Part shown: positions 1 through 64,000 of the stretch, in pieces
Layout: each line of letters begins with the position of its first letter
Numbering within the stretch: position 1 is the first letter of the stretch
Translations under genes and position numbers: made by a program
Notes under the pieces: generated by a model
Told to the model about the DNA's origin: nothing
The model's database searches: none
The model's input: only the letters and a program-made list of their open reading frames with translations
From: Roseibium aquae
GTDB taxonomy: Bacteria > Pseudomonadota > Alphaproteobacteria > Rhizobiales > Stappiaceae
Direction: 5' to 3'
Length of the DNA stretch: 64,000 nt
Assembly: GCF_008711285.1 (NCBI RefSeq)
Contig: NZ_VXDC01000001.1
Span: 372,001 to 436,000, forward strand

Positions 1-297
1 GACACCGATCGCAAGCCGGTCGCCGAACAAGCCGAGCGAGCCCCGCGCGGTTGCCCGGAACTCACGGACCTCCGCCAGGATCGCCCGGCCCCGGTTCAAC
101 AGTTTGCGGCCCAGCGGTGTCAGCTTCACCTTGCGGGAGGTGCGCTCGAAAAGCTGGATCCCGAGTTCGTCCTCCATGGTCGCCAATTGCTTGGACAGGC
201 TCGGCTGGGTGACGCCCAGGCTGTGCGCGGCGGCGCCAAAGGCTCCGCGCTCGGCGACGGCAACAAAATACTCGATCTGGCGCAGGCTGGGCCGCAT
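1..297 (-). CDS. LysR-family transcriptional regulator, N-terminal part (cut by window edge)
   Basis: Reading the minus strand from an ATG at 297 gives 99 codons that run off the left edge. The protein begins MRPSLRQIEYFVAVAERGAF and continues with the LysR winged helix-turn-helix, including GVTQPSLSKQLATMEDELG (residues 28-46) and LFERTSRKVKLTPLG. That is the canonical DNA-binding half of a LysR-type regulator (usual length about 300 residues); the effector-binding half lies outside the window. It is divergent from the secreted NTF2-like gene, the usual LysR arrangement in which the regulator controls itself and its neighbour. The effector cannot be inferred. Confidence 0.9.
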   Translation of the reverse strand, partial: MRPSLRQIEYFVAVAERGAFGAAAHSLGVTQPSLSKQLATMEDELGIQLFERTSRKVKLTPLGRKLLNRGRAILAEVREFRATARGSLGLFGDRLAIGV

Positions 298-310
298 GAA
301 ATTGCCTCAT

Positions 311-334
311 TATCAATGCGTTTTATCTATCAAT
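311..334. promoter_or_regulatory. Possible LysR site: TATCAAT direct repeat in divergent intergenic region
   Basis: The 138-bp gap between the divergent LysR gene and the NTF2-like gene is AT-rich and carries TATCAAT twice, at 311-317 and 328-334 (17-bp periodicity). LysR proteins bind such shared upstream regions. Assignment rests on position only. Confidence 0.25.
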
Positions 335-435
335 CTTCGGAATTCTTTTCATTGGTGTTATCGATCCCGGCGCACGATTTAAAGCTTGGCGATGCGCGAT
401 GTGCGTTTTGCGCCCTGAAACCTGAGGAGATGTCT

Positions 436-981
436 ATGTTCAAGCCAACTGTTTTGACGGCCGCGCTGGCCCTTGCCGTTTCGACCGCCGCCGTTCACGC
501 GGGCACGGACGCGCCGTCCGGTCTGACCGAGGAGAAGGTGACCGCGCTCAAGACGGCGTGGGGCGAGGGGATTGTGAGCATCGGCGCCGTCCATACCGAA
601 GGCGGCGACTACCGCGCGGCCGCGCGCGCGCACATCGAGACATTCTACGCTTATGATGACGGCGTTGTCCTGTTCAAGCCGACGCTCGCGAGCGAGGACC
701 AATTCCGCGGCACCTTCGAGGAGGCGCTGTCCTACTTCGTCGGCGGGGACATCGCCGAGGATGGCGGTTTTGCGATCGCGCCTTACACCGCCGTGCGCTG
801 GGAAAACGAGGGCACCGTCATCAGCGGCGATATGGCCATGGCGATGGGCAATTACTACTTCATGACAACGGAGGGCTCGGAAATCAAAGTCGAGTACACG
901 TTCGGTATCGCGCAATTGGACGATGGCAGCGCGAAGATTGTGCTGCACCATTCGTCCCTTCCGTTCGCCCCTGCATCGTAA
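436..981 (+). CDS. Secreted SnoaL/NTF2-like protein of unknown function
   Basis: The start is placed at ATG 436 because GAGGAG (424-429) then lies 6 bp upstream; an in-frame ATG at 430 would abut that ribosome-binding site. The 181-residue product starts with a Sec-type signal peptide (basic MFKP, a hydrophobic stretch, then AVHAG, with likely cleavage after HA). The mature part has a cone-fold pattern typical of NTF2/SnoaL domains: an N-terminal helix with TAWGEGIVSIGAVHTEGGDY, then strands around LFKPTLASEDQF and ALSYFVGGDIAEDGGF. Relatives are often mislabelled phosphoribosyl-AMP cyclohydrolase; none of that enzyme's metal-binding motifs is evident. It is likely a periplasmic ligand-binding or enzymatic domain, possibly controlled by the divergent LysR. 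Confidence 0.8.
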   Translation: MFKPTVLTAALALAVSTAAVHAGTDAPSGLTEEKVTALKTAWGEGIVSIGAVHTEGGDYRAAARAHIETFYAYDDGVVLFKPTLASEDQFRGTFEEALSYFVGGDIAEDGGFAIAPYTAVRWENEGTVISGDMAMAMGNYYFMTTEGSEIKVEYTFGIAQLDDGSAKIVLHHSSLPFAPAS

Positions 982-1120
982 TCCGCCCGTCCCCGAACAG
1001 GCCGTCCCGCGCAGCGCCCGGGGCGGCCCTTGCTGCCGGAGGGTCCGCGCCCTCTGGACGCCCCATGCCCAGATGCACTGGTCGTGTGTGTGATCAGATT
1101 GCCCGAAAATTCAAGGAAAA

Positions 1121-1169
1121 TGGTAGCGGGAGAGGGACTCGAACCCCCGACACGCGGATTATGATTCCG
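1121..1169. repeat. Left attachment site (attL), 49-bp tRNA-Met 3' fragment
   Basis: The sequence is identical over 49 bp to 22162-22210 and diverges at the next base on either side (T at 1170 against C at 22211; A at 1120 against T at 22161). It corresponds to the anticodon arm, variable loop, T arm and 3' CCA end of the tRNA-Met gene on the minus strand. There is no 5' half here, so it is not a functional tRNA but the duplicated core left by site-specific integration. Confidence 0.93.
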
Positions 1170-1184
1170 TAAACTTTTATTCTC

Positions 1185-1333
1185 GAATCCTTGGTGTCCG
1201 AACGCGAATCCTTCCTAAATTGTTGACAATATGAGGATTTATGCCATTTAAAGCACCCGTATGGACCGACATAAAGGGATGAATCCTTGCCTCAGGGATT
1301 CGTTGAGTCGGTACGGAGTCGGTACAAGGATTC
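1185..1333. repeat. GAATCCTT iterons and tandem GAGTCGGTAC repeats upstream of int
   Basis: GAATCCTT occurs at 1185-1192, 1206-1213 and 1281-1288, with its inverted form AAGGATTC at 1326-1333. Between them GAGTCGGTAC is repeated in tandem at 1305-1314 and 1316-1325 (11-bp period). An equivalent GGTCGGTAC/GAGTCGGTAC pair and one AAGGATTC lie near the other end of the island (22027-22082), and three more GAATCCTT follow int. The layout fits arm-type binding sites for the integrase or its excisionase. Confidence 0.7.
1219..1250 (+). promoter_or_regulatory. Candidate int promoter with ATTGT-TG-ACAAT inverted repeat
   Basis: TTGACA at 1223-1228 is followed 16 bp later by a weak -10-like CATTTA (1245-1250). 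The -35 lies in a small inverted repeat, ATTGT (1219-1223), TG, ACAAT (1226-1230). The 12-mer AATTGTTGACAA recurs at 3140-3151, ahead of the small-gene operon, suggesting one regulator for both. Confidence 0.4.
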
Positions 1334-1338
1334 GAAGA

Positions 1339-2817
1339 ATGGCCACTACCCGCGACGCACTGACCGCAACTCATGTCCTGGAGGCTGTCCAACTGGCGGA
1401 GAAGGGGACGGAGAACTTAAGGGACTGGTCAGACGTTCGCGAGGAAGGACTGAGGATCCGTGTACGCCGGTATAAAGCCACGTGGCTTTTCCGTTTCCGG
1501 AACTCCACTGTCACTCTTGGCCCGGCTAATCGTTGGACGCCGAAACAGGCTCGTGAATTGGCCTCTCACATTCGAGGAATGCTCCGCTCTGGACTAGATC
1601 CTCGCCCGTGGGTTGACGCTCGACTCGCCGGAGCCTCGCATGACGAAGCGGCCGGGGTGGTTCTCCGGAGGGAGGGAAAAGAGCGGCAGGACTGGACGAT
1701 GGAAACGCTCGTCCAGCGCTACCTAGAAGATCACATCAAACAAGGAAGGGTCGTTCGCGGCGTTCGGCGTCCGCCGTCAGCCGCGACGGCAAGAGATGTC
1801 GAAGCCGTTCTATCGTCTGATCCCTTCAGCGATATCGCATCGCTGCTTGCGCGAGAACTGGACGAACGGAGCCTTGAGGACTTCCGGGACGAAATGGCGG
1901 CCGAGCATGGCGGCTCTGCTTCCCGGAAAGCGCTGGCCTACACCAAGGCCGCGTTAAACTGGGCGAGACGCCATCATTCCGCAGCGGCTGGACTCGCGGG
2001 CGTCTCCGGCTGGTGGCGCGATGTGGCCTCTGTCCACGTCGAGCGAAGCAAGGACAGAATGCCGACGATTGAAGACGTCGGCATGACCCTTGCCTTAGCG
2101 GAATGCTTCCGCCGGGCACCGGGTAGGACTATCAACACCGAGGCATCAGATCGAACCATACTCGGATTACGGCTGCTCGCGTTTACCGTCCAGCGGCGCG
2201 CCATTGTCGGAATTGAACGCGGTTTTCTCATTGACGACGAGCGGCAGGGAGACGGCTGGGGCATTCTCTATATTCCGCCGCACCTTATGAAATCCCGACG
2301 GGAACACGTCCTCCCGATCCCTCCGGTTGCCATGCAGCTATTGACTCCAGCGGCCGAGGCGTCAAAAGAGAAAGGATCTCAGTATCTGCTGCCTGCATCG
2401 CGTTCCGGCAGAACCGAAAGCGACGTTCCGTTACACGGCGCATCATTGAATAGGATGCTGGCTCGGCTGCGTGGTCGGGACGAGATAGGAAAAGCGCGAG
2501 GCGCGCCGGACCTGCTCGTAAGAGCTGGCGTCACCGTGCCGGACTGGTCTCCGCACGACCTAAGAAGGACCTTCGCGACAATCGTCGAGGATGAGACGAC
2601 GCGGGGCGATGCCGTGTCGGCAGTACTCGATCACGCGCAAGGCGGTGCTCGGAGTTCAACTCAAGATGCCGCCGCGATTACCCGGATCGCGTATTCCAGG
2701 GCGCAACGGTTGCCTCTCAAGCGGATCGCCATGGAGCCATGGTGCGAGGCCGTCGAGGCCGCTTACCGAGAAGCTCTGCCGAAGGCCGAGGAAATTGTGG
2801 CTTCGCTCGCTAAATGA
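1339..2817 (+). CDS. int: Tyrosine-family site-specific integrase
   Basis: The product is a 492-residue tyrosine recombinase, counting from the ATG at 1339. An upstream in-frame ATG at 1261 would place the DNA repeats inside the coding region and is less likely. The N-terminal domain contains RWTPKQARELASHIRGMLRSG, an arm-binding-like segment seen in P4-type phage integrases. The catalytic domain shows the first arginine in TVQRRAIVGIE (R286/R287), the box II HDLRRTF (H406, R409), LDH (H432) and the nucleophile in AYSRAQ (Y452). It should catalyse integration at and excision from the tRNA-Met att site 170 bp upstream. The gene is isolated, with iterons on both sides. Confidence 0.95.
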   Translation: MATTRDALTATHVLEAVQLAEKGTENLRDWSDVREEGLRIRVRRYKATWLFRFRNSTVTLGPANRWTPKQARELASHIRGMLRSGLDPRPWVDARLAGASHDEAAGVVLRREGKERQDWTMETLVQRYLEDHIKQGRVVRGVRRPPSAATARDVEAVLSSDPFSDIASLLARELDERSLEDFRDEMAAEHGGSASRKALAYTKAALNWARRHHSAAAGLAGVSGWWRDVASVHVERSKDRMPTIEDVGMTLALAECFRRAPGRTINTEASDRTILGLRLLAFTVQRRAIVGIERGFLIDDERQGDGWGILYIPPHLMKSRREHVLPIPPVAMQLLTPAAEASKEKGSQYLLPASRSGRTESDVPLHGASLNRMLARLRGRDEIGKARGAPDLLVRAGVTVPDWSPHDLRRTFATIVEDETTRGDAVSAVLDHAQGGARSSTQDAAAITRIAYSRAQRLPLKRIAMEPWCEAVEAAYREALPKAEEIVASLAK

Positions 2818-2992
2818 GATAGGTGCGGAGGGAGTTCTAGGTCCTCTTCCCACAACAAATTGATTTCATTATTTTTTCAGAGCGACCAGAAGCCCGGAGC
2901 GGCGTCGGATGATCCGACGTGCACCTGTTTGTGTACGCTCCTCCCCGTTTTGACAACATTTCGAATCCCAGTCGGTTGGATAGTCCCCACGC

Positions 2993-3116
2993 GAATCCTT
3001 ACACGAGTCCTCGCGCGCTCTTCGAGACCGGACGTCGCCGTGCATTGAGTCCTTTGCCACCGCCAATTGAATCCTTAAATAAAAAAACCAAGTCTTAAAG
3101 TAATCTTCGAATCCTT
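2993..3116. repeat. GAATCCTT iterons downstream of int
   Basis: Perfect GAATCCTT copies lie at 2993-3000, 3069-3076 and 3109-3116, all in the same orientation, with a degenerate GAATCCCA at 2962-2969. Together with the four copies upstream of int, that is seven perfect copies of an 8-mer within about 2 kb, far above chance. They probably bind the integrase, an excisionase or an initiator. Confidence 0.65.
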
Positions 3117-3203
3117 ATAGCGTAGATGATGAAGCAGCTAATTGTTGACAAAATGACGTTAATCAGTTTTTGAGTGCCAATCTAATATTTTCACTATAGA
3201 TAC

Positions 3204-3240
3204 TTGACTATTGATTGTTGATACGGGCTATACTGAGCCC
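3204..3240 (+). promoter_or_regulatory. Candidate promoter/operator of the small-gene operon
   Basis: A TTGACT -35 (3204-3209) and TATACT -10 (3229-3234) are separated by 19 bp. The -10 is bracketed by a short inverted repeat, GGGCT (3225-3229) and AGCCC (3236-3240), a plausible repressor operator. The first gene of the operon begins 62 bp downstream with a clear AGGAGA ribosome-binding site. Confidence 0.4.
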
Positions 3241-3302
3241 AGTCGCTCGAAAATGTCGGCGCGACGGGTTTCAATTTCTCATGAGCAAGAAAAGGAGACT
3301 TC

Positions 3303-3644
3303 ATGAGTGACGAGTGTAGGAAGTATCTGATTGAGCAGGACGACGGTCCGGATCTGCGGTTCACGGGAAAAAGAATTGCGTCCGCCGCGTCCAGTACCGA
3401 ACGCCAGAGCGGGGTTTACAGCGGACAGGTCGGCACCTGGGATGAGTTAGAGCTCTATCAGACAACCGCGGGCAGCTTCGTCTGCGTCTTTGAGAATTGC
3501 ACGGCATGGCAGGGAGAACGCAATGTCCGGCGCACCACCGTCGCCAACGACGCGACGGCGGTCATCAACTTTTTCGGTCAGGGCTGGCTCGCGAAAATGA
3601 TCTACGACGAAGCCGGCATTGAGAATGTCCAAGACGTCGCCTGA
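3303..3644 (+). CDS. Hypothetical protein, first gene of island small-gene operon
   Basis: The product is 113 residues from the ATG at 3303, preceded by AAGGAGACTTC. I do not recognise the family. It has a mixed alpha/beta pattern with FVCVFENCTAWQGERNVRR in the middle, followed by a helix containing NDATAVINFFGQGWLAKM, and no membrane segment or signal peptide. It heads six co-directional small genes between the integrase and a strong terminator, a position that in mobile elements often holds accessory or anti-defence genes; that is inference from location only. Confidence 0.7.
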   Translation: MSDECRKYLIEQDDGPDLRFTGKRIASAASSTERQSGVYSGQVGTWDELELYQTTAGSFVCVFENCTAWQGERNVRRTTVANDATAVINFFGQGWLAKMIYDEAGIENVQDVA

Positions 3645-3662
3645 TCCTTGGCTCGACAACCT

Positions 3663-3682
3663 GGTGCCGGAAATCCGGCACC
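3663..3682 (+). terminator. Intercistronic hairpin, possible weak terminator
   Basis: A perfect 8-bp stem GGTGCCGG/CCGGCACC with an AAAT loop is followed by ATTTTC. The U-tract is poor, so it may attenuate expression or stabilise mRNA between the first gene and the rest of the operon. Confidence 0.4.
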
Positions 3683-3718
3683 ATTTTCAGAATATTCCTG
3701 ACAAGCATAGGAGGATTC

Positions 3719-3958
3719 ATGGAGTTCAACTGGAAACCCGAGTTCCACGTCACCACTGATCAAACGCGAATCGGTTCCAACGTCATCTGGAGCGACGTTT
3801 TCCCGATCGATGACCGCTTCCGCTGGGTAATACACATCATCCCGCAGTCCCCTGAAAAAGAGAAACGTGGCGTTTCTGACACGTTTGTAGAAGCGATCGC
3901 GGTCGCCGAGTCTGCCATGCGGGAAATCGCTACGGAGATCGAAGCCGAAGCGGCATGA
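3719..3958 (+). CDS. Hypothetical small protein in island operon
   Basis: The product is 79 residues from the ATG at 3719, with a strong AGGAGG (3709-3714). The first half is rich in aromatic and beta-prone residues (FNWKPEFHVTTDQTRIGSN, RFRWVIHIIPQ). The second half is a single predicted helix ending in the acidic run EIATEIEAEAA. No family is recognised. Its stop overlaps the next start (ATGA at 3955-3958), so the two are translationally coupled. Confidence 0.65.
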   Translation: MEFNWKPEFHVTTDQTRIGSNVIWSDVFPIDDRFRWVIHIIPQSPEKEKRGVSDTFVEAIAVAESAMREIATEIEAEAA

Positions 3959-4254
3959 CCATTCTCACCTCACTCGCACCCATGCAACTTCTTGCTCTCG
4001 CGCCGAGTTGTTGTCGGGACTGCCCCAGCGCGCGGCGGATCGGGGATGGCATTCGCGCACTCCGGCTGATCGGAGATATGACGCCGGATGATGTCGAGGA
4101 TATCGCGGAACAAGCTTGCGCCGGATGCGCGACACAACGAGCGCAGGCGCATTTTGGAAAATACCCGACGGATCCAGATGGTGTGAAGACGGACATCTGG
4201 GTCCGGATGTACCCACACGGAGACCACCTTGGACCGATCACACACGGATTATAG
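3955..4254 (+). CDS. Hypothetical cysteine-rich small protein in island operon
   Basis: The product is 99 residues and the start overlaps the preceding stop (ATGA). The N-terminal half has CCRDCPS near residues 19-25 and a second cysteine pair in EQACAGCATQ near residues 53-61, spacing compatible with a four-cysteine metal site (C-x2-C ... C-x2-C). The sequence ends in a strand-rich segment (VKTDIWVRMYPHGD). Function unknown; a zinc-binding DNA- or protein-interaction module is possible. Confidence 0.6.
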   Translation: MTILTSLAPMQLLALAPSCCRDCPSARRIGDGIRALRLIGDMTPDDVEDIAEQACAGCATQRAQAHFGKYPTDPDGVKTDIWVRMYPHGDHLGPITHGL

Positions 4255-4263
4255 GAAAAAAGC

Positions 4264-4470
4264 ATGACGGCAGACGACGTTATTCGGGCTCATTTCGAGT
4301 CTCTGAAACCCGCTCCGGAAGAAGTCCAGGCCATGATCAACCAGTGGCCCGTTATCGCCGAGACGGTCGACGAAGCTGAGCGGGCTTGGCAGCTCGGTTG
4401 GACCTTGGATCTCGCCGTCTTTTTCTCGACGGCAGATATCGATACCGAGGATGACGATGGCGGAACATAA
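4264..4470 (+). CDS. Hypothetical strongly acidic small protein in island operon
   Basis: The product is 68 residues from the ATG at 4264. Acidic residues greatly outnumber basic ones, and the C terminus ends in DIDTEDDDGG. The centre is helical with several tryptophans (VQAMINQWPVIAETVDEAER, AWQLGWTLDLAVFF). Its 3' end overlaps the start of the next gene by about 20 bp. Small, very acidic proteins in mobile elements are sometimes DNA mimics that block restriction enzymes; here that is only a hypothesis. Confidence 0.55.
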   Translation: MTADDVIRAHFESLKPAPEEVQAMINQWPVIAETVDEAERAWQLGWTLDLAVFFSTADIDTEDDDGGT

Positions 4471-4951
4471 CAACCCGAAGGTCCTTGAGATCCTTCAGCG
4501 CGAAGGTTGCGAACACTCACCGGCTGATCTCGCTCGGATGCGTGCGGAAGAAGAACAGAAGTGGGTCGATGACGGTAACCGTCTGGATGACATCGAAGAA
4601 ATCGCCTGGTTCATCGAGCGCATCATTCCGGATCTCCACCAAGGCGACGACGACAATATCCTGGTTGCGAAAGAAGTCGCCTTCGAGCGCGGCTTTAAGG
4701 ACGCGATAACCGAGAGGCGTTTTGATGTGTCGGTCTGGAATACGACAAGCGGCGACATCATCCGATGCGAACGCGACCTGACACCTGATGAACTCGCAGA
4801 AATCGAAGTCGAGTTCAATGACGAGCCGTTTGCGGATGTCGTGATTGATGAAGAGCGCATCTTCAAAAGACGTGCAGACGAGGCCTTGGCATGGCCCGTC
4901 GTGATCGAGCCTGTAACACCGGCTCAGTCTCTGGGACAGGAGGAGGATTGA
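4451..4951 (+). CDS. Hypothetical acidic protein in island operon
   Basis: The product is 166 residues from the ATG at 4451 (a second in-frame ATG lies at 4457). It is rich in Asp and Glu. It shows a long helical stretch (DDIEEIAWFIERIIPDLHQG), a central beta-prone block (RFDVSVWNTTSGDIIRCERD) and another acidic helix (LTPDELAEIEVEFNDEPFAD). I see no catalytic motif, membrane segment or signal peptide. It is followed without a gap by the next gene (GAT TGA ATG). Unknown function. Confidence 0.6.
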   Translation: MTMAEHNNPKVLEILQREGCEHSPADLARMRAEEEQKWVDDGNRLDDIEEIAWFIERIIPDLHQGDDDNILVAKEVAFERGFKDAITERRFDVSVWNTTSGDIIRCERDLTPDELAEIEVEFNDEPFADVVIDEERIFKRRADEALAWPVVIEPVTPAQSLGQEED

Positions 4952-5338
4952 ATGACCAGTTCTCCGTCGAGCATAGAACCGATGGCACGCGAAGAATATG
5001 AGGCCATTTGCCGTGAACACGGCCATGACATCCTTGACGACGATACACTTTCGTTGCTCGTCGAATTGCACGAGCTGGATAGTATCGATTTGTGTCTACC
5101 GAGCATGCCATTGATCGAAGGTGTCGAACTTGCGATAAACCTCCAACGTGGTCAGACGGTGAAAATCGAGGAGCCCATTCCAACGCCCCGCACTCCAACG
5201 AAACACATTGACGAAATGGGGAGGGTTGTTCCGGAGAAATACGGTCAACTCTGGGAGGGGTGCGAACAATGTGGGCGGGAACCGGTCCAAATGCCGCTCT
5301 TCCTTTGCGAGGATTGTTGGCCAAAGGCTTCCACTTAA
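4952..5338 (+). CDS. Hypothetical protein with C-terminal zinc-finger-like motif, last gene of island operon
   Basis: The product is 128 residues, starting immediately after the previous stop. The C-terminal end holds two CxxC pairs, in WEGCEQCGREP and FLCEDCW, separated by about 12 residues, a likely zinc knuckle. The N-terminal part is acidic and helical (ILDDDTLSLLVELHELDSID). The gene closes the operon and is followed 16 bp later by a strong rho-independent terminator. Function unknown. Confidence 0.6.
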   Translation: MTSSPSSIEPMAREEYEAICREHGHDILDDDTLSLLVELHELDSIDLCLPSMPLIEGVELAINLQRGQTVKIEEPIPTPRTPTKHIDEMGRVVPEKYGQLWEGCEQCGREPVQMPLFLCEDCWPKAST

Positions 5339-5354
5339 TTGTGCGAGAAAAAGT

Positions 5355-5384
5355 CCCCGGAGATCGGATCTCCGGGGGGCTTTT
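5355..5384 (+). terminator. Rho-independent terminator of the small-gene operon
   Basis: A GC-rich stem CCCCGGAGAT/ATCTCCGGGG with a CGG loop is followed by GGCTTTTCT. It is preceded by an A-run (GAGAAAAAG), so it could also work on the minus strand against the convergent mobilization genes. Confidence 0.85.
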
Positions 5385-5508
5385 CTATTGAGGTACTGAA
5401 GAGGCTTCCGGGAGCGGAGCGCGCCAATCATCAGGCGCCGTAGCGAGCGACCGGAGGCCGGGCGGCGTTTCGTGAGTCACGAAATGAAATGAACATCCTC
5501 TGTCGACG

Positions 5509-5883
5509 TCACAGCCCTGGAGGCAGCGGCGATCCGTCGTCAACCCCATCACCGTCGTCGTCATCGTCATCCTTCTTCTTCGGCGGCCGATAACCCGGAC
5601 GCAGTTCCGGGAAATTTTTATCCCGGCTCCGCGTCCACATGCTAAAATACGCGAGGTCGTCGCGCCTGCCGCCGCTCGGCTGACAATGTAGTCTCCAGGG
5701 TTCGCGAAGCTCGCGCAGAATGTAGGCTAAGTACATTCTCAAGCTTTTCGGTGTTCTGTTCCAGATTTCGGCGGTTTCCGGAAGCTCCATGAAGTCCCTT
5801 TTCGAGCCCGATGCTGAGATCTTTTTGACCAGTGCGCCGATATCCATTTGCCTCAAGTGCAACGATTTTTTCATTTTGTCCAT
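5509..5883 (-). CDS. Hypothetical protein downstream of the relaxase
   Basis: The product is 124 residues. The start is set at ATG 5883 because the minus strand there reads GGGAGGTCAGATC just upstream, a good ribosome-binding site. The N-terminal half is basic and helical, the middle contains RTPKSLRMYLAYILRELR, and the C terminus has a lysine run followed by a stretch of six aspartates and a Gly/Pro tail. It is the last minus-strand gene of the mobilization block and faces the small-gene operon. No family recognised; a DNA-binding accessory role is possible given its charge pattern. Confidence 0.55.
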   Translation of the reverse strand: MDKMKKSLHLRQMDIGALVKKISASGSKRDFMELPETAEIWNRTPKSLRMYLAYILRELREPWRLHCQPSGGRRDDLAYFSMWTRSRDKNFPELRPGYRPPKKKDDDDDDGDGVDDGSPLPPGL

Positions 5884-6109
5884 GATCTGACCTCCCTTGT
5901 AGCTGCCGTGACACAGGTGTGAATCTCGGTAGCAGCAGCCGTGAAAAAATGCTGGCAATCAGGATAAGCCAGAACAGAGGCCCAGGTTTTCGCCGGCGCC
6001 GACGTCGCATTAAAAACTGATGCTGGAGACGGTCCCGGCAGTCCCGTCGCTTTTTCTGATGCCGGGCAGCCGCCTCGCTAGACTTAAGTTTCCGTTTATC
6101 TGCCCCCAT
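5642..6109 (-). CDS. Hypothetical small membrane protein, overlapping the next gene
   Basis: The ATG at 6109 is preceded by AAGGAGGTCTCA and overlaps the relaxase stop by 14 bp, so initiation here looks real. The first ~75 residues contain a very basic segment (FLMRRRRRRKPG) followed by a hydrophobic helix (PLFWLILIASIFSRLLL), suggesting a single-pass membrane protein. The frame stays open to 5642 and overlaps the 5509-5883 gene in another frame by about 240 bp. Either the two genes overlap, or one frame was extended by a past frameshift and only the N-terminal part is functional. Confidence 0.4.
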   Translation of the reverse strand: MGADKRKLKSSEAAARHQKKRRDCRDRLQHQFLMRRRRRRKPGPLFWLILIASIFSRLLLPRFTPVSRQLQGRSDHGQNEKIVALEANGYRRTGQKDLSIGLEKGLHGASGNRRNLEQNTEKLENVLSLHSARASRTLETTLSAERRQARRPRVF

Positions 6110-7961
6110 TGAGACCTCCTTGAGTGTGCCCAGCAGGCGCTAAATCCAGCTCCGCCCTCCGTTCTTCAGCCATACGGGCAGCCTGCCGCTTGCGAGCGGC
6201 GGTGGCGAGCGCCTTTCGGCCGCCGGCCGCGATCGTCGGATCTTCGGCCAGTGCCGCGCGAGCTTCGGGGACAAGCGAGAGATTTTTCGACAGACGTTCC
6301 CGCTCCTCGCTCCGCGCATCGTCGTATGCCGCCTGCCGGGCCTCGTGAGCCGATTTCAAAATGCGGACCGCCCTCCGCGCCTGGGCGAGGGGACGCGATA
6401 GAGACTCGCGTTCTTCGGCGAGCTTCGAGAGCTCGCGGGCTGCCGCATCGTATCGCCCGGTGGCCCCGGTCGCCCAGGCAAAAATGCCCGCGGGGCGAGC
6501 GGCTCCGGTCTTGAGACGGAGCTCGGTGATGCGGCTGCCGTGGCGAGCGTCCCATGCAGCGCGTTCCTGAGCGGCGGCGGCAAGGCGCTGCCGGGTGTCG
6601 GTCATCTCGGACGACTCCGGAAGGCGATCCGGGCCGGAAAGATGAGTAATCTTCTTTCGGAGTTGAGCCTCCACGCGGTCAAGGTAGCGCCCGGCGGCGG
6701 CTTCCTCCGGAGAGCGAGGTGGGCGCCGTTTTTCGGATGATAGATCGCCCACGGCCGCGCCAGTGTCGCGCTGTATTGGCGTACTAGGCGGTAGAGTATT
6801 CTCGGAATTACCTGTTTGACGCGAATTCAAGGGCTCTTCGGCAGATTCCGCCGTTGACGATCGTCTTCGGACAGCGGCGGCGAGCGCGGCATCTAGACGA
6901 CCGTCAAACGCTTCTGCGAGCCGCCGCGCCTGGTCGGCGGCAGCTTCGGAAACCTGTTCGGCACCGGACTTCTTTTTGCCGCGAAGGGGGGCACGGGCCG
7001 TGCCCAATCCAGATCGCTCCGGACGGATTTTTTCTGATTTTTCGGATGTTGGATCACTCACGGCAGGTTGAGAATTGCTCTCAGCGGGCTTCCTAGAGCG
7101 TTGAGTGTTTTCGGTCTTGCTCTCATTACGCGAAATCTGATCCGGAGCGGCTTCCATCGCGTTCCGGATCGCGGCGCGCTTTTCCCCGGTCAGGCGGTCG
7201 AGGGAGCCGATTTCCGCGCCGTTGCGGGCGACGACGAAGACACCGGATTTGCGACCGGGCGCGATTTCGTAACCGGCGTTCCGGACGGCTTCAGCGCCGC
7301 CGGATGCCCAGGCACTCCGGATCGTGGCGCGGACTGCGGACAGGCCGATGCCCTCCCGGGAGAGTGCCTGCCGATGAGCGGGCGAGGCTGCGGACTGCGG
7401 TTTGTCCGGATCGGGGCCGTGAGCGGCGGTCAGCCAATCAGCGACGTCGGCGCGGCCGTGCTGACGTAGCCAGCGGACGGCACTGGCGTGATGTCGGGCG
7501 AGGACAGGCTCCTCGCCGAGTTCAAATTCAATGAGCCGTGAAGCAGTTTCAAGTTTGATTTTCTCGAAGCCGGATTCAAGCACCGCGCCGGACGGGGAGA
7601 CGCGGCCGAGGACAAGGTGGGCGTGGGAATGGCCTTCGCCCGACCGACGTTCCTTGTCGTGCACGACCAATGCGGCGGCATGGTCGGCGGCGCCCAGATG
7701 TTCACGGACGATTTCGGCGGCGCGGACAAGTTCGTCGTCAGTCATCGCGTGTGACGGCGACAAATATATATGCAGAGCGGCCGCGTCGGCGGATGTCGAA
7801 TCCCTCAGGCGCTGCATGTCGGCGACGGCTCCGGAGAGTTCGGTCGCGAGCGTCCCGCCCAAGATCATCGTTCGCGGATTGTTCTCCGGTTTGAGCAGGT
7901 GCGAGATCAGAGCGCGGGATTCGCGCTGGGTCCGCGCGTGACGGGATACGCCGGCGATCAC
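6096..7961 (-). CDS. Mobilization relaxase (MobA-like, HxHxH type)
   Basis: The 621-residue relaxase nicks oriT and leads strand transfer. The histidine triad is visible as GEGHSHAHLVLGR (HSHAH at 111-115). Before it are the conserved HLLKPENN and LHIYLSPSHAMTDDELVRAA segments (Y66 is the only tyrosine in the early part), as in MOB-type relaxases of alphaproteobacterial plasmids. The rest is long, Ala/Arg/Glu-rich and probably coiled coil (LSKLAEERESLSRPLAQARR), without a helicase or primase domain. Its start overlaps the mobC stop (ATGA at 7958-7961), so the two are translationally coupled. The canonical N-terminal catalytic tyrosine is not obvious, which leaves the nucleophile uncertain. 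Confidence 0.88.
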   Translation of the reverse strand: MIAGVSRHARTQRESRALISHLLKPENNPRTMILGGTLATELSGAVADMQRLRDSTSADAAALHIYLSPSHAMTDDELVRAAEIVREHLGAADHAAALVVHDKERRSGEGHSHAHLVLGRVSPSGAVLESGFEKIKLETASRLIEFELGEEPVLARHHASAVRWLRQHGRADVADWLTAAHGPDPDKPQSAASPAHRQALSREGIGLSAVRATIRSAWASGGAEAVRNAGYEIAPGRKSGVFVVARNGAEIGSLDRLTGEKRAAIRNAMEAAPDQISRNESKTENTQRSRKPAESNSQPAVSDPTSEKSEKIRPERSGLGTARAPLRGKKKSGAEQVSEAAADQARRLAEAFDGRLDAALAAAVRRRSSTAESAEEPLNSRQTGNSENTLPPSTPIQRDTGAAVGDLSSEKRRPPRSPEEAAAGRYLDRVEAQLRKKITHLSGPDRLPESSEMTDTRQRLAAAAQERAAWDARHGSRITELRLKTGAARPAGIFAWATGATGRYDAAARELSKLAEERESLSRPLAQARRAVRILKSAHEARQAAYDDARSEERERLSKNLSLVPEARAALAEDPTIAAGGRKALATAARKRQAARMAEERRAELDLAPAGHTQGGLNGGR

Positions 7962-8410
7962 GGCGCGCTCGCTTCGCCACCTCCGGACTCATGCGAGGTG
8001 ACGGCGGTATGCAAATCGCGGACGACGGCGGTCAGGCGGTCGAGCGCGGCGGCATCAACGCGGCTGCCCTGGTGGGCATGGCGGCTCAATTGATTCAAAT
8101 TGTTGCCGATTTTGCCTACCTCGCCCGTCCAACGACCGACGGCGCGGGCGAGATCGGTGCGCGCTGCGCGCCGGGGCGGGACCGGCGCACCAGCGGCCCG
8201 GGTCAGGACTTCGCGCGTCCAGGTGCCTGGCCCGCAGCCGGCCGCTTCGGCCGCGGCATCGATCGCGGCGCGTTCGGCGGGCAGGAGTCGGGCGGAGACG
8301 CTCGCCGTCCGCTGCCGCGTCTCGGAGCGGCGACGGCGGGGAGCGGTAGTCGTCTCGGCGGGCGTGATGTCGTTGAGCGTCACAGCGGCGTCTCCTTTTG
8401 TCAGCGCCAA
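7958..8410 (-). CDS. mobC: MobC-like relaxosome accessory protein
   Basis: The product is 150 residues. After a basic N terminus (APRRRRSETRQR) comes a ribbon-helix-helix-like segment (ASVSARLLPAERAAIDAAAE) and then the hallmark MobC motif KIGNNLNQLSRHAH (about residues 99-112). MobC proteins bind oriT and help the relaxase open the strands. It is the first gene of the mob operon, directly upstream of the relaxase and next to the candidate oriT. Confidence 0.88.
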   Translation of the reverse strand: MALTKGDAAVTLNDITPAETTTAPRRRRSETRQRTASVSARLLPAERAAIDAAAEAAGCGPGTWTREVLTRAAGAPVPPRRAARTDLARAVGRWTGEVGKIGNNLNQLSRHAHQGSRVDAAALDRLTAVVRDLHTAVTSHESGGGEASAP

Positions 8411-8520
8411 CGGCGCGGGTGGGGGTCAACGGGGGAGTCTTCTCCCCCTTGCCAGATCGGGCGGTTTACCGCCCGCTGCTGGCTCCCTTCCCGGAGGAAG
8501 CTCCCTTCCCGGAGGAAGGA
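8404..8520. other. Candidate origin of transfer (oriT) beside mobC
   Basis: Just upstream of mobC are three hairpins in about 70 bp: GCGCC-AAC-GGCGC (8404-8416), GGGGGA-N6-TCCCCC (8431-8448) and GGGCGGT-TT-ACCGCCC (8459-8474). A perfect tandem repeat follows. Inverted repeats next to a mobC-relaxase operon are the usual form of oriT; the nic site cannot be assigned by eye. Confidence 0.5.
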
Positions 8521-8804
8521 CTTTTTTTCATACGAGAATTGTTTGAGATGAACGCGAAGAGCGCAAATCGCCGGCGGAAATGCCACCCGACTGAGCGGCA
8601 GGAAGAATCTTTGTTGGCTCCGAGAGACGTCGATCCCTCGTCGAACAAAAAACAAGAGGCTAAGGCTAAGGCGCAAAAAGTCACGAAGGCGAAGCGATCA
8701 CCTGCCCTGTAAGAAGTTCGCGATGGCGTTCGACAGACCGCTGAACCGACGAACTATTGTTTTCGGTGGGACCTTCAGCATAAATGTCCAGAATCCAGCG
8801 CTAG
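8411..8804. other. Intergenic region between mobC and the DUF262 gene
   Basis: The left third is the oriT-like region. The rest (8521-8804) has only a weak 54-codon frame from ATG 8548, rich in Lys and Arg and without a ribosome-binding site, which I do not support as a gene. No clear promoter is seen for the DUF262 gene. Confidence 0.4.
8482..8517 (+). repeat. Perfect 18-bp tandem repeat (two units)
   Basis: GCTCCCTTCCCGGAGGAA occurs at 8482-8499 and again at 8500-8517. Each unit contains TTCCCGGAGGAA, itself close to palindromic (TTCC...GGAA). It lies at the distal end of the candidate oriT and may be a MobC or relaxase binding site. Confidence 0.75.
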
Positions 8805-10061
8805 ATGTCGAAGGCTCTTAGCTCTTCTGGTTTTCTAGGAACTGGCGAAGGAATGGAGAAAGTCAGTATGGCAGTCAATGACGACATTGTCGCGGAGATT
8901 GAAGAAGAGGACGATAACGGCGAGCTCCACGAGGAGTTGCCGAAGTCGGATCAGGAAATCGAGGACGCATATGCCAACAATGTCTTTCGCGTCATATACC
9001 AGACCAACAATTTTTTACTTCCTCAGCTTCGCGACTTAATTAATGGGCGTGAAGTCCTCAACCTTCGTCCTGAATATCAACGCCGTCTGCGATGGTCTGC
9101 GAAAAAGAAGTCTCTCCTCATCGAGTCGCTCCTGCTAAATATACCAGTGCCACCCATTTACTTTTTCGAGAACGACCTTGCCCGCTATGAAGTGATGGAC
9201 GGCCAACAGCGGTTGAATGCGATCCACGAATTTCTAGAGAACGACTTCGTTCTCACCGGGATGGTTAAGATGGCCTTCCTGAACGGGCGCCGTTATTCTC
9301 GATTGCCTCCGAAGGTCAGGCGAGGTCTTGATCGCGCTTCTGTGAGTGCGATTGTCCTACTACAAGAGACCCGTAGCGATGAGAAAGATCCGTACCTAGT
9401 GCGCCGATACGTCTTCGAACGTCTCAATACCGGTGGGGAAAAGCTCAACGCACAAGAGCTTCGCAACAGTATCTATAAGGGTGACTTTAACGACCTTGTT
9501 GTTGAACTGGCCCGAAATCCTTCATTCTGTCGGATATTCAATATTCCAGTCTATTCCGCGGTAGACGATAACGAGTATTACGAAAACGAAACCCGGCAAA
9601 AAAATACGCTTTACCGGACGATGGGTGACTGCCAGCTCGTTCTTCGGAGTTTTGCCCTTATGGACGATGATCGCATTTCCGGTTCGATGCGTAGCATCCT
9701 CGACCGTTACATGAGAGATAACAAGGACATCTCTCAACTTGAGATCGAAGCGAAAAGGAACTCCTTCTCCGCGGTGATCGAAGCATGCGAGGCCATTTTT
9801 GGGGAGGAGACTTTCCGTCTTCCCCCAGACAAGTCTGGTCGCCGCCGCGTGTCAGCAGCACTCTACGATTCTATCACCGTCTCGTTGATGCGGCGCATTG
9901 ATAACCTGCCAAAATTCGTAGAAAAAGGATTCGAAATCAAGGCGAGTGTAGACGCATTGCTGGACCGCGACCTTGATCTTATGACCGGTCAGGCGAACAC
10001 CTCAGACGCCACTAAAAAGCGGCTGGCGGCGGTAGGTTCGATCCTCGACAGTATCTGTTGA
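8805..10061 (+). CDS. DUF262-domain protein (ParB-like nuclease fold), candidate defence protein
   Basis: The product is up to 418 residues. The DUF262 signature is clear: RPEYQRRLRW (about 88-97), the ParB/sulfiredoxin-like core motif MDGQQRLNAI (131-140), and FERLNTGGEKLNAQELRN (204-221). The same domain forms the N-terminal half of GmrS/GmrD-type modification-dependent restriction enzymes, where DGQQR is the NTPase site. Here no HNH (DUF1524) half follows, and the partner is instead a HEPN-like protein whose TTG start overlaps this stop (TTGA). The first ~45 residues are acidic; ATG 8853 or 8868 are alternative starts. Probable role: sensor or NTPase half of a two-gene anti-phage or toxin-type module. 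Confidence 0.85.
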   Translation: MSKALSSSGFLGTGEGMEKVSMAVNDDIVAEIEEEDDNGELHEELPKSDQEIEDAYANNVFRVIYQTNNFLLPQLRDLINGREVLNLRPEYQRRLRWSAKKKSLLIESLLLNIPVPPIYFFENDLARYEVMDGQQRLNAIHEFLENDFVLTGMVKMAFLNGRRYSRLPPKVRRGLDRASVSAIVLLQETRSDEKDPYLVRRYVFERLNTGGEKLNAQELRNSIYKGDFNDLVVELARNPSFCRIFNIPVYSAVDDNEYYENETRQKNTLYRTMGDCQLVLRSFALMDDDRISGSMRSILDRYMRDNKDISQLEIEAKRNSFSAVIEACEAIFGEETFRLPPDKSGRRRVSAALYDSITVSLMRRIDNLPKFVEKGFEIKASVDALLDRDLDLMTGQANTSDATKKRLAAVGSILDSIC

Positions 10062-10813
10062 CGGCCTATCGTATGGTGGATCCTCAACCGCGCCTCCAAT
10101 CTGTCGTGGACGACTTCGAGACTGCGTCTTTGCGGCTCGAATCGATTCTTCAGCACATTGAGAACGATGGTCCTGTCGATGGCCAACTCCGAGTGACGAT
10201 GCAAAATAACATGGTAGTCGCTCTGTGCGCGACCATTGAAGAAACCATCCGATCGATATTTTCGGAATACCTAGCAGTCTTGGAGGAATCAATCCGGGAT
10301 CATCGCAACCTACGAAAGACACTTCAGAATGCGAATTTGGACTCATCAGTCGCAGCGATGAAAAAGTTGAAGTCCGAACACGAAATTGACCGCCGTGCGG
10401 AGATTGCGCTGAACTTTGAGAAATGCATGAAGGGACGTGAGAACTATTTCTTGTTGCGTGAGGACATCACGTACAACGTTGCGAACTTTCGAACTGAACA
10501 AGTCACGGAGGTCGCCAAACGATCAGGAGTGGCCGAAATTCTACAAAAGGTCTGCGACTGCAACGAACTCGAAGAGTGGACAGGAAGGGAAGTCCTCGAC
10601 ACGCGTGTTACAGTCCTCTGTAACCAGTGGAACGAGATTTTCAGCGAACGGGATCTCGTGGTTCACAGAATATCGAGTGCGAACGGCTGGGCCCCAGACA
10701 GAATTCGACGTGCCATCGATCTCGCACGTCTCGTAATTGGCAGGATTAACGTTTGCCTCCGGGAGGATGCGAGAACCCAGCTGGAAAATGAAGTGCAAAG
10801 ATCCGGAAGTTAA
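10058..10813 (+). CDS. HEPN-like protein partnered with DUF262
   Basis: The product is 251 residues from a TTG that overlaps the preceding stop (TTGA, 10058-10061), implying translational coupling. It is largely helical. Near the C terminus is FSERDLVVHRISS, which contains R-x4-H (R198, H203), the catalytic signature of HEPN ribonucleases, and an early helix carries ALCATIEETIRSIF with the paired acidic residues usual in that fold. DUF262 genes followed by HEPN genes of the MAE_28990/MAE_18760 type have been described; this pair looks like that class. Likely an RNase effector released or activated by the DUF262 partner on infection; not proven by the sequence. Confidence 0.7.
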   Translation: MTAYRMVDPQPRLQSVVDDFETASLRLESILQHIENDGPVDGQLRVTMQNNMVVALCATIEETIRSIFSEYLAVLEESIRDHRNLRKTLQNANLDSSVAAMKKLKSEHEIDRRAEIALNFEKCMKGRENYFLLREDITYNVANFRTEQVTEVAKRSGVAEILQKVCDCNELEEWTGREVLDTRVTVLCNQWNEIFSERDLVVHRISSANGWAPDRIRRAIDLARLVIGRINVCLREDARTQLENEVQRSGS

Positions 10814-11167
10814 TTGTATTATCAACAGAGACCACTGCATTGTCTTGACGTTGGTTTCATCTCGGGTCTGCTAGGTGGATTTTCGCGCCGAACGGGCCGG
10901 ACCACGAAAGTCCGAATATCTGGTTGGCCATAGATACGGGGACGGATCGCCTAAGGCGTCCAATTGAAGTATTGCACCACTCCACCCCGATAGACGGAAG
11001 CGCTATCGAAATCAGCATATAAGGCAAAAAGACCGATCAAACGAGACGAACGCTTTGAGTGATCGTCACTGTTCAGCGGTCTGTCCGGCCGCCGAATGAT
11101 CTGGCTTTTTTTCTATACACTGAACTTTACACTTTTTCGGGGCGCCGGTCGGATCAGTCGTCGGAAA
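10814..11167. other. Intergenic region between convergent HEPN and rep genes
   Basis: This 354-bp stretch has no supported gene. It contains a T-rich patch (TCTGGCTTTTTTTCTATACAC around 11100) but no clean hairpin plus U-tract. Confidence 0.4.
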
Positions 11168-12583
11168 TCAAGAATTGGCGGCGTCCCAATGAGCGTGAAC
11201 CGTAGGGCGCGACAGGCCCGTCCGCCGGGAAATTTCGGATTTCGAAATTTTTCGGCCTTCAACATGCAACGCCGCAATTGCCTCTCGGATCATCTGGGCG
11301 GATTTCCGCGCACGTTCAGCCGCGCCGTACCGGCCCCCGACGGCATGGCGTTCGTGTAGATCGAGACCTTCAACCTCGGCCGCACAGGCGCCCCGGTCTT
11401 TCCGATCATCACGGGAAGCTCGTGCCGGGTCCCAGCGCTCCGCTGCGAACGGCGTCACCCGGTAGAGGATCGCCATGGCCTGTTTCGGATGTGACGCCAT
11501 TGAAATGGCTTCCGGAACAAGACGGTTAAACAGAGCCTCCGCCAGCCGGTCGCGGTCACCGGACGCAATGGTTTCGACGTAGACGGGATCATTCGACGTC
11601 CGCATTTCCCTCAGGAGCTCGAATGCGCGCCGCTGAAGGGTTGTGAACAGTGCGTTGGAGGTGGTCTTGTCGAGCCTGGAGAGCCTTTCCGCGCTTTCCC
11701 TGATCATTGCGTCCCGGGACGTGGAGGTATCCACCCATGAAGCCCACTCAGACAGGTCAGGAAACGTCTGCTCGTTCCACACTTGAATGTCCCAGAAGGG
11801 GCTCAAGGGATTCTTGACGCGCATCGGATTTGCCAACGCTCCCGGGTCCGCGCCAAGCGGCAGGAATTCCTTTGTGATGCCGGCGTGGACGCCCCGCCAC
11901 AAGCTCATGATGTCTTTCCGGCAGCGAGGATCCTCCGGGTCGAACCATACCTCCGATCCATGCGGCAAAACGTAGAGCAAATGAGGCCGCTCGATCACCC
12001 CATCCGGGAGTTCGTGCCCGACGACGACATGCGGCAGGCACGGCAATGACATCTGCTCGATTTCGTATCGGAGCGTATCCCAGCCACGGAAGGTAATATC
12101 CAGGTCGATCCGGAAAACGCCACGGACTTTGCCGTTGAGCACCAGCCAGGGCTCGTCCAACGCGAGAACCTTCGCGTCAGTTCCCAGCATTACAGCCTTG
12201 TCCCTGCCGGACTGGAGACGCGACGTCCGGGGCGTCAGGTGAACGAGTCGCCGCAGGACATGATGATCATCCGAGCGAAGGCCATGCTCGGTGAAGGGGA
12301 CGCGATACCGTCCACCGACGGTTTCGCCGAAACACTGGAAACCCTCATTCAGTCTGAGTCGCACCGCATCCCGCCGGCTGTTTGCACGGTCAACATAGAA
12401 TTCATCTACAGGTCCGGCGTTGCGTTTCGAGCGCTTTGATTCATTGCCGATCCCTCGGAGCCATTGCGCCTCTGCCCATGCGGTCTCGAAATTGAGGACA
12501 GATGCGGGTTGGTCAACATTTTTGACTGGGGGGGTATTTTTCGGCGTCGGCTCGGAGGGGTCATATCCGAGCCTCAGGCTCAA
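11168..12583 (-). CDS. Plasmid-type replication initiator (replicase family Rep)
   Basis: The product is 471 residues, read from a TTG at 12583 (no ATG is available before residue 131, so the exact start is uncertain). The primase-polymerase-like core is recognisable: GVFRIDLDITFRGWDT with the metal-binding Asp pair (D160, D162), ERPHLLYVL (about 198-206), and ADPGALANPMRVKNPLSPFW (245-264), which parallels the ADPG...TKNP block of ColE2/pAL5000-type Rep proteins. A helix-turn-helix closes the protein (KSEISRRTGLSRPTVHAHW). It suggests the excised island can replicate as a plasmid. Upstream is an inverted repeat (12588-12604) that may be its operator or origin. Confidence 0.82.
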   Translation of the reverse strand: MSLRLGYDPSEPTPKNTPPVKNVDQPASVLNFETAWAEAQWLRGIGNESKRSKRNAGPVDEFYVDRANSRRDAVRLRLNEGFQCFGETVGGRYRVPFTEHGLRSDDHHVLRRLVHLTPRTSRLQSGRDKAVMLGTDAKVLALDEPWLVLNGKVRGVFRIDLDITFRGWDTLRYEIEQMSLPCLPHVVVGHELPDGVIERPHLLYVLPHGSEVWFDPEDPRCRKDIMSLWRGVHAGITKEFLPLGADPGALANPMRVKNPLSPFWDIQVWNEQTFPDLSEWASWVDTSTSRDAMIRESAERLSRLDKTTSNALFTTLQRRAFELLREMRTSNDPVYVETIASGDRDRLAEALFNRLVPEAISMASHPKQAMAILYRVTPFAAERWDPARASRDDRKDRGACAAEVEGLDLHERHAVGGRYGAAERARKSAQMIREAIAALHVEGRKISKSEISRRTGLSRPTVHAHWDAANS

Positions 12584-12587
12584 GTAT

Positions 12588-12604
12588 CAACCGACCTGCG
12601 GTTG
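12588..12604. promoter_or_regulatory. Inverted repeat just upstream of rep
   Basis: CAACCG (12588-12593), a 5-bp spacer ACCTG, then CGGTTG (12599-12604), ending 4 bp upstream of the rep start. It is placed for autoregulation or initiator binding. The remaining ~220 bp to the next gene hold no other clear signal. Confidence 0.4.
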
Positions 12605-12827
12605 ACTGCGATGGGAAGCAATCCGACCATGTAACCGTCCAATAGATACACCCCAGGGAGCGGTTATCGCCGCGAAGATCTGGGATTTATCTTTATAGGC
12701 TGGCTGTCGGCGGAACGACCGTCAAGGGGGACCGAACTGTACAGATATCGGTTCCTTATGGCTGATATCCAAACAGTTGATCTGAAAACTCCGAATTTCG
12801 GCTGCCAACCAGCAATGTTTTCTGACG

Positions 12828-14132
12828 TCACCGCATTGGTTCAGCTTCTGAACCGACGGATGTATCGTTCTGGACGTCACTATTTTTTCCGTTCGACTTG
12901 ATTGAGACGGTGCCGAGGTTGGCCAATCGCGCAGCGATACTCTCCTTGGTCAACGGCTCCGTAGAGCGTGTGGTATTCCGTTCTTGTGAAGTCGGTCTTG
13001 CGGACAGCTGGGGACCTTTCCCGGCTTTGTTCCGCCGCAATTCCTCCGACGTCGTATCGTTGAATACCAATGCCAAAAGGAAGTACACCAACCGAGGCGT
13101 CCAATTGGAACCGTCAGCAGTCCGGAACCCCAGAAAATTGAGCCTGGGTGCCACGTCCTTGGGCTTTCTCGTTCCTTCCCGCGCCAGCTGTTTTACAACT
13201 GGCTCCATCCTGCGATACAGTTCGTCGAAGGTCACAGCTCCGCTTTCGAAATGCACCATCTCGGATTTACGCATATCGAGTTTTGACTTCGGTAAGATGC
13301 CCGGTTTCTTCCGATTCCGGCCCAACCGACTCCGACCTCCATCCAACGTTTCTTTTGACTGAGCCGATTTTCTAATCGTCTTCCGCTTTATCAACTGGGC
13401 ATCTTCCGGGGAAACAATTGGGGCGGCGGCAGTTGGCGTCGGATGTTTCCTTTCTTCGGCCTCCGATTTGTTGTCGAGGTCCACGGTCCCACCAAATGTG
13501 AAGAAGGTTGGCGACAAGGAGTGCCTGGAAACACAAGACGCCTCATTTCCCTTTACGCTGATGAATTCACCAGGCGACAGGAACTCTCGATCCGAATAGC
13601 AGGCGAAACCAAACATTCCGCCCGACTTTATGTCGAGGAACTCCGCTTCGATCTGGTTTTCATTCCCCAGCCTACGAACCGCATGGACGACCGCCAGTGA
13701 CCAAGCATCCTCCTGCTTGCCTCCTGACTTGCCTGGCTTGCTTAATCCAGCTCTTTGGGCCGCGGCCAAGAGTTCCTTGACTTGGCCTGCGGGTCTTCTG
13801 GTTGGCCCGCTATTCATCGCCTCTGCGGGGGAAACCCTTTGGGGACCATTATCCGTGCATGGATGTTTCGGCCATGGAGGCCCCAGATCATCGAAATAGA
13901 CGCGACTGCCTGCTGCATTCGCGTAAAAGAAAACGGGTGCATTGCAAACCGGGCAGCGCGCATTCGGATTCACATAACATCCTGCGACCGAGTTCGCGTT
14001 GTATTGCTTGAGAAGCGAGCGTGCGTCCCGGTATCCGAAGTCCAGTTGAACGTCGGTTCTGTTTAAACCACTTCGTCCGTAATTGACGCACCAGCCGCAT
14101 GCACAGTCAGGATAATGATTATAACCTGGCAC
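12828..14132 (-). CDS. Zinc-ribbon protein of unknown function next to the MTase-helicase-nuclease operon
   Basis: The product is 434 residues from a GTG at 14132. The N terminus carries HYPDCACGWCVNYG (about 6-19) and then ARCPVCNAPVFFYANAAGSR, VYFDDLGPPWPKHPC (about 58-91), a cysteine/histidine zinc module that I know only from uncharacterised bacterial proteins. The centre is low complexity. Near the C terminus FDELYRRMEPVVKQLAREG and LNFLGFRTADGSNWTPRLVY resemble the DNA-binding helix segment of large serine recombinases, but no resolvase catalytic domain is present. It starts 39 bp after the GIY-YIG gene on the same strand, so it may be part of that operon. Confidence 0.7.
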   Translation of the reverse strand: MPGYNHYPDCACGWCVNYGRSGLNRTDVQLDFGYRDARSLLKQYNANSVAGCYVNPNARCPVCNAPVFFYANAAGSRVYFDDLGPPWPKHPCTDNGPQRVSPAEAMNSGPTRRPAGQVKELLAAAQRAGLSKPGKSGGKQEDAWSLAVVHAVRRLGNENQIEAEFLDIKSGGMFGFACYSDREFLSPGEFISVKGNEASCVSRHSLSPTFFTFGGTVDLDNKSEAEERKHPTPTAAAPIVSPEDAQLIKRKTIRKSAQSKETLDGGRSRLGRNRKKPGILPKSKLDMRKSEMVHFESGAVTFDELYRRMEPVVKQLAREGTRKPKDVAPRLNFLGFRTADGSNWTPRLVYFLLALVFNDTTSEELRRNKAGKGPQLSARPTSQERNTTRSTEPLTKESIAARLANLGTVSIKSNGKNSDVQNDTSVGSEAEPMR

Positions 14133-14171
14133 ACCATCCCACCTTCAATTATTGAGCCCTAAAGCCTTCCA

Positions 14172-15392
14172 TCACCGCTTCCGGATCGACTGTGTCTCCA
14201 CGTCGTATTCCAGACTCACGATCGATCCATCCTTGATGGCCGCGACCGCCTTGGCGACCGTGTCCGGACGCACGTAGAACCATTCTCTCGGGCGGACATT
14301 CCTGCCGAAGCGATCCGGAACGGAAATGTTAGCACGAGCGCCTTCGAAAAAGGCATGCAGGATGTGTTCGACCCGGTCACGGCGCATACCGACCAACTCG
14401 AAAGTCGCGACTATTTCGACGGGGGCAAAAAGAAAGGTCGGATCGTTTCTCGCGTCGGCAATGCGGCGCTGGACGTCGCCTGACGTCACCCCGATCTTGT
14501 GAAGGATAAGCCTGTCCCGCTGGATGTCCGGTTGGGTGGATTTACTCCGGGCGACGTAAACCACACCATTCACGATGGCCTTGTCGTCCTGCCACCTGTC
14601 GTCCAGAGGGCCGAAGCCGCGCCCCTCGACGCGACGTGCGGTCGGATCGTCATACATACCCTTTTCGAAGGAACGCATCAGGATGTCGCTTTCGGTCCCG
14701 TTCGAATAGATCACGCGTAACCGGTGATCCGAGCGGCCGCCCTTCATGGTGCGTTCGCCCTTCTCGGCGACATAGGCGTATTGCCCCTTCTGGATGAAAA
14801 AGTCGCCTTCCACGGTTTCCGTGCCGCCCTTCTTCGTGAAGGGAACGAGTTCGCGATCCCCACGCTGGACAGCGGCATGAATGTCCTCGAACAGAGGTTC
14901 GAAGATCTTGAAATCCCGGCAGGGGCGGCGTTCCGCGCGATGGTCGCTCACGTTCCTTTCCGCCGCGGGTGTCACCTTCGACGGCTTGACCAGTTCCGCA
15001 TCGAGCTCGAAATCTTCATCGTCGAAAATTTCATCGAGTGACAAGTCGAAGGCCTCGTCTTCCGGAACTTCGTCTCGCCATGAAGGTTGAGACGGCTCCG
15101 CAGGCTCTTCTTGCAGGACAAGCATGCCGGACGCATCGTCGCCGAGAAGATCGACGGCATAGGCGCCGTCCCGGACTCGTGCCAGCTTTCGTCCCAGAAT
15201 GGCTTCGTTGATGTCAACGGCGTCACGGTCCGGCGCGCGGCCATTCTCCTTGAAGAAGGCGGTCGCCTGTTCAAGAACAGCCCGGTCCTTTTCCAGGTCC
15301 GCGGATGCACCACCGCTTCTTCCGGGTTTCACATCGAGCAACCCGTAAGGGTCATCATCTTCGAATATGTCGTCCAGCGTTCGGCGCGCCAT
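14172..15392 (-). CDS. GIY-YIG nuclease (T5orf172-like) of MTase-helicase-nuclease system
   Basis: The product is 406 residues. The C-terminal third is a GIY-YIG domain of the T5orf172/MUG113 type: VVYVARSK (277-284) replaces GIY, HKIGVTSGDVQRRI (298-311) is the YIG strand with the catalytic Arg helix, VEHILHAFFEGAR supplies the Glu (E342), and REWFYV follows. The N-terminal half is very acidic (DEAFDLSLDEIFDDEDFELD) and has a module around FFKENGRAPDRDAV (46-59) that resembles the helicase C terminus. It follows the helicase after 3 bp through the junction TGATCCATG. Likely the DNA-cleaving component of a restriction or phage-defence system. Confidence 0.85.
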   Translation of the reverse strand: MARRTLDDIFEDDDPYGLLDVKPGRSGGASADLEKDRAVLEQATAFFKENGRAPDRDAVDINEAILGRKLARVRDGAYAVDLLGDDASGMLVLQEEPAEPSQPSWRDEVPEDEAFDLSLDEIFDDEDFELDAELVKPSKVTPAAERNVSDHRAERRPCRDFKIFEPLFEDIHAAVQRGDRELVPFTKKGGTETVEGDFFIQKGQYAYVAEKGERTMKGGRSDHRLRVIYSNGTESDILMRSFEKGMYDDPTARRVEGRGFGPLDDRWQDDKAIVNGVVYVARSKSTQPDIQRDRLILHKIGVTSGDVQRRIADARNDPTFLFAPVEIVATFELVGMRRDRVEHILHAFFEGARANISVPDRFGRNVRPREWFYVRPDTVAKAVAAIKDGSIVSLEYDVETQSIRKR

Positions 15393-15395
15393 GGA

Positions 15396-17444
15396 TCAGG
15401 CCTCCGCCGCCCGCATGCGTTCGGCTTTTTTCGCCCGGATATAGGAATGGGCTTCGCCGAGACGCTTTTCGAGAGGATCGGCCGCGTTGGGATTGGGCGC
15501 CCGTCCCTCCTGTTCACGGAACCGTTTGATCCGGGGCCAGAGGGCGACTGCTTCCGCCTCGGTCATCTGGATCCTCTGGGCGACCATCATCGCCTGGATC
15601 TGCGACAGCACCTGACTGTCGAGCGCCTTCGAGGCAACGTCATAGGATTCACGGAAAGGGTTCACGCTGTCGATCAGATCGATATCGAGGTCCCGGACGT
15701 TGATGAACTTCTTCACCATCCTCAAAAGTCCGGAATAGTCCCGTTCGGCGGCGTCTTCGCCGATTTCGCCGCCCGAACCTTCGCCTTGCGTGTATTCGGT
15801 GTCATTCTCTTCGGCCTGCCGCTGTGCTTCCCGGCGCGCCATGTTCATCAGGTTCATCCGGGCGGCTAGGTGCTGGCGGACTTCCTCGGTTTCATCAACC
15901 GACAGATTCTCGTAGCTGCGTTCGATGATGTCCGTCATCGCCATCTGGGTGGCGACTTCTGGGGCGATGTCGTTGGCAATCGTCCGGCGATCCATCGACT
16001 GGCAGGCCTTGGCGACCAGATCGTCCATGTCGTTTTCGATGATGGCCTTGGAGCGATCCGTTGAAGGCATCGCCAGCCCTTTGATCTCGACATGGATGGT
16101 GCCGTTTTCATCCTGCCAGGCGTCGCTCTCATCGGCGTCGTCCGGACGGCGATGAAACTTGAAGCTGGGGGCCAGAACCTGCTCCATCAGCAAAGCGCCG
16201 GAGATTGCTTTCAGCATGTCGTTGACGGCATCGACCACAATACCTTCTTCGGCAGCCGGTTCCGCGATCAGGTTCGTGAATTGCGCATGGGGCTTTCCGG
16301 GGGCGTCCCTGGTCGCGCGCCCTATGATCTGGATGATTTCCGTGAGGGATGATCGATAGCCGACCGTCAGGGCGTGCTCGCACCAGACCCAGTCGAACCC
16401 CTCCTTCGCCATACCGAGGGCAATGATGATGTCGACGTCTTCCTTGTCCTTCGCCTTCTGAAGGGAAGAAACGACCTTCGGTCGTGTCGCGCTGTTATCA
16501 TCGACAAGGTTGGCGACCTTCAGCACCCTTCCGTCCGACGCCCGCTTGATCAAGTCGTACCCGGTGTCTGGATCGATGCCCCGATGGTCGCCGATAGTGT
16601 CCATGATTGCGCCGACCTGCTGGTCCTTGTGGTCATAGGCTTCCGCCGACATGACATGCGGAATGTGAACGATGGTCTTCTTCGACGTGTCGAGGACATC
16701 CATCAGGGCGTCGACATACCGTCCCCGGTAGAAGTGATAACCGATCCCCAGGGTCTTCAGGTGCTCATAGCCATCCAGCTGCTCGTAATAGGAATAGGTG
16801 ACGCTGGTGAACTTGGCTTCGTCCTCCGGGCGCAAGACGGGTGCGTCGTCGCCCCGGAAATATGATCCGGTCATCGCCATGATGTGCGCCTGGTCCCGGG
16901 CGACCAACTCCCGGAGAATTTCACCAAGACGGTTTTCCTCCGACGCACTCACATGATGGAACTCGTCGATGGCCACCATGGACTTGTCGAAGGCTTCGAC
17001 GCCGACTTCCTCGAAGGCGAAGCGGAAGGTCGCATGGGTGCAGACCAGGACCCGGTCAGGAGACGCCATGAAATCCTTGAAAGCCTTCACCTTGGCTCTC
17101 GCGGCGTCGCCCGCATCCGTCCCGGCGGTGCAGAGGTTCCAACGAGGTTCCACTTGCCAATCAGCGAAAAAGCCGTGGCTGGTCAGGTCCGTGGAGCTGA
17201 AGGACGATCCGATGGAGCGCTCAGGAACGGCGACAATGACCTTCTCCAGTCCCTGATGATGAAGCTTGTCCAGCCCGAGGAACATCAGGGCGCGGGATTT
17301 CCCGGCGGCCGGCGGCGCCTTCAGGAGCAGGCATTGGGCATTGCGGGCGTCGTAGACTCGGGCCTGCATGGGGCGCATACCCATTTCGTTTGTCGTCTTC
17401 GACTTGCCGCTCTGGGAATAGGTGACTTTGACGAGATCGGTCAT
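15396..17444 (-). CDS. SF2 DEAD/DEAH-box helicase of MTase-helicase-nuclease system
   Basis: The product is a 682-residue superfamily 2 helicase/translocase. Visible motifs are Walker A APPAAGKS (43-50), Walker B AIDEFHH (158-164), motif III-like MTGSYF, and in the second RecA lobe ALGMAKEGFDW and QIIGRATRD (motif VI, 372-380). The C-terminal end has IKRFREQEGRAPNPNAADP, an element also present at the start of the nuclease. It lies between the methyltransferase and the GIY-YIG gene with 3-bp gaps. In restriction systems such motors translocate DNA or open it for a nuclease; that role is inferred from context. Confidence 0.9.
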   Translation of the reverse strand: MTDLVKVTYSQSGKSKTTNEMGMRPMQARVYDARNAQCLLLKAPPAAGKSRALMFLGLDKLHHQGLEKVIVAVPERSIGSSFSSTDLTSHGFFADWQVEPRWNLCTAGTDAGDAARAKVKAFKDFMASPDRVLVCTHATFRFAFEEVGVEAFDKSMVAIDEFHHVSASEENRLGEILRELVARDQAHIMAMTGSYFRGDDAPVLRPEDEAKFTSVTYSYYEQLDGYEHLKTLGIGYHFYRGRYVDALMDVLDTSKKTIVHIPHVMSAEAYDHKDQQVGAIMDTIGDHRGIDPDTGYDLIKRASDGRVLKVANLVDDNSATRPKVVSSLQKAKDKEDVDIIIALGMAKEGFDWVWCEHALTVGYRSSLTEIIQIIGRATRDAPGKPHAQFTNLIAEPAAEEGIVVDAVNDMLKAISGALLMEQVLAPSFKFHRRPDDADESDAWQDENGTIHVEIKGLAMPSTDRSKAIIENDMDDLVAKACQSMDRRTIANDIAPEVATQMAMTDIIERSYENLSVDETEEVRQHLAARMNLMNMARREAQRQAEENDTEYTQGEGSGGEIGEDAAERDYSGLLRMVKKFINVRDLDIDLIDSVNPFRESYDVASKALDSQVLSQIQAMMVAQRIQMTEAEAVALWPRIKRFREQEGRAPNPNAADPLEKRLGEAHSYIRAKKAERMRAAEA

Positions 17445-17447
17445 GGA

Positions 17448-20126
17448 TCAGGCGCCTTTCTTCAGCTCGGCAACGCGGTCGGCATATCGCTTGAAGAGGT
17501 GCTCCAGCCGCTCGGTATCGTTCCGGAAAGGACGCCCGATATACATGGACTCCAGCAGTTCATCGTTGCGCCGATGCGCCTGCCTCAGATCGTCCGGCAT
17601 CTTGTCCGGGTCGTAGAGTTGCGCGATGGTCTTTGGGTGATGATCGGCACGCACCAGAAGGATTTCACGCGCGCTTTCTTCAAGCGCGGATTTCTGCACT
17701 TCCGTGAAATCCGGAACGGGGAACGTGTTCCAGCCGAGGGTATTGGAATAGCGAAAGTCGGATTTCAGTTTACCGCAGACTGTAGCGACCCAAACGAGGT
17801 GTAACCTCGACCCAATTATCGACATACACCAAGTGCCCCCATCGTAAATTGCGAATGCAAGGTTCGAAATGATCGCATCATCGCCCCGATAGTCGACAGG
17901 TAGGTATGGTCTGTTTTCTGATGACACGCTGGGAACTACAACGACATTATTCTCGGCTACATTTTGAATCTGAAGAAATCGATAAGGTGTTTTTGCGTGA
18001 GGCCTTGTTGTTGGCGCCTTACTAATTGCTCGCATATCGGCGACCTCTTTGAACCGTCGCGCAAATTCAGGTATCGCAGAAGCTTCCTGAGCGTCGTGAT
18101 GATCAACCCAAATGCAATAGCGCTCTATCCCCCTTATCAACTCTTGTGACCCCATGTATCTCTTAATAAATTTCTCGGCCTGCGGTGCACTATTAAGCAA
18201 GGCCGATCGTTCATCGGGGGTAAGACTTAAATGGCCTCCGTCGGTTGGCATGTTTCCTTTTTCCATCCTCGGCAAACGAAACAACGGCGGAGAGGCAAGA
18301 ACAAATACGTCTGGAGCGTCTAGTAAGTAGGCATTAATGTTGAAGCATGAGTAAGAGACGCCGCCGTCAAATATTTTATTCTCTTTTTTACTCCTATTTC
18401 TAAGCCCAACTACTACACATATGACGGCGGCATTCGACGCGGCATTATTTTTCCATTTAAAGGAACGATGAGCAAAATCGATTTCTAACCCGTCACGCAG
18501 AATGTTTGACCACAGGGCTCCAACGGCTTGACCTTGGCAAATCGAATTCGTTGATACCAATGCCGACTTGGCATTTTTTCCGCGAATGTACTGTGCCGCC
18601 TTGAAAATCCAGCATGAGACGAAATCAATTCGGCGGTAGGCCTCCAAATGCCCTTCAAGGACATAATCCATGTCAGCGTTTTGTTCAGGCGACCGTGAGT
18701 TGTCGCCTAAAAATGGCGGGTTCCCGCAAATGAAAACCTCTTCAATGAGATCGGGAGGGGGACATACGGACTCCCAGTTCACCCTCAGGGCGTTTTCGCA
18801 GACGATGTGTCCGCCATCCCGGAGAGGTAGCGCGGGCGGCATGCGACCGAAGACGTCCGCAAAACGCGCATTCGCCTGATACTCGGCAATGAAGAGCGCC
18901 AGTTTCGCCGTTTCCGCCGCGAAATCGGTGATTTCGATGCCGTGGAAATTGCTGAGGGAAACGGCGGAAAACATTTCCATCGCATGGCCCGGATCGATTT
19001 CCTCTAACCGCTTCAGGATCCGGATTTCCCTGTCCCGAAGTTCCCGGTAGGAGACAACGAGAAAGTTTCCAGATCCGCAGGCAGGGTCGAACACCCGGAT
19101 CTTGGATATCCGTTGCAGGACGGCGCGCAGGGCCGAAGCCTTGGTCCAGGCCTTCTCGATGGCCTCGTCCAGGTCGTCCAGGAACAGCGGGCCGATCACC
19201 TTCAGGATGTTCGGCACGCTGGTGTAATGCATGCCGAGTTCCGACCGGGCCTTGGGGTCGGCAATGGACTGGATCATCGAGCCGAAGATGTCCGGATTGA
19301 TCTCCTTCCAGTCCATCCCTGCGGCGTCTTTCAGGTACTGAAAGGCTGTTCGCGAGAAGATGGGTACCGCAATTCCTTCCGCGAACAGGCCGCCGTTCAC
19401 ATAAGGAAAAACATCTGCCCATTTAGGCAGGTCGTGTCGCTTGTCCGGCGACGTCGCCATGGCCGTGAAAGCCGCAAGGATTGCCTCTTGGGCCGTCTCG
19501 CCTGCGTTCCCGCCATAATCCGTCAGACAACGGGCAAAGAGATTGTCGGGAAGGATTCCCGTATCCTCCGCGAACAGACAGAAGACGATCCGCGTCATGA
19601 ACTGGTTCATGACATGCCGGTTCTCGTCTTTCCCCCATTCCGGATTGGCCTTGATCAGGGCGTCATACAGTTTCGCGAGGCGGCTGGTGGCGCGAATATC
19701 GACCGGGTTTTCATCAGCCGCCTTGAAGCGCTCGAACCCTGCCAGCGGCAGGAAGAAGCCGAAATTGTCCTTGAGTTCCGCGTAGTCGCAAAACCGTGCC
19801 TCACCGGATTTCATGTCCCGGGCGGCAACGGACGTTCCGTCCGTTGTGATGGCGACCCGGACCTTGCGGGTCTTCGTAGCCTTGGATCCACAGAGGGTTT
19901 CCAGCGCCTCTTCAGTCTTCCCTTCTTCGGCGGGAAGGAAGTGGAACTTTCCGTTGAGCAGTGTACCGCCTGGAAGATCCGTCCGGTTCATCGCTCCGGA
20001 CTTCAACTTGGAAATGTTGGCATTTGAGGTGCCTATGGCCTCGGCCAAGGCAATCGGGAAAACTTCCGGCTCGAATTCTCCGGCAAAAAGCCGCTCAAAT
20101 GCTTCTTCAACTTCAACGACGTTCAC
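17448..20126 (-). CDS. Class I SAM-dependent DNA methyltransferase (MmeI/YeeA-like)
   Basis: The product is 892 residues. The gamma-type N6-adenine methyltransferase motifs are clear: motif I DPACGSGNF (347-355), motif IV CGNPPF (467-472), preceded by the helical-spacer segment FMTRIVFCLFAEDTGILPD typical of MmeI-like enzymes and followed by a specificity region and a C-terminal helical domain (QAHRRNDELLESMY). The N terminus lacks the D...ExK nuclease motif found in single-chain MmeI restriction-modification enzymes. It is the first gene of an operon with a helicase and a GIY-YIG nuclease, an order that from memory matches yeeA-yeeB-yeeC of Bacillus subtilis. It should methylate host sites for self/non-self discrimination. 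Upstream (20156-20163) is one GAATCCTT. Confidence 0.92.
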   Translation of the reverse strand: MNVVEVEEAFERLFAGEFEPEVFPIALAEAIGTSNANISKLKSGAMNRTDLPGGTLLNGKFHFLPAEEGKTEEALETLCGSKATKTRKVRVAITTDGTSVAARDMKSGEARFCDYAELKDNFGFFLPLAGFERFKAADENPVDIRATSRLAKLYDALIKANPEWGKDENRHVMNQFMTRIVFCLFAEDTGILPDNLFARCLTDYGGNAGETAQEAILAAFTAMATSPDKRHDLPKWADVFPYVNGGLFAEGIAVPIFSRTAFQYLKDAAGMDWKEINPDIFGSMIQSIADPKARSELGMHYTSVPNILKVIGPLFLDDLDEAIEKAWTKASALRAVLQRISKIRVFDPACGSGNFLVVSYRELRDREIRILKRLEEIDPGHAMEMFSAVSLSNFHGIEITDFAAETAKLALFIAEYQANARFADVFGRMPPALPLRDGGHIVCENALRVNWESVCPPPDLIEEVFICGNPPFLGDNSRSPEQNADMDYVLEGHLEAYRRIDFVSCWIFKAAQYIRGKNAKSALVSTNSICQGQAVGALWSNILRDGLEIDFAHRSFKWKNNAASNAAVICVVVGLRNRSKKENKIFDGGVSYSCFNINAYLLDAPDVFVLASPPLFRLPRMEKGNMPTDGGHLSLTPDERSALLNSAPQAEKFIKRYMGSQELIRGIERYCIWVDHHDAQEASAIPEFARRFKEVADMRAISKAPTTRPHAKTPYRFLQIQNVAENNVVVVPSVSSENRPYLPVDYRGDDAIISNLAFAIYDGGTWCMSIIGSRLHLVWVATVCGKLKSDFRYSNTLGWNTFPVPDFTEVQKSALEESAREILLVRADHHPKTIAQLYDPDKMPDDLRQAHRRNDELLESMYIGRPFRNDTERLEHLFKRYADRVAELKKGA

Positions 20127-20302
20127 GAAACACCCATCCCCAGACGACGCCGCACGAATCCTTCGACGCCTTGCAATTCTCAGTTTTAATCAGAGAGAAT
20201 ACCGGTTTGCATTCATAGGTCTAGGCCGGAAGCCTGGAATTCGAATTCCTTGCCGGGGAGAGTTTCAAGCACACCGACTTCCGGGGCCATCCACAACAAG
20301 AA

Positions 20303-20328
20303 AAGGCGCCCCATTTCGGGGGCGCCTT
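20303..20328 (-). terminator. Rho-independent terminator of the 39-codon small ORF
   Basis: A perfect 10-bp stem, AAGGCGCCCC (20303-20312) and GGGGCGCCTT (20319-20328), with a 6-nt loop. On the minus strand it is followed by TTCTTG, a usable U-rich tail, and it sits 6 bp after the stop of the small ORF. Confidence 0.7.
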
Positions 20329-20334
20329 CCTTGC

Positions 20335-20454
20335 TTAGAGCAACCTTCCGACTACAAAAAACCAGGAAGCCAGTGCATGGAAATCCCACACCACAACCGC
20401 CCGGTAGTCCGTACCGTCAGGCTTGCTGGCTTCGATAGCGAGCAACACCTTCAT
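20335..20454 (-). CDS. Small ORF (39 residues) with strong RBS and own terminator
   Basis: The minus-strand ATG at 20454 is preceded by AGAAGGAGAACGCC, an excellent ribosome-binding site, and the frame ends in TAA directly before a strong terminator. The peptide starts MKVLLAIEASKPDGTDYRAV and ends with an aromatic/hydrophobic stretch (WDFHALASWFFVVGRLL). It falls below usual gene-calling cutoffs. RBS, short frame and terminator together suggest a genuine small gene between the methyltransferase and the DUF3102 gene. Function unknown. Confidence 0.6.
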   Translation of the reverse strand: MKVLLAIEASKPDGTDYRAVVVWDFHALASWFFVVGRLL

Positions 20455-20930
20455 GGCGTTCTCCTTCTACCGTGCACCGGGTCCCTTACGGTAGTCGACA
20501 AGGTGCATTGGGCCAGCGAGTTTTGAGGTCTTTTTTTGCTGTATTCGGTCCGCTCGGTGATCCTCAAACACGCTTCGACTATTTCGTTAGCGATTATTAA
20601 TGTGGGTACCGAAATTTGAATTGCAATGTTCAAACAGCAGGTCTGAAGCAAAAATACGATATGCAATTTTACCGTTGGAGCGATCGTCACAGAAGTCCGA
20701 GAATCCCTAACGGCGACTGAAGTAGGCCGAATACCCCAGATGCTCCAAGCCGCCAGAATCCATGTCGAAGCAGACTTATGCTGCCGCGGTGGGCTAGGAT
20801 CATTCATCGGATCTGCGATCCGCTGTGAGACGCGCGCTAACGCGGCGTCTTGGCGCTTCCACGTCCCCTAACGGGCACATGAAACCCGGCCAATGATTGC
20901 GTTTCTAGGAAACCAGTAGCGAATCGACCT
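20455..20930. other. Region between the small ORF and the DUF3102 gene
   Basis: This 476-bp stretch is AT-richer than its surroundings. A 118-codon minus-strand frame (20451-20807) overlaps the start of the small ORF, has no domain and no ribosome-binding site, and I do not support it. A bulged hairpin (AGACGCGCG ... CGCGGCGTCT, about 20829-20852) could end the DUF3102 transcript. Confidence 0.35.
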
Positions 20931-21833
20931 TCAGCAGAGAACCGCTCGCAACGTTTCTCTACCACGTCGTAGGAGCTCTGGAACATCGGACACCAAAATC
21001 CGCTCCCATGCCATCGAATGAGCGATGTCATGCAGAAATGCCGATAGTTCTGCCCAACTGCCGGGTTCGTGTGTCTGACGATCTAGAAACGTATTGCTGA
21101 CAAGCTTTATTTCTGACCCGGAGCGACGTTGTGTAAGTTGCTCGAGAGCATCGGTAAGCCACTGGGCGCGAGTACGTAAATCTTTTTCGAGTTTTTTCTT
21201 GTTCGGTTTTCCCGCTTCAGCTTCCTCGATGATTTTGAGGACTTCGACCAGGCGCTCAATGACTAAAGGAATGAGCTCGTCACGCGCTCGGTCAGCCAAT
21301 GACCGAAGTTCCTCGGACGCAGATCGCTTATTGGCCTTAAGTTTTCTTGGAGGATCCGGTACATCGGCATTCTTTTCCGCGAGCTCGCGATGATGCTTCA
21401 CAATCTTGCTGACGTCGGATACCCGAAGCCGTTCCCCCCTTTCAAGACATTCTCTCACTTCCGCGAACGCGGTGTAGGGGGCTGTCGCGAGACGGACCAA
21501 CGCGGTCTGCGGTAAGGCTAAGCCTTCGTCCGTCAGAAACAGTGGATTGTCCCTAAACCGCAAGTACACGTTGATAGCGTCCCGGGCCCATTGCTCCGAC
21601 ATGCCGGTTTCCGCTTCGACCCAAGGGAGCCAAGCACCGTGAGGAAGGGTGTCACGCCAATGCGCCAGCTTTTCTCCTGCTTCCATGAGAGATCGCGCAC
21701 CAGCGATTAGGTCTGCACGGATCGCAATCGCATCGGATCTGAGCTGTTCGCGAAGAGCGGCGGGAATAGCATCGTAGTTGAAGCCAACTGCAATGTTGTC
21801 TCCACCATTCTTAATGGTCGCAGATTTGGTCAT
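20931..21833 (-). CDS. DUF3102-domain mobile-element protein
   Basis: The product is 300 residues. The first ~95 residues fit DUF3102: ALREQLRSDAIAIRADLIAG, SLMEAGEKLAHWRD, then HGAWLPWVEAETGMSEQWAR and DAINVYLRF, the pattern of proteins that are frequent on integrative and conjugative elements. The middle is basic and helical (PPRKLKANKRSASEELRSL, KPNKKKLEKDL). It lies alone at the right end of the island behind a perfect 23-bp palindrome. A DNA-binding or regulatory role in element maintenance is likely but unproven. Confidence 0.75.
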   Translation of the reverse strand: MTKSATIKNGGDNIAVGFNYDAIPAALREQLRSDAIAIRADLIAGARSLMEAGEKLAHWRDTLPHGAWLPWVEAETGMSEQWARDAINVYLRFRDNPLFLTDEGLALPQTALVRLATAPYTAFAEVRECLERGERLRVSDVSKIVKHHRELAEKNADVPDPPRKLKANKRSASEELRSLADRARDELIPLVIERLVEVLKIIEEAEAGKPNKKKLEKDLRTRAQWLTDALEQLTQRRSGSEIKLVSNTFLDRQTHEPGSWAELSAFLHDIAHSMAWERILVSDVPELLRRGRETLRAVLC

Positions 21834-21885
21834 GAAAACACCCCGGAACGAATTGCTCCTACCGGACTATCTGATGAAAGTTCTT

Positions 21886-21908
21886 AAATCCCCAATAATT
21901 GGGGATTT
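21886..21908. promoter_or_regulatory. Perfect 23-bp palindrome, candidate operator for the DUF3102 gene
   Basis: AAATCCCCAAT (21886-21896), a single A, then ATTGGGGATTT (21898-21908): an 11-bp perfect inverted repeat centred 64 bp upstream of the DUF3102 start. The size and symmetry suit a dimeric helix-turn-helix repressor. The 328-bp region 21834-22161 holds this, the right-end repeats and no supported gene. Confidence 0.7.
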
Positions 21909-22026
21909 GAAATCGCGGGAGCCACATGGCGTTGGCTAAGGCTGTGCAGCCATTCCGGGGTTTGCCACCGCGATCTTATATGTCGGTCGCTCAAGGAATC
22001 GTTTCCGTGGATTTCGGACCAATCTC

Positions 22027-22082
22027 AAGGATTCATCCATTCGGAGGTTCAAGCGCTCATGAGGTCGGTACAGAGTCGGTAC
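22027..22082. repeat. Right-end copies of integrase-associated repeats
   Basis: AAGGATTC lies at 22027-22034, GGTCGGTAC at 22063-22071 and GAGTCGGTAC at 22073-22082, continuing with AA as at the left end. These mirror the elements between attL and int, so both island ends carry the same two motifs, as expected for arm-type sites. Confidence 0.65.
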
Positions 22083-22161
22083 AAATTGCCGAAACAGCAA
22101 TTATACGCTACCGGTCTCAATTTGCTGATTGAGTTAAATCTCTGTATTCATTTAGAAAATT

Positions 22162-22210
22162 TGGTAGCGGGAGAGGGACTCGAACCCCCGACACGCGGAT
22201 TATGATTCCG
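22162..22210. repeat. Right attachment site (attR), inside tRNA-Met
   Basis: The 49 bp are identical to 1121-1169 and form the 3' part of the intact tRNA-Met gene, from the anticodon stem to the CCA end. Insertion here keeps the tRNA whole on this side while leaving the displaced 3' fragment at the left end. Confidence 0.93.
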
Positions 22211-22238
22211 CTGCTCTAACCACCTGAGCTACCCCGCC
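22162..22238 (-). tRNA. tRNA-Met (CAT anticodon)
   Basis: A 77-nt tRNA on the minus strand from G at 22238 to the encoded CCA at 22162-22164. The D arm (TAGCTCAG...), anticodon stem-loop GCGGA-ATCATAA-TCCGC with anticodon CAT, and T arm GGGGGTTCGAGTCCC are all present. The acceptor stem opens with a G1-U72 wobble, so initiator tRNA is unlikely. Elongator tRNA-Met is the best call; a tRNA-Ile2 with a modified C34 cannot be excluded by eye. It is the island's integration target. Confidence 0.92.
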
Positions 22239-22278
22239 ATCTCTCGCGGCCGGGAGGCCCAGCCGGACGATGTCGGCG

Positions 22279-22307
22279 CTTATAATCGGGCCATCGACGG
22301 GCGTCAA
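22279..22307 (-). promoter_or_regulatory. Promoter of tRNA-Met
   Basis: On the minus strand TTGACG (22307-22302) and TATAAG (22284-22279) are separated by exactly 17 bp, about 40 bp upstream of the tRNA 5' end. A near-consensus housekeeping promoter. Confidence 0.7.
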
Positions 22308-22373
22308 GCGCAGAAATGGCGGGCCGGCCCAAACCGGCTCTCTCCCCTCTTCCCATGTGTCGTCGCGCCGCTG

Positions 22374-23552
22374 TCAGGCGGCGGAAACGGGGCTTTCGGC
22401 CTGTGGAAAATCGACCGCCCAGGTGCCGGTCCGCTCGGTCTTGTGGATCCAGCCGCCGCCCAGAACCCGGGCGGTTTCATCGTCGCTGTCGAAGAACACG
22501 CAGGCCTGCCCGGGGGCCACGCCGGCCTCGCTGGTGGCAAGGTCCACGAAAGCCCGTCCGCCCAGAAGCCGGAGCGTCGCCGGCGCCGGCGGGCGGGTCG
22601 AGCGCACCTTGGCGAACAGCGGCAGCCCCTCGCCTTCGTCCAGCGGGGCGTCGCCGATCCAGTTCAGTTCACGCAGCAGGATCGTGCGGGTGGCCAGGGC
22701 CTCGCGCGGCCCGACCACCACGCGCTTTTCGTCCGCATCGAGGCGCACGACATAGAGCGGCTCTCCGGTCGCCACCCCAAGGCCCCGGCGCTGGCCGACC
22801 GTGTAGTGGATGATCCCGTCATGGCTGCCCAGGACGCGGCCGTCCATATGGACGATGGCGCCCGGTTCGGCGGCATTGGGCCGGAGCTTGCGGATCACTT
22901 CGGCGTAGTCGCCGTTGGGAACGAAACAGATGTCCTGGCTGTCCGGCTTGTCGGCCACCGCCAGGCCGAATTCGCGGGCCAGTTCGCGCACCCTTGCCTT
23001 TGGCAGGCCGCCGAGGGGAAAGCGCACGAAATCGAGCTGATCCTGCGTGGTAGCGAACAGGAAGTAGCTCTGGTCCCGGTCCAGATCCACCGGCCGGTAC
23101 AGGGCCCGCTTGTTCCCGGCGGGGGCGGAGCGCACGTAATGGCCGGTCGCAAGGGCATCGGCCCCCAGATCCCGCGCGGTCTTCAGAAGGTCCGTGAACT
23201 TGACGGTCTGGTTGCAGGAAACACAAGGGATCGGGGTTTCGCCGGCGATGTAGCTGTCGGCGAAACGGTCCATCACCTGTTCCTTGAAGCGGCTTTCATA
23301 GTCCAGCACGTAATGCGGGATGCCGATCTTGTCCGCCGCCAGGCGGGCATCGTGAATGTCGACGCCCGCGCAGCAGGCCTTCGCCTTGCTCACTGCCGCG
23401 CCGTGGTCGTAGAGCTGCAAGGTCACCCCGACCACGTCATAACCCTCGCGCTTCATCATGGCAGCGACGACGGAACTGTCGACGCCGCCGGACATCGCAA
23501 CGACAACGCGCGTGTCTTCGGGTCTTCCGGGAAGATCCAGACTGTTTCGCAT
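22374..23552 (-). CDS. mnmA: tRNA-specific 2-thiouridylase MnmA
   Basis: The enzyme forms 2-thiouridine at the wobble position (U34) of Lys, Glu and Gln tRNAs, using ATP and a sulfur relay. The start ATG at 23552 gives 392 residues, the usual size; the longer upstream frame is not conserved in character. Motifs: the PP-loop [15 protein letters not shown] near the N terminus, the first catalytic Cys in [28 protein letters not shown], and the second Cys in [13 protein letters not shown]. The C-terminal beta domain ends near AEVAP-like text ([15 protein letters not shown]). It stands alone on the minus strand beside tRNA-Met and diverges from fliK. Confidence 0.96.
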
Positions 23553-23847
23553 ATGGCCTACCAGGACACTGTTGATTTGACGGCGGATCGCTTGGCGATC
23601 CGCGGTTGCCGACCGGAGATTTCGCTGGCCGCGGCCGTCTCCCGTCTCGTTGGCCGCAATATAAGGGGAAAGGTGGCGGAATCCAATTCCCCTTGTGGCG
23701 CCCGGCGTGGCGCCCGGCGTGGCGTCTGGTGTGGCGCCCGGCAATCCTTTCCGCATTGGGGGCACTCCTTGCCGCGCTGGACCGGGTCTATTCAGTGCGC
23801 CGGTTTTCAGGTTGTTGGAAAACAACAGGAAAATCATCTTTTCAGAC

Positions 23848-23864
23848 TTGGCCCGACATTTGCT
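23848..23864 (+). promoter_or_regulatory. Sigma-54 promoter upstream of fliK
   Basis: TTGGCCCGACATTTGCT matches the -24/-12 consensus, with GG at 23850-23851 and GC at 23862-23863 separated by exactly 10 bp. Transcription should start near 23875. Class III/late flagellar genes in CtrA-type alphaproteobacteria use sigma-54 with FlbD, which is encoded 8 kb downstream. Confidence 0.75.
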
Positions 23865-23881
23865 GACAGAACCCCGACGAG

Positions 23882-26155
23882 ATGTGTCCAGACGGACCGG
23901 AGACTTCGGGGGCGGATGTGCTGCCATTTGGATTTTCGACTGTGAGCATGCGGGCGGGCGCCGGACAGCCCGGTGCCGGAGCCGGTGCCGGAGCCGCCGA
24001 GGCTTCGCCGGCTGCTGCGATGATGGCCGGTGGCCCGGTCTCCGATACGGGCGTCAAAACCGGATCCGGCACCGGGCTGTCCTTCACCGACGTGCTGTCT
24101 GGCGGCAAGAACGCGGGCAAGCCGGAAGATGGCGCGCAGGCCGGTGCCGCGGACCTCGCGGTTCCGGCAGTGGAAGCGGGCGGCGGGGAGGCCGGCGCCG
24201 AGGCTGGCAATGTCCCGGCCGTGCCGCTGGATATGCCGGGTATCGGCTCCGCTTCGGTCCTGCCGCTCATGGCTTGGGCTGGGTCTGACGGGGCCGGGGC
24301 TGGCGGGGCGGCGGATGGCGGCGTGGCTCCTGGTCAGGGTGTTTCTGGGTCCGAAAGTGCGGGGACGGCGGCTGGTTCTGGCGGGCAGGGAGGCAGCGCC
24401 CCGGTCCCGTCCCCGTTCGCGTCGATGGTGCCTGGCGGACTGGAGCCCGTGACTGCCGGGGCGGCTGCCCCGGTGTCCCCGTCCGGCGCTCAGGGCGCTG
24501 GTGACGGGGCGGGGCCTCTTGCGGGATCTGCCGAACGGGTATCAGGTCAATCCAGCCAGTCCGGAGCATCCATCCCGGTCACCGGCCACCGCTGGCAAAC
24601 GGAATTGCAGCCCGAGTTGCGCGCCTCCGCCTTCGTGTCCGCGCAGGCTCGCGGGCAAATGACGGGCGGTCCTGGTTCTCAAGGTCTTGCCAATCCCTCA
24701 CCTTTGGCTGCGGCTGGCTCGGGGGCGGGCGCGGCCAATCCAGCCCTTGGCAGCGTTCTGCCGGGTGTCTTGCCGGCTGACGGGGTGTCCGATCTTCTGA
24801 TGGCCGCGCCAGTCTCGGCGGATTTGGCCGCGGAATCTCCGACAGAGCCGCCCTCTGCCGGGGTTGCGGGTGCGGACGAGGCTGGGCTTGATGTGGCCCT
24901 GATCAAGCCAGGGGCCGGATCTGCCCAGGGCGGATCTGTTCCAGATGACGCCGGCGCGCCGGTGGCCGAGCGCGGTGCCGGTGCATCCCTGCTGACGGGT
25001 CTTGCGGCAAAGCCGGTCACCCAAATCAAGGCAACGGCCAAAACCACGGCCCAAATCCCGGCCCAAACCCCGGTGCAGACGCCAGCGGTCAGTTCTCAGG
25101 ACGGTGCCAAAATGCCTTCGGTTGGACAGCCGGCTCCCGGCGCATCCATGAGCGCCCTTGAGGCTCTGCGACAGGAGGGGGCCACCAATGGCGCTGCCGT
25201 GGACGCAGACAGTCTCGCGGACCAGGTGCAGGATCAGATCGTGCGGCCCGACACCAAACCTTTGACCGGGCAGGTTCCGGTCCTGCCTGTGGCCGGACGG
25301 GCGGCCGGTCTGTCCTTGGCCCCGGGAGGGACTGCCGCCCTGCCGACACCGGATATGCCGCCGGAAACGGCCGCTGGTTCTCCAGACGTTTTGGGGGATG
25401 CGGCTGTGGACCCTGGGGAAGTGGATCTTACCCTGCGCACCGTCTCCTCATCGTCAGCGGGCATGGCAGGGCATGACGCCAACAAACCGGGCGCGCAATC
25501 AGGGCCGGGGACACTGGCTGCGCAGGGTGTGCCTGTTCAAACGGGCATTGCCGCCCTGGCTGCCGGGGGCATGCTTGCAGTGAGCAGCGAGCTATTCGCC
25601 AATCCTGACTATCCGAACGCCATCGGGCTCGAGTTCCGGTCCGGCGGGGCAGGCTTCGATCCTGTCGCCCTGTCCCGGTCCGATGCCATGACGAACCCCG
25701 GTCAGGCGCAATCGGGCCAACTGGCAACGCAAGTTGCCGGCGAGATGGCGCGGAACCTTCAGAACGGACAAACCCGTTTTCAGATGCGCTTTGATCCGCC
25801 CGAACTCGGCAGGGTTGAAGTGAAGATGAAGGTTGGGGCCGACGGAACGGTGCAGGCCCATCTGATCGTCGAGCGCGCGGAAACCCTGGACATGTTCTTG
25901 CGGGATCAACGCGGGCTTGAAAAGGCGCTGGAAGCCGCCGGGTTGAATGCGGATTCCGAGAGCTTGAAGTTCTCCCTGAAGGATCAGGGGAGCCAGGGAT
26001 TTGGGTCTGGCGACAATGATCAAGGTGGCTCGAACCGCCTGGCAGATGGTGGCGGGCCGGACGGTAAGGAGGATGCGGATGAGACCGGATCTGTAATGCA
26101 GCCGGTTCAATTTCACTCCAACGGCCGTCCCATGGGATTGGATATTCAGGTTTGA
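23882..26155 (+). CDS. fliK: Flagellar hook-length control protein FliK
   Basis: FliK measures hook length and switches export specificity from hook to filament subunits. The ~757-residue product is long, Ala/Gly/Pro-rich and low complexity over its first two thirds, as expected for the ruler part. The C-terminal Flg_hook domain is clear: [40 protein letters not shown] and [19 protein letters not shown]. The ATG at 23882 lies only ~7 nt after the predicted sigma-54 start, with no ribosome-binding site, so the true start may be ATG 23948. It is followed by flgD 60 bp downstream. Confidence 0.88.
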
Positions 26156-26215
26156 GGACGTAGCGGTCGGTTCCGCGGCAGCCGAACACCCTCTTGTGTC
26201 TAAGGATGAGAACGC

Positions 26216-26881
26216 ATGATAACCCTTCCAAGTCCGACGCAGAACGGCGGCGGCGTGCAAAGCAGTCCAACCGGCAGTGCCGAGCAATCACTCCTTGGCA
26301 ATTACGATCTGTTTTTGACGCTCCTCACCACCCAGATCCAGAATCAGGATCCGTTGGAGCCGCTGGATTCCGCAGAATACACCAACCAGCTGGTTCAATA
26401 CTCATCGGTCGAACAATCCATTCAAACCAATGACTATCTGAAAGAGCTGCTCGCCTCGATGCAAAGCGCGCAGGCATCCAGCTATGTCAGCTATCTTGGC
26501 ACCGAAGTCTCGGCAAAGGGAGGAACGACCTCGCTGAGGGGTGGTACCGCCTCCTGGGATTTCACTTTGGGGCAGGAGGCCGCTGGCAAGGTGGAAATCG
26601 TGAATGGAAGTGGCAATGTCGTCTTCAGCGACGACATTTCCATGCCTGCAGGGTCCAATAGTTATGTTTGGGACGGCAAGAATGACGCCGGCGGTGTCGA
26701 GTCCGACGGTTCCTATACCATTCGCTTCGATCTGAAGAATGCATCGGGAAACACCATCACCCCTTCCGTTGAAATCAGCGGCGTGGTGGATGGGGTCGAT
26801 TTGTCCTCGGGCACCCCGTTTCTGCAGATCGGGGGATCCAGAGTACCGGTCAGCAACGTCACGAGCGTGCGCGCGATTTAG
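26216..26881 (+). CDS. flgD: Flagellar hook assembly scaffold FlgD
   Basis: FlgD caps the growing hook and is needed for FlgE polymerisation. The product is 221 residues from an ATG with AAGGATGAG upstream. The FlgD N-terminal motif is visible in LFLTLLTTQIQNQDPLEPLD, YTNQLVQYSSVEQ (about 32-66). The FlgD Ig/tudor part contains YVWDGKNDAGGVESDGSYTI and ends VSNVTSVRAI. Cotranscribed with fliK from the sigma-54 promoter. Confidence 0.94.
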   Translation: MITLPSPTQNGGGVQSSPTGSAEQSLLGNYDLFLTLLTTQIQNQDPLEPLDSAEYTNQLVQYSSVEQSIQTNDYLKELLASMQSAQASSYVSYLGTEVSAKGGTTSLRGGTASWDFTLGQEAAGKVEIVNGSGNVVFSDDISMPAGSNSYVWDGKNDAGGVESDGSYTIRFDLKNASGNTITPSVEISGVVDGVDLSSGTPFLQIGGSRVPVSNVTSVRAI

Positions 26882-27399
26882 GTGACCAGCCGCAGCATCG
26901 CAGGGGGGCGGCCGATGCTTGGACATGAGCTAACTGGGCTTTTGCGGTCTTACATTTAAACCGCAGCCGTGACAGTCTTGCCGAACTTGGCCGCCAACCC
27001 AGGAAGCTGCAGATCAGTTGCACCATCCATGATCCGGTCGCCTCAGTTCGGATCCGTGGATGGCGGAGCTGGGTTTGATCGCGCGTCATGCTCCTGACCT
27101 CTCTCCGCCGTCGCTTGAAGCAAATGTGCCTCCGAAAGTGTGGACGAGCTGATGTCTGGTTTGGGGCGGTTTTGGGAGAAACCGCGACATGCTTTGCGAA
27201 TTGCAAGTACTCAGCCTGCTAGTTAACAAATCATTATTTGGATGGTTCAAGTTTGATTCTTTCTCAGGTCATATACCTAATAAACATTCATATTTTCGGG
27301 ATTCTATAGTTAACGATTCGTCTATGGTGGCTTAGGTAAATTTTAAGCTACTGCTCGTAATCTCACAAATACCAAGGTCATGGTTAGTGTGAGAGTACA
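26882..27399. other. Intergenic region with CtrA-like sites upstream of sciP
   Basis: The 518-bp gap has no supported gene. Its right half is AT-rich. TTAA-N7-TTAT lies at 27223-27237 and TTAG-N7-TTAA at 27332-27346, each matching 7 of 8 bases of the CtrA box TTAA-N7-TTAA; the second ends 53 bp before sciP. Confidence 0.5.
27332..27346 (+). promoter_or_regulatory. CtrA-like box upstream of sciP
   Basis: TTAG (27332-27335), 7 bp, TTAA (27343-27346). One mismatch to the CtrA consensus. SciP is a CtrA-regulated CtrA inhibitor in Caulobacter, so a site here makes sense. Confidence 0.5.
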
Positions 27400-27675
27400 A
27401 TGACCGAACAAGTTCGTTCGCGCGTAAAATATGTAATCGGTCCTGATGGCAGCCCGCTCACGATTGCGGATCTGCCGCCGACCTCGACGAAACGATGGGT
27501 TATCCGCCGCAAGGCGGAGGTTGTGGCCGCTGTGCGGGGCGGGCTCCTGTCTTTGGAGGAAGCGTGCCAACGCTATACCTTGACGGTCGAAGAATTCCTG
27601 TCCTGGCAAAGCTCCATTGAAAAACACGGTCTGGCTGGACTTCGGGCGACACGCATCCAGCAATACCGGAATTAG
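27400..27675 (+). CDS. sciP: CtrA inhibitor SciP (DUF1153)
   Basis: The product is 91 residues. The family signature is strong: YVIGPDGSPLTIADLPPTST near the N terminus, RWVIRRKAEVVAAVRGGLLS forming a helix-turn-helix, then EFLSWQ and GLAGLRATRIQQYRN at the end. In Caulobacter SciP binds DNA and blocks CtrA-dependent transcription in newborn swarmer cells. Its place between flgD and fliF, two CtrA-like boxes upstream and a strong terminator downstream support a monocistronic, cell-cycle-regulated gene. Confidence 0.93.
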   Translation: MTEQVRSRVKYVIGPDGSPLTIADLPPTSTKRWVIRRKAEVVAAVRGGLLSLEEACQRYTLTVEEFLSWQSSIEKHGLAGLRATRIQQYRN

Positions 27676-27712
27676 CAATCCGCTGTTTTCAAGTTGCCTG
27701 GATCGTTCTGTA

Positions 27713-27737
27713 GGGTCGGCCACGCCGGCCCTTTTTT
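27713..27737 (+). terminator. Rho-independent terminator after sciP
   Basis: An 8-bp stem GGGTCGGC/GCCGGCCC (one G-U pair) with a CAC loop is followed by six T residues (27732-27737). Confidence 0.9.
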
Positions 27738-27875
27738 GTTATCATCGATCGACGGGCCTCTCCCGAAGTATGACGAATGGTTAACGGGACCGGCAATTTT
27801 TCCCCATCCAATTTGCAATTTGCATAAACGAGTTTCGCGGAAATCCGCCATCCGGCCGTGACGGCGCTGTTTGCG

Positions 27876-27929
27876 TTAACCACTTGTTAACCTTCTGGGC
27901 GGCAGATTTTGCCCAGTGGTTAACAAGTG
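27876..27929 (+). promoter_or_regulatory. CtrA box and inverted repeat upstream of fliF
   Basis: A perfect TTAA-N7-TTAA lies at 27876-27890. It overlaps the left arm of a perfect 12-bp inverted repeat, CACTTGTTAACC (27881-27892) and GGTTAACAAGTG (27918-27929), whose centres are about 37 bp apart. In Caulobacter the fliF operon is activated by CtrA and repressed by FlbD near its start; the second arm is a candidate for the repressing site. The 324-bp region 27676-27999 otherwise holds the sciP terminator and no gene. Confidence 0.75.
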
Positions 27930-27999
27930 AGGGAATCCGCACGCCGATTCAGGCATTTAAGCGGGCGGGTTTCGCAAAGAACTGTGCGGGCGGGCATCT

Positions 28000-29616
28000 G
28001 TGAACGGGTTCATCGAATTCATCAGGACACTTGGACCAGCGCGGGTGGCGGCCATGGGGGCTGTCGCCGCCATCTTGATTGGCGTGTTTGCCTTCATCAT
28101 TTTCCGCGTCACGGCCCCCCAAATGTCGACGCTGTATACGGATTTGACCCTTGAGGACTCGGGGGCGATTGTCACCCAGCTGGAAAGCCTTGGCGTTCCC
28201 TTCGAGTTGCAGCGGCAGGGGGAGACGATCCTGGTGCCGCGCGAGCGGGTTGCGCGGTTGCGGATGCAACTTGCCGAAGACGGCCTGCCCACCGGCGGGT
28301 CGATGGGCTATGAGATTTTCGACCGCTCGGACACGCTCGGGGCGACGAGTTTCGTGCAGAACATCAATCACCTGCGGGCCATGGAAGGCGAGCTATCGCG
28401 CACGATCGTCGCGATCGACCGCATCAACGCCGCCCGGGTTCATCTGGTTATCCCGGAGCGTCAACTGTTTCAGCGGGATCAGCGCCCCCCTTCCGCTTCG
28501 ATCGTGTTGAACGTTCGGGGCGCGCTCGGTCAAAGCGAGGTGAGGGCAATTCAGCACCTGGTCGCCACCGCGGTTGAAGGTTTGTCGCCCGAACGTGTGT
28601 CGATCGTCGACGAAACAGGCCGTCTCCTTGCGTCGGGTGTCGGCAGCGAGGATGAGGGCATCGTCGCCGCTGCGCTCCAGGAGCGTGTGGTCGCGATCGA
28701 AACCCGCTTGCGGAACCAGATCGAGGAAATCCTCAACTCTGTCGTGGGACCCGGGCGGGCCCGGGTCCGTGTTGCGGCGGATGTCGACTTCAACAGAACG
28801 ACGGAGACTACCGAAACGTTCGATCCGGATGGTCAGGTTGTCCGATCGACCCAGACCCGTGAAGAGGCATCGTCCAGCACGGATAACCCGGACCAGGTGA
28901 CCGTGGGCAATCAGTTGCCGAACGCGGAAGCCGGGGACGCGGAAGGCGGTTCGCTCGACCAATCCACTTCGACCGAAGAAATCGTCAATTTCGAGATTTC
29001 CCGGTCCACGCGCACGGAAGTCGTAGAGGCGGGGCGGGTCCAGCGTCTGTCGGTCGCCGTTCTGGTTGACGGAACCTACGAGCCCAACGAAGATGGAACG
29101 GTCGTGTATGCGCCGCGGAGCCAGGAAGCCCTGGACCGAATCGCGGTGCTCGTCCGGTCCGCAGTCGGCTTTGATGAAAGCCGGGGCGATGTGGTTGAAG
29201 TGGTGAACCTGCAGTTCGCACGGCCACCGCAGGCCGACCTTGGTACAGATACCGGTGGGCTCTTTAACTTTACGCGGGACGACCTGTTGCGCTTTGCCGA
29301 GCTTGGCGTGCTGTTGTTGATCTCGATCCTACTGCTCCTGTTTGTGGTGCGCCCGCTGTTGAAGCGGATCGTGACCCCGGAGGAGAAGGAGCCGCAAGAA
29401 TTGGTCATCGGGCCTGATGGAACCCTGATTGCGGACTCCAGCGGTGCTGCCAATGAGCCGGAAGAGGACGAAATGAGGATTGAATGGCTGGAAGAAGCGA
29501 TGGCGGAAGGCGCGCTGCAAGCCAATTCGATCGCCAAGGTCGGAACGATGATAGCCGATTATCCGACAGAGGCCGTGACAATCGTGCGCGGCTGGCTCGA
29601 TGAGGAAGCTGCTTGA
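28000..29616 (+). CDS. fliF: Flagellar MS-ring protein FliF
   Basis: FliF forms the inner-membrane MS ring of the basal body. The product is 538 residues from a GTG at 28000. The first transmembrane segment ([20 protein letters not shown]) is followed by the RBM modules with [20 protein letters not shown], the conserved [13 protein letters not shown] and [19 protein letters not shown], a variable periplasmic stretch, the second transmembrane segment ([16 protein letters not shown]), and a C-terminal FliG-binding tail. It heads fliF-fliG-fliH-fliN-flbD, the Caulobacter order, with stop/start overlap to fliG. Confidence 0.96.
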
Positions 29617-30665
29617 TGGCAAAGGATGCGCTTCAAAACCAGCTGACCGTAAGTGCCGATGAGGCAGAGCGCGAGCTGCGCGGATCGGAGCGCGCCGCGG
29701 TGCTGTTGCTTGCATTGGGCGAAGACCATGGTCGGCCAATCTGGGAAAAGCTGGACGAGATCGAAATCAAGCAGATTTCCGCAGCCATGGCCAATATCGG
29801 CCCGGTCACGCCGCAGATGCTGGAGAACCTGTTCATCGATTTCGTGCGCCGCATCAGCTCCAAGGGGGCGCTGACCGGAAATGTCGATGCGACGGAACGG
29901 CTGTTGGCAAACTTCCTCCCGCAGGATCGCGTGTCTCTCATCATGGAAGAGATCCGGGGGCCGGCCGGCCGGAACATGTGGGAGAAACTGTCCAACGTTC
30001 AGGAAAACGTTCTGGCGAACTACCTCAAGAACGAGTACCCGCAAACAGTCGCCGTTGTCCTGTCCAAGATCAATTCGGATCATGCCGCGCGCGTTCTTGG
30101 GATTTTGCCCGAAGAACTGGCGCTCGAGGTGGTCAGCCGCATGCTGCGGATGGACGCGATCCAGAAGGAGGTTCTGGAAAAAGTGGAACAGACCCTCCGG
30201 GTCGAGTTCATGTCCAATCTCACCAATACCTCGCGGCGCGACAGTCACGAGATGATGGCGGAGATCTTCAACAATTTCGACCGGCAGACGGAAGCCCGGT
30301 TCCTGGCGGCTCTTGAAGAGGAAAACCGGGAAGCGGCCGACCGCATCAAGACATTGATGTTTACCTTCGATGATCTGATGAAACTGGATGCCGCCAGCTG
30401 CCAGACCTTGTTGCGGAGCGTGGAGAAGGATCAGCTCGCGATTGCCCTCAAGGGGTCGACCGACAGCGCGCGCGATTTCTTTCTCTCGAACATGTCCCAA
30501 CGCGCGGCGAAGCTGCTTCAGGACGATATGGATGCGCTTGGCCCTGTCCGGTTGCGCGATGTAGACGATGCGCAAAGCAAGATGGTCAACCTGGCGAAGG
30601 ATCTTGCCGCCAAAGGCGAGATCATGATTTCCAAGTCGAAGGGCGACGACGAGATCATTTACTGA
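29616..30665 (+). CDS. fliG: Flagellar motor switch protein FliG
   Basis: FliG joins the C ring to FliF and transmits torque from the stator. The ATG at 29616 shares one base with the fliF stop (TGATG); the TTG at 29613 is less likely. The product is 349 residues with the FliG N domain ([15 protein letters not shown]), the middle domain with [13 protein letters not shown] (the EHPQ-like motif) and [14 protein letters not shown], and the C domain containing [11 protein letters not shown] and charged helices ([15 protein letters not shown]) that contact the stator. The full-length family size is met. Confidence 0.96.
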
Positions 30666-30689
30666 TGATGAAGGCGGGGGAACTCCCCC

Positions 30690-31400
30690 TTGAACACTAT
30701 GGGCAAGATGGTCAGTCCGTCGAAATTTCTGTTTGATGTGGATTTTGCCGCGCCGCCGGAGCCTGAAGAGCTGCCGTCGGCCGAACCCGAAATCCCGATG
30801 ATTCCGGTGAACGAGCACAACCGGCTCTTGCAAGAAGCGAAGGCGCAGGCTTTCGAGCAAGGGCGGATGCAAGCGTTGCAGGAGCACCAGTCCCATCAGG
30901 ACCGCCTTCTGACGGAAGAAGTGGGCCATCTTGTCGGCGCGGTCGGGCGGGTGCTTGGCGAATTGGAGGAAGATCAGGCGGCCTTGGAAAAAGACGCGGC
31001 CAGCCTCGCCTTCCTCGTGGCCCGCCGCCTGTGCGCGCACCTGATCGCGCGCCAGCCTCTCGCCGAAATCGTTGCACTGGTCAGCGGTGCACTCGGACCG
31101 CTGCGCCGCGCACCACACCTTGTGATCCGCATACACGAACGGGATGTGGAAGCGTTGAAAAAACGTCTCGATCCCATCGTGATGGAAAAGGGCTATGACG
31201 GACGGCTCGTGATCTTGGGAGAGCCTGACATTGCCCGCGGGGACTGCCGGATCGAGTGGGCGGACGGCGGTATCATTCGCGACCGCAAGGCGCTGGAACG
31301 CGAGATCGACGCCCGGATCAAGGCTTACCTCCAAGCCCGGGCAAACGAACGACAAGCTGGAAAAGTGGCGGCTGATCCCAACACACAGAGGGATGAATAA
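30690..31400 (+). CDS. fliH: Flagellar assembly protein FliH
   Basis: FliH (FlbE in Caulobacter) is the peripheral stalk that controls the FliI export ATPase. The product is about 230 residues; TTG 30690, ATG 30699 and ATG 30708 are all possible starts. The N terminus has FLFDVDFAAPPEPEELP, then a helical stretch with EAKAQAFEQGRMQALQEHQS, and the C-terminal half resembles the V/F-type ATPase E/delta subunits (RLCAHLIARQPLAEIVALV, GDCRIEWADGGI). fliI is not adjacent and is not in the window. Confidence 0.85.
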   Translation: MNTMGKMVSPSKFLFDVDFAAPPEPEELPSAEPEIPMIPVNEHNRLLQEAKAQAFEQGRMQALQEHQSHQDRLLTEEVGHLVGAVGRVLGELEEDQAALEKDAASLAFLVARRLCAHLIARQPLAEIVALVSGALGPLRRAPHLVIRIHERDVEALKKRLDPIVMEKGYDGRLVILGEPDIARGDCRIEWADGGIIRDRKALEREIDARIKAYLQARANERQAGKVAADPNTQRDE

Positions 31401-31402
31401 AC

Positions 31403-31738
31403 ATGGCTGAAGAACAAGAAGCCGGGATTCCGCTCAACGAGCTGGATGCTCCTGCGACTCAAAGCAGCGATGAGGAATTGGCAGCACCGCAATCGGCTGC
31501 CGATCTTGAAGCTGTTTTCGACGTGCCTGTGCGGATCTCGGCCGTGCTGGGTCACTCCAAAATGCATGTGTCAGATCTTCTCAAACTCGCCTCCGGGACC
31601 GTTTTGGAACTGGATCGGAAGGTGGGGGAGGCAATCGACATCTATGTGAATGACCGGCTGGTGGCGCGCGGTGAGGTCGTCCTGGTTGAAGACAAACTCG
31701 GCGTGACCATGACCGAGATCATCAAGACAGACCGGTAG
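31403..31738 (+). CDS. fliN: Flagellar motor switch protein FliN
   Basis: FliN forms the bottom of the C ring and helps dock the export apparatus. The product is 111 residues. The SpoA domain is clear from VFDVPVRISAVLGHSKMHVS, LLKLASGTVLELDRKVGE, IYVNDRLVARGEVVLVEDK and LGVTMTEII. The gene begins 2 bp after the fliH stop and is followed by flbD after 11 bp. Confidence 0.95.
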   Translation: MAEEQEAGIPLNELDAPATQSSDEELAAPQSAADLEAVFDVPVRISAVLGHSKMHVSDLLKLASGTVLELDRKVGEAIDIYVNDRLVARGEVVLVEDKLGVTMTEIIKTDR

Positions 31739-31749
31739 GGGGTGGGGCC

Positions 31750-33108
31750 ATGCGGCTTTTGATCATCGGATCCCTTGGAGGTCAGCTTAGCGCGGCGTCG
31801 AAGATCGCCATGCAGCGCGGGGCTAAGGTCACACATGCGGACGCCATCGATGGAGCGCTCCAGATCCTGCGCTCGGGCCGCGGCGCCGACTTGTTGATGG
31901 TCGATGTCAGCCTTGATATTGCGGGGTTGCAGGCGAAGCTGCAGGCCGAGCGCGTACACGTCCCGATTGTCGCGTGCGGTGTCGAAAACGACGCAAAGGC
32001 CGCCGTCTCGGCGATCCGCGCCGGTGCCAAGGAGTATATTCCGCTCCCGCCGGATCCAGAACTCATTGCAGCCGTGCTTTCAGCGGTCGCGCAGGAGCGC
32101 GGCGATCTGATCTATCGTGACGACGCCATGGCGGCGGTCGTCAAGCTTGCGGAGCAGATTGCGCCGTCTGACGCCTCTGTCCTGATTACCGGTGAATCGG
32201 GCACGGGCAAGGAAGTCATCGCTCGGCATGTGCACAGATGCTCGAACCGGGCCTCCAAACCTTTTATTTCCATCAATTGCGCTGCAATTCCCGAGCATCT
32301 CCTGGAATCGGAATTGTTCGGCCACGAGAAAGGTGCCTTCACCGGCGCTGTCGCCCGCCGGATCGGGAAGTTCGAGGAAGCCAATGGCGGAACGCTGCTG
32401 CTCGACGAGATTTCCGAAATGGATGTGCGGCTGCAAGCCAAACTGCTTCGGGCCATTCAGGAACGGGTCATCGACCGGGTTGGCGGCAGCCGTCCGGTCC
32501 CGGTCGACATCCGCATTCTGGCCACCTCCAACCGGGATCTGGCCGAAAGCGTGCGCCAAGGCCAATTTCGCGAAGACCTTTTGTTCCGTTTGAACGTTGT
32601 CAATCTGAAGCTGCCCCCCTTGCGGGAGCGTCCGGCGGACATTCTGGAACTCGCCCGGTTCTTTATAGCGCATTACTCCGCGGCCAATGGTGTGCCGGAG
32701 CGCCCGCTTGCGGCCGATGCCCGGCACGGGCTGATGACCAATCCCTGGCCTGGAAATGTGCGCGAGCTAGAAAACACCATGCACCGCGCCGTTTTGTTGG
32801 CCATGGGCGATGAAATCGGGATTGAGGCGATCCGGATGCCGGATGGCAGCCCCATCCTGGTCGATCGCGGTCCGGCCATGCGCGCGGCTCAGGCCGCGGA
32901 AGCCGTTACGCGATCCTTTGTCGGGCGCACGGTCGCGGATGTGGAACGCGATCTCATCCTTGAAACGCTCGATCATTGTCTGGGCAACCGGACCCACGCA
33001 GCGAAAATTCTGGGTATCTCAATCCGCACGCTGCGCAACAAGCTGAATCAATATACCGATGAAGGTGTTGCTGTTCCGGCACCGGGAGAAATCCGTGGTG
33101 TGTCGTAA
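31750..33108 (+). CDS. flbD: Sigma-54-dependent flagellar regulator FlbD
   Basis: FlbD activates late flagellar sigma-54 promoters and represses fliF. The product is 452 residues: a degenerate receiver (LLMVDVSLDIAGLQ), an AAA+ domain with Walker A GESGTGKE, the sigma-54 contact loop GAFTGA, Walker B GGTLLLDEISEM and the arginine-finger region, then a Fis-type helix-turn-helix (THAAKILGISIRTLRNKLNQ). The position as fifth gene after fliN matches Caulobacter. The sigma-54 promoter before fliK is a likely target. Confidence 0.94.
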   Translation: MRLLIIGSLGGQLSAASKIAMQRGAKVTHADAIDGALQILRSGRGADLLMVDVSLDIAGLQAKLQAERVHVPIVACGVENDAKAAVSAIRAGAKEYIPLPPDPELIAAVLSAVAQERGDLIYRDDAMAAVVKLAEQIAPSDASVLITGESGTGKEVIARHVHRCSNRASKPFISINCAAIPEHLLESELFGHEKGAFTGAVARRIGKFEEANGGTLLLDEISEMDVRLQAKLLRAIQERVIDRVGGSRPVPVDIRILATSNRDLAESVRQGQFREDLLFRLNVVNLKLPPLRERPADILELARFFIAHYSAANGVPERPLAADARHGLMTNPWPGNVRELENTMHRAVLLAMGDEIGIEAIRMPDGSPILVDRGPAMRAAQAAEAVTRSFVGRTVADVERDLILETLDHCLGNRTHAAKILGISIRTLRNKLNQYTDEGVAVPAPGEIRGVS

Positions 33109-33157
33109 AACGGACCGGATTTCGAGGTTCAAGGGTTAGGCGGGTCGATAGACGCTC

Positions 33158-35332
33158 ATGACAGACGCACCGGCCAATACGGATCGCAAGGCGGGGCTTC
33201 CAGCCGAAACGGGTCCAAACGCAGGCATTGGTCCGCAGCCTCAAGGTCTTGGTCTGCCGAGTTTGGCGGAAATCTTCGATACCCTGCGCCGCGGCGATGT
33301 TGGCCTGGCAACCGGGATCCTTGTGATTCTGACGTTGCTCATCCTTCCCATGCCGCCCGTCATGCTCGATATGTTCCTGGCCGTATCGATCGTGTTTTCC
33401 GTTATGGTTCTCATGACGGCCCTGTTCATCCAGAAACCGCTCGAGTTCTCCTCGTTTCCGACGGTGCTTCTTATCGCGACGATGCTTCGGCTGGGTCTGA
33501 ACATCGCGTCCACCCGACTGATCCTGTCCAATGGGCACGAAGGTACGGCTGCGGCTGGAAACGTTATCCAGTCCTTCGGCAATCTGGTCATGGGCGGGAA
33601 TTACGTCATCGGGATCATCGTGTTCGCGATCCTGGTGATCGTCAATTTCATTGTGATCACCAAAGGTTCCGGCAGAATTGCGGAGGTCGCGGCCCGCTTC
33701 ACCCTGGACGCCATGCCGGGGAAGCAGATGGCCATCGATGCGGACCTGTCGGCTGGCCTTATCGACGAGGCCGAGGCGCGTGCCCGCCGTAAAAACCTTG
33801 AAGACGAAAGCTCTTTCTTCGGCGCCATGGACGGTGCGTCGAAATTCGTTCGCGGCGATGCCATTGCAGGGCTTTTGATCACGTTCATCAACATTCTTGG
33901 CGGCATCTTCATTGGTGTTGCTCAGATGGAGCTCAGTTTCGGCGAGGCGGCCAACAACTATACCCTGCTGACCATCGGCGATGGGCTTGTGTCGCAGATT
34001 CCGGCGCTGATCGTCTCGACGGCCGCTGGTCTTCTGGTCTCCAAGGCGGGCGTTCAAGGGGCCGCTGACAAGGCTCTTGCCGAACAGTTTACAGGCTATC
34101 CCAAGGCCCTTGGAATGTCGTCGGCGGTGATGGTCATTCTGGCGATGCTGCCCGGTATGCCGCTGATTCCTTTTCTCGGTCTGGCCGCCCTCACCGGCTA
34201 CCTGGCCTATGCAATCGGCACAAAGCGGAAACAGGAGGCGCAAAAGGCGCAGGTCAAAAAAGCCATCGAGGAGGCTCCGAAGCCGGCGCCCGAGCCGCCG
34301 ATCACTGACGCGCTCAAAATGGACGAATTGCGCATTGAACTTGGCTACGCGCTGCTTCCGCTGATCAATGGCAAGGATCAAGCCGGCGACATGCTCACCG
34401 AGCAGATTAAGGCCCTTCGCCGCCAGATCGCAAGCGACCTCGGCGTCATCATGCCGCCGGTTCGAATCCTCGACAATATCCAGCTCAGTTCAAACGATTA
34501 CACGATCAAGGTGAAGGAGGTCGACGCCGGGCGGGGAACGCTCTATCCGAACCACTTCATGGTGATGGACCCGGCCGGCGGCCAGGTGAAGCTTCCGGGG
34601 ACGCACACGACGGAGCCGACATTCGGATTGCCGGCGACCTGGGTCGAGGCGCAGTACCGCGAAGATGCCTCCTTGCGTGGCTATACTGTTGTGGATCCGG
34701 CAACGGTGCTCGCCACACATTTGACGGAAACCATCAAGGGGAATGTCGCGGAACTGCTGACCTATGGCGATGTTCAGAAACTACTCAAGGAACTCAAGGG
34801 AGAGCAGGCGAAACTCGTCGACGATCTCATTCCGACCCATATCACGGTGTCCGGATTGCAGCGCGTTCTTCAGGCCCTGTTGAACGAGCGGATCTCGATC
34901 CGGGATCTCGGGACGATTTTGGAGGGGATCTCGGAGGCTGCCGGGTTCTCGCGCAACACGGATACCATCGCGGAACATGTCCGCAGCCGCCTGGCCCGGC
35001 AGATCTGTGCGGCGAACCTCGCTCCGGGCGGCTATCTGCCCTTGATCTCCTTGTCGCCACAATGGGAGCAAGCGTTCCTCGAGGCGATTGTCGGGGAGGG
35101 GGACGAGCGGCAGCTTGCGATGCAACCATCCAAGCTGCAGGAATTTGTTGGCTTGGTGCGAGACCGGTTTGAAGAGGCAGCTCAGATCGGCGAAGTGCCG
35201 GTGCTTCTTACCTCTCCACAAACACGGCCATTTGTCCGATCAATTGTCGAGAGGTTCCGGGCGCACACGACCGTGATGAGCCAGAGTGAGGTCCATCCCA
35301 AGGTCAAGCTGAAAACGGTCGGGTCTGTCTGA
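33158..35332 (+). CDS. flhA: Flagellar export apparatus protein FlhA
   Basis: FlhA is the large export-gate component. The product is 724 residues. It has a cytoplasmic N terminus, eight hydrophobic segments (e.g. VGLATGILVILTLLILPMPP), the conserved FHIPEP-family block with FPTVLLIATMLRLGLNIAST and ARFTLDAMPGKQMAIDADLS, then the large cytoplasmic domain (KALRRQIASDLGVIMPPVRI, LLNERISIRDLGTILEGISE). Complete length. It follows flbD by 49 bp and ends 10 bp before the convergent 79-residue gene. Confidence 0.97.
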   Translation: MTDAPANTDRKAGLPAETGPNAGIGPQPQGLGLPSLAEIFDTLRRGDVGLATGILVILTLLILPMPPVMLDMFLAVSIVFSVMVLMTALFIQKPLEFSSFPTVLLIATMLRLGLNIASTRLILSNGHEGTAAAGNVIQSFGNLVMGGNYVIGIIVFAILVIVNFIVITKGSGRIAEVAARFTLDAMPGKQMAIDADLSAGLIDEAEARARRKNLEDESSFFGAMDGASKFVRGDAIAGLLITFINILGGIFIGVAQMELSFGEAANNYTLLTIGDGLVSQIPALIVSTAAGLLVSKAGVQGAADKALAEQFTGYPKALGMSSAVMVILAMLPGMPLIPFLGLAALTGYLAYAIGTKRKQEAQKAQVKKAIEEAPKPAPEPPITDALKMDELRIELGYALLPLINGKDQAGDMLTEQIKALRRQIASDLGVIMPPVRILDNIQLSSNDYTIKVKEVDAGRGTLYPNHFMVMDPAGGQVKLPGTHTTEPTFGLPATWVEAQYREDASLRGYTVVDPATVLATHLTETIKGNVAELLTYGDVQKLLKELKGEQAKLVDDLIPTHITVSGLQRVLQALLNERISIRDLGTILEGISEAAGFSRNTDTIAEHVRSRLARQICAANLAPGGYLPLISLSPQWEQAFLEAIVGEGDERQLAMQPSKLQEFVGLVRDRFEEAAQIGEVPVLLTSPQTRPFVRSIVERFRAHTTVMSQSEVHPKVKLKTVGSV

Positions 35333-35342
35333 CGCGATGTGC

Positions 35343-35582
35343 TCAAACCACAATGTTGACGCGGGCCATGACGGCGGTTGTCGACGCATAGACCCCCTGT
35401 GCACCGGCAAGCGGAGTCCGCTTGTCGATCTGCAAAGCAGAGTTGAACACGTTGGTTGTGAGGGATTGGCGCAGCTTCTGGGAGTTCTGGATCATGTCCT
35501 TGCGCCGGGCTTTCCAGGCCTTGTTAAAATCGGAGAAGGAAACGCGTTCTTCCCGATTGACGTAGTTTCCCACCGCCGGCAT
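35343..35582 (-). CDS. Conserved small protein, probable flagellum-associated, opposite flhA
   Basis: The product is 79 residues on the minus strand from ATG 35582, with AAGGGG 7 bp upstream. It reads MPAVGNYVNREERVSFSDFN, AWKARRKDMIQNSQKLRQSL, then an Ala/Thr-rich C terminus (GVYASTTAVMARVNIVV). The helical, amphipathic look and position suggest an uncharacterised flagellar protein. A perfect CtrA box (35628-35642) stands 46 bp before the start, which argues that it is a real, cell-cycle-regulated gene. No specific function can be assigned. Confidence 0.75.
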   Translation of the reverse strand: MPAVGNYVNREERVSFSDFNKAWKARRKDMIQNSQKLRQSLTTNVFNSALQIDKRTPLAGAQGVYASTTAVMARVNIVV

Positions 35583-35627
35583 TTGCGAACCCCTTCTGGA
35601 TGCAGGTGCAATCGTGCATTGGTATGG

Positions 35628-35642
35628 TTAACAAAGCGTTAA
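35628..35642 (-). promoter_or_regulatory. Perfect CtrA box upstream of the 79-residue gene
   Basis: TTAA (35628-35631), CAAAGCG, TTAA (35639-35642). The box is symmetric, but its distance to the minus-strand start (46 bp) fits that gene better than the plus-strand GNAT gene 190 bp away. Confidence 0.7.
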
Positions 35643-35834
35643 TTCCGGCCTGTCCTGCATTCTGGCGTTGCATGTGGCGTCACTGTACACGCCAGTTCGG
35701 CAGGCCGGGGAATATTGTTTCCATGCCATCTTGATCCTTCCCGCTCGGCGGCGGGGCCATGTGCTGCTAGCCGTTGGCAGACCCGCCGGGGCCTGCTACA
35801 GCCCGCCTTGCGCATTGGACAAGTGGGGAAAAGA

Positions 35835-36443
35835 ATGGCAGAAGCGAAACTGGAATTGAACGGATACACCGAAGTGCCCGACGGTAAGATCGCCATGGTG
35901 GTCACCTATCTGGAGATGTCGGAAGCGCGGCTCGCTCCCCCGGTACAAGATCGCACGGACGTGTTGCTGGAGCGGTGGCATAGACCTGACCTCGATGAGT
36001 ACCGGAAGCTGTTTCGTGAGGTGGGCGAGGACTGGATCTGGTTTGGACGTCTGACGCAGACTGACGCGGCCCTTCAGGCGCTTCTGGCGGAACCAGCCCG
36101 CGAAAATTACATCCCCAAACGCAATGGCGAGGCCTTGGGGACATTGGAGCTGAATTTTGCCGACCCGGAAAATGTCGAGATATCCTATTTTGGCCTCGTG
36201 CCCAAAGCCATTGGCGGGGGATTGGGGCGCTGGCTGATGAGCCGGGCGCTGGAGATCGCGTGGACGCGGCCGCAGACCAGAAGGGTTTGGCTGCACACAT
36301 GCACGGCTGACAGCCCGCAAGCGCTCGGCTTCTACCAATCCTGTGGGTTCAAACCCTACAAGCGGGCGGTCGAATTGGCCGACGATCCGCGTTTGACAGG
36401 CATTTTGCCCCGGCATCTCGGGCGCCATCTGCCGATCATCTAA
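35835..36443 (+). CDS. GNAT-family N-acetyltransferase
   Basis: The product is 202 residues from ATG 35835; the upstream in-frame extension is not protein-like. The acetyl-CoA-binding segment is seen in YFGLVPKAIGGGLGRWLMSR (motif A, with the G-G-G-L-G loop), followed by VWLHTCTADSPQALGFYQSC and GFKPYKR, the usual GNAT C-terminal pair. The substrate is unknown. It is convergent with mtnA. Confidence 0.88.
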   Translation: MAEAKLELNGYTEVPDGKIAMVVTYLEMSEARLAPPVQDRTDVLLERWHRPDLDEYRKLFREVGEDWIWFGRLTQTDAALQALLAEPARENYIPKRNGEALGTLELNFADPENVEISYFGLVPKAIGGGLGRWLMSRALEIAWTRPQTRRVWLHTCTADSPQALGFYQSCGFKPYKRAVELADDPRLTGILPRHLGRHLPII

Positions 36444-36500
36444 CAGTGCCCGATGAGCGTGGACCCGGGTTGCAGCGCACCCGCCCGATGGGCACCGGGA

Positions 36501-37607
36501 TTAGGCCGCGCCGCGAACCCGGTCCGGAAAGGCCGCAGCGATCGCTTGCCGGTTCGCCGCCACGAGCCCTTTTTCGGTGATCAAGCCGGTAACCAGGCGC
36601 GCCGGGGTGACATCGAAGGCCGGATTGGCCACATCTGAGCCATCGGCGACGATTTCGACGGTCTCGATGGTGCCGGCGCGGGTTCGCCCGGTGATGTGGC
36701 TGACCTCCGTGCCGGAGCGCTCCTCGATCGGGATCTGGCGCAATCCGTCCGACAGGGAGAAATCGATCGTCGGAGAGGGCAAGGCGACATAGAACGGAAC
36801 GCCGCAATCCTTGGCCGCCAGGGCTTTCAGATATGTCCCGATCTTGTTGCACACATCGCCGGTCGCGGTGGTCCGGTCCGTCCCGACAAGGACGAGGTCC
36901 ACTTCCCCATGTTGCATGAGGTGCCCTCCGGCATTGTCGGCGATAACGGTGTGTGGGACGCCGTGGTGCCCCAACTCCCAGGCCGTCAGGAAAGCGCCCT
37001 GATTGCGCGGGCGGGTTTCATCCACCCAGACATGAACGGGTATTCCGCCATTATGCGCCATGTAGATGGGGGCGGTCGCCGTGCCCCAGTCCACGGTGGC
37101 CAGCCAGCCGGCATTGCAATGGGTCAGGATGTTCACGGGTTCGCCCGGGGCCTTGGTCTTGGCGATCTGGGCAATGATCTCAAGTCCGTGGGTGCCGATC
37201 GCCATGTTCATGGCGACATCCTCATCGCAGATGCGCGCCGCAAGGTCGTAGGCGGCCTGTTCACGGCTGTCGGGATGAACCTGGACAAGCGCCCGGCGCG
37301 CCAGATCCAGTGCCCATTGAAGGTTCACCGCTGTCGGCCGGGTTTCCAGAAGGCTGGAACAGGCCGTATGCAGGGCGTTGTCCGAACTGTCCTTTGCCAT
37401 GGCCAGCGCAACCCCATAGGCGGCGGTCGCCCCGATCAGGGGGGCCCCGCGGACTTGCATGACCCGAATCGCATGGGCTGCGTCTTCGAGGCTCCGCATA
37501 CGGACCGTTTCGAACGCATGGGGGAACCTGGTCTGGTCGATGATGTCGACACTCCGGCCGTCTTCGGCGAGCCAGATCGTTCGATACCGGGTTCCATTCA
37601 CATTCAT
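36501..37607 (-). CDS. mtnA: S-methyl-5-thioribose-1-phosphate isomerase MtnA
   Basis: MtnA converts 5-methylthioribose-1-phosphate to methylthioribulose-1-phosphate in methionine salvage. The start is taken at ATG 37607; a TTG at 37622 is a weaker alternative. The 368-residue product contains [16 protein letters not shown], the catalytic-Cys region [18 protein letters not shown], the [13 protein letters not shown] segment, and the catalytic Asp in [20 protein letters not shown]. No other salvage gene is nearby. Confidence 0.94.
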
Positions 37608-37791
37608 CGGCCAAATCCCCAAGCTTTTCTGCCGTTTGGCTTGCCAGTTTATCAGACTTCATCCGGCCGATGTTGATTTGCCTGGTCAAAATCGGTTCAA
37701 AATATTAATCTTTGTTAACCATACTTCCCCGATTGGCAGTGGATGACGCCAACACGAAGCGCTGCGGCGGTTTTTCTCGCGCGAAATTTGG

Positions 37792-37806
37792 TTAAGCTAG
37801 GATTAA
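37792..37806 (+). promoter_or_regulatory. Perfect CtrA box upstream of the 194-residue membrane protein
   Basis: TTAA (37792-37795), GCTAGGA, TTAA (37803-37806), 30 bp before the start codon. A second TTAA pair with N6 spacing at 37705-37718 lies upstream. Confidence 0.65.
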
Positions 37807-37836
37807 GGTTAGCGTAGAGATGGAGTCCATTGGCCA

Positions 37837-38421
37837 ATGTCTGAGGCGCAGGACAATGTGGTGCCGCATACCCGGGTGAGGTCATTGCGGGATGCCATAC
37901 GGAAGGTCCAGCTTGGAGAAGTGGAGCGGTCCGACGTGGTCGTGGAACTCCAGGATACGGAACGCGCGCGCCTGGAGATGCTCGCGGATGAACTGAAGGA
38001 CGTCTTCAAGGAAATACCGGAAGACGACGATCAGTTCACCTTGCAAATTGTGACCGGTTCAACTCCCCGGTTCTGGGTCGATGTCACGAGCCATATCTCC
38101 ATTGGCGGCGACCGCCAGACCTATCGGTTCTTGAAGGACACACGTCTTGGCCGTGTGATCATTCTTGAAACGCCGAGCCTGGACGACATGGCCGACTGCG
38201 TCACCGAATACATTGCCGAGCGCATCCTTGAGCGCGAAAAGGCAATGGAAGGCGATTGGTTCAACAACCGGTTGCGTCAGGTCGCAACAGAAAACGGACG
38301 GCAGTACCGGGCTGAACAGAGTGGCAGCACGTGGCCGGCCGTGCTTGCCGGTTTCCTGATCGGGGCTGCTGCCGGGATGGTGGGGTTGATCGCGTTCGCG
38401 TGGTTCGCAAACCCGATGTAG
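37837..38421 (+). CDS. Conserved protein with C-terminal membrane anchor, unknown function
   Basis: The product is 194 residues. The N-terminal two thirds look soluble: a helix with AIRKVQLGEVERSDVVVELQ, then LADELKDVFKEIPEDDDQFT and a beta-rich part (LQIVTGSTPRFWVDVTSHIS). The C terminus has one hydrophobic helix (WPAVLAGFLIGAAAGMVGLI). No domain recognised. The CtrA box directly upstream and the flagellar cluster nearby suggest cell-cycle or polar function; this is inference. Confidence 0.8.
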   Translation: MSEAQDNVVPHTRVRSLRDAIRKVQLGEVERSDVVVELQDTERARLEMLADELKDVFKEIPEDDDQFTLQIVTGSTPRFWVDVTSHISIGGDRQTYRFLKDTRLGRVIILETPSLDDMADCVTEYIAERILEREKAMEGDWFNNRLRQVATENGRQYRAEQSGSTWPAVLAGFLIGAAAGMVGLIAFAWFANPM

Positions 38422-38459
38422 ACAAGGCCGACCCGGTTTGCTCGGCAGTCCGCGTCCTT

Positions 38460-39380
38460 TCAGGGTATGGCCTTGGGCAGCGTGAAGCGCGCGCGCGCGA
38501 TCTCCACAATCGCATCCGAATCCGTGAAGCCCCGTTCCACCATCTGGACATTCCATGCGGTTTCATCTTCCGAAACCTGGAAGAGGTTGTAGCGGCCCGC
38601 GGGCTTTTTTCCTCCCGGCGCGGTCGTGGCAGACGGCACACCGATGACAGGGACCTGCCCATCGCGGCCCGCGATATACTGCAGGCTGTCGACATGGGTA
38701 TGTCCGTGAAGGATCAGTTCCGCTCCGGCCCGCTTGATCATGGCGCGAACCCGTGACGCATCGGACAAGCGCTTGTGCCAGCCGGTCGCCTTGCGGAACG
38801 GGGGGTGATGCAAGATCACGACCCGGAACAGACCTTCCGCGCGCAAGGCATCCAGCGTGTTGCGAAGCCTCCGCGATTGGGTACTGCCGACGCGGCCGGT
38901 CGCGAACCACGGACCACTGGCGCGCGCGGTTGAAATGCCGACAAGCGCGATCTTGCCTCGCTTGCGGACAAACGGAAAGGTTGCGTCCGGCCATGGGCCG
39001 GATGCTTGAGCGCCGCATTCGGACATATAGGGATACCACGCCCGGATCGCCTTCTTCAGGGCTCCGGGCACATAGGCATCATGATTCCCGGGAACGACGG
39101 ACACTTTTTCGGGCGGTCCGATGCCGTCGAGCCAGGCTTTTGCGCCGGTGATTTCAAGTGGAAGGGCGATGTTGACCAGATCGCCAGTAATGGCAATGTG
39201 ATCGGGGTCCTGGCCCTTCAAATCGTCCACGAGGCGGCTGAGATAGGAGCCGCCCATCGCCTTGGCGCGATTTCGCCGCCAGTTCAGATAGCCGAGAATC
39301 CGCTTCGAGAACAGCTGGAGCAGTTTCGGGTCGGGCAGGGGCCCCAAATGAGGATCGGACAGATGAGCGAGCGTGAACAT
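38460..39380 (-). CDS. Calcineurin-like metallophosphoesterase
   Basis: The start is set at ATG 39380, directly before the first motif, giving 306 residues. Metal-binding motifs appear in order: LSDPHLGP (DxH), ITGDLVN (GD), VPGNHDAY (GNHD), ILHHPPF (H) and LHGHTHVDS (GHxH). This is the Mre11/CpdA-like metallophosphoesterase pattern. Relatives act on cyclic nucleotides, UDP-diacylglucosamine or other phosphodiesters; the substrate cannot be chosen here. It is convergent with the 194-residue gene. Confidence 0.92.
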   Translation of the reverse strand: MFTLAHLSDPHLGPLPDPKLLQLFSKRILGYLNWRRNRAKAMGGSYLSRLVDDLKGQDPDHIAITGDLVNIALPLEITGAKAWLDGIGPPEKVSVVPGNHDAYVPGALKKAIRAWYPYMSECGAQASGPWPDATFPFVRKRGKIALVGISTARASGPWFATGRVGSTQSRRLRNTLDALRAEGLFRVVILHHPPFRKATGWHKRLSDASRVRAMIKRAGAELILHGHTHVDSLQYIAGRDGQVPVIGVPSATTAPGGKKPAGRYNLFQVSEDETAWNVQMVERGFTDSDAIVEIARARFTLPKAIP

Positions 39381-39417
39381 GGTGCGCGCATCATCAATCA
39401 AGGCGTTTAACAATCAA

Positions 39418-39439
39418 GGGGCAAATTTTCATTTGCCCC
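39418..39439 (-). terminator. Hairpin between the 38-codon ORF and the metallophosphoesterase
   Basis: A perfect 9-bp stem GGGGCAAAT/ATTTGCCCC with a 4-nt loop. The minus-strand tail (TTGATTGTT) is moderately T-rich, so it may end a transcript coming from the small ORF at 39499-39615. Confidence 0.5.
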
Positions 39440-39498
39440 GTTTATGCGCTGGGCCGCAGGAGGGCGCGGTCAACGCGCCCCGGAGCACACCAGGTCGG

Positions 39499-39615
39499 TC
39501 AATTGGAAGGGAAGGTCGACAAAGCCTGAACAAGCCGTTGGTTGCTCAGATCGAGAGACGGCTTCCAAGTGTAGCTAGCGCGGCGGCGGCGGTTGTGGAT
39601 CAAACGGTTCAACAT
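39499..39615 (-). CDS. Possible small ORF (38 residues), basic
   Basis: The minus-strand ATG at 39615 is preceded by AGGACCATACCC, a moderate ribosome-binding site. The peptide starts MLNRLIHNRRRRASYTWKPS and ends LVQALSTFPSN. It is strongly basic at the start. Two hairpins lie downstream (GGGCGCG...CGCGCCC about 39464-39482, and 39418-39439). The rest of 39381-39816 shows no other gene. Evidence is positional only. Confidence 0.35.
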   Translation of the reverse strand: MLNRLIHNRRRRASYTWKPSLDLSNQRLVQALSTFPSN

Positions 39616-39816
39616 GGGTATGGTCCTAGCTTGATGGGGTTGTGCCTTTTTTCCCGGCACGATGGGCATGAAATAGGCACGACCGGCCGGTTTGAGTAGC
39701 CGGTCTTATCTCGCAGCTGATCTGCGCCGGGTGCATGGGTTAATCAATCCCAAATGCGTGCCGGTCCGCAGAAGTCCTTCAAGATACCAGAGGACTTGCC
39801 AGGCTCAGGGCCGCGG

Positions 39817-40791
39817 TCACGCGGCCTTGGCGATCCGGTCCCGATGGTGCGGGCGGATCAGGTCGAGTGCGGGGCCGGCCGGAACAATGCCGGTCGGATT
39901 GATCGTCGCGTGGGAGCCATAATAGTGCGTCTTGATCGCATCCATATCGACGGTCTCTGCCACCCCGCCAACCTGATAGAGCTCGCGCATATAGGCGGAC
40001 AGATGCGGATAGTCCTGGATCCGGCGGATGTTGCATTTGAAATGGCAAACATAAACGGCATCGAACCGGATCAAGGTGGTGAACAGGCGCCAGTCGGCCT
40101 CGGTCAATCGATTGCCCACCAGGTACCGTTGGTGCGACAGCCTGTCTTCCAGCATGTCGAGGGTGTTGAAAACGTCGGCCACGGCCTCTTCATAGGCTTC
40201 CTGGGTCGTGGCAAAGCCGGATTTGTAGACCCCATTGTTCACCGAATGATAGATGATCTCGTTCACCTGCTGAATTTCCGTGCGCAAATCCGGCGGATAG
40301 AAATCGACAGCCGACCCGGTCAGGCTATCGAAGGCACTGTTGAACATTCGAATGATTTCGGAGGATTCGTTGCTGACGATCGTTTGCCGCTTCGTGTCCC
40401 AGAGGATCGGCACGGTCGCCCGCCCACTGTAGGTGGGATCCGCCTTGACATAGAGCTGCCAAACGTAGTCCGCGCCATTCACCGGGTCGGGCGAAGCGAA
40501 GGTCCAGCCATTCTCCAGCATCAGAGGGGTGACGGAGCTGACCCCGATCAGATCTTCCAAACCTTTGAGTTTGCGAAAGATCAGCGTTCGATGCGCCCAG
40601 GGGCAGGCATAGGACACATAGAGGTGGTAGCGGCCGGCTTCGGCCCCGAATCCCCCTTCGCCGGATGGGCCGGCGGCGCCGTCCGGTGTCATCCAGTTGC
40701 GGAAGGCCGACTCCTTGCGGACAAAGCGCCCGCCCGACGACTTCGTGTCATACCAGGTGTCTTTCCATTCGCCGTCAACGAGAACGCCCAT
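39817..40791 (-). CDS. Glutathionyl-hydroquinone reductase (Xi-class GST, YqjG-like)
   Basis: The enzyme removes glutathione from glutathionyl-hydroquinones. The product is 324 residues, the family length. The thioredoxin-like N domain carries the signature active site YVSYACPWAHRTLIFRKLKG (about 58-77, Cys nucleophile), then VPILWDTKRQTIVSNESSEI. The C-terminal helical domain has DRLSHQRYLVGNRLTEADWR and FKCNIRRIQDYPHLSAYMRE. The start has GGGAGATGAACG upstream. A GTTCAA-N5-TTGAAC operator-like element lies 84 bp upstream. Confidence 0.93.
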   Translation of the reverse strand: MGVLVDGEWKDTWYDTKSSGGRFVRKESAFRNWMTPDGAAGPSGEGGFGAEAGRYHLYVSYACPWAHRTLIFRKLKGLEDLIGVSSVTPLMLENGWTFASPDPVNGADYVWQLYVKADPTYSGRATVPILWDTKRQTIVSNESSEIIRMFNSAFDSLTGSAVDFYPPDLRTEIQQVNEIIYHSVNNGVYKSGFATTQEAYEEAVADVFNTLDMLEDRLSHQRYLVGNRLTEADWRLFTTLIRFDAVYVCHFKCNIRRIQDYPHLSAYMRELYQVGGVAETVDMDAIKTHYYGSHATINPTGIVPAGPALDLIRPHHRDRIAKAA

Positions 40792-41151
40792 CGTTCATCT
40801 CCCAATGGATCCGATTTGTTTCCACGCCTAGACATGGGCTGCTGTCAGCGGCATGGCAACCGGGTGAATAAACTGTTCAATCTGGTTGAACGATTGTGCC
40901 TGTTTGCGCGCGTGTTGCTGTCAAAATAGATCTGGACCGATCCCGACCGGCATGCTAAGCGCCTCGTCCATTCGAGCAAAACGGATTGACCCAAGCCTCC
41001 ATGCTGAGCTTTGCGACACTGCGACGACGAACCGGCCGACGAGTGAGAACTCGTCCCGACCATCGCGGCTGACCGGTTCCCGCCCGCATGAACACAATGG
41101 CGGCACGGACCTGGCGGCAGCACATCGCTCTCGTATGCCAGGAAGTGCCGA
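40792..41151. other. Intergenic region between divergent GST and GNAT genes
   Basis: The 360-bp stretch contains the GTTCAA/TTGAAC inverted repeat and otherwise no supported gene or clear promoter. Confidence 0.4.
40875..40891. promoter_or_regulatory. GTTCAA-N5-TTGAAC inverted repeat, possible operator
   Basis: GTTCAA (40875-40880), TCTGG, TTGAAC (40886-40891). Located upstream of the glutathionyl-hydroquinone reductase. It has the size of a MarR/HxlR-type site; no such regulator is in the neighbourhood. Confidence 0.4.
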
Positions 41152-41649
41152 ATGAAACCGTTTTGTTGGTTTGTGCGTCTCGAAACCCCCGAAGATGACC
41201 AGGGTATCCAGACCCTCCAGGCCGAAGCCTTCGGACCGGGCCGTTTTGTCCGGACTGCGTTCCGCTTGCGCGAAGGCGTTGGCCATCGCACGGATCTCAG
41301 TTTTGTCGCAACCAGCGGAACCACACTTGCCGGCTCGGTACGGCTGACGCAGATCCGGATCGGGCATGAGAAGGCGCTGTTGCTCGGGCCGCTCACGGTG
41401 GCGCCGGCCTTCAAAAACCGCGGCATCGGCAAAACCTTGTTGCGCACGGCTCTGGAGGCGGCCGCATCGTGCGGGGAACGTGCTGTCTTGCTGGTCGGCG
41501 ATGCGGCCTATTACGCACCGCTGGGCTTCGAACCCGTTCCGTTTGGAAAGATCACCTTGCCGGGTCCTGTCGACCCGGCCCGCCTTCTTCTGGCCAGACT
41601 GAATGAGGCGGGACCACTCGAAGGCGCGGTCAGCGCGGTCCCGGGTTGA
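41152..41649 (+). CDS. GNAT-family N-acetyltransferase (YhbS-like)
   Basis: The product is 165 residues from ATG 41152 with AGGAAG upstream. The fold is shown by VRLETPEDDQGIQTLQAEAF, the motif A loop LGPLTVAPAFKNRGIGKTLL (R-G-I-G-K), and AVLLVGDAAYYAPLGFEPVP, which is typical of the YhbS subgroup. Substrate unknown. The C terminus is Pro/Ala-rich. Confidence 0.9.
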   Translation: MKPFCWFVRLETPEDDQGIQTLQAEAFGPGRFVRTAFRLREGVGHRTDLSFVATSGTTLAGSVRLTQIRIGHEKALLLGPLTVAPAFKNRGIGKTLLRTALEAAASCGERAVLLVGDAAYYAPLGFEPVPFGKITLPGPVDPARLLLARLNEAGPLEGAVSAVPG

Positions 41650-41759
41650 GACCGGCAGGGCCGATGCCAGGGTATCTCTTGACAGGATTGAACCGCTGCG
41701 CGATCGATTGGATCACGAAAAAATACCCGAATAGCTTATAAAACAAAGAAGTTTCTTTC

Positions 41760-41796
41760 CCTGTCAGTTTGGAGTGGTCCTCTCCAAACTGACAGG
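41760..41796. terminator. Long perfect hairpin between convergent genes
   Basis: A 15-bp perfect stem, CCTGTCAGTTTGGAG (41760-41774) and CTCCAAACTGACAGG (41782-41796), with loop TGGTCCT. It lies between the ends of two convergent genes, as a bidirectional terminator would, but neither side has a U-tract. Confidence 0.5.
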
Positions 41797-41804
41797 ACAT
41801 CGCA

Positions 41805-43880
41805 CTAGCGCCCTTCCCGATACCACATGGCCGAGACCATGCCCAAGAGCAGGGCGAGGCCGAAGAAGCCAAGAAACAGGGGATACCGATCGACGCCGTT
41901 CAGAACGCTGGCCTCGGTCGTTTTCAGCCCAATCCAGCCATTGCCGGAAAAAGTCGCTGCCGAGCGCATCGCGACAACCCGCGGCACGTCAACGTCTCCC
42001 CCGATATCCACCACCCGTTGGGCGCCGCCACCGGTGGCCTGGGCGACGGGATCAAGCAGGTCCGTTGTGGACAGCACGTCCGTGAATTCTTTCGGGTTCT
42101 GTGGTCCGGCATGAACCAGGGTGGTCAGGTCACCATTCGTGACGGAAAACAGGCCGATCTCGCTGACCGGCATGGTCCCGCGCCATAAGCCCGGCTCCTG
42201 TTCACTCATGGTAACCGGTGCTGTTTCCCCCGATGGTGCCGTCACCGTCACACCGGAGATGTCATCCGACAGTGTTTGACGCTCCACGACCAGATCCGCC
42301 CCGCGCATGGTCACCCGCAAGGCTTCCTCTTCCAGATCCGGTTCTTGCATCAGCCAGTGGCCGAGACGGCGCAGAAGCGGCACATGCGGTCCACCGCCTT
42401 CATATCCGCGGGCCCAAAGCCAAACATGATCGGACAGAAGAAGCGCGACACGGCCTTCGCCCTCGCGGTTGAGCACCAGGAGCGGCGTGTCGCCCGGACC
42501 GGACATCAGGGTTTGGCCGGCCAGAATGTCCGTTTCCACCGCGCGGAACCATCGGCTCCAGGCAGGCGGGTCCTGATCCGCACCCGGCAAGCCGCGCGTC
42601 ACCGGATGGCGTTCCCCCAGACCGGCCAAGGTGGCGTGGAAGGGTTCTTCGAGAATGCCGCCGGTTGGCCGTGCGGGCAAGATGGGCGCGAGCGGTGTCC
42701 GGTAAAGGCTTCCAGCTTCGGCATAGTCGGGACCTCCGGCCAGAAGCACCGCGCCCCCGTCGCGGACATAACGTGCGATGTTGTCGAAATAGAGCATCGG
42801 AAGGACGCCCCGGCGGACATACCGGTCGAAAATGATCAGATCGAATTCGTCGATCTTCTCCGCGAACAACTCACGCGTTGGAAAGGCGATCAGCGAAAGC
42901 TGATTGATCGGAGTGCCGTCCTGCTTCTCCGGCGGGCGAAGGATGGTGAAGTGAACAAGATCGACGGAGGCATCCGACTTCAAAAGGTTGCGCCAGGTGC
43001 GCTCTCCGGCATGAGGGGATCCGGAGACGAGGAGAACGCGAAGGTTTTCCCGGATGCCCTCAACGGTGACCACTACCCGATTGTTCAACTCGGTCAGCTC
43101 GCCGTCCAGGGGCTCGACTTCGAATTCGAAGATATTGTCGCCGCCATTCGATATCTCGACCGGGATGTCGAGGGTGACGCCGACGGTCGCTTGCCGCTCG
43201 CTGATCATCGTTCCGCCGCGCTTGACCGAGAGCCGGACACGATCGCCGCCGCCAGCGTTTCGGCCGCGGTCCATCACCCGCACGGAAATGATCTGCTCCG
43301 ACCCGACAAGACCAAATCTTGGCGCCTTGCTGAGAACCAGACGCCGGTCGCGCTCGTTCGCAGAACCCGTGATCAAGCTATGGACCGGGGCATCGAAGCC
43401 GAGCGCTTCGGCCGTTTCGGGGATATCGTGCACCTGTCCGTCCGTGATCACCACCGCGCCGCCCACCCTGTCCGGCGGGACGTCGGCCAGACTGTCGGAC
43501 AGCGCCTTGAAAAGCTGGGTGCCGCCGCCCGAGCCTGTGTTCCGCGCCTCGACGATACGGGTCTCGAAACCAGGCAGTGCATCAAGGCGTTCGGTCAACT
43601 GGCGTGTCACCTCGTCGGTCACCGACTCCCGGTCGGCCAGCCTCTGACTTTGGCTCTTGTCCACGACCACGGCCACGACGCTGGACAGCGGCTCGCGGTC
43701 CTCGCGCTCGATCGCCGGATTGGCCATTGCCAGACACACGAGGACCATGGCAGCGCCGCGCAGGACCCAGCCGCGCAGCCCAAGATACCCGGTGATCAGG
43801 AGGACGGCCGCGACCAGCAGGGCAGCCGCACCCAGGGCCCAAAGCGGGATCAGCGGATCAAATGTCATGGACCAGATCAT
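41805..43880 (-). CDS. Membrane protein with VWA-like/glutamine-amidotransferase-like region, MoxR operon
   Basis: The product is 691 residues from an ATG with GAGGAGCGCCTG upstream. Two N-terminal transmembrane segments (ALGAAALLVAAVLLITGYLG; GAAMVLVCLAMANPAI) precede a von Willebrand-like core (SSVVAVVVDKSQSQRLADRE, GGAVVITDGQ). A second part has DLIIFDRYVRRGVLP and RDGGAVLLAGGPDYAEAGSL, resembling class I amidotransferase-like domains in this family, and a C-terminal membrane helix (LFLGFFGLALLLGMVSAMWY). Last gene of a four-gene operon with MoxR, DUF58 and DUF4159; these act together in the cell envelope, but the exact task is not known. Confidence 0.85.
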   Translation of the reverse strand: MIWSMTFDPLIPLWALGAAALLVAAVLLITGYLGLRGWVLRGAAMVLVCLAMANPAIEREDREPLSSVVAVVVDKSQSQRLADRESVTDEVTRQLTERLDALPGFETRIVEARNTGSGGGTQLFKALSDSLADVPPDRVGGAVVITDGQVHDIPETAEALGFDAPVHSLITGSANERDRRLVLSKAPRFGLVGSEQIISVRVMDRGRNAGGGDRVRLSVKRGGTMISERQATVGVTLDIPVEISNGGDNIFEFEVEPLDGELTELNNRVVVTVEGIRENLRVLLVSGSPHAGERTWRNLLKSDASVDLVHFTILRPPEKQDGTPINQLSLIAFPTRELFAEKIDEFDLIIFDRYVRRGVLPMLYFDNIARYVRDGGAVLLAGGPDYAEAGSLYRTPLAPILPARPTGGILEEPFHATLAGLGERHPVTRGLPGADQDPPAWSRWFRAVETDILAGQTLMSGPGDTPLLVLNREGEGRVALLLSDHVWLWARGYEGGGPHVPLLRRLGHWLMQEPDLEEEALRVTMRGADLVVERQTLSDDISGVTVTAPSGETAPVTMSEQEPGLWRGTMPVSEIGLFSVTNGDLTTLVHAGPQNPKEFTDVLSTTDLLDPVAQATGGGAQRVVDIGGDVDVPRVVAMRSAATFSGNGWIGLKTTEASVLNGVDRYPLFLGFFGLALLLGMVSAMWYREGR

Positions 43881-43890
43881 CAGGCGCTCC

Positions 43891-46704
43891 TCATTGACCC
43901 AACCGTTCGAGCAGCGCGGGTATATGCACCTGATCTGCCTTGTAGTTTCCGGTCAGGCTGTACATCACGATGTTGACGCCGGAGCGGAAGGCATAGTCCC
44001 GCTGCGCAATATCGTTGGGTACGGTTGGAAACATGAAGTTTCCGCTGTCGTCGATGGCCCAGGCGGATGCGAAGTCATTTCCGGTAATCAGCACGGGAGA
44101 AACCCCATCGCCAGCACGGACCGGACGGCCACCGGCCCCGCTTTCCTCAAGGCTTTCGACCCAAAGCGGGCTGGTGGAATAGCGGCCGGGGAAACTGTCG
44201 AGCAGGTAGAATGCCTTTGTGAGAACGTGATCCGGTGGGACCGGCTCCAATGGCGGGATGTCGAGACCTTCCAGGATTTCCCGCAGTTTCAAGGTGGCGG
44301 GGGTTGAAGAGAAGCCGCTCGTCGTTGCCGAAATGTGATCGCGCGTGTCGAACAGTATGGTCCCTCCGTTGCGCATGAACGCGTCGATGCGGGCCATGGT
44401 CTGTTCCGTCGGTTTTTCGAGTGCGGAGTCGATCGGCCAGTAGAGCAGGGAATAGAAGGCCAACTCGTCTGTCGCGATGTCGACGCCCGCCGGGGGGCCG
44501 GGCTCCAGTGCGGTCCGTTCTGTCAGAAACTGGGTCAAGCCTCGAAGGCCTGCTTCGCTGGCTCTGTCGACCTCGGGCAGTCCCGTTTCCACGAAGGCCA
44601 GCCGCGTGTCCCGTGTGGACTGGATGGCCTGAAGGTCCTGGGGCGCGTTCTGCGCTTGCGCATCGTGGGGATTGCCAAGTCCGGTGCCGATCAGGATGCC
44701 GAGACCGGCGAGTGTTCCCGCCGCCGCCCTGCGCAGGCCGAGCCGCCCGGGACCGCCTGCCAGCAGGAAGACGGCGACCGCGTCGGCAATCAGCAAAAGA
44801 AACGCCAGAACGAAAAGCGCCGCGCGCAGGTCGACCGGGTTTGCCGAAGGATAGCTTGCGATCGTCGCCTGCTCGCCAAGCGGGGCAAGATCCAAAGGCT
44901 GCAGCTCTGCGTCCGGCGTGAGCAGGTTGAGGGACCGGAAACCGTCATCATTGCCATAAAGACCAGGCGGAGTGGCCCGGCTGGCGACCGCATCCCGAAA
45001 GGCTGCGGTGGACACTGGGCGAACATTTGCCGGAGGAGACGTGAATTGGCCGTATCCATTGAGCAGCCGCAGGGGCGGCAAGGTGCCGACAGAGCCGTCC
45101 GCATTGGTTTCTCCGCTGATGGCCGCGTTCGAGATCGCCAGCATGCGCCGAAGCATATCGAGAAAAACGCCGGAAAGGGGCAGGTTTGACCAGGCGGTGT
45201 CCGCCGTAACGTGAAACAGCACGATCGTGCCGCGACCGAAGGGTGTAGCGGTGACCAGGGGCGTGCCATCTTCCAGGGTCGCCCAAGTCCGGTCCGGCAA
45301 CTCGGATGTCGGCTCAGCCAGGACCTGGCGCGTGATCGTTACGTCTTCTGGAACGGAAAGGCCGGCGAAGGGCGAAGTTTCGGAAAACTCTGCAAGCCGT
45401 TGTGGCTGTTTCCAGGACAGGCTTCCACCCAGAGACCGGTTTCCGGCCCGCAAGGTGACCGGAACCAGACGGTCCGTGCCGCCCGCCGTGCGCGGGCCAG
45501 CAAAACGAACCAGGGTTCCGCCATTTCTGATCCAGGCTTCCAGTTCGTCGGTCGCCATGTCCGGCAAGCGCCCGACATCGGCAAGAACCAAGACGGAAAT
45601 GCCCTGATCAAGCAGGGCAGGAACCGCTTGAGCCAAATCCGCATCGCGGGGGCTGCGGATGTCCGAAAAGGGCGACAGCGCGCGCTCCAGAAAATAAAGC
45701 GGTGACAGGAGCGGCTGATCGAGGTCGCCGCCCTGGCCCGAGACGAGGCCAACGACGCGCCGCCGCCAGCTGTCGTCCAGCAGTTGAACCGCAGCCGCCG
45801 ATCTCTCTCCTGCGATTTCCACCCGGGCAATGTCGTTGCGAAGTTCGCTCGGCAGATCGAACCGGACCTGCGTCTCGGTTGCTCCGGCGTCAAAGTCGGC
45901 TTCCGCTTCGCCAAGGACAAGACCCTTGAGGTCCAGGGCGCGCACCACAGCCGTGTTGACCGTGTCATTCGGATGGCGCACCGCGGTCAGGGTGAGTGCA
46001 TCCGCATCGTTGCTGAGCGCCTTGAGGCCTTTGCCGGGAAATAGACCCGTCAAGACCGTTACAGGTGCGCTGCCGATTGCGGTGTCGAGGGCTTCAAGAA
46101 ACGCGGTTGTTGTGGACGTGTGCGTGCTGTCTGACAGCCACAGGATCGAGCCGGGAGCGGTCATTTGCGCGGCCGCTGAAAGACCGGTGACAAGTTCAGA
46201 TCGCTCCGGCGCGTAGGGCCGGGGTTCCAGTGCCCGCAAGCGTTCCAGAGCCGCCGCCGCGGATCCCGGCGTGAGATCCTGATTGGGGCCCTCCGCCGTC
46301 GCGGCGAACAGCACCGGCCGCCCCTGGCTTTCCGCGAGTGTCAGGATCTGCTCGGCCGCGCCGCTTTTGTCGTCCCATGCCTGTGCGGATTGCCAGCCAT
46401 TGTCGATAAGCAGCCACAACAGACCGTCACCCGTCTGTACGGTGTCGGCTGGCCGCCAAATCGGCCCCGACAGTGCGAGGATCAGGAACGCGGCCAGCAG
46501 CAGACGCAGCAAGGTCAGCCACCAGGGGCTTTGCTGCGGCATTTCCTGATGCTTGTCGATATCAAGCAACAAGCGGGTGGGCGGGAAGGAGATTTCCCGT
46601 GGGCGCGGCGGCGTGAGCCGGAGCAGCCACCAGATCACCGGAAGAAGGGCCAGTCCGGCAAGGGCCCAGGGAGCGGCAAAAGCAAGAGGAAATCCTGACA
46701 GCAT
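43891..46704 (-). CDS. DUF4159 protein with BatA-like N-terminal membrane domain
   Basis: The product is 937 residues. The start ATG at 46704 overlaps the DUF58 stop (TAATG) and yields the BatA-type N terminus (FAAPWALAGLALLPVIWWLL; TPPRPREISFPPTRLLLDI; WWLTLLRLLLAAFLILALSG). The middle is a periplasmic VWA-like part. After an internal hydrophobic segment (AALFVLAFLLLIADAVAVFL), the C-terminal DUF4159 domain shows ELAFYSLLYWPIDSALEKPT and MRNGGTILFDTRDHI. An upstream ATG at 46815 lies inside the DUF58 gene and is not used. Part of the MoxR operon. Confidence 0.9.
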   Translation of the reverse strand: MLSGFPLAFAAPWALAGLALLPVIWWLLRLTPPRPREISFPPTRLLLDIDKHQEMPQQSPWWLTLLRLLLAAFLILALSGPIWRPADTVQTGDGLLWLLIDNGWQSAQAWDDKSGAAEQILTLAESQGRPVLFAATAEGPNQDLTPGSAAAALERLRALEPRPYAPERSELVTGLSAAAQMTAPGSILWLSDSTHTSTTTAFLEALDTAIGSAPVTVLTGLFPGKGLKALSNDADALTLTAVRHPNDTVNTAVVRALDLKGLVLGEAEADFDAGATETQVRFDLPSELRNDIARVEIAGERSAAAVQLLDDSWRRRVVGLVSGQGGDLDQPLLSPLYFLERALSPFSDIRSPRDADLAQAVPALLDQGISVLVLADVGRLPDMATDELEAWIRNGGTLVRFAGPRTAGGTDRLVPVTLRAGNRSLGGSLSWKQPQRLAEFSETSPFAGLSVPEDVTITRQVLAEPTSELPDRTWATLEDGTPLVTATPFGRGTIVLFHVTADTAWSNLPLSGVFLDMLRRMLAISNAAISGETNADGSVGTLPPLRLLNGYGQFTSPPANVRPVSTAAFRDAVASRATPPGLYGNDDGFRSLNLLTPDAELQPLDLAPLGEQATIASYPSANPVDLRAALFVLAFLLLIADAVAVFLLAGGPGRLGLRRAAAGTLAGLGILIGTGLGNPHDAQAQNAPQDLQAIQSTRDTRLAFVETGLPEVDRASEAGLRGLTQFLTERTALEPGPPAGVDIATDELAFYSLLYWPIDSALEKPTEQTMARIDAFMRNGGTILFDTRDHISATTSGFSSTPATLKLREILEGLDIPPLEPVPPDHVLTKAFYLLDSFPGRYSTSPLWVESLEESGAGGRPVRAGDGVSPVLITGNDFASAWAIDDSGNFMFPTVPNDIAQRDYAFRSGVNIVMYSLTGNYKADQVHIPALLERLGQ

Positions 46705-47627
46705 TACCGCGGGCCTCCTTGAGAGATCGCTTCGGCCGATCCGGACAGCGCACTGTGCAGCACCAGAAGCGGCTCCGCCGCTGGTCGGTCCGTGTGATGC
46801 AGAACACATGTCCAACCGGCCTTCCGGGCTGCGTCCCGGATTTCCGCCCGATGCGCTTCAAGACGTTGCTGATACGCTTCCCGCCATGTCTCTGCCCGGC
46901 CCGTGATCAACCGCGTTCCACGTTCGGGATCGCGGAATTCGATCCGGCCATCAAAAGGAAAGGTCTCTTCAATCGGGTCCAGGACCTGAACCAGATGCCC
47001 GCGGGCTCCCGTTCCGGCGACGCGCGTGATCCAGTTTTTTACCTCTTCGACGGGATCGAGAAAATCGGTGATCAACACAACGTCGGAAAACCTCTGGATT
47101 CCGGCCGTTTCGGGAAACGCGGCCGGTTGGCTCAGATGGGCAAGAGCATCGGCCAGACGTTCTGCCGCCTTGCGGTCCGAGAAAGCCCGGGTCAGCCCCG
47201 GAAGGCCGATCCGTTCGCCGGTGTCCGCCAGCATGTCCGCCAGGGCGAGCATCAATACAATGGAGCGATCGCGTTTTGAAACTTTGGCCAGACGCGACTG
47301 AAAATTCATGGAGGCGGAGAGGTCCGCCCAGAGCCATACGGTGTGTGCGGCTTCCCACTCCCGCTCGCGGACATACAAATGATCGTCCCGCGCCGAGCGG
47401 CGCCAGTCGATCCGCCTGGCCGGTTCGCCCATGTTGAAAGGGCGAAACTGCCAGAAACTTTCGCCTGGCCCCGCGCGCCTCCGGCCGTGCCAGCCCGACA
47501 CGATCGATGCGGCAACATGGCTGGCTTCGGCGAGAAGGTCGGGCAAGGCTTCAGCCACGGACCGGGCTTCGCCAACGATGTTCGGCCAATTTGTCTGTTC
47601 AGAGATATCCTGGCTCTTCAACGCCAT
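46704..47627 (-). CDS. DUF58-domain protein
   Basis: The product is 307 residues. The DUF58 signature is seen in GPGESFWQFRPFNMGEPARR, IDWRRSARDDHLYVREREWE and the VWA-like WLWADLSASM. DUF58 proteins accompany MoxR AAA+ ATPases and membrane VWA proteins, probably as a scaffold or substrate of the ATPase. It starts 31 bp after moxR and overlaps the DUF4159 gene by one base. Confidence 0.93.
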   Translation of the reverse strand: MALKSQDISEQTNWPNIVGEARSVAEALPDLLAEASHVAASIVSGWHGRRRAGPGESFWQFRPFNMGEPARRIDWRRSARDDHLYVREREWEAAHTVWLWADLSASMNFQSRLAKVSKRDRSIVLMLALADMLADTGERIGLPGLTRAFSDRKAAERLADALAHLSQPAAFPETAGIQRFSDVVLITDFLDPVEEVKNWITRVAGTGARGHLVQVLDPIEETFPFDGRIEFRDPERGTRLITGRAETWREAYQQRLEAHRAEIRDAARKAGWTCVLHHTDRPAAEPLLVLHSALSGSAEAISQGGPR

Positions 47628-47658
47628 TCACGCTGGCCTCCCGCCGCTGCGTCCGGTC

Positions 47659-48678
47659 TCAAGTGATGCGTTCCTTGACCCGCCGAATCAGGTCACGGAC
47701 GGTGTGTCCATCCGCCCTGGCGGCGAAGGTGAGCGCCATGCGGTGTTGCAGCACCGGTTCCGCAAGGGCCAGAACGTCATCGATAGAGGGAGCGAGGCGG
47801 CCATCCACAAGAGCGCGGGCCCGGACGGTCAGCATCAGCGCCTGACTGGCCCGTGGACCGGGGCCCCATGCGATCAATCGGGTGATTTCGTCCGATGCGT
47901 CCTCGCCGTCCGGGCGCGCGGCACGCACGAGATTGAGAATGGCCTCAACGACGGATTCGCCGACCGGCATCTGGCGCACCAGCTGCTGATACTCGGCCAG
48001 TTCCGCCGCTTCCATCGTGGTCTGGGGGGCGACTTGATTTGCGCCGGTCGTTTCCAGCAGGATGCTGCGCTCCGCGTCACGGTCGGGATAGTGAACGTCG
48101 ATTTGCATGAGAAAGCGGTCGAGCTGTGCCTCTGGGAGGGGATAGGTTCCTTCCTGCTCCAGCGGATTTTGCGTTGCCAGCACATGAAACGGCCGCGGCA
48201 GATCGTATGGGTGTCCGGCCACGGTGACGTGATACTCCTGCATCGCCTGCAGCAGAGCCGATTGGGTTCGGGGGCTTGCCCGGTTGATTTCGTCGGCCAT
48301 CAGCAGCTGGGAGAAAATCGGGCCCTGTATGAAGCGGAATGCCCGGCTGCCGTCAGCGCTTTGTTCCATCACTTCCGCGCCGAGGATATCGGAGGGCATC
48401 AAATCGGGGGTGAACTGGATCCGGCGTGCGTTCAGTCCGAGAACGGTGCCAAGTGTTTCGACGAGCTTTGTCTTGGCCAGCCCCGGCACGCCGACGAGAA
48501 GGCCGTGCCCCCCGGCGAGGATGGTCACGAGCGTTTGTTCCACGACCGATTGCTGTCCAAAAATCACTTGGGCGATGCCGTGACGCGCGGCCATGATGCG
48601 ATCGACGGCCCGCTCGGCCTTTTCGGCGATTGCACTCTCATCCACGGTTCCGGAGGGGGCGGGGGTTACAACGCTCAT
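47659..48678 (-). CDS. MoxR-family AAA+ ATPase
   Basis: The product is 339 residues from an ATG preceded by AGGTGACCT. Motifs: Walker A GVPGLAKTK (a slightly unusual GLAKT form common in MoxR), DLMPSDILG, Walker B LLMADEINRASPRTQSALLQ, sensor 1 LATQNPLEQEGTYPLPEAQL and DRFLMQID. MoxR ATPases act as chaperones on VWA partners; three such partner genes follow. It is the first gene of the operon. Confidence 0.95.
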   Translation of the reverse strand: MSVVTPAPSGTVDESAIAEKAERAVDRIMAARHGIAQVIFGQQSVVEQTLVTILAGGHGLLVGVPGLAKTKLVETLGTVLGLNARRIQFTPDLMPSDILGAEVMEQSADGSRAFRFIQGPIFSQLLMADEINRASPRTQSALLQAMQEYHVTVAGHPYDLPRPFHVLATQNPLEQEGTYPLPEAQLDRFLMQIDVHYPDRDAERSILLETTGANQVAPQTTMEAAELAEYQQLVRQMPVGESVVEAILNLVRAARPDGEDASDEITRLIAWGPGPRASQALMLTVRARALVDGRLAPSIDDVLALAEPVLQHRMALTFAARADGHTVRDLIRRVKERIT

Positions 48679-48917
48679 AGGTCACCTCTCGTATCGCGCA
48701 TGCGGTGCCAGGGTCAGATGGTCAGCGGTCCCACTCTGCACTGGTTGATCGAGTGTTGCACCGTTTGCGATTTTAAATAAGTCGCAAATTGTTGCGAGAC
48801 AGAGGCAAGTCACGCATTTTTCAGAAAGCGCCGTGCGGCGTCCAACGTTGACAGCCATGCGCTGGCGGCCCAAGTCATGGGGGGACCGTCTCTGATTTTG
48901 ACCGGGTAGGGAGCTCC

Positions 48918-49523
48918 ATGCGTTCCGCTGATTTTGATTTTTCGAGGATGCCGCAAGGCCTTGCCGAGTTGATCGGCAGAGCCGATAGCACCGGTAGGGC
49001 ACCGCCGCCGGTGGAGAAATGGGATCCGCCGTTTTGCGGGGATTTGGACATGCGCATTGCGTCCGATGGATCATGGCATTACCTCGGATCGCCGATCGGC
49101 CGCGCGCCGCTGGTCCGGCTGTTCGGATCAATACTGCGCAAGGATGAGGACGGCCGCTACTATCTTGTTACACCGGTCGAGAAAGTCGGAATTACCGTGG
49201 AGGACGCGCCTTTTCTTGCGGTCGAATTGCACGCCCAGGGAAAGCGGGACACGCAGCTGATCACATTCAGGACAAATGTGGGTGATGTGGTGGTCGCGGA
49301 TGCGGATCATCCTTTCCGGTTCGCAACGGATCCTGACAATGCCGGTCTCAAGCCGTATGTGCTGGTCAGAGGCCGTCTGGAAGCGCTCCTGGCCCGCCCC
49401 TTGCTCTATCAACTGGCCGACCTGTTCGAAGAGCATGACCGCGGCGAAGGGCCTGAAACGGGGGTCTGGAGCGGTGGCCGGTTCTTTGCATTGCCACCAG
49501 AGTGCCTATCTCCTAAGACATAA
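48918..49523 (+). CDS. DUF1285-domain protein
   Basis: The product is 201 residues with GGGAG 4 bp before the ATG. The family pattern is visible: PPVEKWDPPFCGDLDMRIAS, WHYLGSPIGRAPLVRLFGSI, then YYLVTPVEKVGITVEDAPFL. DUF1285 is a two-domain beta protein of unknown role, common in alphaproteobacteria next to the MoxR operon and to Nudix/cca genes as here. Divergent from moxR; the 239-bp gap between them shows no clear signal. Confidence 0.92.
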   Translation: MRSADFDFSRMPQGLAELIGRADSTGRAPPPVEKWDPPFCGDLDMRIASDGSWHYLGSPIGRAPLVRLFGSILRKDEDGRYYLVTPVEKVGITVEDAPFLAVELHAQGKRDTQLITFRTNVGDVVVADADHPFRFATDPDNAGLKPYVLVRGRLEALLARPLLYQLADLFEEHDRGEGPETGVWSGGRFFALPPECLSPKT

Positions 49524-49556
49524 AGGCCCGACAAGGTCATCACGCCAAGGTCGCTC

Positions 49557-50222
49557 TTGATCCAAACCATGCCAGAACCGTTGCCATCGACCCGCCCGGA
49601 GGGCGCCGCCACTCTTGACGCGATCCGTGCGTGCTTTGCAGGCGGCGATGCCAGGCATCTTGCGCGGGAAACCGGCGATCATATCCTCAATCCCGGAATG
49701 GGGGTGTATGCGCGGTGGCAGGAAAAGCCCCGGGATGCCGCGGTTCTGATCGGAATACACGGGACACCGGACAACCCGCTGGTTCTGTTGACGCAACGCA
49801 CAGCGACCCTTTCCTCGCACGCCGGTCAAATCGCCTTTCCGGGCGGCAGGATTGATCCGGACGACGAAGACGCCGCCCATGCCGCTTTGCGTGAGGCAAA
49901 TGAAGAGGTTGGGCTGCTGGCAGATCAAGTCGATCTGATCGGATCTCTTCCGCCCTATCTCACCGGGTCAGGCTATCGCGTCATACCTGTGGTGGGGAGG
50001 ATCGAGGGAACTCCCCGGCTGGTTCCCAATCCTCATGAAGTGGCGGACCTGTTCGATGTTCCGTTGTCTTTTCTCATGAACCCGGCCAATCACCAGAAAC
50101 ACAGCAAGACGTGGCAAGGGCAGCGCCGCTATTTTTACGCCATGCCCTTTCAGCAACGCTACATCTGGGGTGTCACGGCCGGCATCATCCGCTCCCTTTA
50201 CGAAACGGTTTTCCCACAATGA
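49557..50222 (+). CDS. Nudix hydrolase, CoA pyrophosphatase family
   Basis: The product is 221 residues. The TTG at 49557 has AAGGTCGC at a good distance; ATG 49569 is the alternative. The CoA-specific motif LTQRTATLSSHAGQIAFPGG precedes the Nudix box, whose pattern G-x5-E-x7-REANEEVGL fits (about residues 103-125). The enzyme likely cleaves CoA or acyl-CoA to 3',5'-ADP and phosphopantetheine. The stop overlaps the next start (ATGA). Confidence 0.93.
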   Translation: MIQTMPEPLPSTRPEGAATLDAIRACFAGGDARHLARETGDHILNPGMGVYARWQEKPRDAAVLIGIHGTPDNPLVLLTQRTATLSSHAGQIAFPGGRIDPDDEDAAHAALREANEEVGLLADQVDLIGSLPPYLTGSGYRVIPVVGRIEGTPRLVPNPHEVADLFDVPLSFLMNPANHQKHSKTWQGQRRYFYAMPFQQRYIWGVTAGIIRSLYETVFPQ

Positions 50223-50479
50223 TCCGAGTCGTCTTATCGCATATCATCTTGTTTCTGCTTCCATTTATTGCCTATGGCGTATGGCTTTGGCTGAACAAGA
50301 AATCCCAAACCGCAGAAAACTGGCAGGGCAAGCCCATCGCCTGGCTGTCTTTGACGGGCATGGTGATTGTGGTTGTCAGCCTTGTCAGCCTGGCAACCTT
50401 TCAACGGATGCCGGAGGGGACGGAATACCGGCCTTCGAAAATGGAGGATGGCGTTTTCGTGCCCGGCGGCTATCAATAG
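50219..50479 (+). CDS. DUF6111-like small membrane protein
   Basis: The product is 86 residues; its ATG overlaps the Nudix stop (ATGA). It has two transmembrane helices (VVLSHIILFLLPFIAYGVWL; WLSLTGMVIVVVSLVSLATF) and a short acidic tail ending YRPSKMEDGVFVPGGYQ. This small protein usually sits between the Nudix and cca genes in alphaproteobacteria. Function unknown. Confidence 0.85.
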   Translation: MIRVVLSHIILFLLPFIAYGVWLWLNKKSQTAENWQGKPIAWLSLTGMVIVVVSLVSLATFQRMPEGTEYRPSKMEDGVFVPGGYQ

Positions 50480-50482
50480 GGC

Positions 50483-51757
50483 ATGGTCGATCCGAGTTCC
50501 GCGCCACGTCTTTCCAACGCTCCGTGGTTGAGCGCCCCGGGGATACAGGCCGTCTTCCGTGCCGTGGAATCGCTTGGCGAAGACATCCGTGCCGTTGGCG
50601 GGGCCGTCCGGAACACCATACTTGAATGCCCGGTTGCCGATATAGACCTTGCAACGACAGCCCGGCCCGAAGCGGTGCTCGCCGCGGCTGAAGCAGCGGG
50701 ATTGCGTTCGATCCCGACGGGTCTCGATCACGGCACGGTCACGATCATCGCCGACGGCGCGCCCTACGAGGTGACGACGCTCCGGCAGGATGTCGAAACC
50801 TTTGGCCGGCAGGCCAAGGTCGTCTTTGGCCGCGACTGGCGTGCCGATGCCCTGCGGCGCGATTTTTCAATGAATGCGCTTTATGCGGACAGGGCCGGAA
50901 CAATCCATGATCCTTTAAACGGCCTTCCGGATTGCCTCGCCCGCCGCGTGCGTTTCATTGGTGATCCGGCGACGCGCATCCGCGAGGACTATCTGCGGAT
51001 CCTGCGCTTTTTCCGCATCCACGCGGCCTATGGAAAAGGCGCCTTCGACAATGACGGGTTGCTGGCCTGCATCCGGCAAAGAGATGGCCTGCGCCAGCTG
51101 TCCGCGGAGCGGATCGGCATGGAAATGAAGCGGCTTGTGGCCGCCCCCGGCGCGGCCGAAGCGCTCGCGGTGATGGAGGATGCCGGGCTTTTGGAGATTA
51201 CCACGGCGGGCGTGTCCCGGATCGCGGATTTCCGGGCTCTTCGCTCGCTCGATCAAGAGGCGCCCGAGACCCGGCATGCCACTCTCGGGTTCGCCGTTCT
51301 TTCCGGCTTCGTCGATGAGGATCTTGACCGTATCGCGGACCGCTTTCGTCTGTCGAATGCCGAACGAAACCGGATGCACGGGGCGCTGCGGGCTGCGGCC
51401 TTGATGCCGCAGACCCCTTCCGGAGACGTACCCATCAAGACCGCTCTTTATCGGGTCGGCAGGGAGGCGGCAATCGAGGGCGTCCTGGCCGCATGGGCAA
51501 GAGCGCGTGCGAAAGGGGCCCCGCCGGACGTCGATGAGGACTTTCGAGCCGTGCTTCACGCTGGCAGAACGCTGCCGATCCCGGACTTTCCCCTGAAAGG
51601 CCGGGATTTCATCGAATTCGGCCTTGCGCCCGGGCCTGAATTGGGGCGGGCCATGAAAGCGCTGGAGGCTTTCTGGATCGATTCCGGTTTCGATATCGGC
51701 CGGGACGAGCTGCTCGCCAAACTGGCGATGAGCGGCTCGGCATCGGTTGACACTTGA
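50483..51757 (+). CDS. cca: CCA tRNA nucleotidyltransferase
   Basis: The enzyme adds or repairs the 3' CCA of tRNAs. The product is 424 residues, 3 bp after the preceding gene. The class II head domain has VGGAVRNTILECPVADIDLA (with the two catalytic Asp of DxD), TGLDHGTVTIIADGAPYEVT, RRDFSMNALYAD and the motif IREDYLRILRFFRIHAAYG. The C-terminal half is helical as usual. Start by ATG 50483. Confidence 0.94.
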   Translation: MVDPSSAPRLSNAPWLSAPGIQAVFRAVESLGEDIRAVGGAVRNTILECPVADIDLATTARPEAVLAAAEAAGLRSIPTGLDHGTVTIIADGAPYEVTTLRQDVETFGRQAKVVFGRDWRADALRRDFSMNALYADRAGTIHDPLNGLPDCLARRVRFIGDPATRIREDYLRILRFFRIHAAYGKGAFDNDGLLACIRQRDGLRQLSAERIGMEMKRLVAAPGAAEALAVMEDAGLLEITTAGVSRIADFRALRSLDQEAPETRHATLGFAVLSGFVDEDLDRIADRFRLSNAERNRMHGALRAAALMPQTPSGDVPIKTALYRVGREAAIEGVLAAWARARAKGAPPDVDEDFRAVLHAGRTLPIPDFPLKGRDFIEFGLAPGPELGRAMKALEAFWIDSGFDIGRDELLAKLAMSGSASVDT

Positions 51758-51859
51758 TTCACCATGTTTCCCGGATCCGGTTCGATAATCGGCGACGTTA
51801 CGTAATTTCAAGGAGTTCTTGATCATACTTCGCCTCAAAACCGAGGGTGTGACCAAGAC

Positions 51860-52993
51860 ATGGATTTAGTTCTGATTTCCGATGGAGAGGCCGTCAAAGG
51901 TTCGCTTTTGAAGAAGCTTCCGCTGTTTTTCTCCGCCCGGTTGATCGACATGAAAGACCTTGGTTCGAAATCGATCTCGCCTGCCAAGGTGGCGGCCATC
52001 GACTTCACCGGAGCCTCTCCCCTGGCGCTTCGGAAATTGGCGGCGTCGATCAAGACGGCCGGGGATGCCGCGATTGTCTGCCTGGTGAACAAGTCCATCC
52101 GGCGGGAAGTGGTGCAGGCGACATCCTTGGGTCATGTCGTTTTGTTCGACAAGGAATTGGGCCTGAAGGCACTCGTGCGGCAAATCCGCTCCCACTTCGC
52201 CGAACCCATCAATGTCGAAGCCTTGGAAAACGCGCCGATAGCGAGCCAGGCCGCATTTTCCAAAGCCACGCAGTTTCTCAATGAACTCATGTTCTCGTCG
52301 GCCATTCCGGACGACGTTCCGCTGCAAATCATGAACCGGGCGGCCGGGGCGCTGTCCGTCGCGATCGAGCGGGACGGCATTCAAGGCTGGATGGGAACCG
52401 TGCAACATCACCACAGTTTCACGTTCCGCCATTCCCTTCATGTCGCAGGGCTGGCCACCGCCTTTGCCCAATCTCTGGGTTGGCCGGAGCCGGACTGTGC
52501 CGAAATTGCCGCCGGCGGTCTCTTGCACGACATTGGCAAAACGCGAATTCCCCTGTCCATTCTCGATAAGCCAGGACGCCTTAGTGACGAAGAAAGAGCA
52601 TTGATCAACATGCACCCGGAGTTTGGCCGGGAGATCTTGAAGACACAGCTGGATATTCCCAGAGACTTGAAAAAGATGGCCGTACAGCATCATGAATTGC
52701 TAGATGGCACGGGCTATCCGGCGGGGCTGTCTGGCGATCAGATCGACGTCAAGGTCCGTCTGATGACCATTTGCGATATCTTTGCCGCCTTGACCGAAAA
52801 GCGGTCCTACAAACGGGCCCTGTCGCCGCGCGAAGCCTACGGCGAGCTGCGCGGCATGGGCGGAAAGCTGGATGCCGATCTGGTCCGTAAGTTCCGCAGC
52901 GTTGTTCTGGGAATGGATTTCGGTGACCTCAAAGCGGATGCGAAACCGCTTTTGGCGCAAAATCAGGCATCCCCGGTTGTGCAGGGGCGTTGA
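51860..52993 (+). CDS. HD-GYP domain protein, probable cyclic-di-GMP phosphodiesterase
   Basis: The product is 377 residues. The N-terminal ~130 residues are a degenerate sensory region without a receiver Asp pattern. The HD-GYP domain has FRHSLHVAGLATAFAQSLGW, GLLHDIGKTRIPLSILDKPG, HPEFGREIL and the defining HHELLDGTGYPAGLSGDQI, then TICDIFAALTEKRSYKRALS. It should hydrolyse cyclic di-GMP, which in this organism would influence motility and attachment. Separate from cca by 102 bp. Confidence 0.92.
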   Translation: MDLVLISDGEAVKGSLLKKLPLFFSARLIDMKDLGSKSISPAKVAAIDFTGASPLALRKLAASIKTAGDAAIVCLVNKSIRREVVQATSLGHVVLFDKELGLKALVRQIRSHFAEPINVEALENAPIASQAAFSKATQFLNELMFSSAIPDDVPLQIMNRAAGALSVAIERDGIQGWMGTVQHHHSFTFRHSLHVAGLATAFAQSLGWPEPDCAEIAAGGLLHDIGKTRIPLSILDKPGRLSDEERALINMHPEFGREILKTQLDIPRDLKKMAVQHHELLDGTGYPAGLSGDQIDVKVRLMTICDIFAALTEKRSYKRALSPREAYGELRGMGGKLDADLVRKFRSVVLGMDFGDLKADAKPLLAQNQASPVVQGR

Positions 52994-53068
52994 GGACGAT
53001 CTCTGCCACGTTCCGCGCAGTGCCGATCGATGGTGCGGCCGGTCGTGCCTGACCGCGCGGTGGTCCCG

Positions 53069-53998
53069 TCAGGGCCACTTCACCACAGGGGGCATTGAGG
53101 ACAGGATGGAAGCGACATTACCTCCGGTTTTTAGCCCGAAGATCGTTCCGCGATCATAGAGGAGATTGTATTCCACATACCGGCCTCTGCGCACGAGCTG
53201 TTCCTCGCGCTGGGCATCGCTCCACGTGGTTTCGAAATTCTGACGCACGAGGCGTGGATATATGTCCAGGAAAGCGCGCCCCACATCCTGAGTGTAGGCG
53301 AAATCCTGCGACCAGGTGCCGCTGTTCAGGTAGTCGTAGAAAATTCCGCCAACCCCGCGCGGCTCGTTGCGATGCTTGAGAAAAAAATAGTCGTCGCACC
53401 ACGCCTTGTAGGCGTCGTAGTCCGCCACCTGGTGGGCGTCACAGGCGGCTTTCATGGCCAAATGAAAGGCTTGGGTGTCGGGGTCCTCCTGGGTGCGGCG
53501 GGCGTCGAGCACCGGCGTGAGATCCGCCCCGCCTCCAAACCACTGGCGCGTTGTGACCACCATGCGCGTGTTCATGTGAACCGCTGGAACATTCGGATTT
53601 TGCGGATGAGCGATCAGGCTTATGCCGGATGCCCAAAACCGCGGGTCTTCGTGGGCGCCGGGTATCTGCGCCCGGAACTCCGGCGAGAACTCACCGAATA
53701 CGGTTGAGATATGGACCCCGACCTTTTCGAATACACGTCCATGCATCAAGGACATGACACCGCCGCCGCCTTTCGCGCCCGTGGCGTCTGTCCGCTCCCA
53801 CGGTGTGCGCTCGAAACGGCCGGCGGGCTGGTCGCTCAAAGGGCCGGACCTGTCGCCGATTTCGTCTTCAATGCGTTCGAACTCGGCGCAGATCGAATCC
53901 CGCAGTTCCGCAAACCAGGTTGCAGCCAGTTCCTTTTTTTGCTCGATCTCGTCGGGAATTGGGCCGCCGCGTTGGTCCAGAGCTGGGGCATTCATCAT
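53069..53998 (-). CDS. hemF: Oxygen-dependent coproporphyrinogen-III oxidase HemF
   Basis: HemF decarboxylates coproporphyrinogen III to protoporphyrinogen IX in heme synthesis, using oxygen. The product is 309 residues. Family motifs: [69 protein letters not shown] and the C-terminal [20 protein letters not shown]. Two ATGs in tandem (53998, 53995) are possible starts. It follows trmL on the same strand after 29 bp. Confidence 0.96.
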
Positions 53999-54027
53999 TG
54001 TGGTCCTCGGTCATCAGTGACTGACTG

Positions 54028-54519
54028 TCAATCGGATTGGACACTAGCACCGGTGATGTGCGACGGGAAAGAGCGTGTTTGCCGGAGGGCTTCGCCGAGC
54101 GCCATCCCTGCCGATAGAGCCATGTTGATCGACCGGACACCGGCGACCATGGGGATCGTCAGCCGCGAATCGGCGGTCTCGTGAACATCTTCGGGAACCC
54201 CCGAGGTTTCCCGGCCCATCAGGAGCAGATCGGTGGGGCGGAATTGAAACTCCGTATAGGGTACGGTGCTCTTGGTTGTCAGGAGGATCAGACGGCGTCC
54301 TTCGGATCGGCGCCAGGCTTCGAACGCGCCGAACGAGATGTGCCGCGTCAGCCGGGCACGTTCCAGATAGTCCATACCGGCCCGCTTCAGGGCGCTATCG
54401 GAAAGCGGGAAACCTGCCGGTTCGATGAGGTGCAGGTCGATGCCGAGACAGGCCGCCAGGCGCAAAAGCGTACCGGTGTTTTGCGGAATATCCGGCTGGT
54501 AGAGAGCAAGGTCGGGCAT
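54028..54519 (-). CDS. trmL: tRNA (cytidine/uridine-34 2'-O)-methyltransferase TrmL
   Basis: TrmL 2'-O-methylates the wobble base of Leu tRNAs. The start ATG at 54519 gives 163 residues, the usual size, beginning MPDLALYQPDIPQNTGTLLR. The SPOUT knot is formed by LIEPAGFPLSDSALKRAGMD, LLLMGRETSGVPEDVHE and RLTIPMVAGVRSINMALSAG. The longer upstream frame has no protein character. Confidence 0.94.
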   Translation of the reverse strand: MPDLALYQPDIPQNTGTLLRLAACLGIDLHLIEPAGFPLSDSALKRAGMDYLERARLTRHISFGAFEAWRRSEGRRLILLTTKSTVPYTEFQFRPTDLLLMGRETSGVPEDVHETADSRLTIPMVAGVRSINMALSAGMALGEALRQTRSFPSHITGASVQSD

Positions 54520-54676
54520 GAACGACACCATCATACTGCAGGCTGGGATCCGGTGCTTTATCATGGCTTGGAAGCGATTGTCTCGGCGCGCCGGCTCTTC
54601 CTGACAGGCGGTTTGCTGCCTGGTCCGTTGCGGCCTAGTGTCACCAACACTTTGTTCAACTCTCGCGGAGCAAGGC

Positions 54677-56527
54677 GTGCGCCCTGTCTTTGAGCTGTTC
54701 GAAAAATGGATCGACCCGTTTCGGGAACCGTTGGACACGGCACCGCCGCGGGGCGGCCTGGCTTTCCTGATGTACTTCATTCTTCAGGTCCGCTGGCCCT
54801 TTGTGCTCATGCTTGTCCTGGGCGGACTGACAGCAATCGTTGAAGTCGCCATCTATTCGTTCATCGGCCAGATCGTGGACATGCTCGAACAGGGCACGCG
54901 GGATACCTTGTTCGAAACCCATGGACCCACGTTGCTGGGCATGGCGTTTGTCGTCCTCGTTTTGCGTGCGGGGGTCGCCATCCTGACCGCGCTGGTCGAA
55001 GAACAGACAGTCGTGCCCGGCTTCTTCAATCTCGTGCGCTGGCAATCCCATCAGCAGGTCATGCGCCAAAGCCTGTCGTATTTCCACGACGACTTCTCCG
55101 GCAGGATTTCGCAAAAGGTCTGGCAAGCCGGCCAATCGGCCGGAGACTTCATGGTCACCCTTTTGCAGGTGGTCTGGTACATCGTGATCTACGCGATTTC
55201 GACGCTCGTGCTCGTGGGGGACCTCGATTGGCGGCTCGGCATGCTGGTTGCGGTCTGGATTGCCGGTTTTTGTATCGTGGCCCGGATCTTCGTGCCGCGT
55301 GTGCGCCAAAGGGCGAAGGATGTCGCCCATGCCGGCTCGGGCGTGAGCGGCCAGTTGGTTGACACGTACGCCAATATCCAAACCGTCAAGCTCTTCGGGT
55401 CGGTGCCGCGCGAAAATGAAGGCGTGCGCGCGAACTTCGAGATCTTCCTGTCGGAAATCCGCCGCTTTACCCGCGTCCTGACATCCGTGCGGGCGGTCAT
55501 GGCGCTGTTGAACGGGACCATGCTGGTTGCCATCGCCGCTGCCGCGCTCGTGAGCTGGCAGCAGGGCTTGATCTCCACCGGACATGTGGCGTTGACCCTG
55601 GGTCTCATCCTCCGCCTCAATCTGTTGCTTGGCCGCCTGTTGGGTCTTTTGAATACGCTCTTCCGCAGTTTTGGAACCCTGCAGGACAGTATGGACATGA
55701 TTGTCCGGCCGGTCGTCTTGCGCGATGCGGACGAGGCAAGCGAACTCAAGGTGTCGCGCGGGAAAATTCAGTTCCAATCGGTTTGTTTTCACTACGGCAA
55801 GAGCGGCGGTGTCATCAATGGGCTCGACCTGACCATCCTCCCGGGCGAGCGGGTCGGGATAGTCGGGCCGTCCGGGGCGGGCAAGTCGACGCTCCTCAAT
55901 TTGCTGCTGCGCTTTTATGATCCGGAAGCTGGCCGCATCCTGATCGACGGCACGGATATTGCCCATGTCACCCAACAGTCTCTGCGGCACCAGATTGGAA
56001 TGGTCACCCAGGACGTTTCGCTTTTGCATCGCTCCGTGCGCGACAACATTCTTTACGGCTCGCCGGACGCGAGCGAAGAAAGATTGATGGATGCGGCCAG
56101 ACGGGCGCGCATACTCGATTTCATCCCAGCCTTGGAGGATCGAAAGGGACGCCGCGGATTTGACGCCCATGTGGGTGAGCGGGGCGTAAAACTCTCGGGT
56201 GGTCAGCGTCAGCGTATTGCGATCGCGCGTGTTCTCCTGAAGAACGCGCCGATCCTGGTGCTGGATGAGGCGACATCCGCGCTGGACTCCGAAGTGGAAG
56301 CGGCCATTCAAGACAGCCTTCATGGATTGATGCAGGGCAAAACCGTGATCGTCATCGCGCACAGGCTGTCCACGATCGCAGAACTTGATCGGTTGGTCGT
56401 GATGGAGGAGGGGCGGATCGTGGAAACCGGGACCCATGACAGGTTGCTGGAGCAGGGGGGGCTTTACGCGCAGCTCTGGTTGCGGCAGTCCGGCGGCTTC
56501 TTGAGCACCGGTCAGCTGACCCGCTGA
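54677..56527 (+). CDS. ABC transporter, fused permease/ATPase (exporter)
   Basis: The product is about 616 residues from a GTG at 54677. This start aligns with its paralogue at 59575 (both begin with an F-E-x3-D-P-F segment); an upstream ATG at 54638 is less likely. Six transmembrane helices lie in the first ~310 residues, and the ATPase has Walker A GPSGAGKSTLL, signature LSGGQRQRIAIAR, Walker B ILVLDEATSALD and the H-loop IAHRLST. A homo- or heterodimeric exporter of the multidrug/lipid type. The start codon lies upstream of and divergent from trmL. Confidence 0.92.
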   Translation: MRPVFELFEKWIDPFREPLDTAPPRGGLAFLMYFILQVRWPFVLMLVLGGLTAIVEVAIYSFIGQIVDMLEQGTRDTLFETHGPTLLGMAFVVLVLRAGVAILTALVEEQTVVPGFFNLVRWQSHQQVMRQSLSYFHDDFSGRISQKVWQAGQSAGDFMVTLLQVVWYIVIYAISTLVLVGDLDWRLGMLVAVWIAGFCIVARIFVPRVRQRAKDVAHAGSGVSGQLVDTYANIQTVKLFGSVPRENEGVRANFEIFLSEIRRFTRVLTSVRAVMALLNGTMLVAIAAAALVSWQQGLISTGHVALTLGLILRLNLLLGRLLGLLNTLFRSFGTLQDSMDMIVRPVVLRDADEASELKVSRGKIQFQSVCFHYGKSGGVINGLDLTILPGERVGIVGPSGAGKSTLLNLLLRFYDPEAGRILIDGTDIAHVTQQSLRHQIGMVTQDVSLLHRSVRDNILYGSPDASEERLMDAARRARILDFIPALEDRKGRRGFDAHVGERGVKLSGGQRQRIAIARVLLKNAPILVLDEATSALDSEVEAAIQDSLHGLMQGKTVIVIAHRLSTIAELDRLVVMEEGRIVETGTHDRLLEQGGLYAQLWLRQSGGFLSTGQLTR

Positions 56528-56730
56528 ATCATCTCCCGCGCGAGAATGATGCCTGTTGGCCCCGCTACGGCCGTTCGGGACTGGATTGCTCGCCGGGGTG
56601 TTCTGCCGGCCGAGCCGGGGCTTTCATTGAGCTCGTGAGAAGCCATCAAGCAAGTGACCAGGGTGCTCATATTGCTTGATCCACACTGTGCACCGTGCCG
56701 TATCTAGATCATGTTTTTGAGGGCTGATCC

Positions 56731-57147
56731 ATGATCCATCACATTACGGCTTATATTACCACCGCGATCGTTTTTCTCGCGATTGACTACGTTTGGCTGA
56801 CACAGGTCGCGACGCGATTTTACTTCGACCGGATCGGCCACCTCTTGATGGACAAGCCGAACCTGGCAGCCGCCGGTGTTTTCTACATCGTCTACGTTGT
56901 CGGCATCGTTATTTTCGCCGTCGCGCCTGCGCTAAAGTCGGAAAGTGTGACAACCGCATTGGTTTATGGCGCTCTGTTCGGCTTTTTTACCTACGCCACC
57001 TACGACGTGACAAATTATGCTACCTTGAAAGACTGGCCTCTCATTGTCGTGGTCGTTGATGTGATCTGGGGAACCGTGTTGTCGGCGGTGTCCGCCGTCG
57101 CGGGTTTCTTCCTGACACGCATGATCTTGTCGGGATCCGCCGGATAA
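56731..57147 (+). CDS. DUF2177 membrane protein
   Basis: The product is 138 residues with GAGGG before the ATG. Four transmembrane helices are seen (ITTAIVFLAIDYVWLTQVAT; AGVFYIVYVVGIVIFAVAPA; LVYGALFGFFTYATYDVTNY; VVVDVIWGTVLSAVSAVAGF). The DYVWL and YDVTNYATL segments are characteristic of the DUF2177 family. Function unknown. Confidence 0.9.
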   Translation: MIHHITAYITTAIVFLAIDYVWLTQVATRFYFDRIGHLLMDKPNLAAAGVFYIVYVVGIVIFAVAPALKSESVTTALVYGALFGFFTYATYDVTNYATLKDWPLIVVVVDVIWGTVLSAVSAVAGFFLTRMILSGSAG

Positions 57148-57280
57148 GTCTTCGTACTTAGCGTCGGCATATTGCGTTTAACCGGCTGAGCTTACGCATT
57201 CTTTACGCTCATCACGCATCATCCGTCTCCACGGTATCCGGCGCGGTCGTCCCGTGCCGTGCAATCAGGGCGGAAAAGCT

Positions 57281-58600
57281 GTGACGTTAACAATCAAAGG
57301 CCGGTTCATCGCAATGGTCGTGGCTGCTTCGGTTATCATGACCGGTGGCACAGCCTATGCCTTTTACTCGTTTCGCGAAGCGCTCATCCATCATTTGGGG
57401 ACGAGCACGCTCGCGCAGGGCTTCATCGGTTCGGACATCGCCAACAACATAGATCAGCTTATTCTTGGCGAAATCATCAGTATCGTGGTGGTGGTCATGC
57501 CAGTCGGCATCTTGTTCCTGGCGATGGCTGTCTATCTGGCCATCGGCATCGCACGGCCCCTCGGACGTTTGCAGAAGGCCCTTGAGAAGCTGTCGATGGG
57601 TGATCTGGATATCGAGATCGATGGGATCGAACGGTCAGACGAAGTGGGCGCCATTGCCCGGTCGGTGACGCAGTTCAGGAAGAAACTGAAAGAAAAGGCC
57701 GCCGAGGATGTTGCGGAACGGGCTGCGCAGCAGGAACGGATCGACGAGGAACGCAAAGCATTGATGGCTGACATCGCTGACGATTTCGAGCGGTCAGTGA
57801 TCAACGCGGCAACGCAGCTGATCGAGTCCGGCAAGGTGGTCAGTGCGCACTCGGAACGGCTTCAAAAGGTTGTGGATTCGTCCGCGGATGCGGTCGAGAA
57901 AGTTCAAAATGCCTGCACGGTCGCGGCCGGTTCCGTGCAATCGGTCTCAACCTCCGCCGGAGAACTTTCGGGTTCCATCACGACCATCACCCACGATGTG
58001 GAGCAGGCGGCGGATATCGCGGAAACGGCGGTTGCCGAGGCCCGAAAGACCGACGAAATCGTGGGGCGGCTCTCCGAGACGGGCCGCGCGATTGGAGAGA
58101 TCGTGGAACTCATCTCCCAAATCGCAAGCCAGACCAATCTTCTGGCCTTGAATGCCACGATCGAGGCGGCGCGTGCGGGCGAGGCCGGCAAGGGCTTCGC
58201 AGTCGTGGCCAACGAGGTCAAGGCGCTGGCGGAGCAAACCACGAAAGCAACCGAGGACATCTCCGCACAAGTGGCGTCCGTGCAAGGGGTCGCCGAGCAA
58301 TCCGAAACGGCAATCCGGCGGATCGCGTCGACGATCGATCGTATCAGCGAGCTCTCCGGCGCCATCAAAAGGGCGGTGGAGGTTCAGGCCGAGGCAACCC
58401 ATCAAATCGATGGCAGTGCCCACGCCGCTCAGGAAAGTTCGCAGCTCATGGCGGCGAACATGGGAACATTGTCGGACGCAATGGTCGAGAGCCGGGCCGC
58501 CGCCGACGGGATGCATGAGGCCTCCGGACAGCTGTCCATCTTGTCCAATGACTTGAAAGCACAGGTCGGACAGTTCCTGCAAAGTGTCAGGGCTGCGTAG
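57281..58600 (+). CDS. Methyl-accepting chemotaxis protein
   Basis: The product is about 439 residues from GTG 57281, with GGCGGAAAAG upstream (GTG 57254 is in frame but poorer). Transmembrane helix 1 ([20 protein letters not shown]) and helix 2 ([20 protein letters not shown]) enclose only ~35 residues, so the periplasmic sensor is minimal. HAMP follows ([20 protein letters not shown]), then a long signalling coiled coil with the conserved tip [39 protein letters not shown]. It probably senses membrane state or interacts with a partner rather than a periplasmic ligand. Confidence 0.93.
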
Positions 58601-59135
58601 ATCCGGAGGGATTGAAGCAGAACCGGCTGATCGCCCGGAGCCGATTGGTTTTGGCTCGATGGCCCTGTGGCGGGACCGCCGACTGAGCGCCCGATACGTC
58701 CTGCTGACCGGAAGGGCTCCGGTTGGCCGGGGGGCTTCAACCGGCCGGTTGGCCGAACGGGACTCGACCCCAAGAATGTGGTGTCGCATTTCCGCAACGC
58801 CCGGCGGGCTTGTCCTGGGGCGTGCCACAAACTTCTTCCGTTTGTGCGGATCGTGAAGTAAACCAAAACCCATGGGTTGGACAGGCTCCACCCATTCGTA
58901 TTTTCGGCCGAGTTCAAGAGGGGAAGGCGTATATGACGAACATACCGTTCATGCATTCGTGCCGCCTACCCGTCGTACGGTCCGGGTTTGCCGCAACCGC
59001 CTAAAGCGGACCAATTCCCTTTCCCAACGTCATGACGACCGGTTGAAGCCGCGCAGGTCTAGCGCGTGCTGCACCCTGAATTTTGCGGGATGTCCTGCCG
59101 GCGTCTTTCTGCCTTTCCTATTCGGAGATTTTCCG
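58601..59135. other. 535-bp intergenic region, one questionable 23-codon frame
   Basis: No domain-bearing frame is present. A 23-residue frame (58933-59004, MTNIPFMHSCRLPVVRSGFA...) has a good GGGGAAGG ribosome-binding site but nothing else in its favour. Short GC-rich inverted motifs (GGCCGG around 58730-58755) occur. Confidence 0.35.
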
Positions 59136-59582
59136 ATGTCTGTTCGATATCCCTATGACCCGTTCGCTTTGCCGGAGCGCCCGGATGTTCATCCGCCTCA
59201 AGCCAGGTTGGCCACTGAAGGGTGCTCCACCGTGTCAGCCGCCAAGCGTATTCTATTCGCTGCTGCCGGTTTTGCCGCGGCGGTCATCATGTTGGCAATC
59301 CTCCTGTTTATTCCGGTTCTGGTCCGGGAGATCGGGCGGATCGATGCCGTCGTCCTCGCTGGCCATATGTTGCCAGCCCATTCCTTCGCCGAACGCTTGC
59401 TGGATCTGTTTTTCGGCACAGTTATCGTGGCAATTGCAATCTTGAGCTTCCTGGCGGCCTCTGCCCTCGCCCAGGACCCGCGAACAGAGCCGGTGGGGTT
59501 CAAGCCGCAGCGCCCGGCAACAAGGAATGGCTGGCGCGTTCAAAGATCCATGGTGCAGCACAAGGAGGTGACAGATGTTTAA
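59136..59582 (+). CDS. Small membrane protein upstream of and overlapping an ABC exporter
   Basis: The product is 148 residues from ATG 59136 (GGAG 9 bp upstream). Two transmembrane helices are evident (ILFAAAGFAAAVIMLAILLF; LLDLFFGTVIVAIAILSFLA). The 3' end overlaps the exporter start at 59575 by 8 bp, so the two are translationally coupled and it may be an accessory subunit. No family recognised. Confidence 0.7.
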   Translation: MSVRYPYDPFALPERPDVHPPQARLATEGCSTVSAAKRILFAAAGFAAAVIMLAILLFIPVLVREIGRIDAVVLAGHMLPAHSFAERLLDLFFGTVIVAIAILSFLAASALAQDPRTEPVGFKPQRPATRNGWRVQRSMVQHKEVTDV

Positions 59583-61416
59583 GCGCTTCGAAGCACTGCT
59601 CGATCCGTTCGCCGACATGTCCCTCGACGTGCCGCCGAAAGGGTTTTGGGCCTTCTGCTGGTTCTACACGAAACCCGTTTGGCCGATCCTTCTGGGAGTG
59701 GCGATCCTGTCAGGGATCGCCGCTGGTCTGGAAGTGTTCATTTTCACGTTTCTGGGCGATCTGGTGAACTGGCTGACCGACGCTGACCCGGAGACGTTCC
59801 TGTCGGAAAACTGGGGAATGCTGGCCATGATGGCGCTGGTGATCCTCGTAGTGTATCCGGTCTTTGAAGGCTTTTGGCAGGTCCTGTTCCATCAGGGACT
59901 GATGGCAACTTACCCGATGTCCATCAGATGGCGGGTCCACCGGTATCTGTTGCGGCAGAGCGTCTCGTTCTATCAGGACGATTTCGCCGGGCGGATTGCC
60001 AACAAGTTGATGCAGACCGCCTTGGCCGTGCGTGAGGTCGTCACCCGCATTGCCGACATCTTCGTCTACGTCACCGTTTATTTCACGTCTGCGGTGATCG
60101 TGGTCCTGCAGGCCGATCTTTGGCTGGCGGTGCCGTTTATGCTTTGGCTTGGTGCCTATCTGGTGACCCTGCGGGTCTTCATTCCACGGTTGAAGGATAC
60201 ATCCAAGGACCAAGCGGATGCCCGTTCCATCATGACGGGGCATGTCGTCGACGCCTACACCAACATCGCGACGGTGAAGCTGTTCTCACACGCCGACCGG
60301 GAGGAGGACTATGCCCGCGGCTCGATGATGTCCTTTCTGGACACGGTGTTCCGGCAGATGCGTTTCGTCACGCTGCTCAATATCACCCTGACTGTCATCA
60401 ACATGCTGCTTCTTGCGTCCGTTGGCGGTTTGTCGATCCTGCTCTGGAAAGCGTCAGCCGTGACCACTGGGGATATTGCCATCGCCGTGGCACTGGTGCT
60501 GCGCATTCAGGGGATGTCCCAGTGGATCCTGTGGGAGGTCTCGGGTCTTTTCGAGAATGTGGGCACGGTCCAGGATGGCATCACCACCATCTCCCGGGAT
60601 CGGGACGTTGTGGACGCACCCGATGCGAAACCTTTGAAGGTTGCGGAAGGCGATATCCGTTTCGAGAATGTCCGCTTCCATTACGGAAAGCAGACCGGGG
60701 TCATCCAGGACTTCAATTTGACCATCTGTCCCGGCGAAAAGGTCGGCCTGATCGGCCGCTCCGGTGCCGGGAAATCAACCCTCGTCAACCTTTTGCTGAG
60801 GTTTTACGACTTGGAGGGCGGGCAGATCCTCGTGGACGGAGCGGATATCTCGACCTTTCTCCAGGATGATCTTCGGGCGCAAATTGGCGTGGTGTCGCAG
60901 GACACATCGCTGCTTCACCGCTCGATTTTTGAGAATGTCGCATATGGTAAGCCGCAAGTAAGCCGCGAGGAAGTGCGGCTTGCCCTTGAAAAAGCCCATG
61001 CCTGGGAGTTTGTGCAAGGCCTTTCGGACCCATCAGGCCGAACCGGTCTCGATGCCCATGTGGGTGAACGGGGTGTCAAGCTGTCGGGTGGCCAGCGGCA
61101 GCGGATCGCGATCGCGCGGGTTCTGCTCAAAAACGCACCGATCCTGATCCTGGACGAAGCAACGTCGGCGCTCGATTCGGAAGTGGAAACGGCCATCCAG
61201 GAAAGTCTGTTCGACTTGATGGAGGGCAAAACCGTGATTGCGATCGCCCATCGCCTCTCGACGATCGCTGCCATGGACCGTCTGATTATTCTCGACAAAG
61301 GCCGGATCATGGAAGAGGGGACGCATGCGCAACTTATTGAAAAGAATGGACTATATGCGCAGCTCTGGTCGCATCAATCCGGTGGTTTTCTCGTCGAGGG
61401 CGAGGCGGCGGCCTGA
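59575..61416 (+). CDS. ABC transporter, fused permease/ATPase (exporter), paralogue
   Basis: The product is 613 residues from ATG 59575. It has six transmembrane helices and an ATPase with Walker A GRSGAGKSTLVNLLLRFYD, signature LSGGQRQRIAIARVLLKNAP, Walker B ILILDEATSALD and IAHRLST. The last ~150 residues are nearly identical in character to the exporter at 54677, so the pair arose by duplication or works as a heterodimer. The two genes flank DUF2177, a chemoreceptor and the small membrane protein. Confidence 0.92.
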   Translation: MFKRFEALLDPFADMSLDVPPKGFWAFCWFYTKPVWPILLGVAILSGIAAGLEVFIFTFLGDLVNWLTDADPETFLSENWGMLAMMALVILVVYPVFEGFWQVLFHQGLMATYPMSIRWRVHRYLLRQSVSFYQDDFAGRIANKLMQTALAVREVVTRIADIFVYVTVYFTSAVIVVLQADLWLAVPFMLWLGAYLVTLRVFIPRLKDTSKDQADARSIMTGHVVDAYTNIATVKLFSHADREEDYARGSMMSFLDTVFRQMRFVTLLNITLTVINMLLLASVGGLSILLWKASAVTTGDIAIAVALVLRIQGMSQWILWEVSGLFENVGTVQDGITTISRDRDVVDAPDAKPLKVAEGDIRFENVRFHYGKQTGVIQDFNLTICPGEKVGLIGRSGAGKSTLVNLLLRFYDLEGGQILVDGADISTFLQDDLRAQIGVVSQDTSLLHRSIFENVAYGKPQVSREEVRLALEKAHAWEFVQGLSDPSGRTGLDAHVGERGVKLSGGQRQRIAIARVLLKNAPILILDEATSALDSEVETAIQESLFDLMEGKTVIAIAHRLSTIAAMDRLIILDKGRIMEEGTHAQLIEKNGLYAQLWSHQSGGFLVEGEAAA

Positions 61417-61742
61417 GGGCCGCCGTCCGTGGCCGGCTTGGCAAACATGCCAGTGGCACCGCGTCAGGCTTTCGCTGGTCCGGCCTGTCGAAAGCTTCGC
61501 GTGGCCCGGACCGACGCGGCAAAATAGCTGCGACATTTGTGTTTCGTGCCGACTGGTGATCTGGACAACGGCCCGGAAGGGTGCAAAAAGACATGCGTTT
61601 CAAGCTGGTGCGAGTTCTTGCCGCACCATGCTGCCGTTGAGCCCTGCATCGAACCGCCTATCCTTCCCGTTTATCGAGAAGGTTCCCGCGGTCTCCTGCG
61701 GGCTTTCGGTTCATGTAGAACAGGTTTCGAGAGGACGCGACC
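61417..61742. other. Upstream region of petABC
   Basis: The 326-bp gap has no supported gene. A GGCGGC...GCCGCC hairpin overlaps the stop of the exporter (about 61406-61427). No clean promoter is visible, though the petABC operon must start here. Confidence 0.4.
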
Positions 61743-62306
61743 TTGGCACACACGGATCAGGCGGAACCGACCCGCCGGGATTTCCTCTATATTGCGACCG
61801 GCGCAATGGGCGCTGTCGGAGTGGGCGCACTGGCTTGGCCGTTTATCGATCAGATGAATCCGGACGCGGGCGCACTCGCTCTGGCCTCGATTGAAGTCGA
61901 TATTTCGTCAGTCGAAGAAGGCCAGTCGGTCACGGTGACGTGGCGTGGTAAGCCGGTTTTCATCCGCTACCGCACCCCGGCCGAGATCGACGAGGCGAAC
62001 AGCACCCCCATTGAGGCTTTGCCCGACCCCTTGGCCCGGAACTCCAACCTTCCCGCGGATGCGCCGGCAACGGACGCAAACCGAGGCGCGGAAGGCGCGG
62101 AGCAATGGCTGGTCCAGGTCGGCATCTGTACGCACCTTGGCTGCGTGCCCATGGGTGACGGCGCCGGCGAGTACAACGGCTGGTTCTGTCCGTGCCACGG
62201 CTCGCATTACGATACGGCTGGCCGTATCCGCAAAGGCCCGGCACCGGAAAACCTTTTGATCCCGCCGTATCGGTTTGTCACCGATACCACGATCGAAATC
62301 GGCTGA
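61743..62306 (+). CDS. petA: Ubiquinol-cytochrome c reductase iron-sulfur (Rieske) subunit
   Basis: The Rieske protein passes electrons from ubiquinol to cytochrome c1. The product is 187 residues; the start is a TTG at 61743 with AGAGGA upstream. The N terminus carries a Tat signal/anchor ([20 protein letters not shown]). The 2Fe-2S ligands are in [11 protein letters not shown] and CPCHGSHYD, and the Pro loop (GPAPENL) follows. First gene of petA-petB-petC. Confidence 0.96.
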
Positions 62307-62330
62307 CGGCCAGGATTTGAGGAGAAACCC

Positions 62331-63599
62331 ATGGCTGGACATTCCAACTACGTTCCGCAGAGCGCGGCCGCCAAGTGGCTTGAGAGCCGCCTGCCGGTCA
62401 TCTCGCTGGTGCGCGGATCCTTCGTCGACTTTCCGACCCCGAAGAACCTGAACTATTTCTGGACCTTCGGTGGTATCCTGTTCTTCATCCTGATCGCCCA
62501 GATCCTCACCGGGGTCGTGCTGGCGATGCACTACACAGCCAGCACGACCATGGCGTTCGACAGTGTCGAAAAGATCATGCGCGACGTGAACTTCGGCTGG
62601 CTCTTGCGCTATCTGCACGCCAACGGCGCGTCGATGTTCTTCATCGCGGTTTACATCCACATCTTCCGCGGTTTGTATTACGGGTCCTACAAGGCCCCGC
62701 GCGAGGTTTCGTGGATCCTCGGTGTGATCATCTTCCTGCTGATGATGGCGACGGCGTTCATGGGCTACGTTCTGCCTTGGGGGCAAATGTCCTTCTGGGG
62801 TGCGACCGTGATCACCAACCTGTTCTCCGCTTTGCCGCTCGTCGGTGAGAGTGTCGTGACATGGCTCTGGGGTGGCTTTGCGGTCGACAATCCGACCCTG
62901 AACCGTTTCTTCTCGCTGCACTACCTGCTGCCGTTCATGATCTTCGGTGTTGTCCTGCTGCACGTGTGGGCGTTCCACACCACCGGCAACAACAACCCGA
63001 CCGGCGTGCAGCCCAAGTCCAAGCAGGACACGGTGCCGTTCCACCCTTACTACACGGTCAAGGATCTGTTCGCGATTGTGGTGTTCATGATCCTGTTCGC
63101 CTATTTCGTGTTCTACCTGCCGAACTATCTCGGCCATGCGGACAACTATATCGAGGCGAACCCGCTGGTGACGCCGGCGCACATTGTGCCCGAATGGTAC
63201 TTCCTGCCGTTCTACGCCATCCTGCGCGCCGTGCCGGACAAGCTTGGCGGGGTCGTGCTGATGTTCGGCGCCATTGCCGTGCTGTTCATCCTGCCTTGGC
63301 TCGACACGTCGAAGGTTCGCTCCGGTGCGTACCGGCCTCTGTTCAAGCAGTTCTTCTGGATTTTCGCCGCCAACGCCGTTGCTCTGGGGTATCTCGGCGC
63401 GATGCCGGCGGAGGGGATCTACGTGATCCTGTCGCAGATCTGCACAGCCATCTACTTCGCGTATTTCCTGATCGTTCTTCCGGTGCTGGGCTTCCTGGAA
63501 AAGCCGAACCCGGTTCCCACGTCCATTTCGGAATCCGTTCTGAAAGGCGGGGGATCAGGGACCCCGCTCGGTGCGGCAGCCGCACCGGAAACGAAGTAA
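62331..63599 (+). CDS. petB: Ubiquinol-cytochrome c reductase cytochrome b subunit
   Basis: Cytochrome b holds the two b-type hemes and the quinone sites of the bc1 complex. The product is 422 residues with AGGAGAAACCC before the ATG. It has eight transmembrane helices. The heme-ligand regions are in [40 protein letters not shown], and [20 protein letters not shown]; the Qo motif PEWYFLP is present, as is [19 protein letters not shown]. Fused-type mitochondrial-like length. Downstream petC begins 31 bp later. Confidence 0.98.
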
Positions 63600-63629
63600 A
63601 GCGAACCGGATCAGGAGTTATTTGAGACA

Positions 63630-64000
63630 ATGAAAACTATGATCAAAATGGTTCGCTCGCTGGCAGCGGTGGTGGCGCTTGGCGTCGCTGCCACCCCGGC
63701 CCTGGCGGCCGGCAAGAAGATCGAGATGAGCTATCAGTATTGGTCGTTCGCCGGTCCGTTCGGAACATACGATCGCGCGCAACTTCAGCGTGGGTTCAAG
63801 GTCTACCAGCAAAACTGCGCTGCCTGTCATGGCTTGAGCCGTGTCGCGTTCCGCAATCTGGCCGAGGATGGTGGGCCCAGTTTCACCGAGGACGAAGCCA
63901 AGGCGATCGCCGCGGAATACATCGTCATGGACGGGCCGGATGATTTCGGCGACATGTTCGAGCGGCCGGCGATCCTGGCCGACCGGTTCCCGTCGCCGTT
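63630..64000 (+). CDS. petC: Cytochrome c1 subunit, 5' part (cut by window edge)
   Basis: Cytochrome c1 receives electrons from the Rieske centre and passes them to soluble cytochrome c. The frame runs from ATG 63630 (AGGAG at 63612-63616) off the right edge. It shows a signal peptide (MVRSLAAVVALGVAATPALA) and the heme motif YQQNCAACHGLSRVAFRNL (CxxCH). 371 bp are visible. Completes the petABC operon. Confidence 0.95.
   Translation, partial: MKTMIKMVRSLAAVVALGVAATPALAAGKKIEMSYQYWSFAGPFGTYDRAQLQRGFKVYQQNCAACHGLSRVAFRNLAEDGGPSFTEDEAKAIAAEYIVMDGPDDFGDMFERPAILADRFPSP

Follow-up and report, generated by a model that had tools for sequence, protein, structure and literature searches.

A probable integrative and mobilizable element with defence-type cargo at a tRNA-Met gene of Roseibium aquae, and its mix-and-match relatives

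The window analysed here, a 64,000-nt stretch of the genome of Roseibium aquae, probably a marine bacterium, contains a direct repeat of 49 nt whose two copies, at 1121-1169 and 22162-22210, are 100% identical (0/49 mismatches) and are spaced by 21,041 nt. The repeat constitutes the last 49 nt of a tRNA-Met gene, CCA included, and identical copies of it occur in the host genome only at these two positions. A chance origin of a perfect 49-nt repeat is ruled out. The element thus delimited extends over 1121-22161 (21,041 bp) plus one repeat copy, and its G+C content is 56.5%, compared with 60.8% in the right flank and 60.6% in the left flank. Its ends, integrase and presumptive regulatory sequences are as follows.

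1121-1169, no strand: tRNA-distal att repeat (49 bp)
22162-22210, no strand: tRNA-side att repeat (49 bp)
22162-22238, minus strand: intact tRNA-Met (cat), the attachment gene, from the tRNA call
1339-2817, plus strand: tyrosine integrase of 492 aa, in an ORF that is open from 1261; the start at 1339 was chosen by us
1307-1327, plus strand: candidate integrase arm-type site, GTCGGTAC twice, starting at 1307 and 1318, 11 nt apart
22064-22084, plus strand: second candidate arm-type site, GTCGGTAC twice, 95% identical to 1307-1327
2993-3116, no strand: control region with GAATCCTT/GAGTCCTT repeats, which recur in the equivalent stretch of four related elements, E1-E4, described below

The integrase gene starts 169 nt inward of the left repeat copy, and its product matches PF13356 (E 8.2e-10), the integrase family phrog_1 of PHROGs (E 4.4e-21) and PF00589 (E 7.1e-6; 26.3 bits, slightly under the cut-off of 27.1), in agreement with an earlier note on this DNA that had placed an integrase next to the left repeat. 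The motif GTCGGTAC is present in four copies within the element and in none in the remainder of the window. The AAGGATTC/GAATCCTT repeats number 11 in the element, none elsewhere in the window and two in the 13,120 nt further left; their interpretation solely as integrase arm sites was rejected, since elements whose integrases differ have kept this region too, and the GAATCCTT/GAGTCCTT control region may serve as an operator or as iterons. No excision factor (RDF/Xis) was recognised in the element. Within the order, 8 of 297 genomes, the host's among them, encode a homologue of the integrase; within the genus, the host genome is the only one (1/45). When its seven relatives were scanned with 1.5-kb flanks, a tRNA-Gln was detected in one and a tRNA-Met in none, and these flanks therefore give no support to tRNA-Met as the site of this integrase.

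The central part of the element carries a mobilization module and a replication gene.

6096-7961, minus strand: relaxase, MobA/VirD2-like, 621 aa (PF03432, E 4.4e-9)
7958-8410, minus strand: MobC/NikA-like relaxosome protein, 150 aa (PF21983, E 4.1e-10; PF05713, E 1.8e-7)
8420-8490, minus strand: candidate oriT upstream of mobC, with an inverted repeat (8458-8475) beside TGGCAAGGGG
11168-12583, minus strand: putative ColE2-type replicase, or Rep-like protein, with a C-terminal HTH, assigned from a family alignment, plasmid matches and homologues in E1 and E3

The mobC and relaxase genes overlap by 4 nt. Upstream of mobC, the TGGCAAGGGG block is kept in 5/5 aligned elements and the inverted repeat is less well kept in E2-E4, so that 8420-8490 is a putative oriT. 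The N-terminal part of the relaxase shares 70-79% identity with proteins of three other genomes, its first 65 residues contain no tyrosine, and a single-sequence structure model reached a mean pLDDT of 49. In a plasmid collection of 72,556 records the relaxase matched five, each with less than 60% identity, and it had no match among viral contigs. As the earlier note had stated, these mob genes are not accompanied by a conjugation apparatus: no such family was found by Pfam among the ORFs scanned, which hence hold neither a T4SS nor a coupling protein of the kind that defines an ICE. Genome-wide, VirB4 (PF03135) and the coupling protein (PF02534) were also without a match, in a search where the same models matched 1/14 and 5/14 control genomes, respectively; a helper must therefore come from outside. 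The plasmid-type Rep gene of the earlier note is likewise retained as a candidate, on the strength of its relatives. The window protein alone matches no replication family; of the seven family members aligned, two hit PF03090 (Replicase) with E-values down to 7.1e-9, and of six matching records in the plasmid collection (best identity 50.6%), four are annotated as replication initiation protein. Among viral contigs, Rep matches two distant loci.

The defence-like cargo proposed in the earlier note corresponds to two groups of genes.

8805-10061, plus strand: GmrSD_N (DUF262) protein (PF03235, E 3.6e-25)
10058-10813, plus strand: RiboL-PSP HEPN protein, overlapping the GmrSD_N gene (PF18735, E 2e-8)
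14172-15392, minus strand: YeeC-like GIY-YIG (T5orf172) protein (PF10544, E 1.2e-11)
15396-17444, minus strand: YeeB-like DEAD helicase (PF00270, E 2.5e-6)
17448-20126, minus strand: DnmA-like (MmeI-family) DNA methyltransferase (PF20473, E 8.5e-103; MmeI 5hr4, E 1.4e-155)

Among PADLOC models, the GmrSD_N protein matches NsnA (E 1.2e-65) and PD-T4-2_A (E 2.1e-36), and the HEPN gene has no PADLOC match. Judged by protein families and gene order, the main cargo at 14172-20126 is the DnmA-YeeB-YeeC operon, a published cluster; both PF20473 and PF10544 have matches in a B. subtilis control genome. The order methyltransferase, helicase, T5orf172 was observed in 77 of 80 loci, taken as the best 80 of 145 stretches with relatives of the YeeB-like helicase. 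The methyltransferase aligns with MmeI 5hr4 from residue 118 (MmeI residue 137), and MmeI_N is matched over residues 1-159. Compared in 50-aa blocks with two relatives, it is 88-100% identical outside residues 451-800 and only 38-54% within 451-750. This divergent stretch overlaps the target recognition domain (residues 605-806), a part that may have been exchanged.

The remaining ORFs include a backbone that is partly shared with E1-E4.

3303-3644, plus strand: conserved backbone ORF, 113 aa, no assigned function, 68-89% identical in 3/4 related elements
3955-4254, plus strand: backbone ORF, 99 aa, 74% in 1/4 related elements
4264-4470, plus strand: backbone ORF, 68 aa, 58-72% over 32-50 aa in 3/4 related elements
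4451-5338, plus strand: two small ORFs, 166 and 128 aa, without a family in the ORF list and the Pfam and PHROG scans
5509-5958, minus strand: backbone ORF downstream of the relaxase gene, 39-46% in 4/4 related elements, no Pfam match
12828-14132, minus strand: protein without assigned function, found among the related elements in E3 only (82%)
20931-21833, minus strand: DUF3102-like protein (PF11300, E 2.7e-4, under cut-off; phrog_1733 of unknown function, E 8.2e-10)

No convincing match to structural or packaging genes was obtained with Pfam or with PHROGs on 10 ORFs, the 68-aa ORF at 4264-4470 being in neither scan; the ORF at 3303-3644 hit a PHROG tail family, at chance level (E 0.052).

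The oriT-MobC-relaxase backbone recurs in four related elements, distributed over three genomes, in which it is combined with different integrases, tRNA sites, Rep genes or restriction-modification (R-M) cargo.

E1: at tRNA-Gln, 21-bp repeat
E2: at a tRNA with cat anticodon, 18-bp repeat
E3: in R. polysiphoniae (L034, G009), ends not delimited
E4: at tRNA-Gln, 22-bp repeat

Three of the four are thus bounded by tRNA repeats, as is the window element, and the earlier description of a bounded unit in tRNA-Met holds. The window element has an integrase of another type, which, in contrast to E1, E2 and E4, lies at the tRNA-distal end. Its Rep has homologues in E1 (84%) and E3 (91%); E2 possesses another Rep, rolling-circle-like, upstream of mobC (PF01446, E 4.1e-4, under cut-off), and E4 matched neither Rep type. 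E3 is close to the window element, with DNA 92-94% identical over Rep, the 12828-14132 gene and DnmABC, recognition part excepted, and a common mob backbone (mobC 64%, relaxase N-terminal part 70%). It differs in its integrase, of which only residues 393-565, the C-terminal part of the E2 type, were found, and no tRNA was detected in the 39.8 kb read. A related mobC-mob pair (46-48%) also occurs in the same bacterial family on a contig of 5,868 bp, whose ends it spans as it would in a circular plasmid.

Comparison of genomes points to tRNA-Met as a hotspot of insertion within the genus. G004 and G008 form an unoccupied/occupied pair at this tRNA for a different insert, with 92.6% identity over 323 nt across the junction; the G008 insert is phage-like, 11.15 kb long and has a 45-bp core copy. 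G004, too, contains a core copy of its own, at a distance of 67 kb, and the flank that it shares with G008 may therefore itself be element DNA. On the right side of the tRNA, collinearity was seen with 5/5 relatives aligned; the left sides have little in common, with matches of at least 250 bp in 8 of 190 pairs (20 genomes). The empty site that the earlier note had asked for, with 1120 joined directly to the repeat and the tRNA, was sought by synteny with ten flank proteins, including the left-flank urea transporter, LysR and secreted protein, in 5-16 kb around tRNA-Met of 20 relatives, and none was found. LysR and the secreted protein were near tRNA-Met in 0/20 relatives, and the urea transporter gave just weak ABC-ATPase matches (26-31%). 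Of 45 genomes of the genus, 11, counting the host's, have the secreted-protein gene; its distance from the tRNA is 3.6 Mb in G007 (contig coordinates), and in G004 and G008 it is on another contig. Because no empty site was found and this gene is located elsewhere in relatives, the left junction is defined by the repeat only.

Taken together, we assign a probability of about 0.88 to the reading of this locus as an integrative and mobilizable element (IME) of 21,041 bp with a defence cargo, belonging to a family built on an oriT-mobC-mob backbone, in which integrase, att site, Rep and R-M cargo can be exchanged. In the life cycle that its genes suggest, the integrase, bound to the 49-bp cores and to the GTCGGTAC arm sites, would excise the element in circular form without damage to the tRNA. 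The ColE2-type Rep would keep or copy the circle, and MobC and the relaxase would nick the oriT upstream of mobC. One strand could then exit via the conjugation channel of another element, and in the recipient the integrase would insert the circle at tRNA-Met. The cargo may pay its way through defence: the DnmA-like methyltransferase would mark self DNA, the YeeB helicase and YeeC GIY-YIG nuclease would attack unmarked DNA, and the GmrSD_N/HEPN pair is a second candidate defence system. It is possible that the element is still active, as the earlier note had suggested.

A former IME, now immobile and retained for the value of its defence genes, would leave a trapped or decaying island. The missing VirB4 and coupling-protein matches in the genome, the lack of a recognised RDF, the integrase at the unusual end and the partial E2-type integrase of R. 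polysiphoniae E3 are all in line with such a fate. However, the left repeat, although free to drift, has not acquired a single mismatch, and the ORFs of integrase, relaxase, MobC and Rep are all open, which makes this explanation rather unlikely.

A distinctly less probable explanation is a mobilizable plasmid in the first place, maintained as a circle by Rep and integrated occasionally as a backup. The ColE2-type Rep of three elements (window, E1 and E3), the different Rep of E2 and the 5,868-bp contig agree with it. However, no free-plasmid copy of the Rep/Mob set was found, the plasmid records matching relaxase and Rep being few and distant, and E4 matched neither Rep. A prophage or phage satellite would also combine a tRNA site with a tyrosine integrase, the G008 insert at the same tRNA is phage-like and one ORF has the chance-level tail match; given a relaxase and MobC and no convincing structural or packaging match in the scanned ORFs, we hold this origin to be hardly credible. 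For the IME reading, a broader extension that we consider unlikely is a class of 'integrating plasmids' of marine Alphaproteobacteria, in which an oriT-MobC-relaxase backbone would be joined to swapped integrase, tRNA-site, Rep (ColE2-type or rolling-circle) and R-M modules, and in which the relaxase would use an invariant H21 instead of the catalytic tyrosine of most relaxases.

The element is of a known kind, here in a small mix-and-match family. Like the canonical IMEs described in parts of a 2017 review (PMC5704250), it combines a tyrosine integrase, a tRNA 3' end and its own relaxase without a conjugation apparatus. The att repeats given there range from 8 to 60 bp and copies of 45-52 bp occur near this tRNA in relatives, so that 49 bp is no exceptional length for a repeat, contrary to the earlier note. 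Rep and R-M genes in IMEs are already known from the same source, whose section 9 states that no canonical IME was known in Proteobacteria; by contrast with the putative ColE2-type Rep found here, ColE2 and PF03090 are absent from its main text. Mesorhizobium IMEs, in the portions of PMC8627217 that describe them, are also alphaproteobacterial, use tRNA sites including tRNA-Met and frequently switch integration mechanism. However, the delimited ones described there are MOBF (24) or MOBQ (one), whereas a PF03432 relaxase is paired with MobC/NikA here. The five-element set offers a tractable case of one mobilization backbone that is combined with differing integrases, tRNA sites and replication proteins, and through it the tRNA-Met hotspot in Roseibium becomes testable.

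As regards the cargo, GIY-YIG and MmeI do not occur in the main text of a BREX survey (PMC12839542). The DnmA-YeeB-YeeC systems of B. subtilis and Vibrio crassostreae, in the sections of PMC9973331 devoted to them, have an MmeI-like methyltransferase, a helicase and T5orf172/GIY-YIG in that order. In phage defence the two hosts differ: protection was reported for V. crassostreae and not for B. subtilis, where three phages were not affected. The present operon differs in being IME-borne, and the element illustrates how such an operon may travel on a small mobilizable element. It also differs in its recognition part, whose divergence among otherwise near-identical copies is what selection on a restriction system would be expected to produce.

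The element is well delimited by its repeat. The two 49-nt copies of the att core are identical, and a search of the host assembly (4.40 Mb in 37 contigs, computed completeness 100) found identical copies in these two places only. The right copy constitutes the 3' end of a minus-strand tRNA-Met that is intact, so that the perfect direct repeat and the tRNA described in the earlier note were both recovered. The repeat, which that note took to be unusually long, is of ordinary length, the range published for IMEs being 8-60 bp (PMC5704250). The insert has a G+C content of 56.5%, against 60.6-60.8% on the flanks on both sides. The left copy lies outside every annotated or supported gene; as this copy is free to drift, the 0 mismatches in 49 positions suggest a recent event.

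Features of the element (window coordinates)
1121-1169: left copy of the 49-bp core
1307/1318 and 22064/22075: tandem pairs of GTCGGTAC, one inside each end
6096-7961, minus strand: relaxase gene
8805-10813: GmrSD_N and RiboL-PSP HEPN gene pair
14172-20126: MmeI-like methyltransferase, helicase and T5orf172 genes
22162-22210: right copy of the core

From the left repeat, a tyrosine integrase gene is followed by small ORFs, the relaxase, MobC/NikA-like, GmrSD_N and HEPN genes, then Rep-like, unknown, T5orf172, helicase, MmeI-like and DUF3102-like genes before the tRNA is reached. By eye and from general features of the family, we take the integrase to have a plausible R-K-HxxR-H-Y set. The GTCGGTAC pairs, absent from the rest of the window, are candidate arm sites for this enzyme. 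The genes of the GmrSD_N/HEPN pair overlap at their ends; PADLOC assigned the first to NsnA and PD-T4-2_A, and none of its models matched the second.

The MobC/NikA-like gene precedes the relaxase gene, the two overlapping by 4 nt. All five aligned elements conserve TGGCAAGGGG upstream of mobC, next to an inverted repeat that is exact in the element and less well kept in the related elements E2-E4; together they form a candidate oriT. In the alignment of the relaxase with its homologues, H21 is invariant (6/6 sequences), and a tyrosine sought in the first 65 residues was found in none of the six. MobM (MOBV) uses a histidine. VirB4 and VirD4-type coupling-protein families had no match anywhere in the host genome, and the helper for transfer must therefore come from outside.

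Alone, the Rep-like protein gave weak matches, to HTH and unknown-function families only. When it was aligned with six homologues, two of the seven members matched PF03090 Replicase (best E 7.1e-9), and tblastn matched six plasmid records, four of which carry the annotation replication initiation protein. The earlier label of a plasmid-type Rep is thus sound as a family-level prediction.

Among 87 genomes from the bacterial family, five, the host included, had a relaxase match (E <=1e-30), and so had five of 297 from the order (E <=1e-15). Three of the other genomes yielded four related elements.

Related elements with the same mob backbone
E1 (G327 contig 20): tRNA-Gln, adjoining DUF6538-type integrase, 21-bp repeat, ~15.7 kb; Rep 84%, Type ISP R-M, mobC-mob
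E2 (G327 contig 3): tRNA with cat anticodon (ARAGORN: tRNA-Met), integrase, 18-bp repeat, ~16.6 kb; Dcm, HEF_HK and response-receiver proteins, Vsr, mobC-mob, Rep_1-like (E 4.1e-4, below cut-off)
E3 (G009, R. polysiphoniae): 92-94% DNA identity across DnmABC, the unknown gene and Rep; mobC 64%, relaxase N-terminal part 70%; of the integrase, residues 393-565 of the E2 type only
E4 (G010): tRNA-Gln, E1-type integrase 81%, 22-bp repeat, ~18.2 kb; mobC 81%, relaxase 75%; neither Rep (ColE2-type, rolling-circle-like) matched

The E2 tRNA resembles tRNA-Ile2. All five elements have GA[AG]TCCTT repeats within the equivalent 600 nt of the distal end. The integrase of the element is of the Arm-DNA-bind_3 type and lies at the end away from the tRNA, whereas in E1, E2 and E4 an integrase of another type adjoins the tRNA; the simplest reading would be that the integrase module was exchanged in the element. 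In R. polysiphoniae, a large serine recombinase gene (L034:3002-4753) stands directly upstream of the partial tyrosine integrase and possibly marks a second element inserted at the end of E3. In E2, a rolling-circle-like Rep upstream of mobC (L175:15812-17572) replaces the ColE2-type Rep, its likeness to the window Rep being limited, by eye, to the first residues. The fifth genome, G348, has its match on a 5,868-bp contig (contig 6, L195) with mob at the first base and mobC running off the end; it appears to be a small circular plasmid that carries a related mob module. By eye, this contig also has a rep-like gene, along with a toxin-antitoxin-like pair.

Rightwards from the tRNA, mnmA and beyond are collinear in all five relatives compared; to its left, 20 genomes have little in common over the 5-16 kb compared in each, with a match >=250 bp in eight of 190 pairs. 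A further core copy (45-52 nt, 91-100%) lies within 75 kb on the tRNA's contig in at least seven of 24 same-genus genomes (G003, G004, G006, G007, G008, G013 and G018 among the matches listed). G004 and G008 form a natural unoccupied/occupied pair, with 92.6% identity over 323 nt across the junction; in G008, 11.15 kb separates a 45-bp core copy from the tRNA, and this insert is phage-like, with integrase, portal, terminase and capsid genes. The tRNA-Met is thus a genuine site at which unrelated elements insert. Because G004 also has a core copy, at a distance of 67 kb, the common flank may itself be DNA of an older element. The G008 insert (L120, contig 25, 761-11913), with its lambda-type portal, gpA terminase and capsid/protease, could be a phage remnant or a capsid-carrying satellite. 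Core copies ~33 and ~70 kb off suggest tandem accretion in G008.

Section 9 of a 2017 review states that no canonical IME was then known in Proteobacteria (PMC5704250). A 2021 paper described IMEs at tRNA sites of Mesorhizobium, including tRNA-Met, as well as switches of integration mechanism (PMC8627217). The element, itself new, is therefore of a known kind, and its cargo is a defence operon of debated activity. Our searches of open-licence papers found, with the terms used, no description of its family.

The MmeI-like, helicase and T5orf172 set is the DnmA-YeeB-YeeC cluster. This gene order was found in 77 of 80 loci, the best 80 of 145; of the other three, L083 shows no methyltransferase match on the upstream side, and the contigs of L089 and L091 are short and end near the helicase. 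Gaps >300 nt separate the first two matches in 21 of the 77 loci and the last two in seven, where further genes may sit. The B. subtilis control genome matched both PF20473 and PF10544. In B. subtilis, cluster deletions made no difference to three phages, and the paper describes the cluster as a relic; deletion of V. crassostreae homologues, cited there, raised phage sensitivity (PMC9973331). In 50-aa blocks, the identity of the methyltransferase to those of R. polysiphoniae and S. indica is 88-100% over residues 1-450, 38-54% over 451-750, 68% over 751-800 and 94-98% over 801-892, Pfam placing the target recognition domain at 605-806. Such a divergent recognition part in near-identical copies would be expected if the restriction system works and is subject to selection. 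The host genome has a second, weak MmeI_Mtase match (G000:C11:8955-9182, E 1.0e-6), which lies within a 1515-aa open frame.
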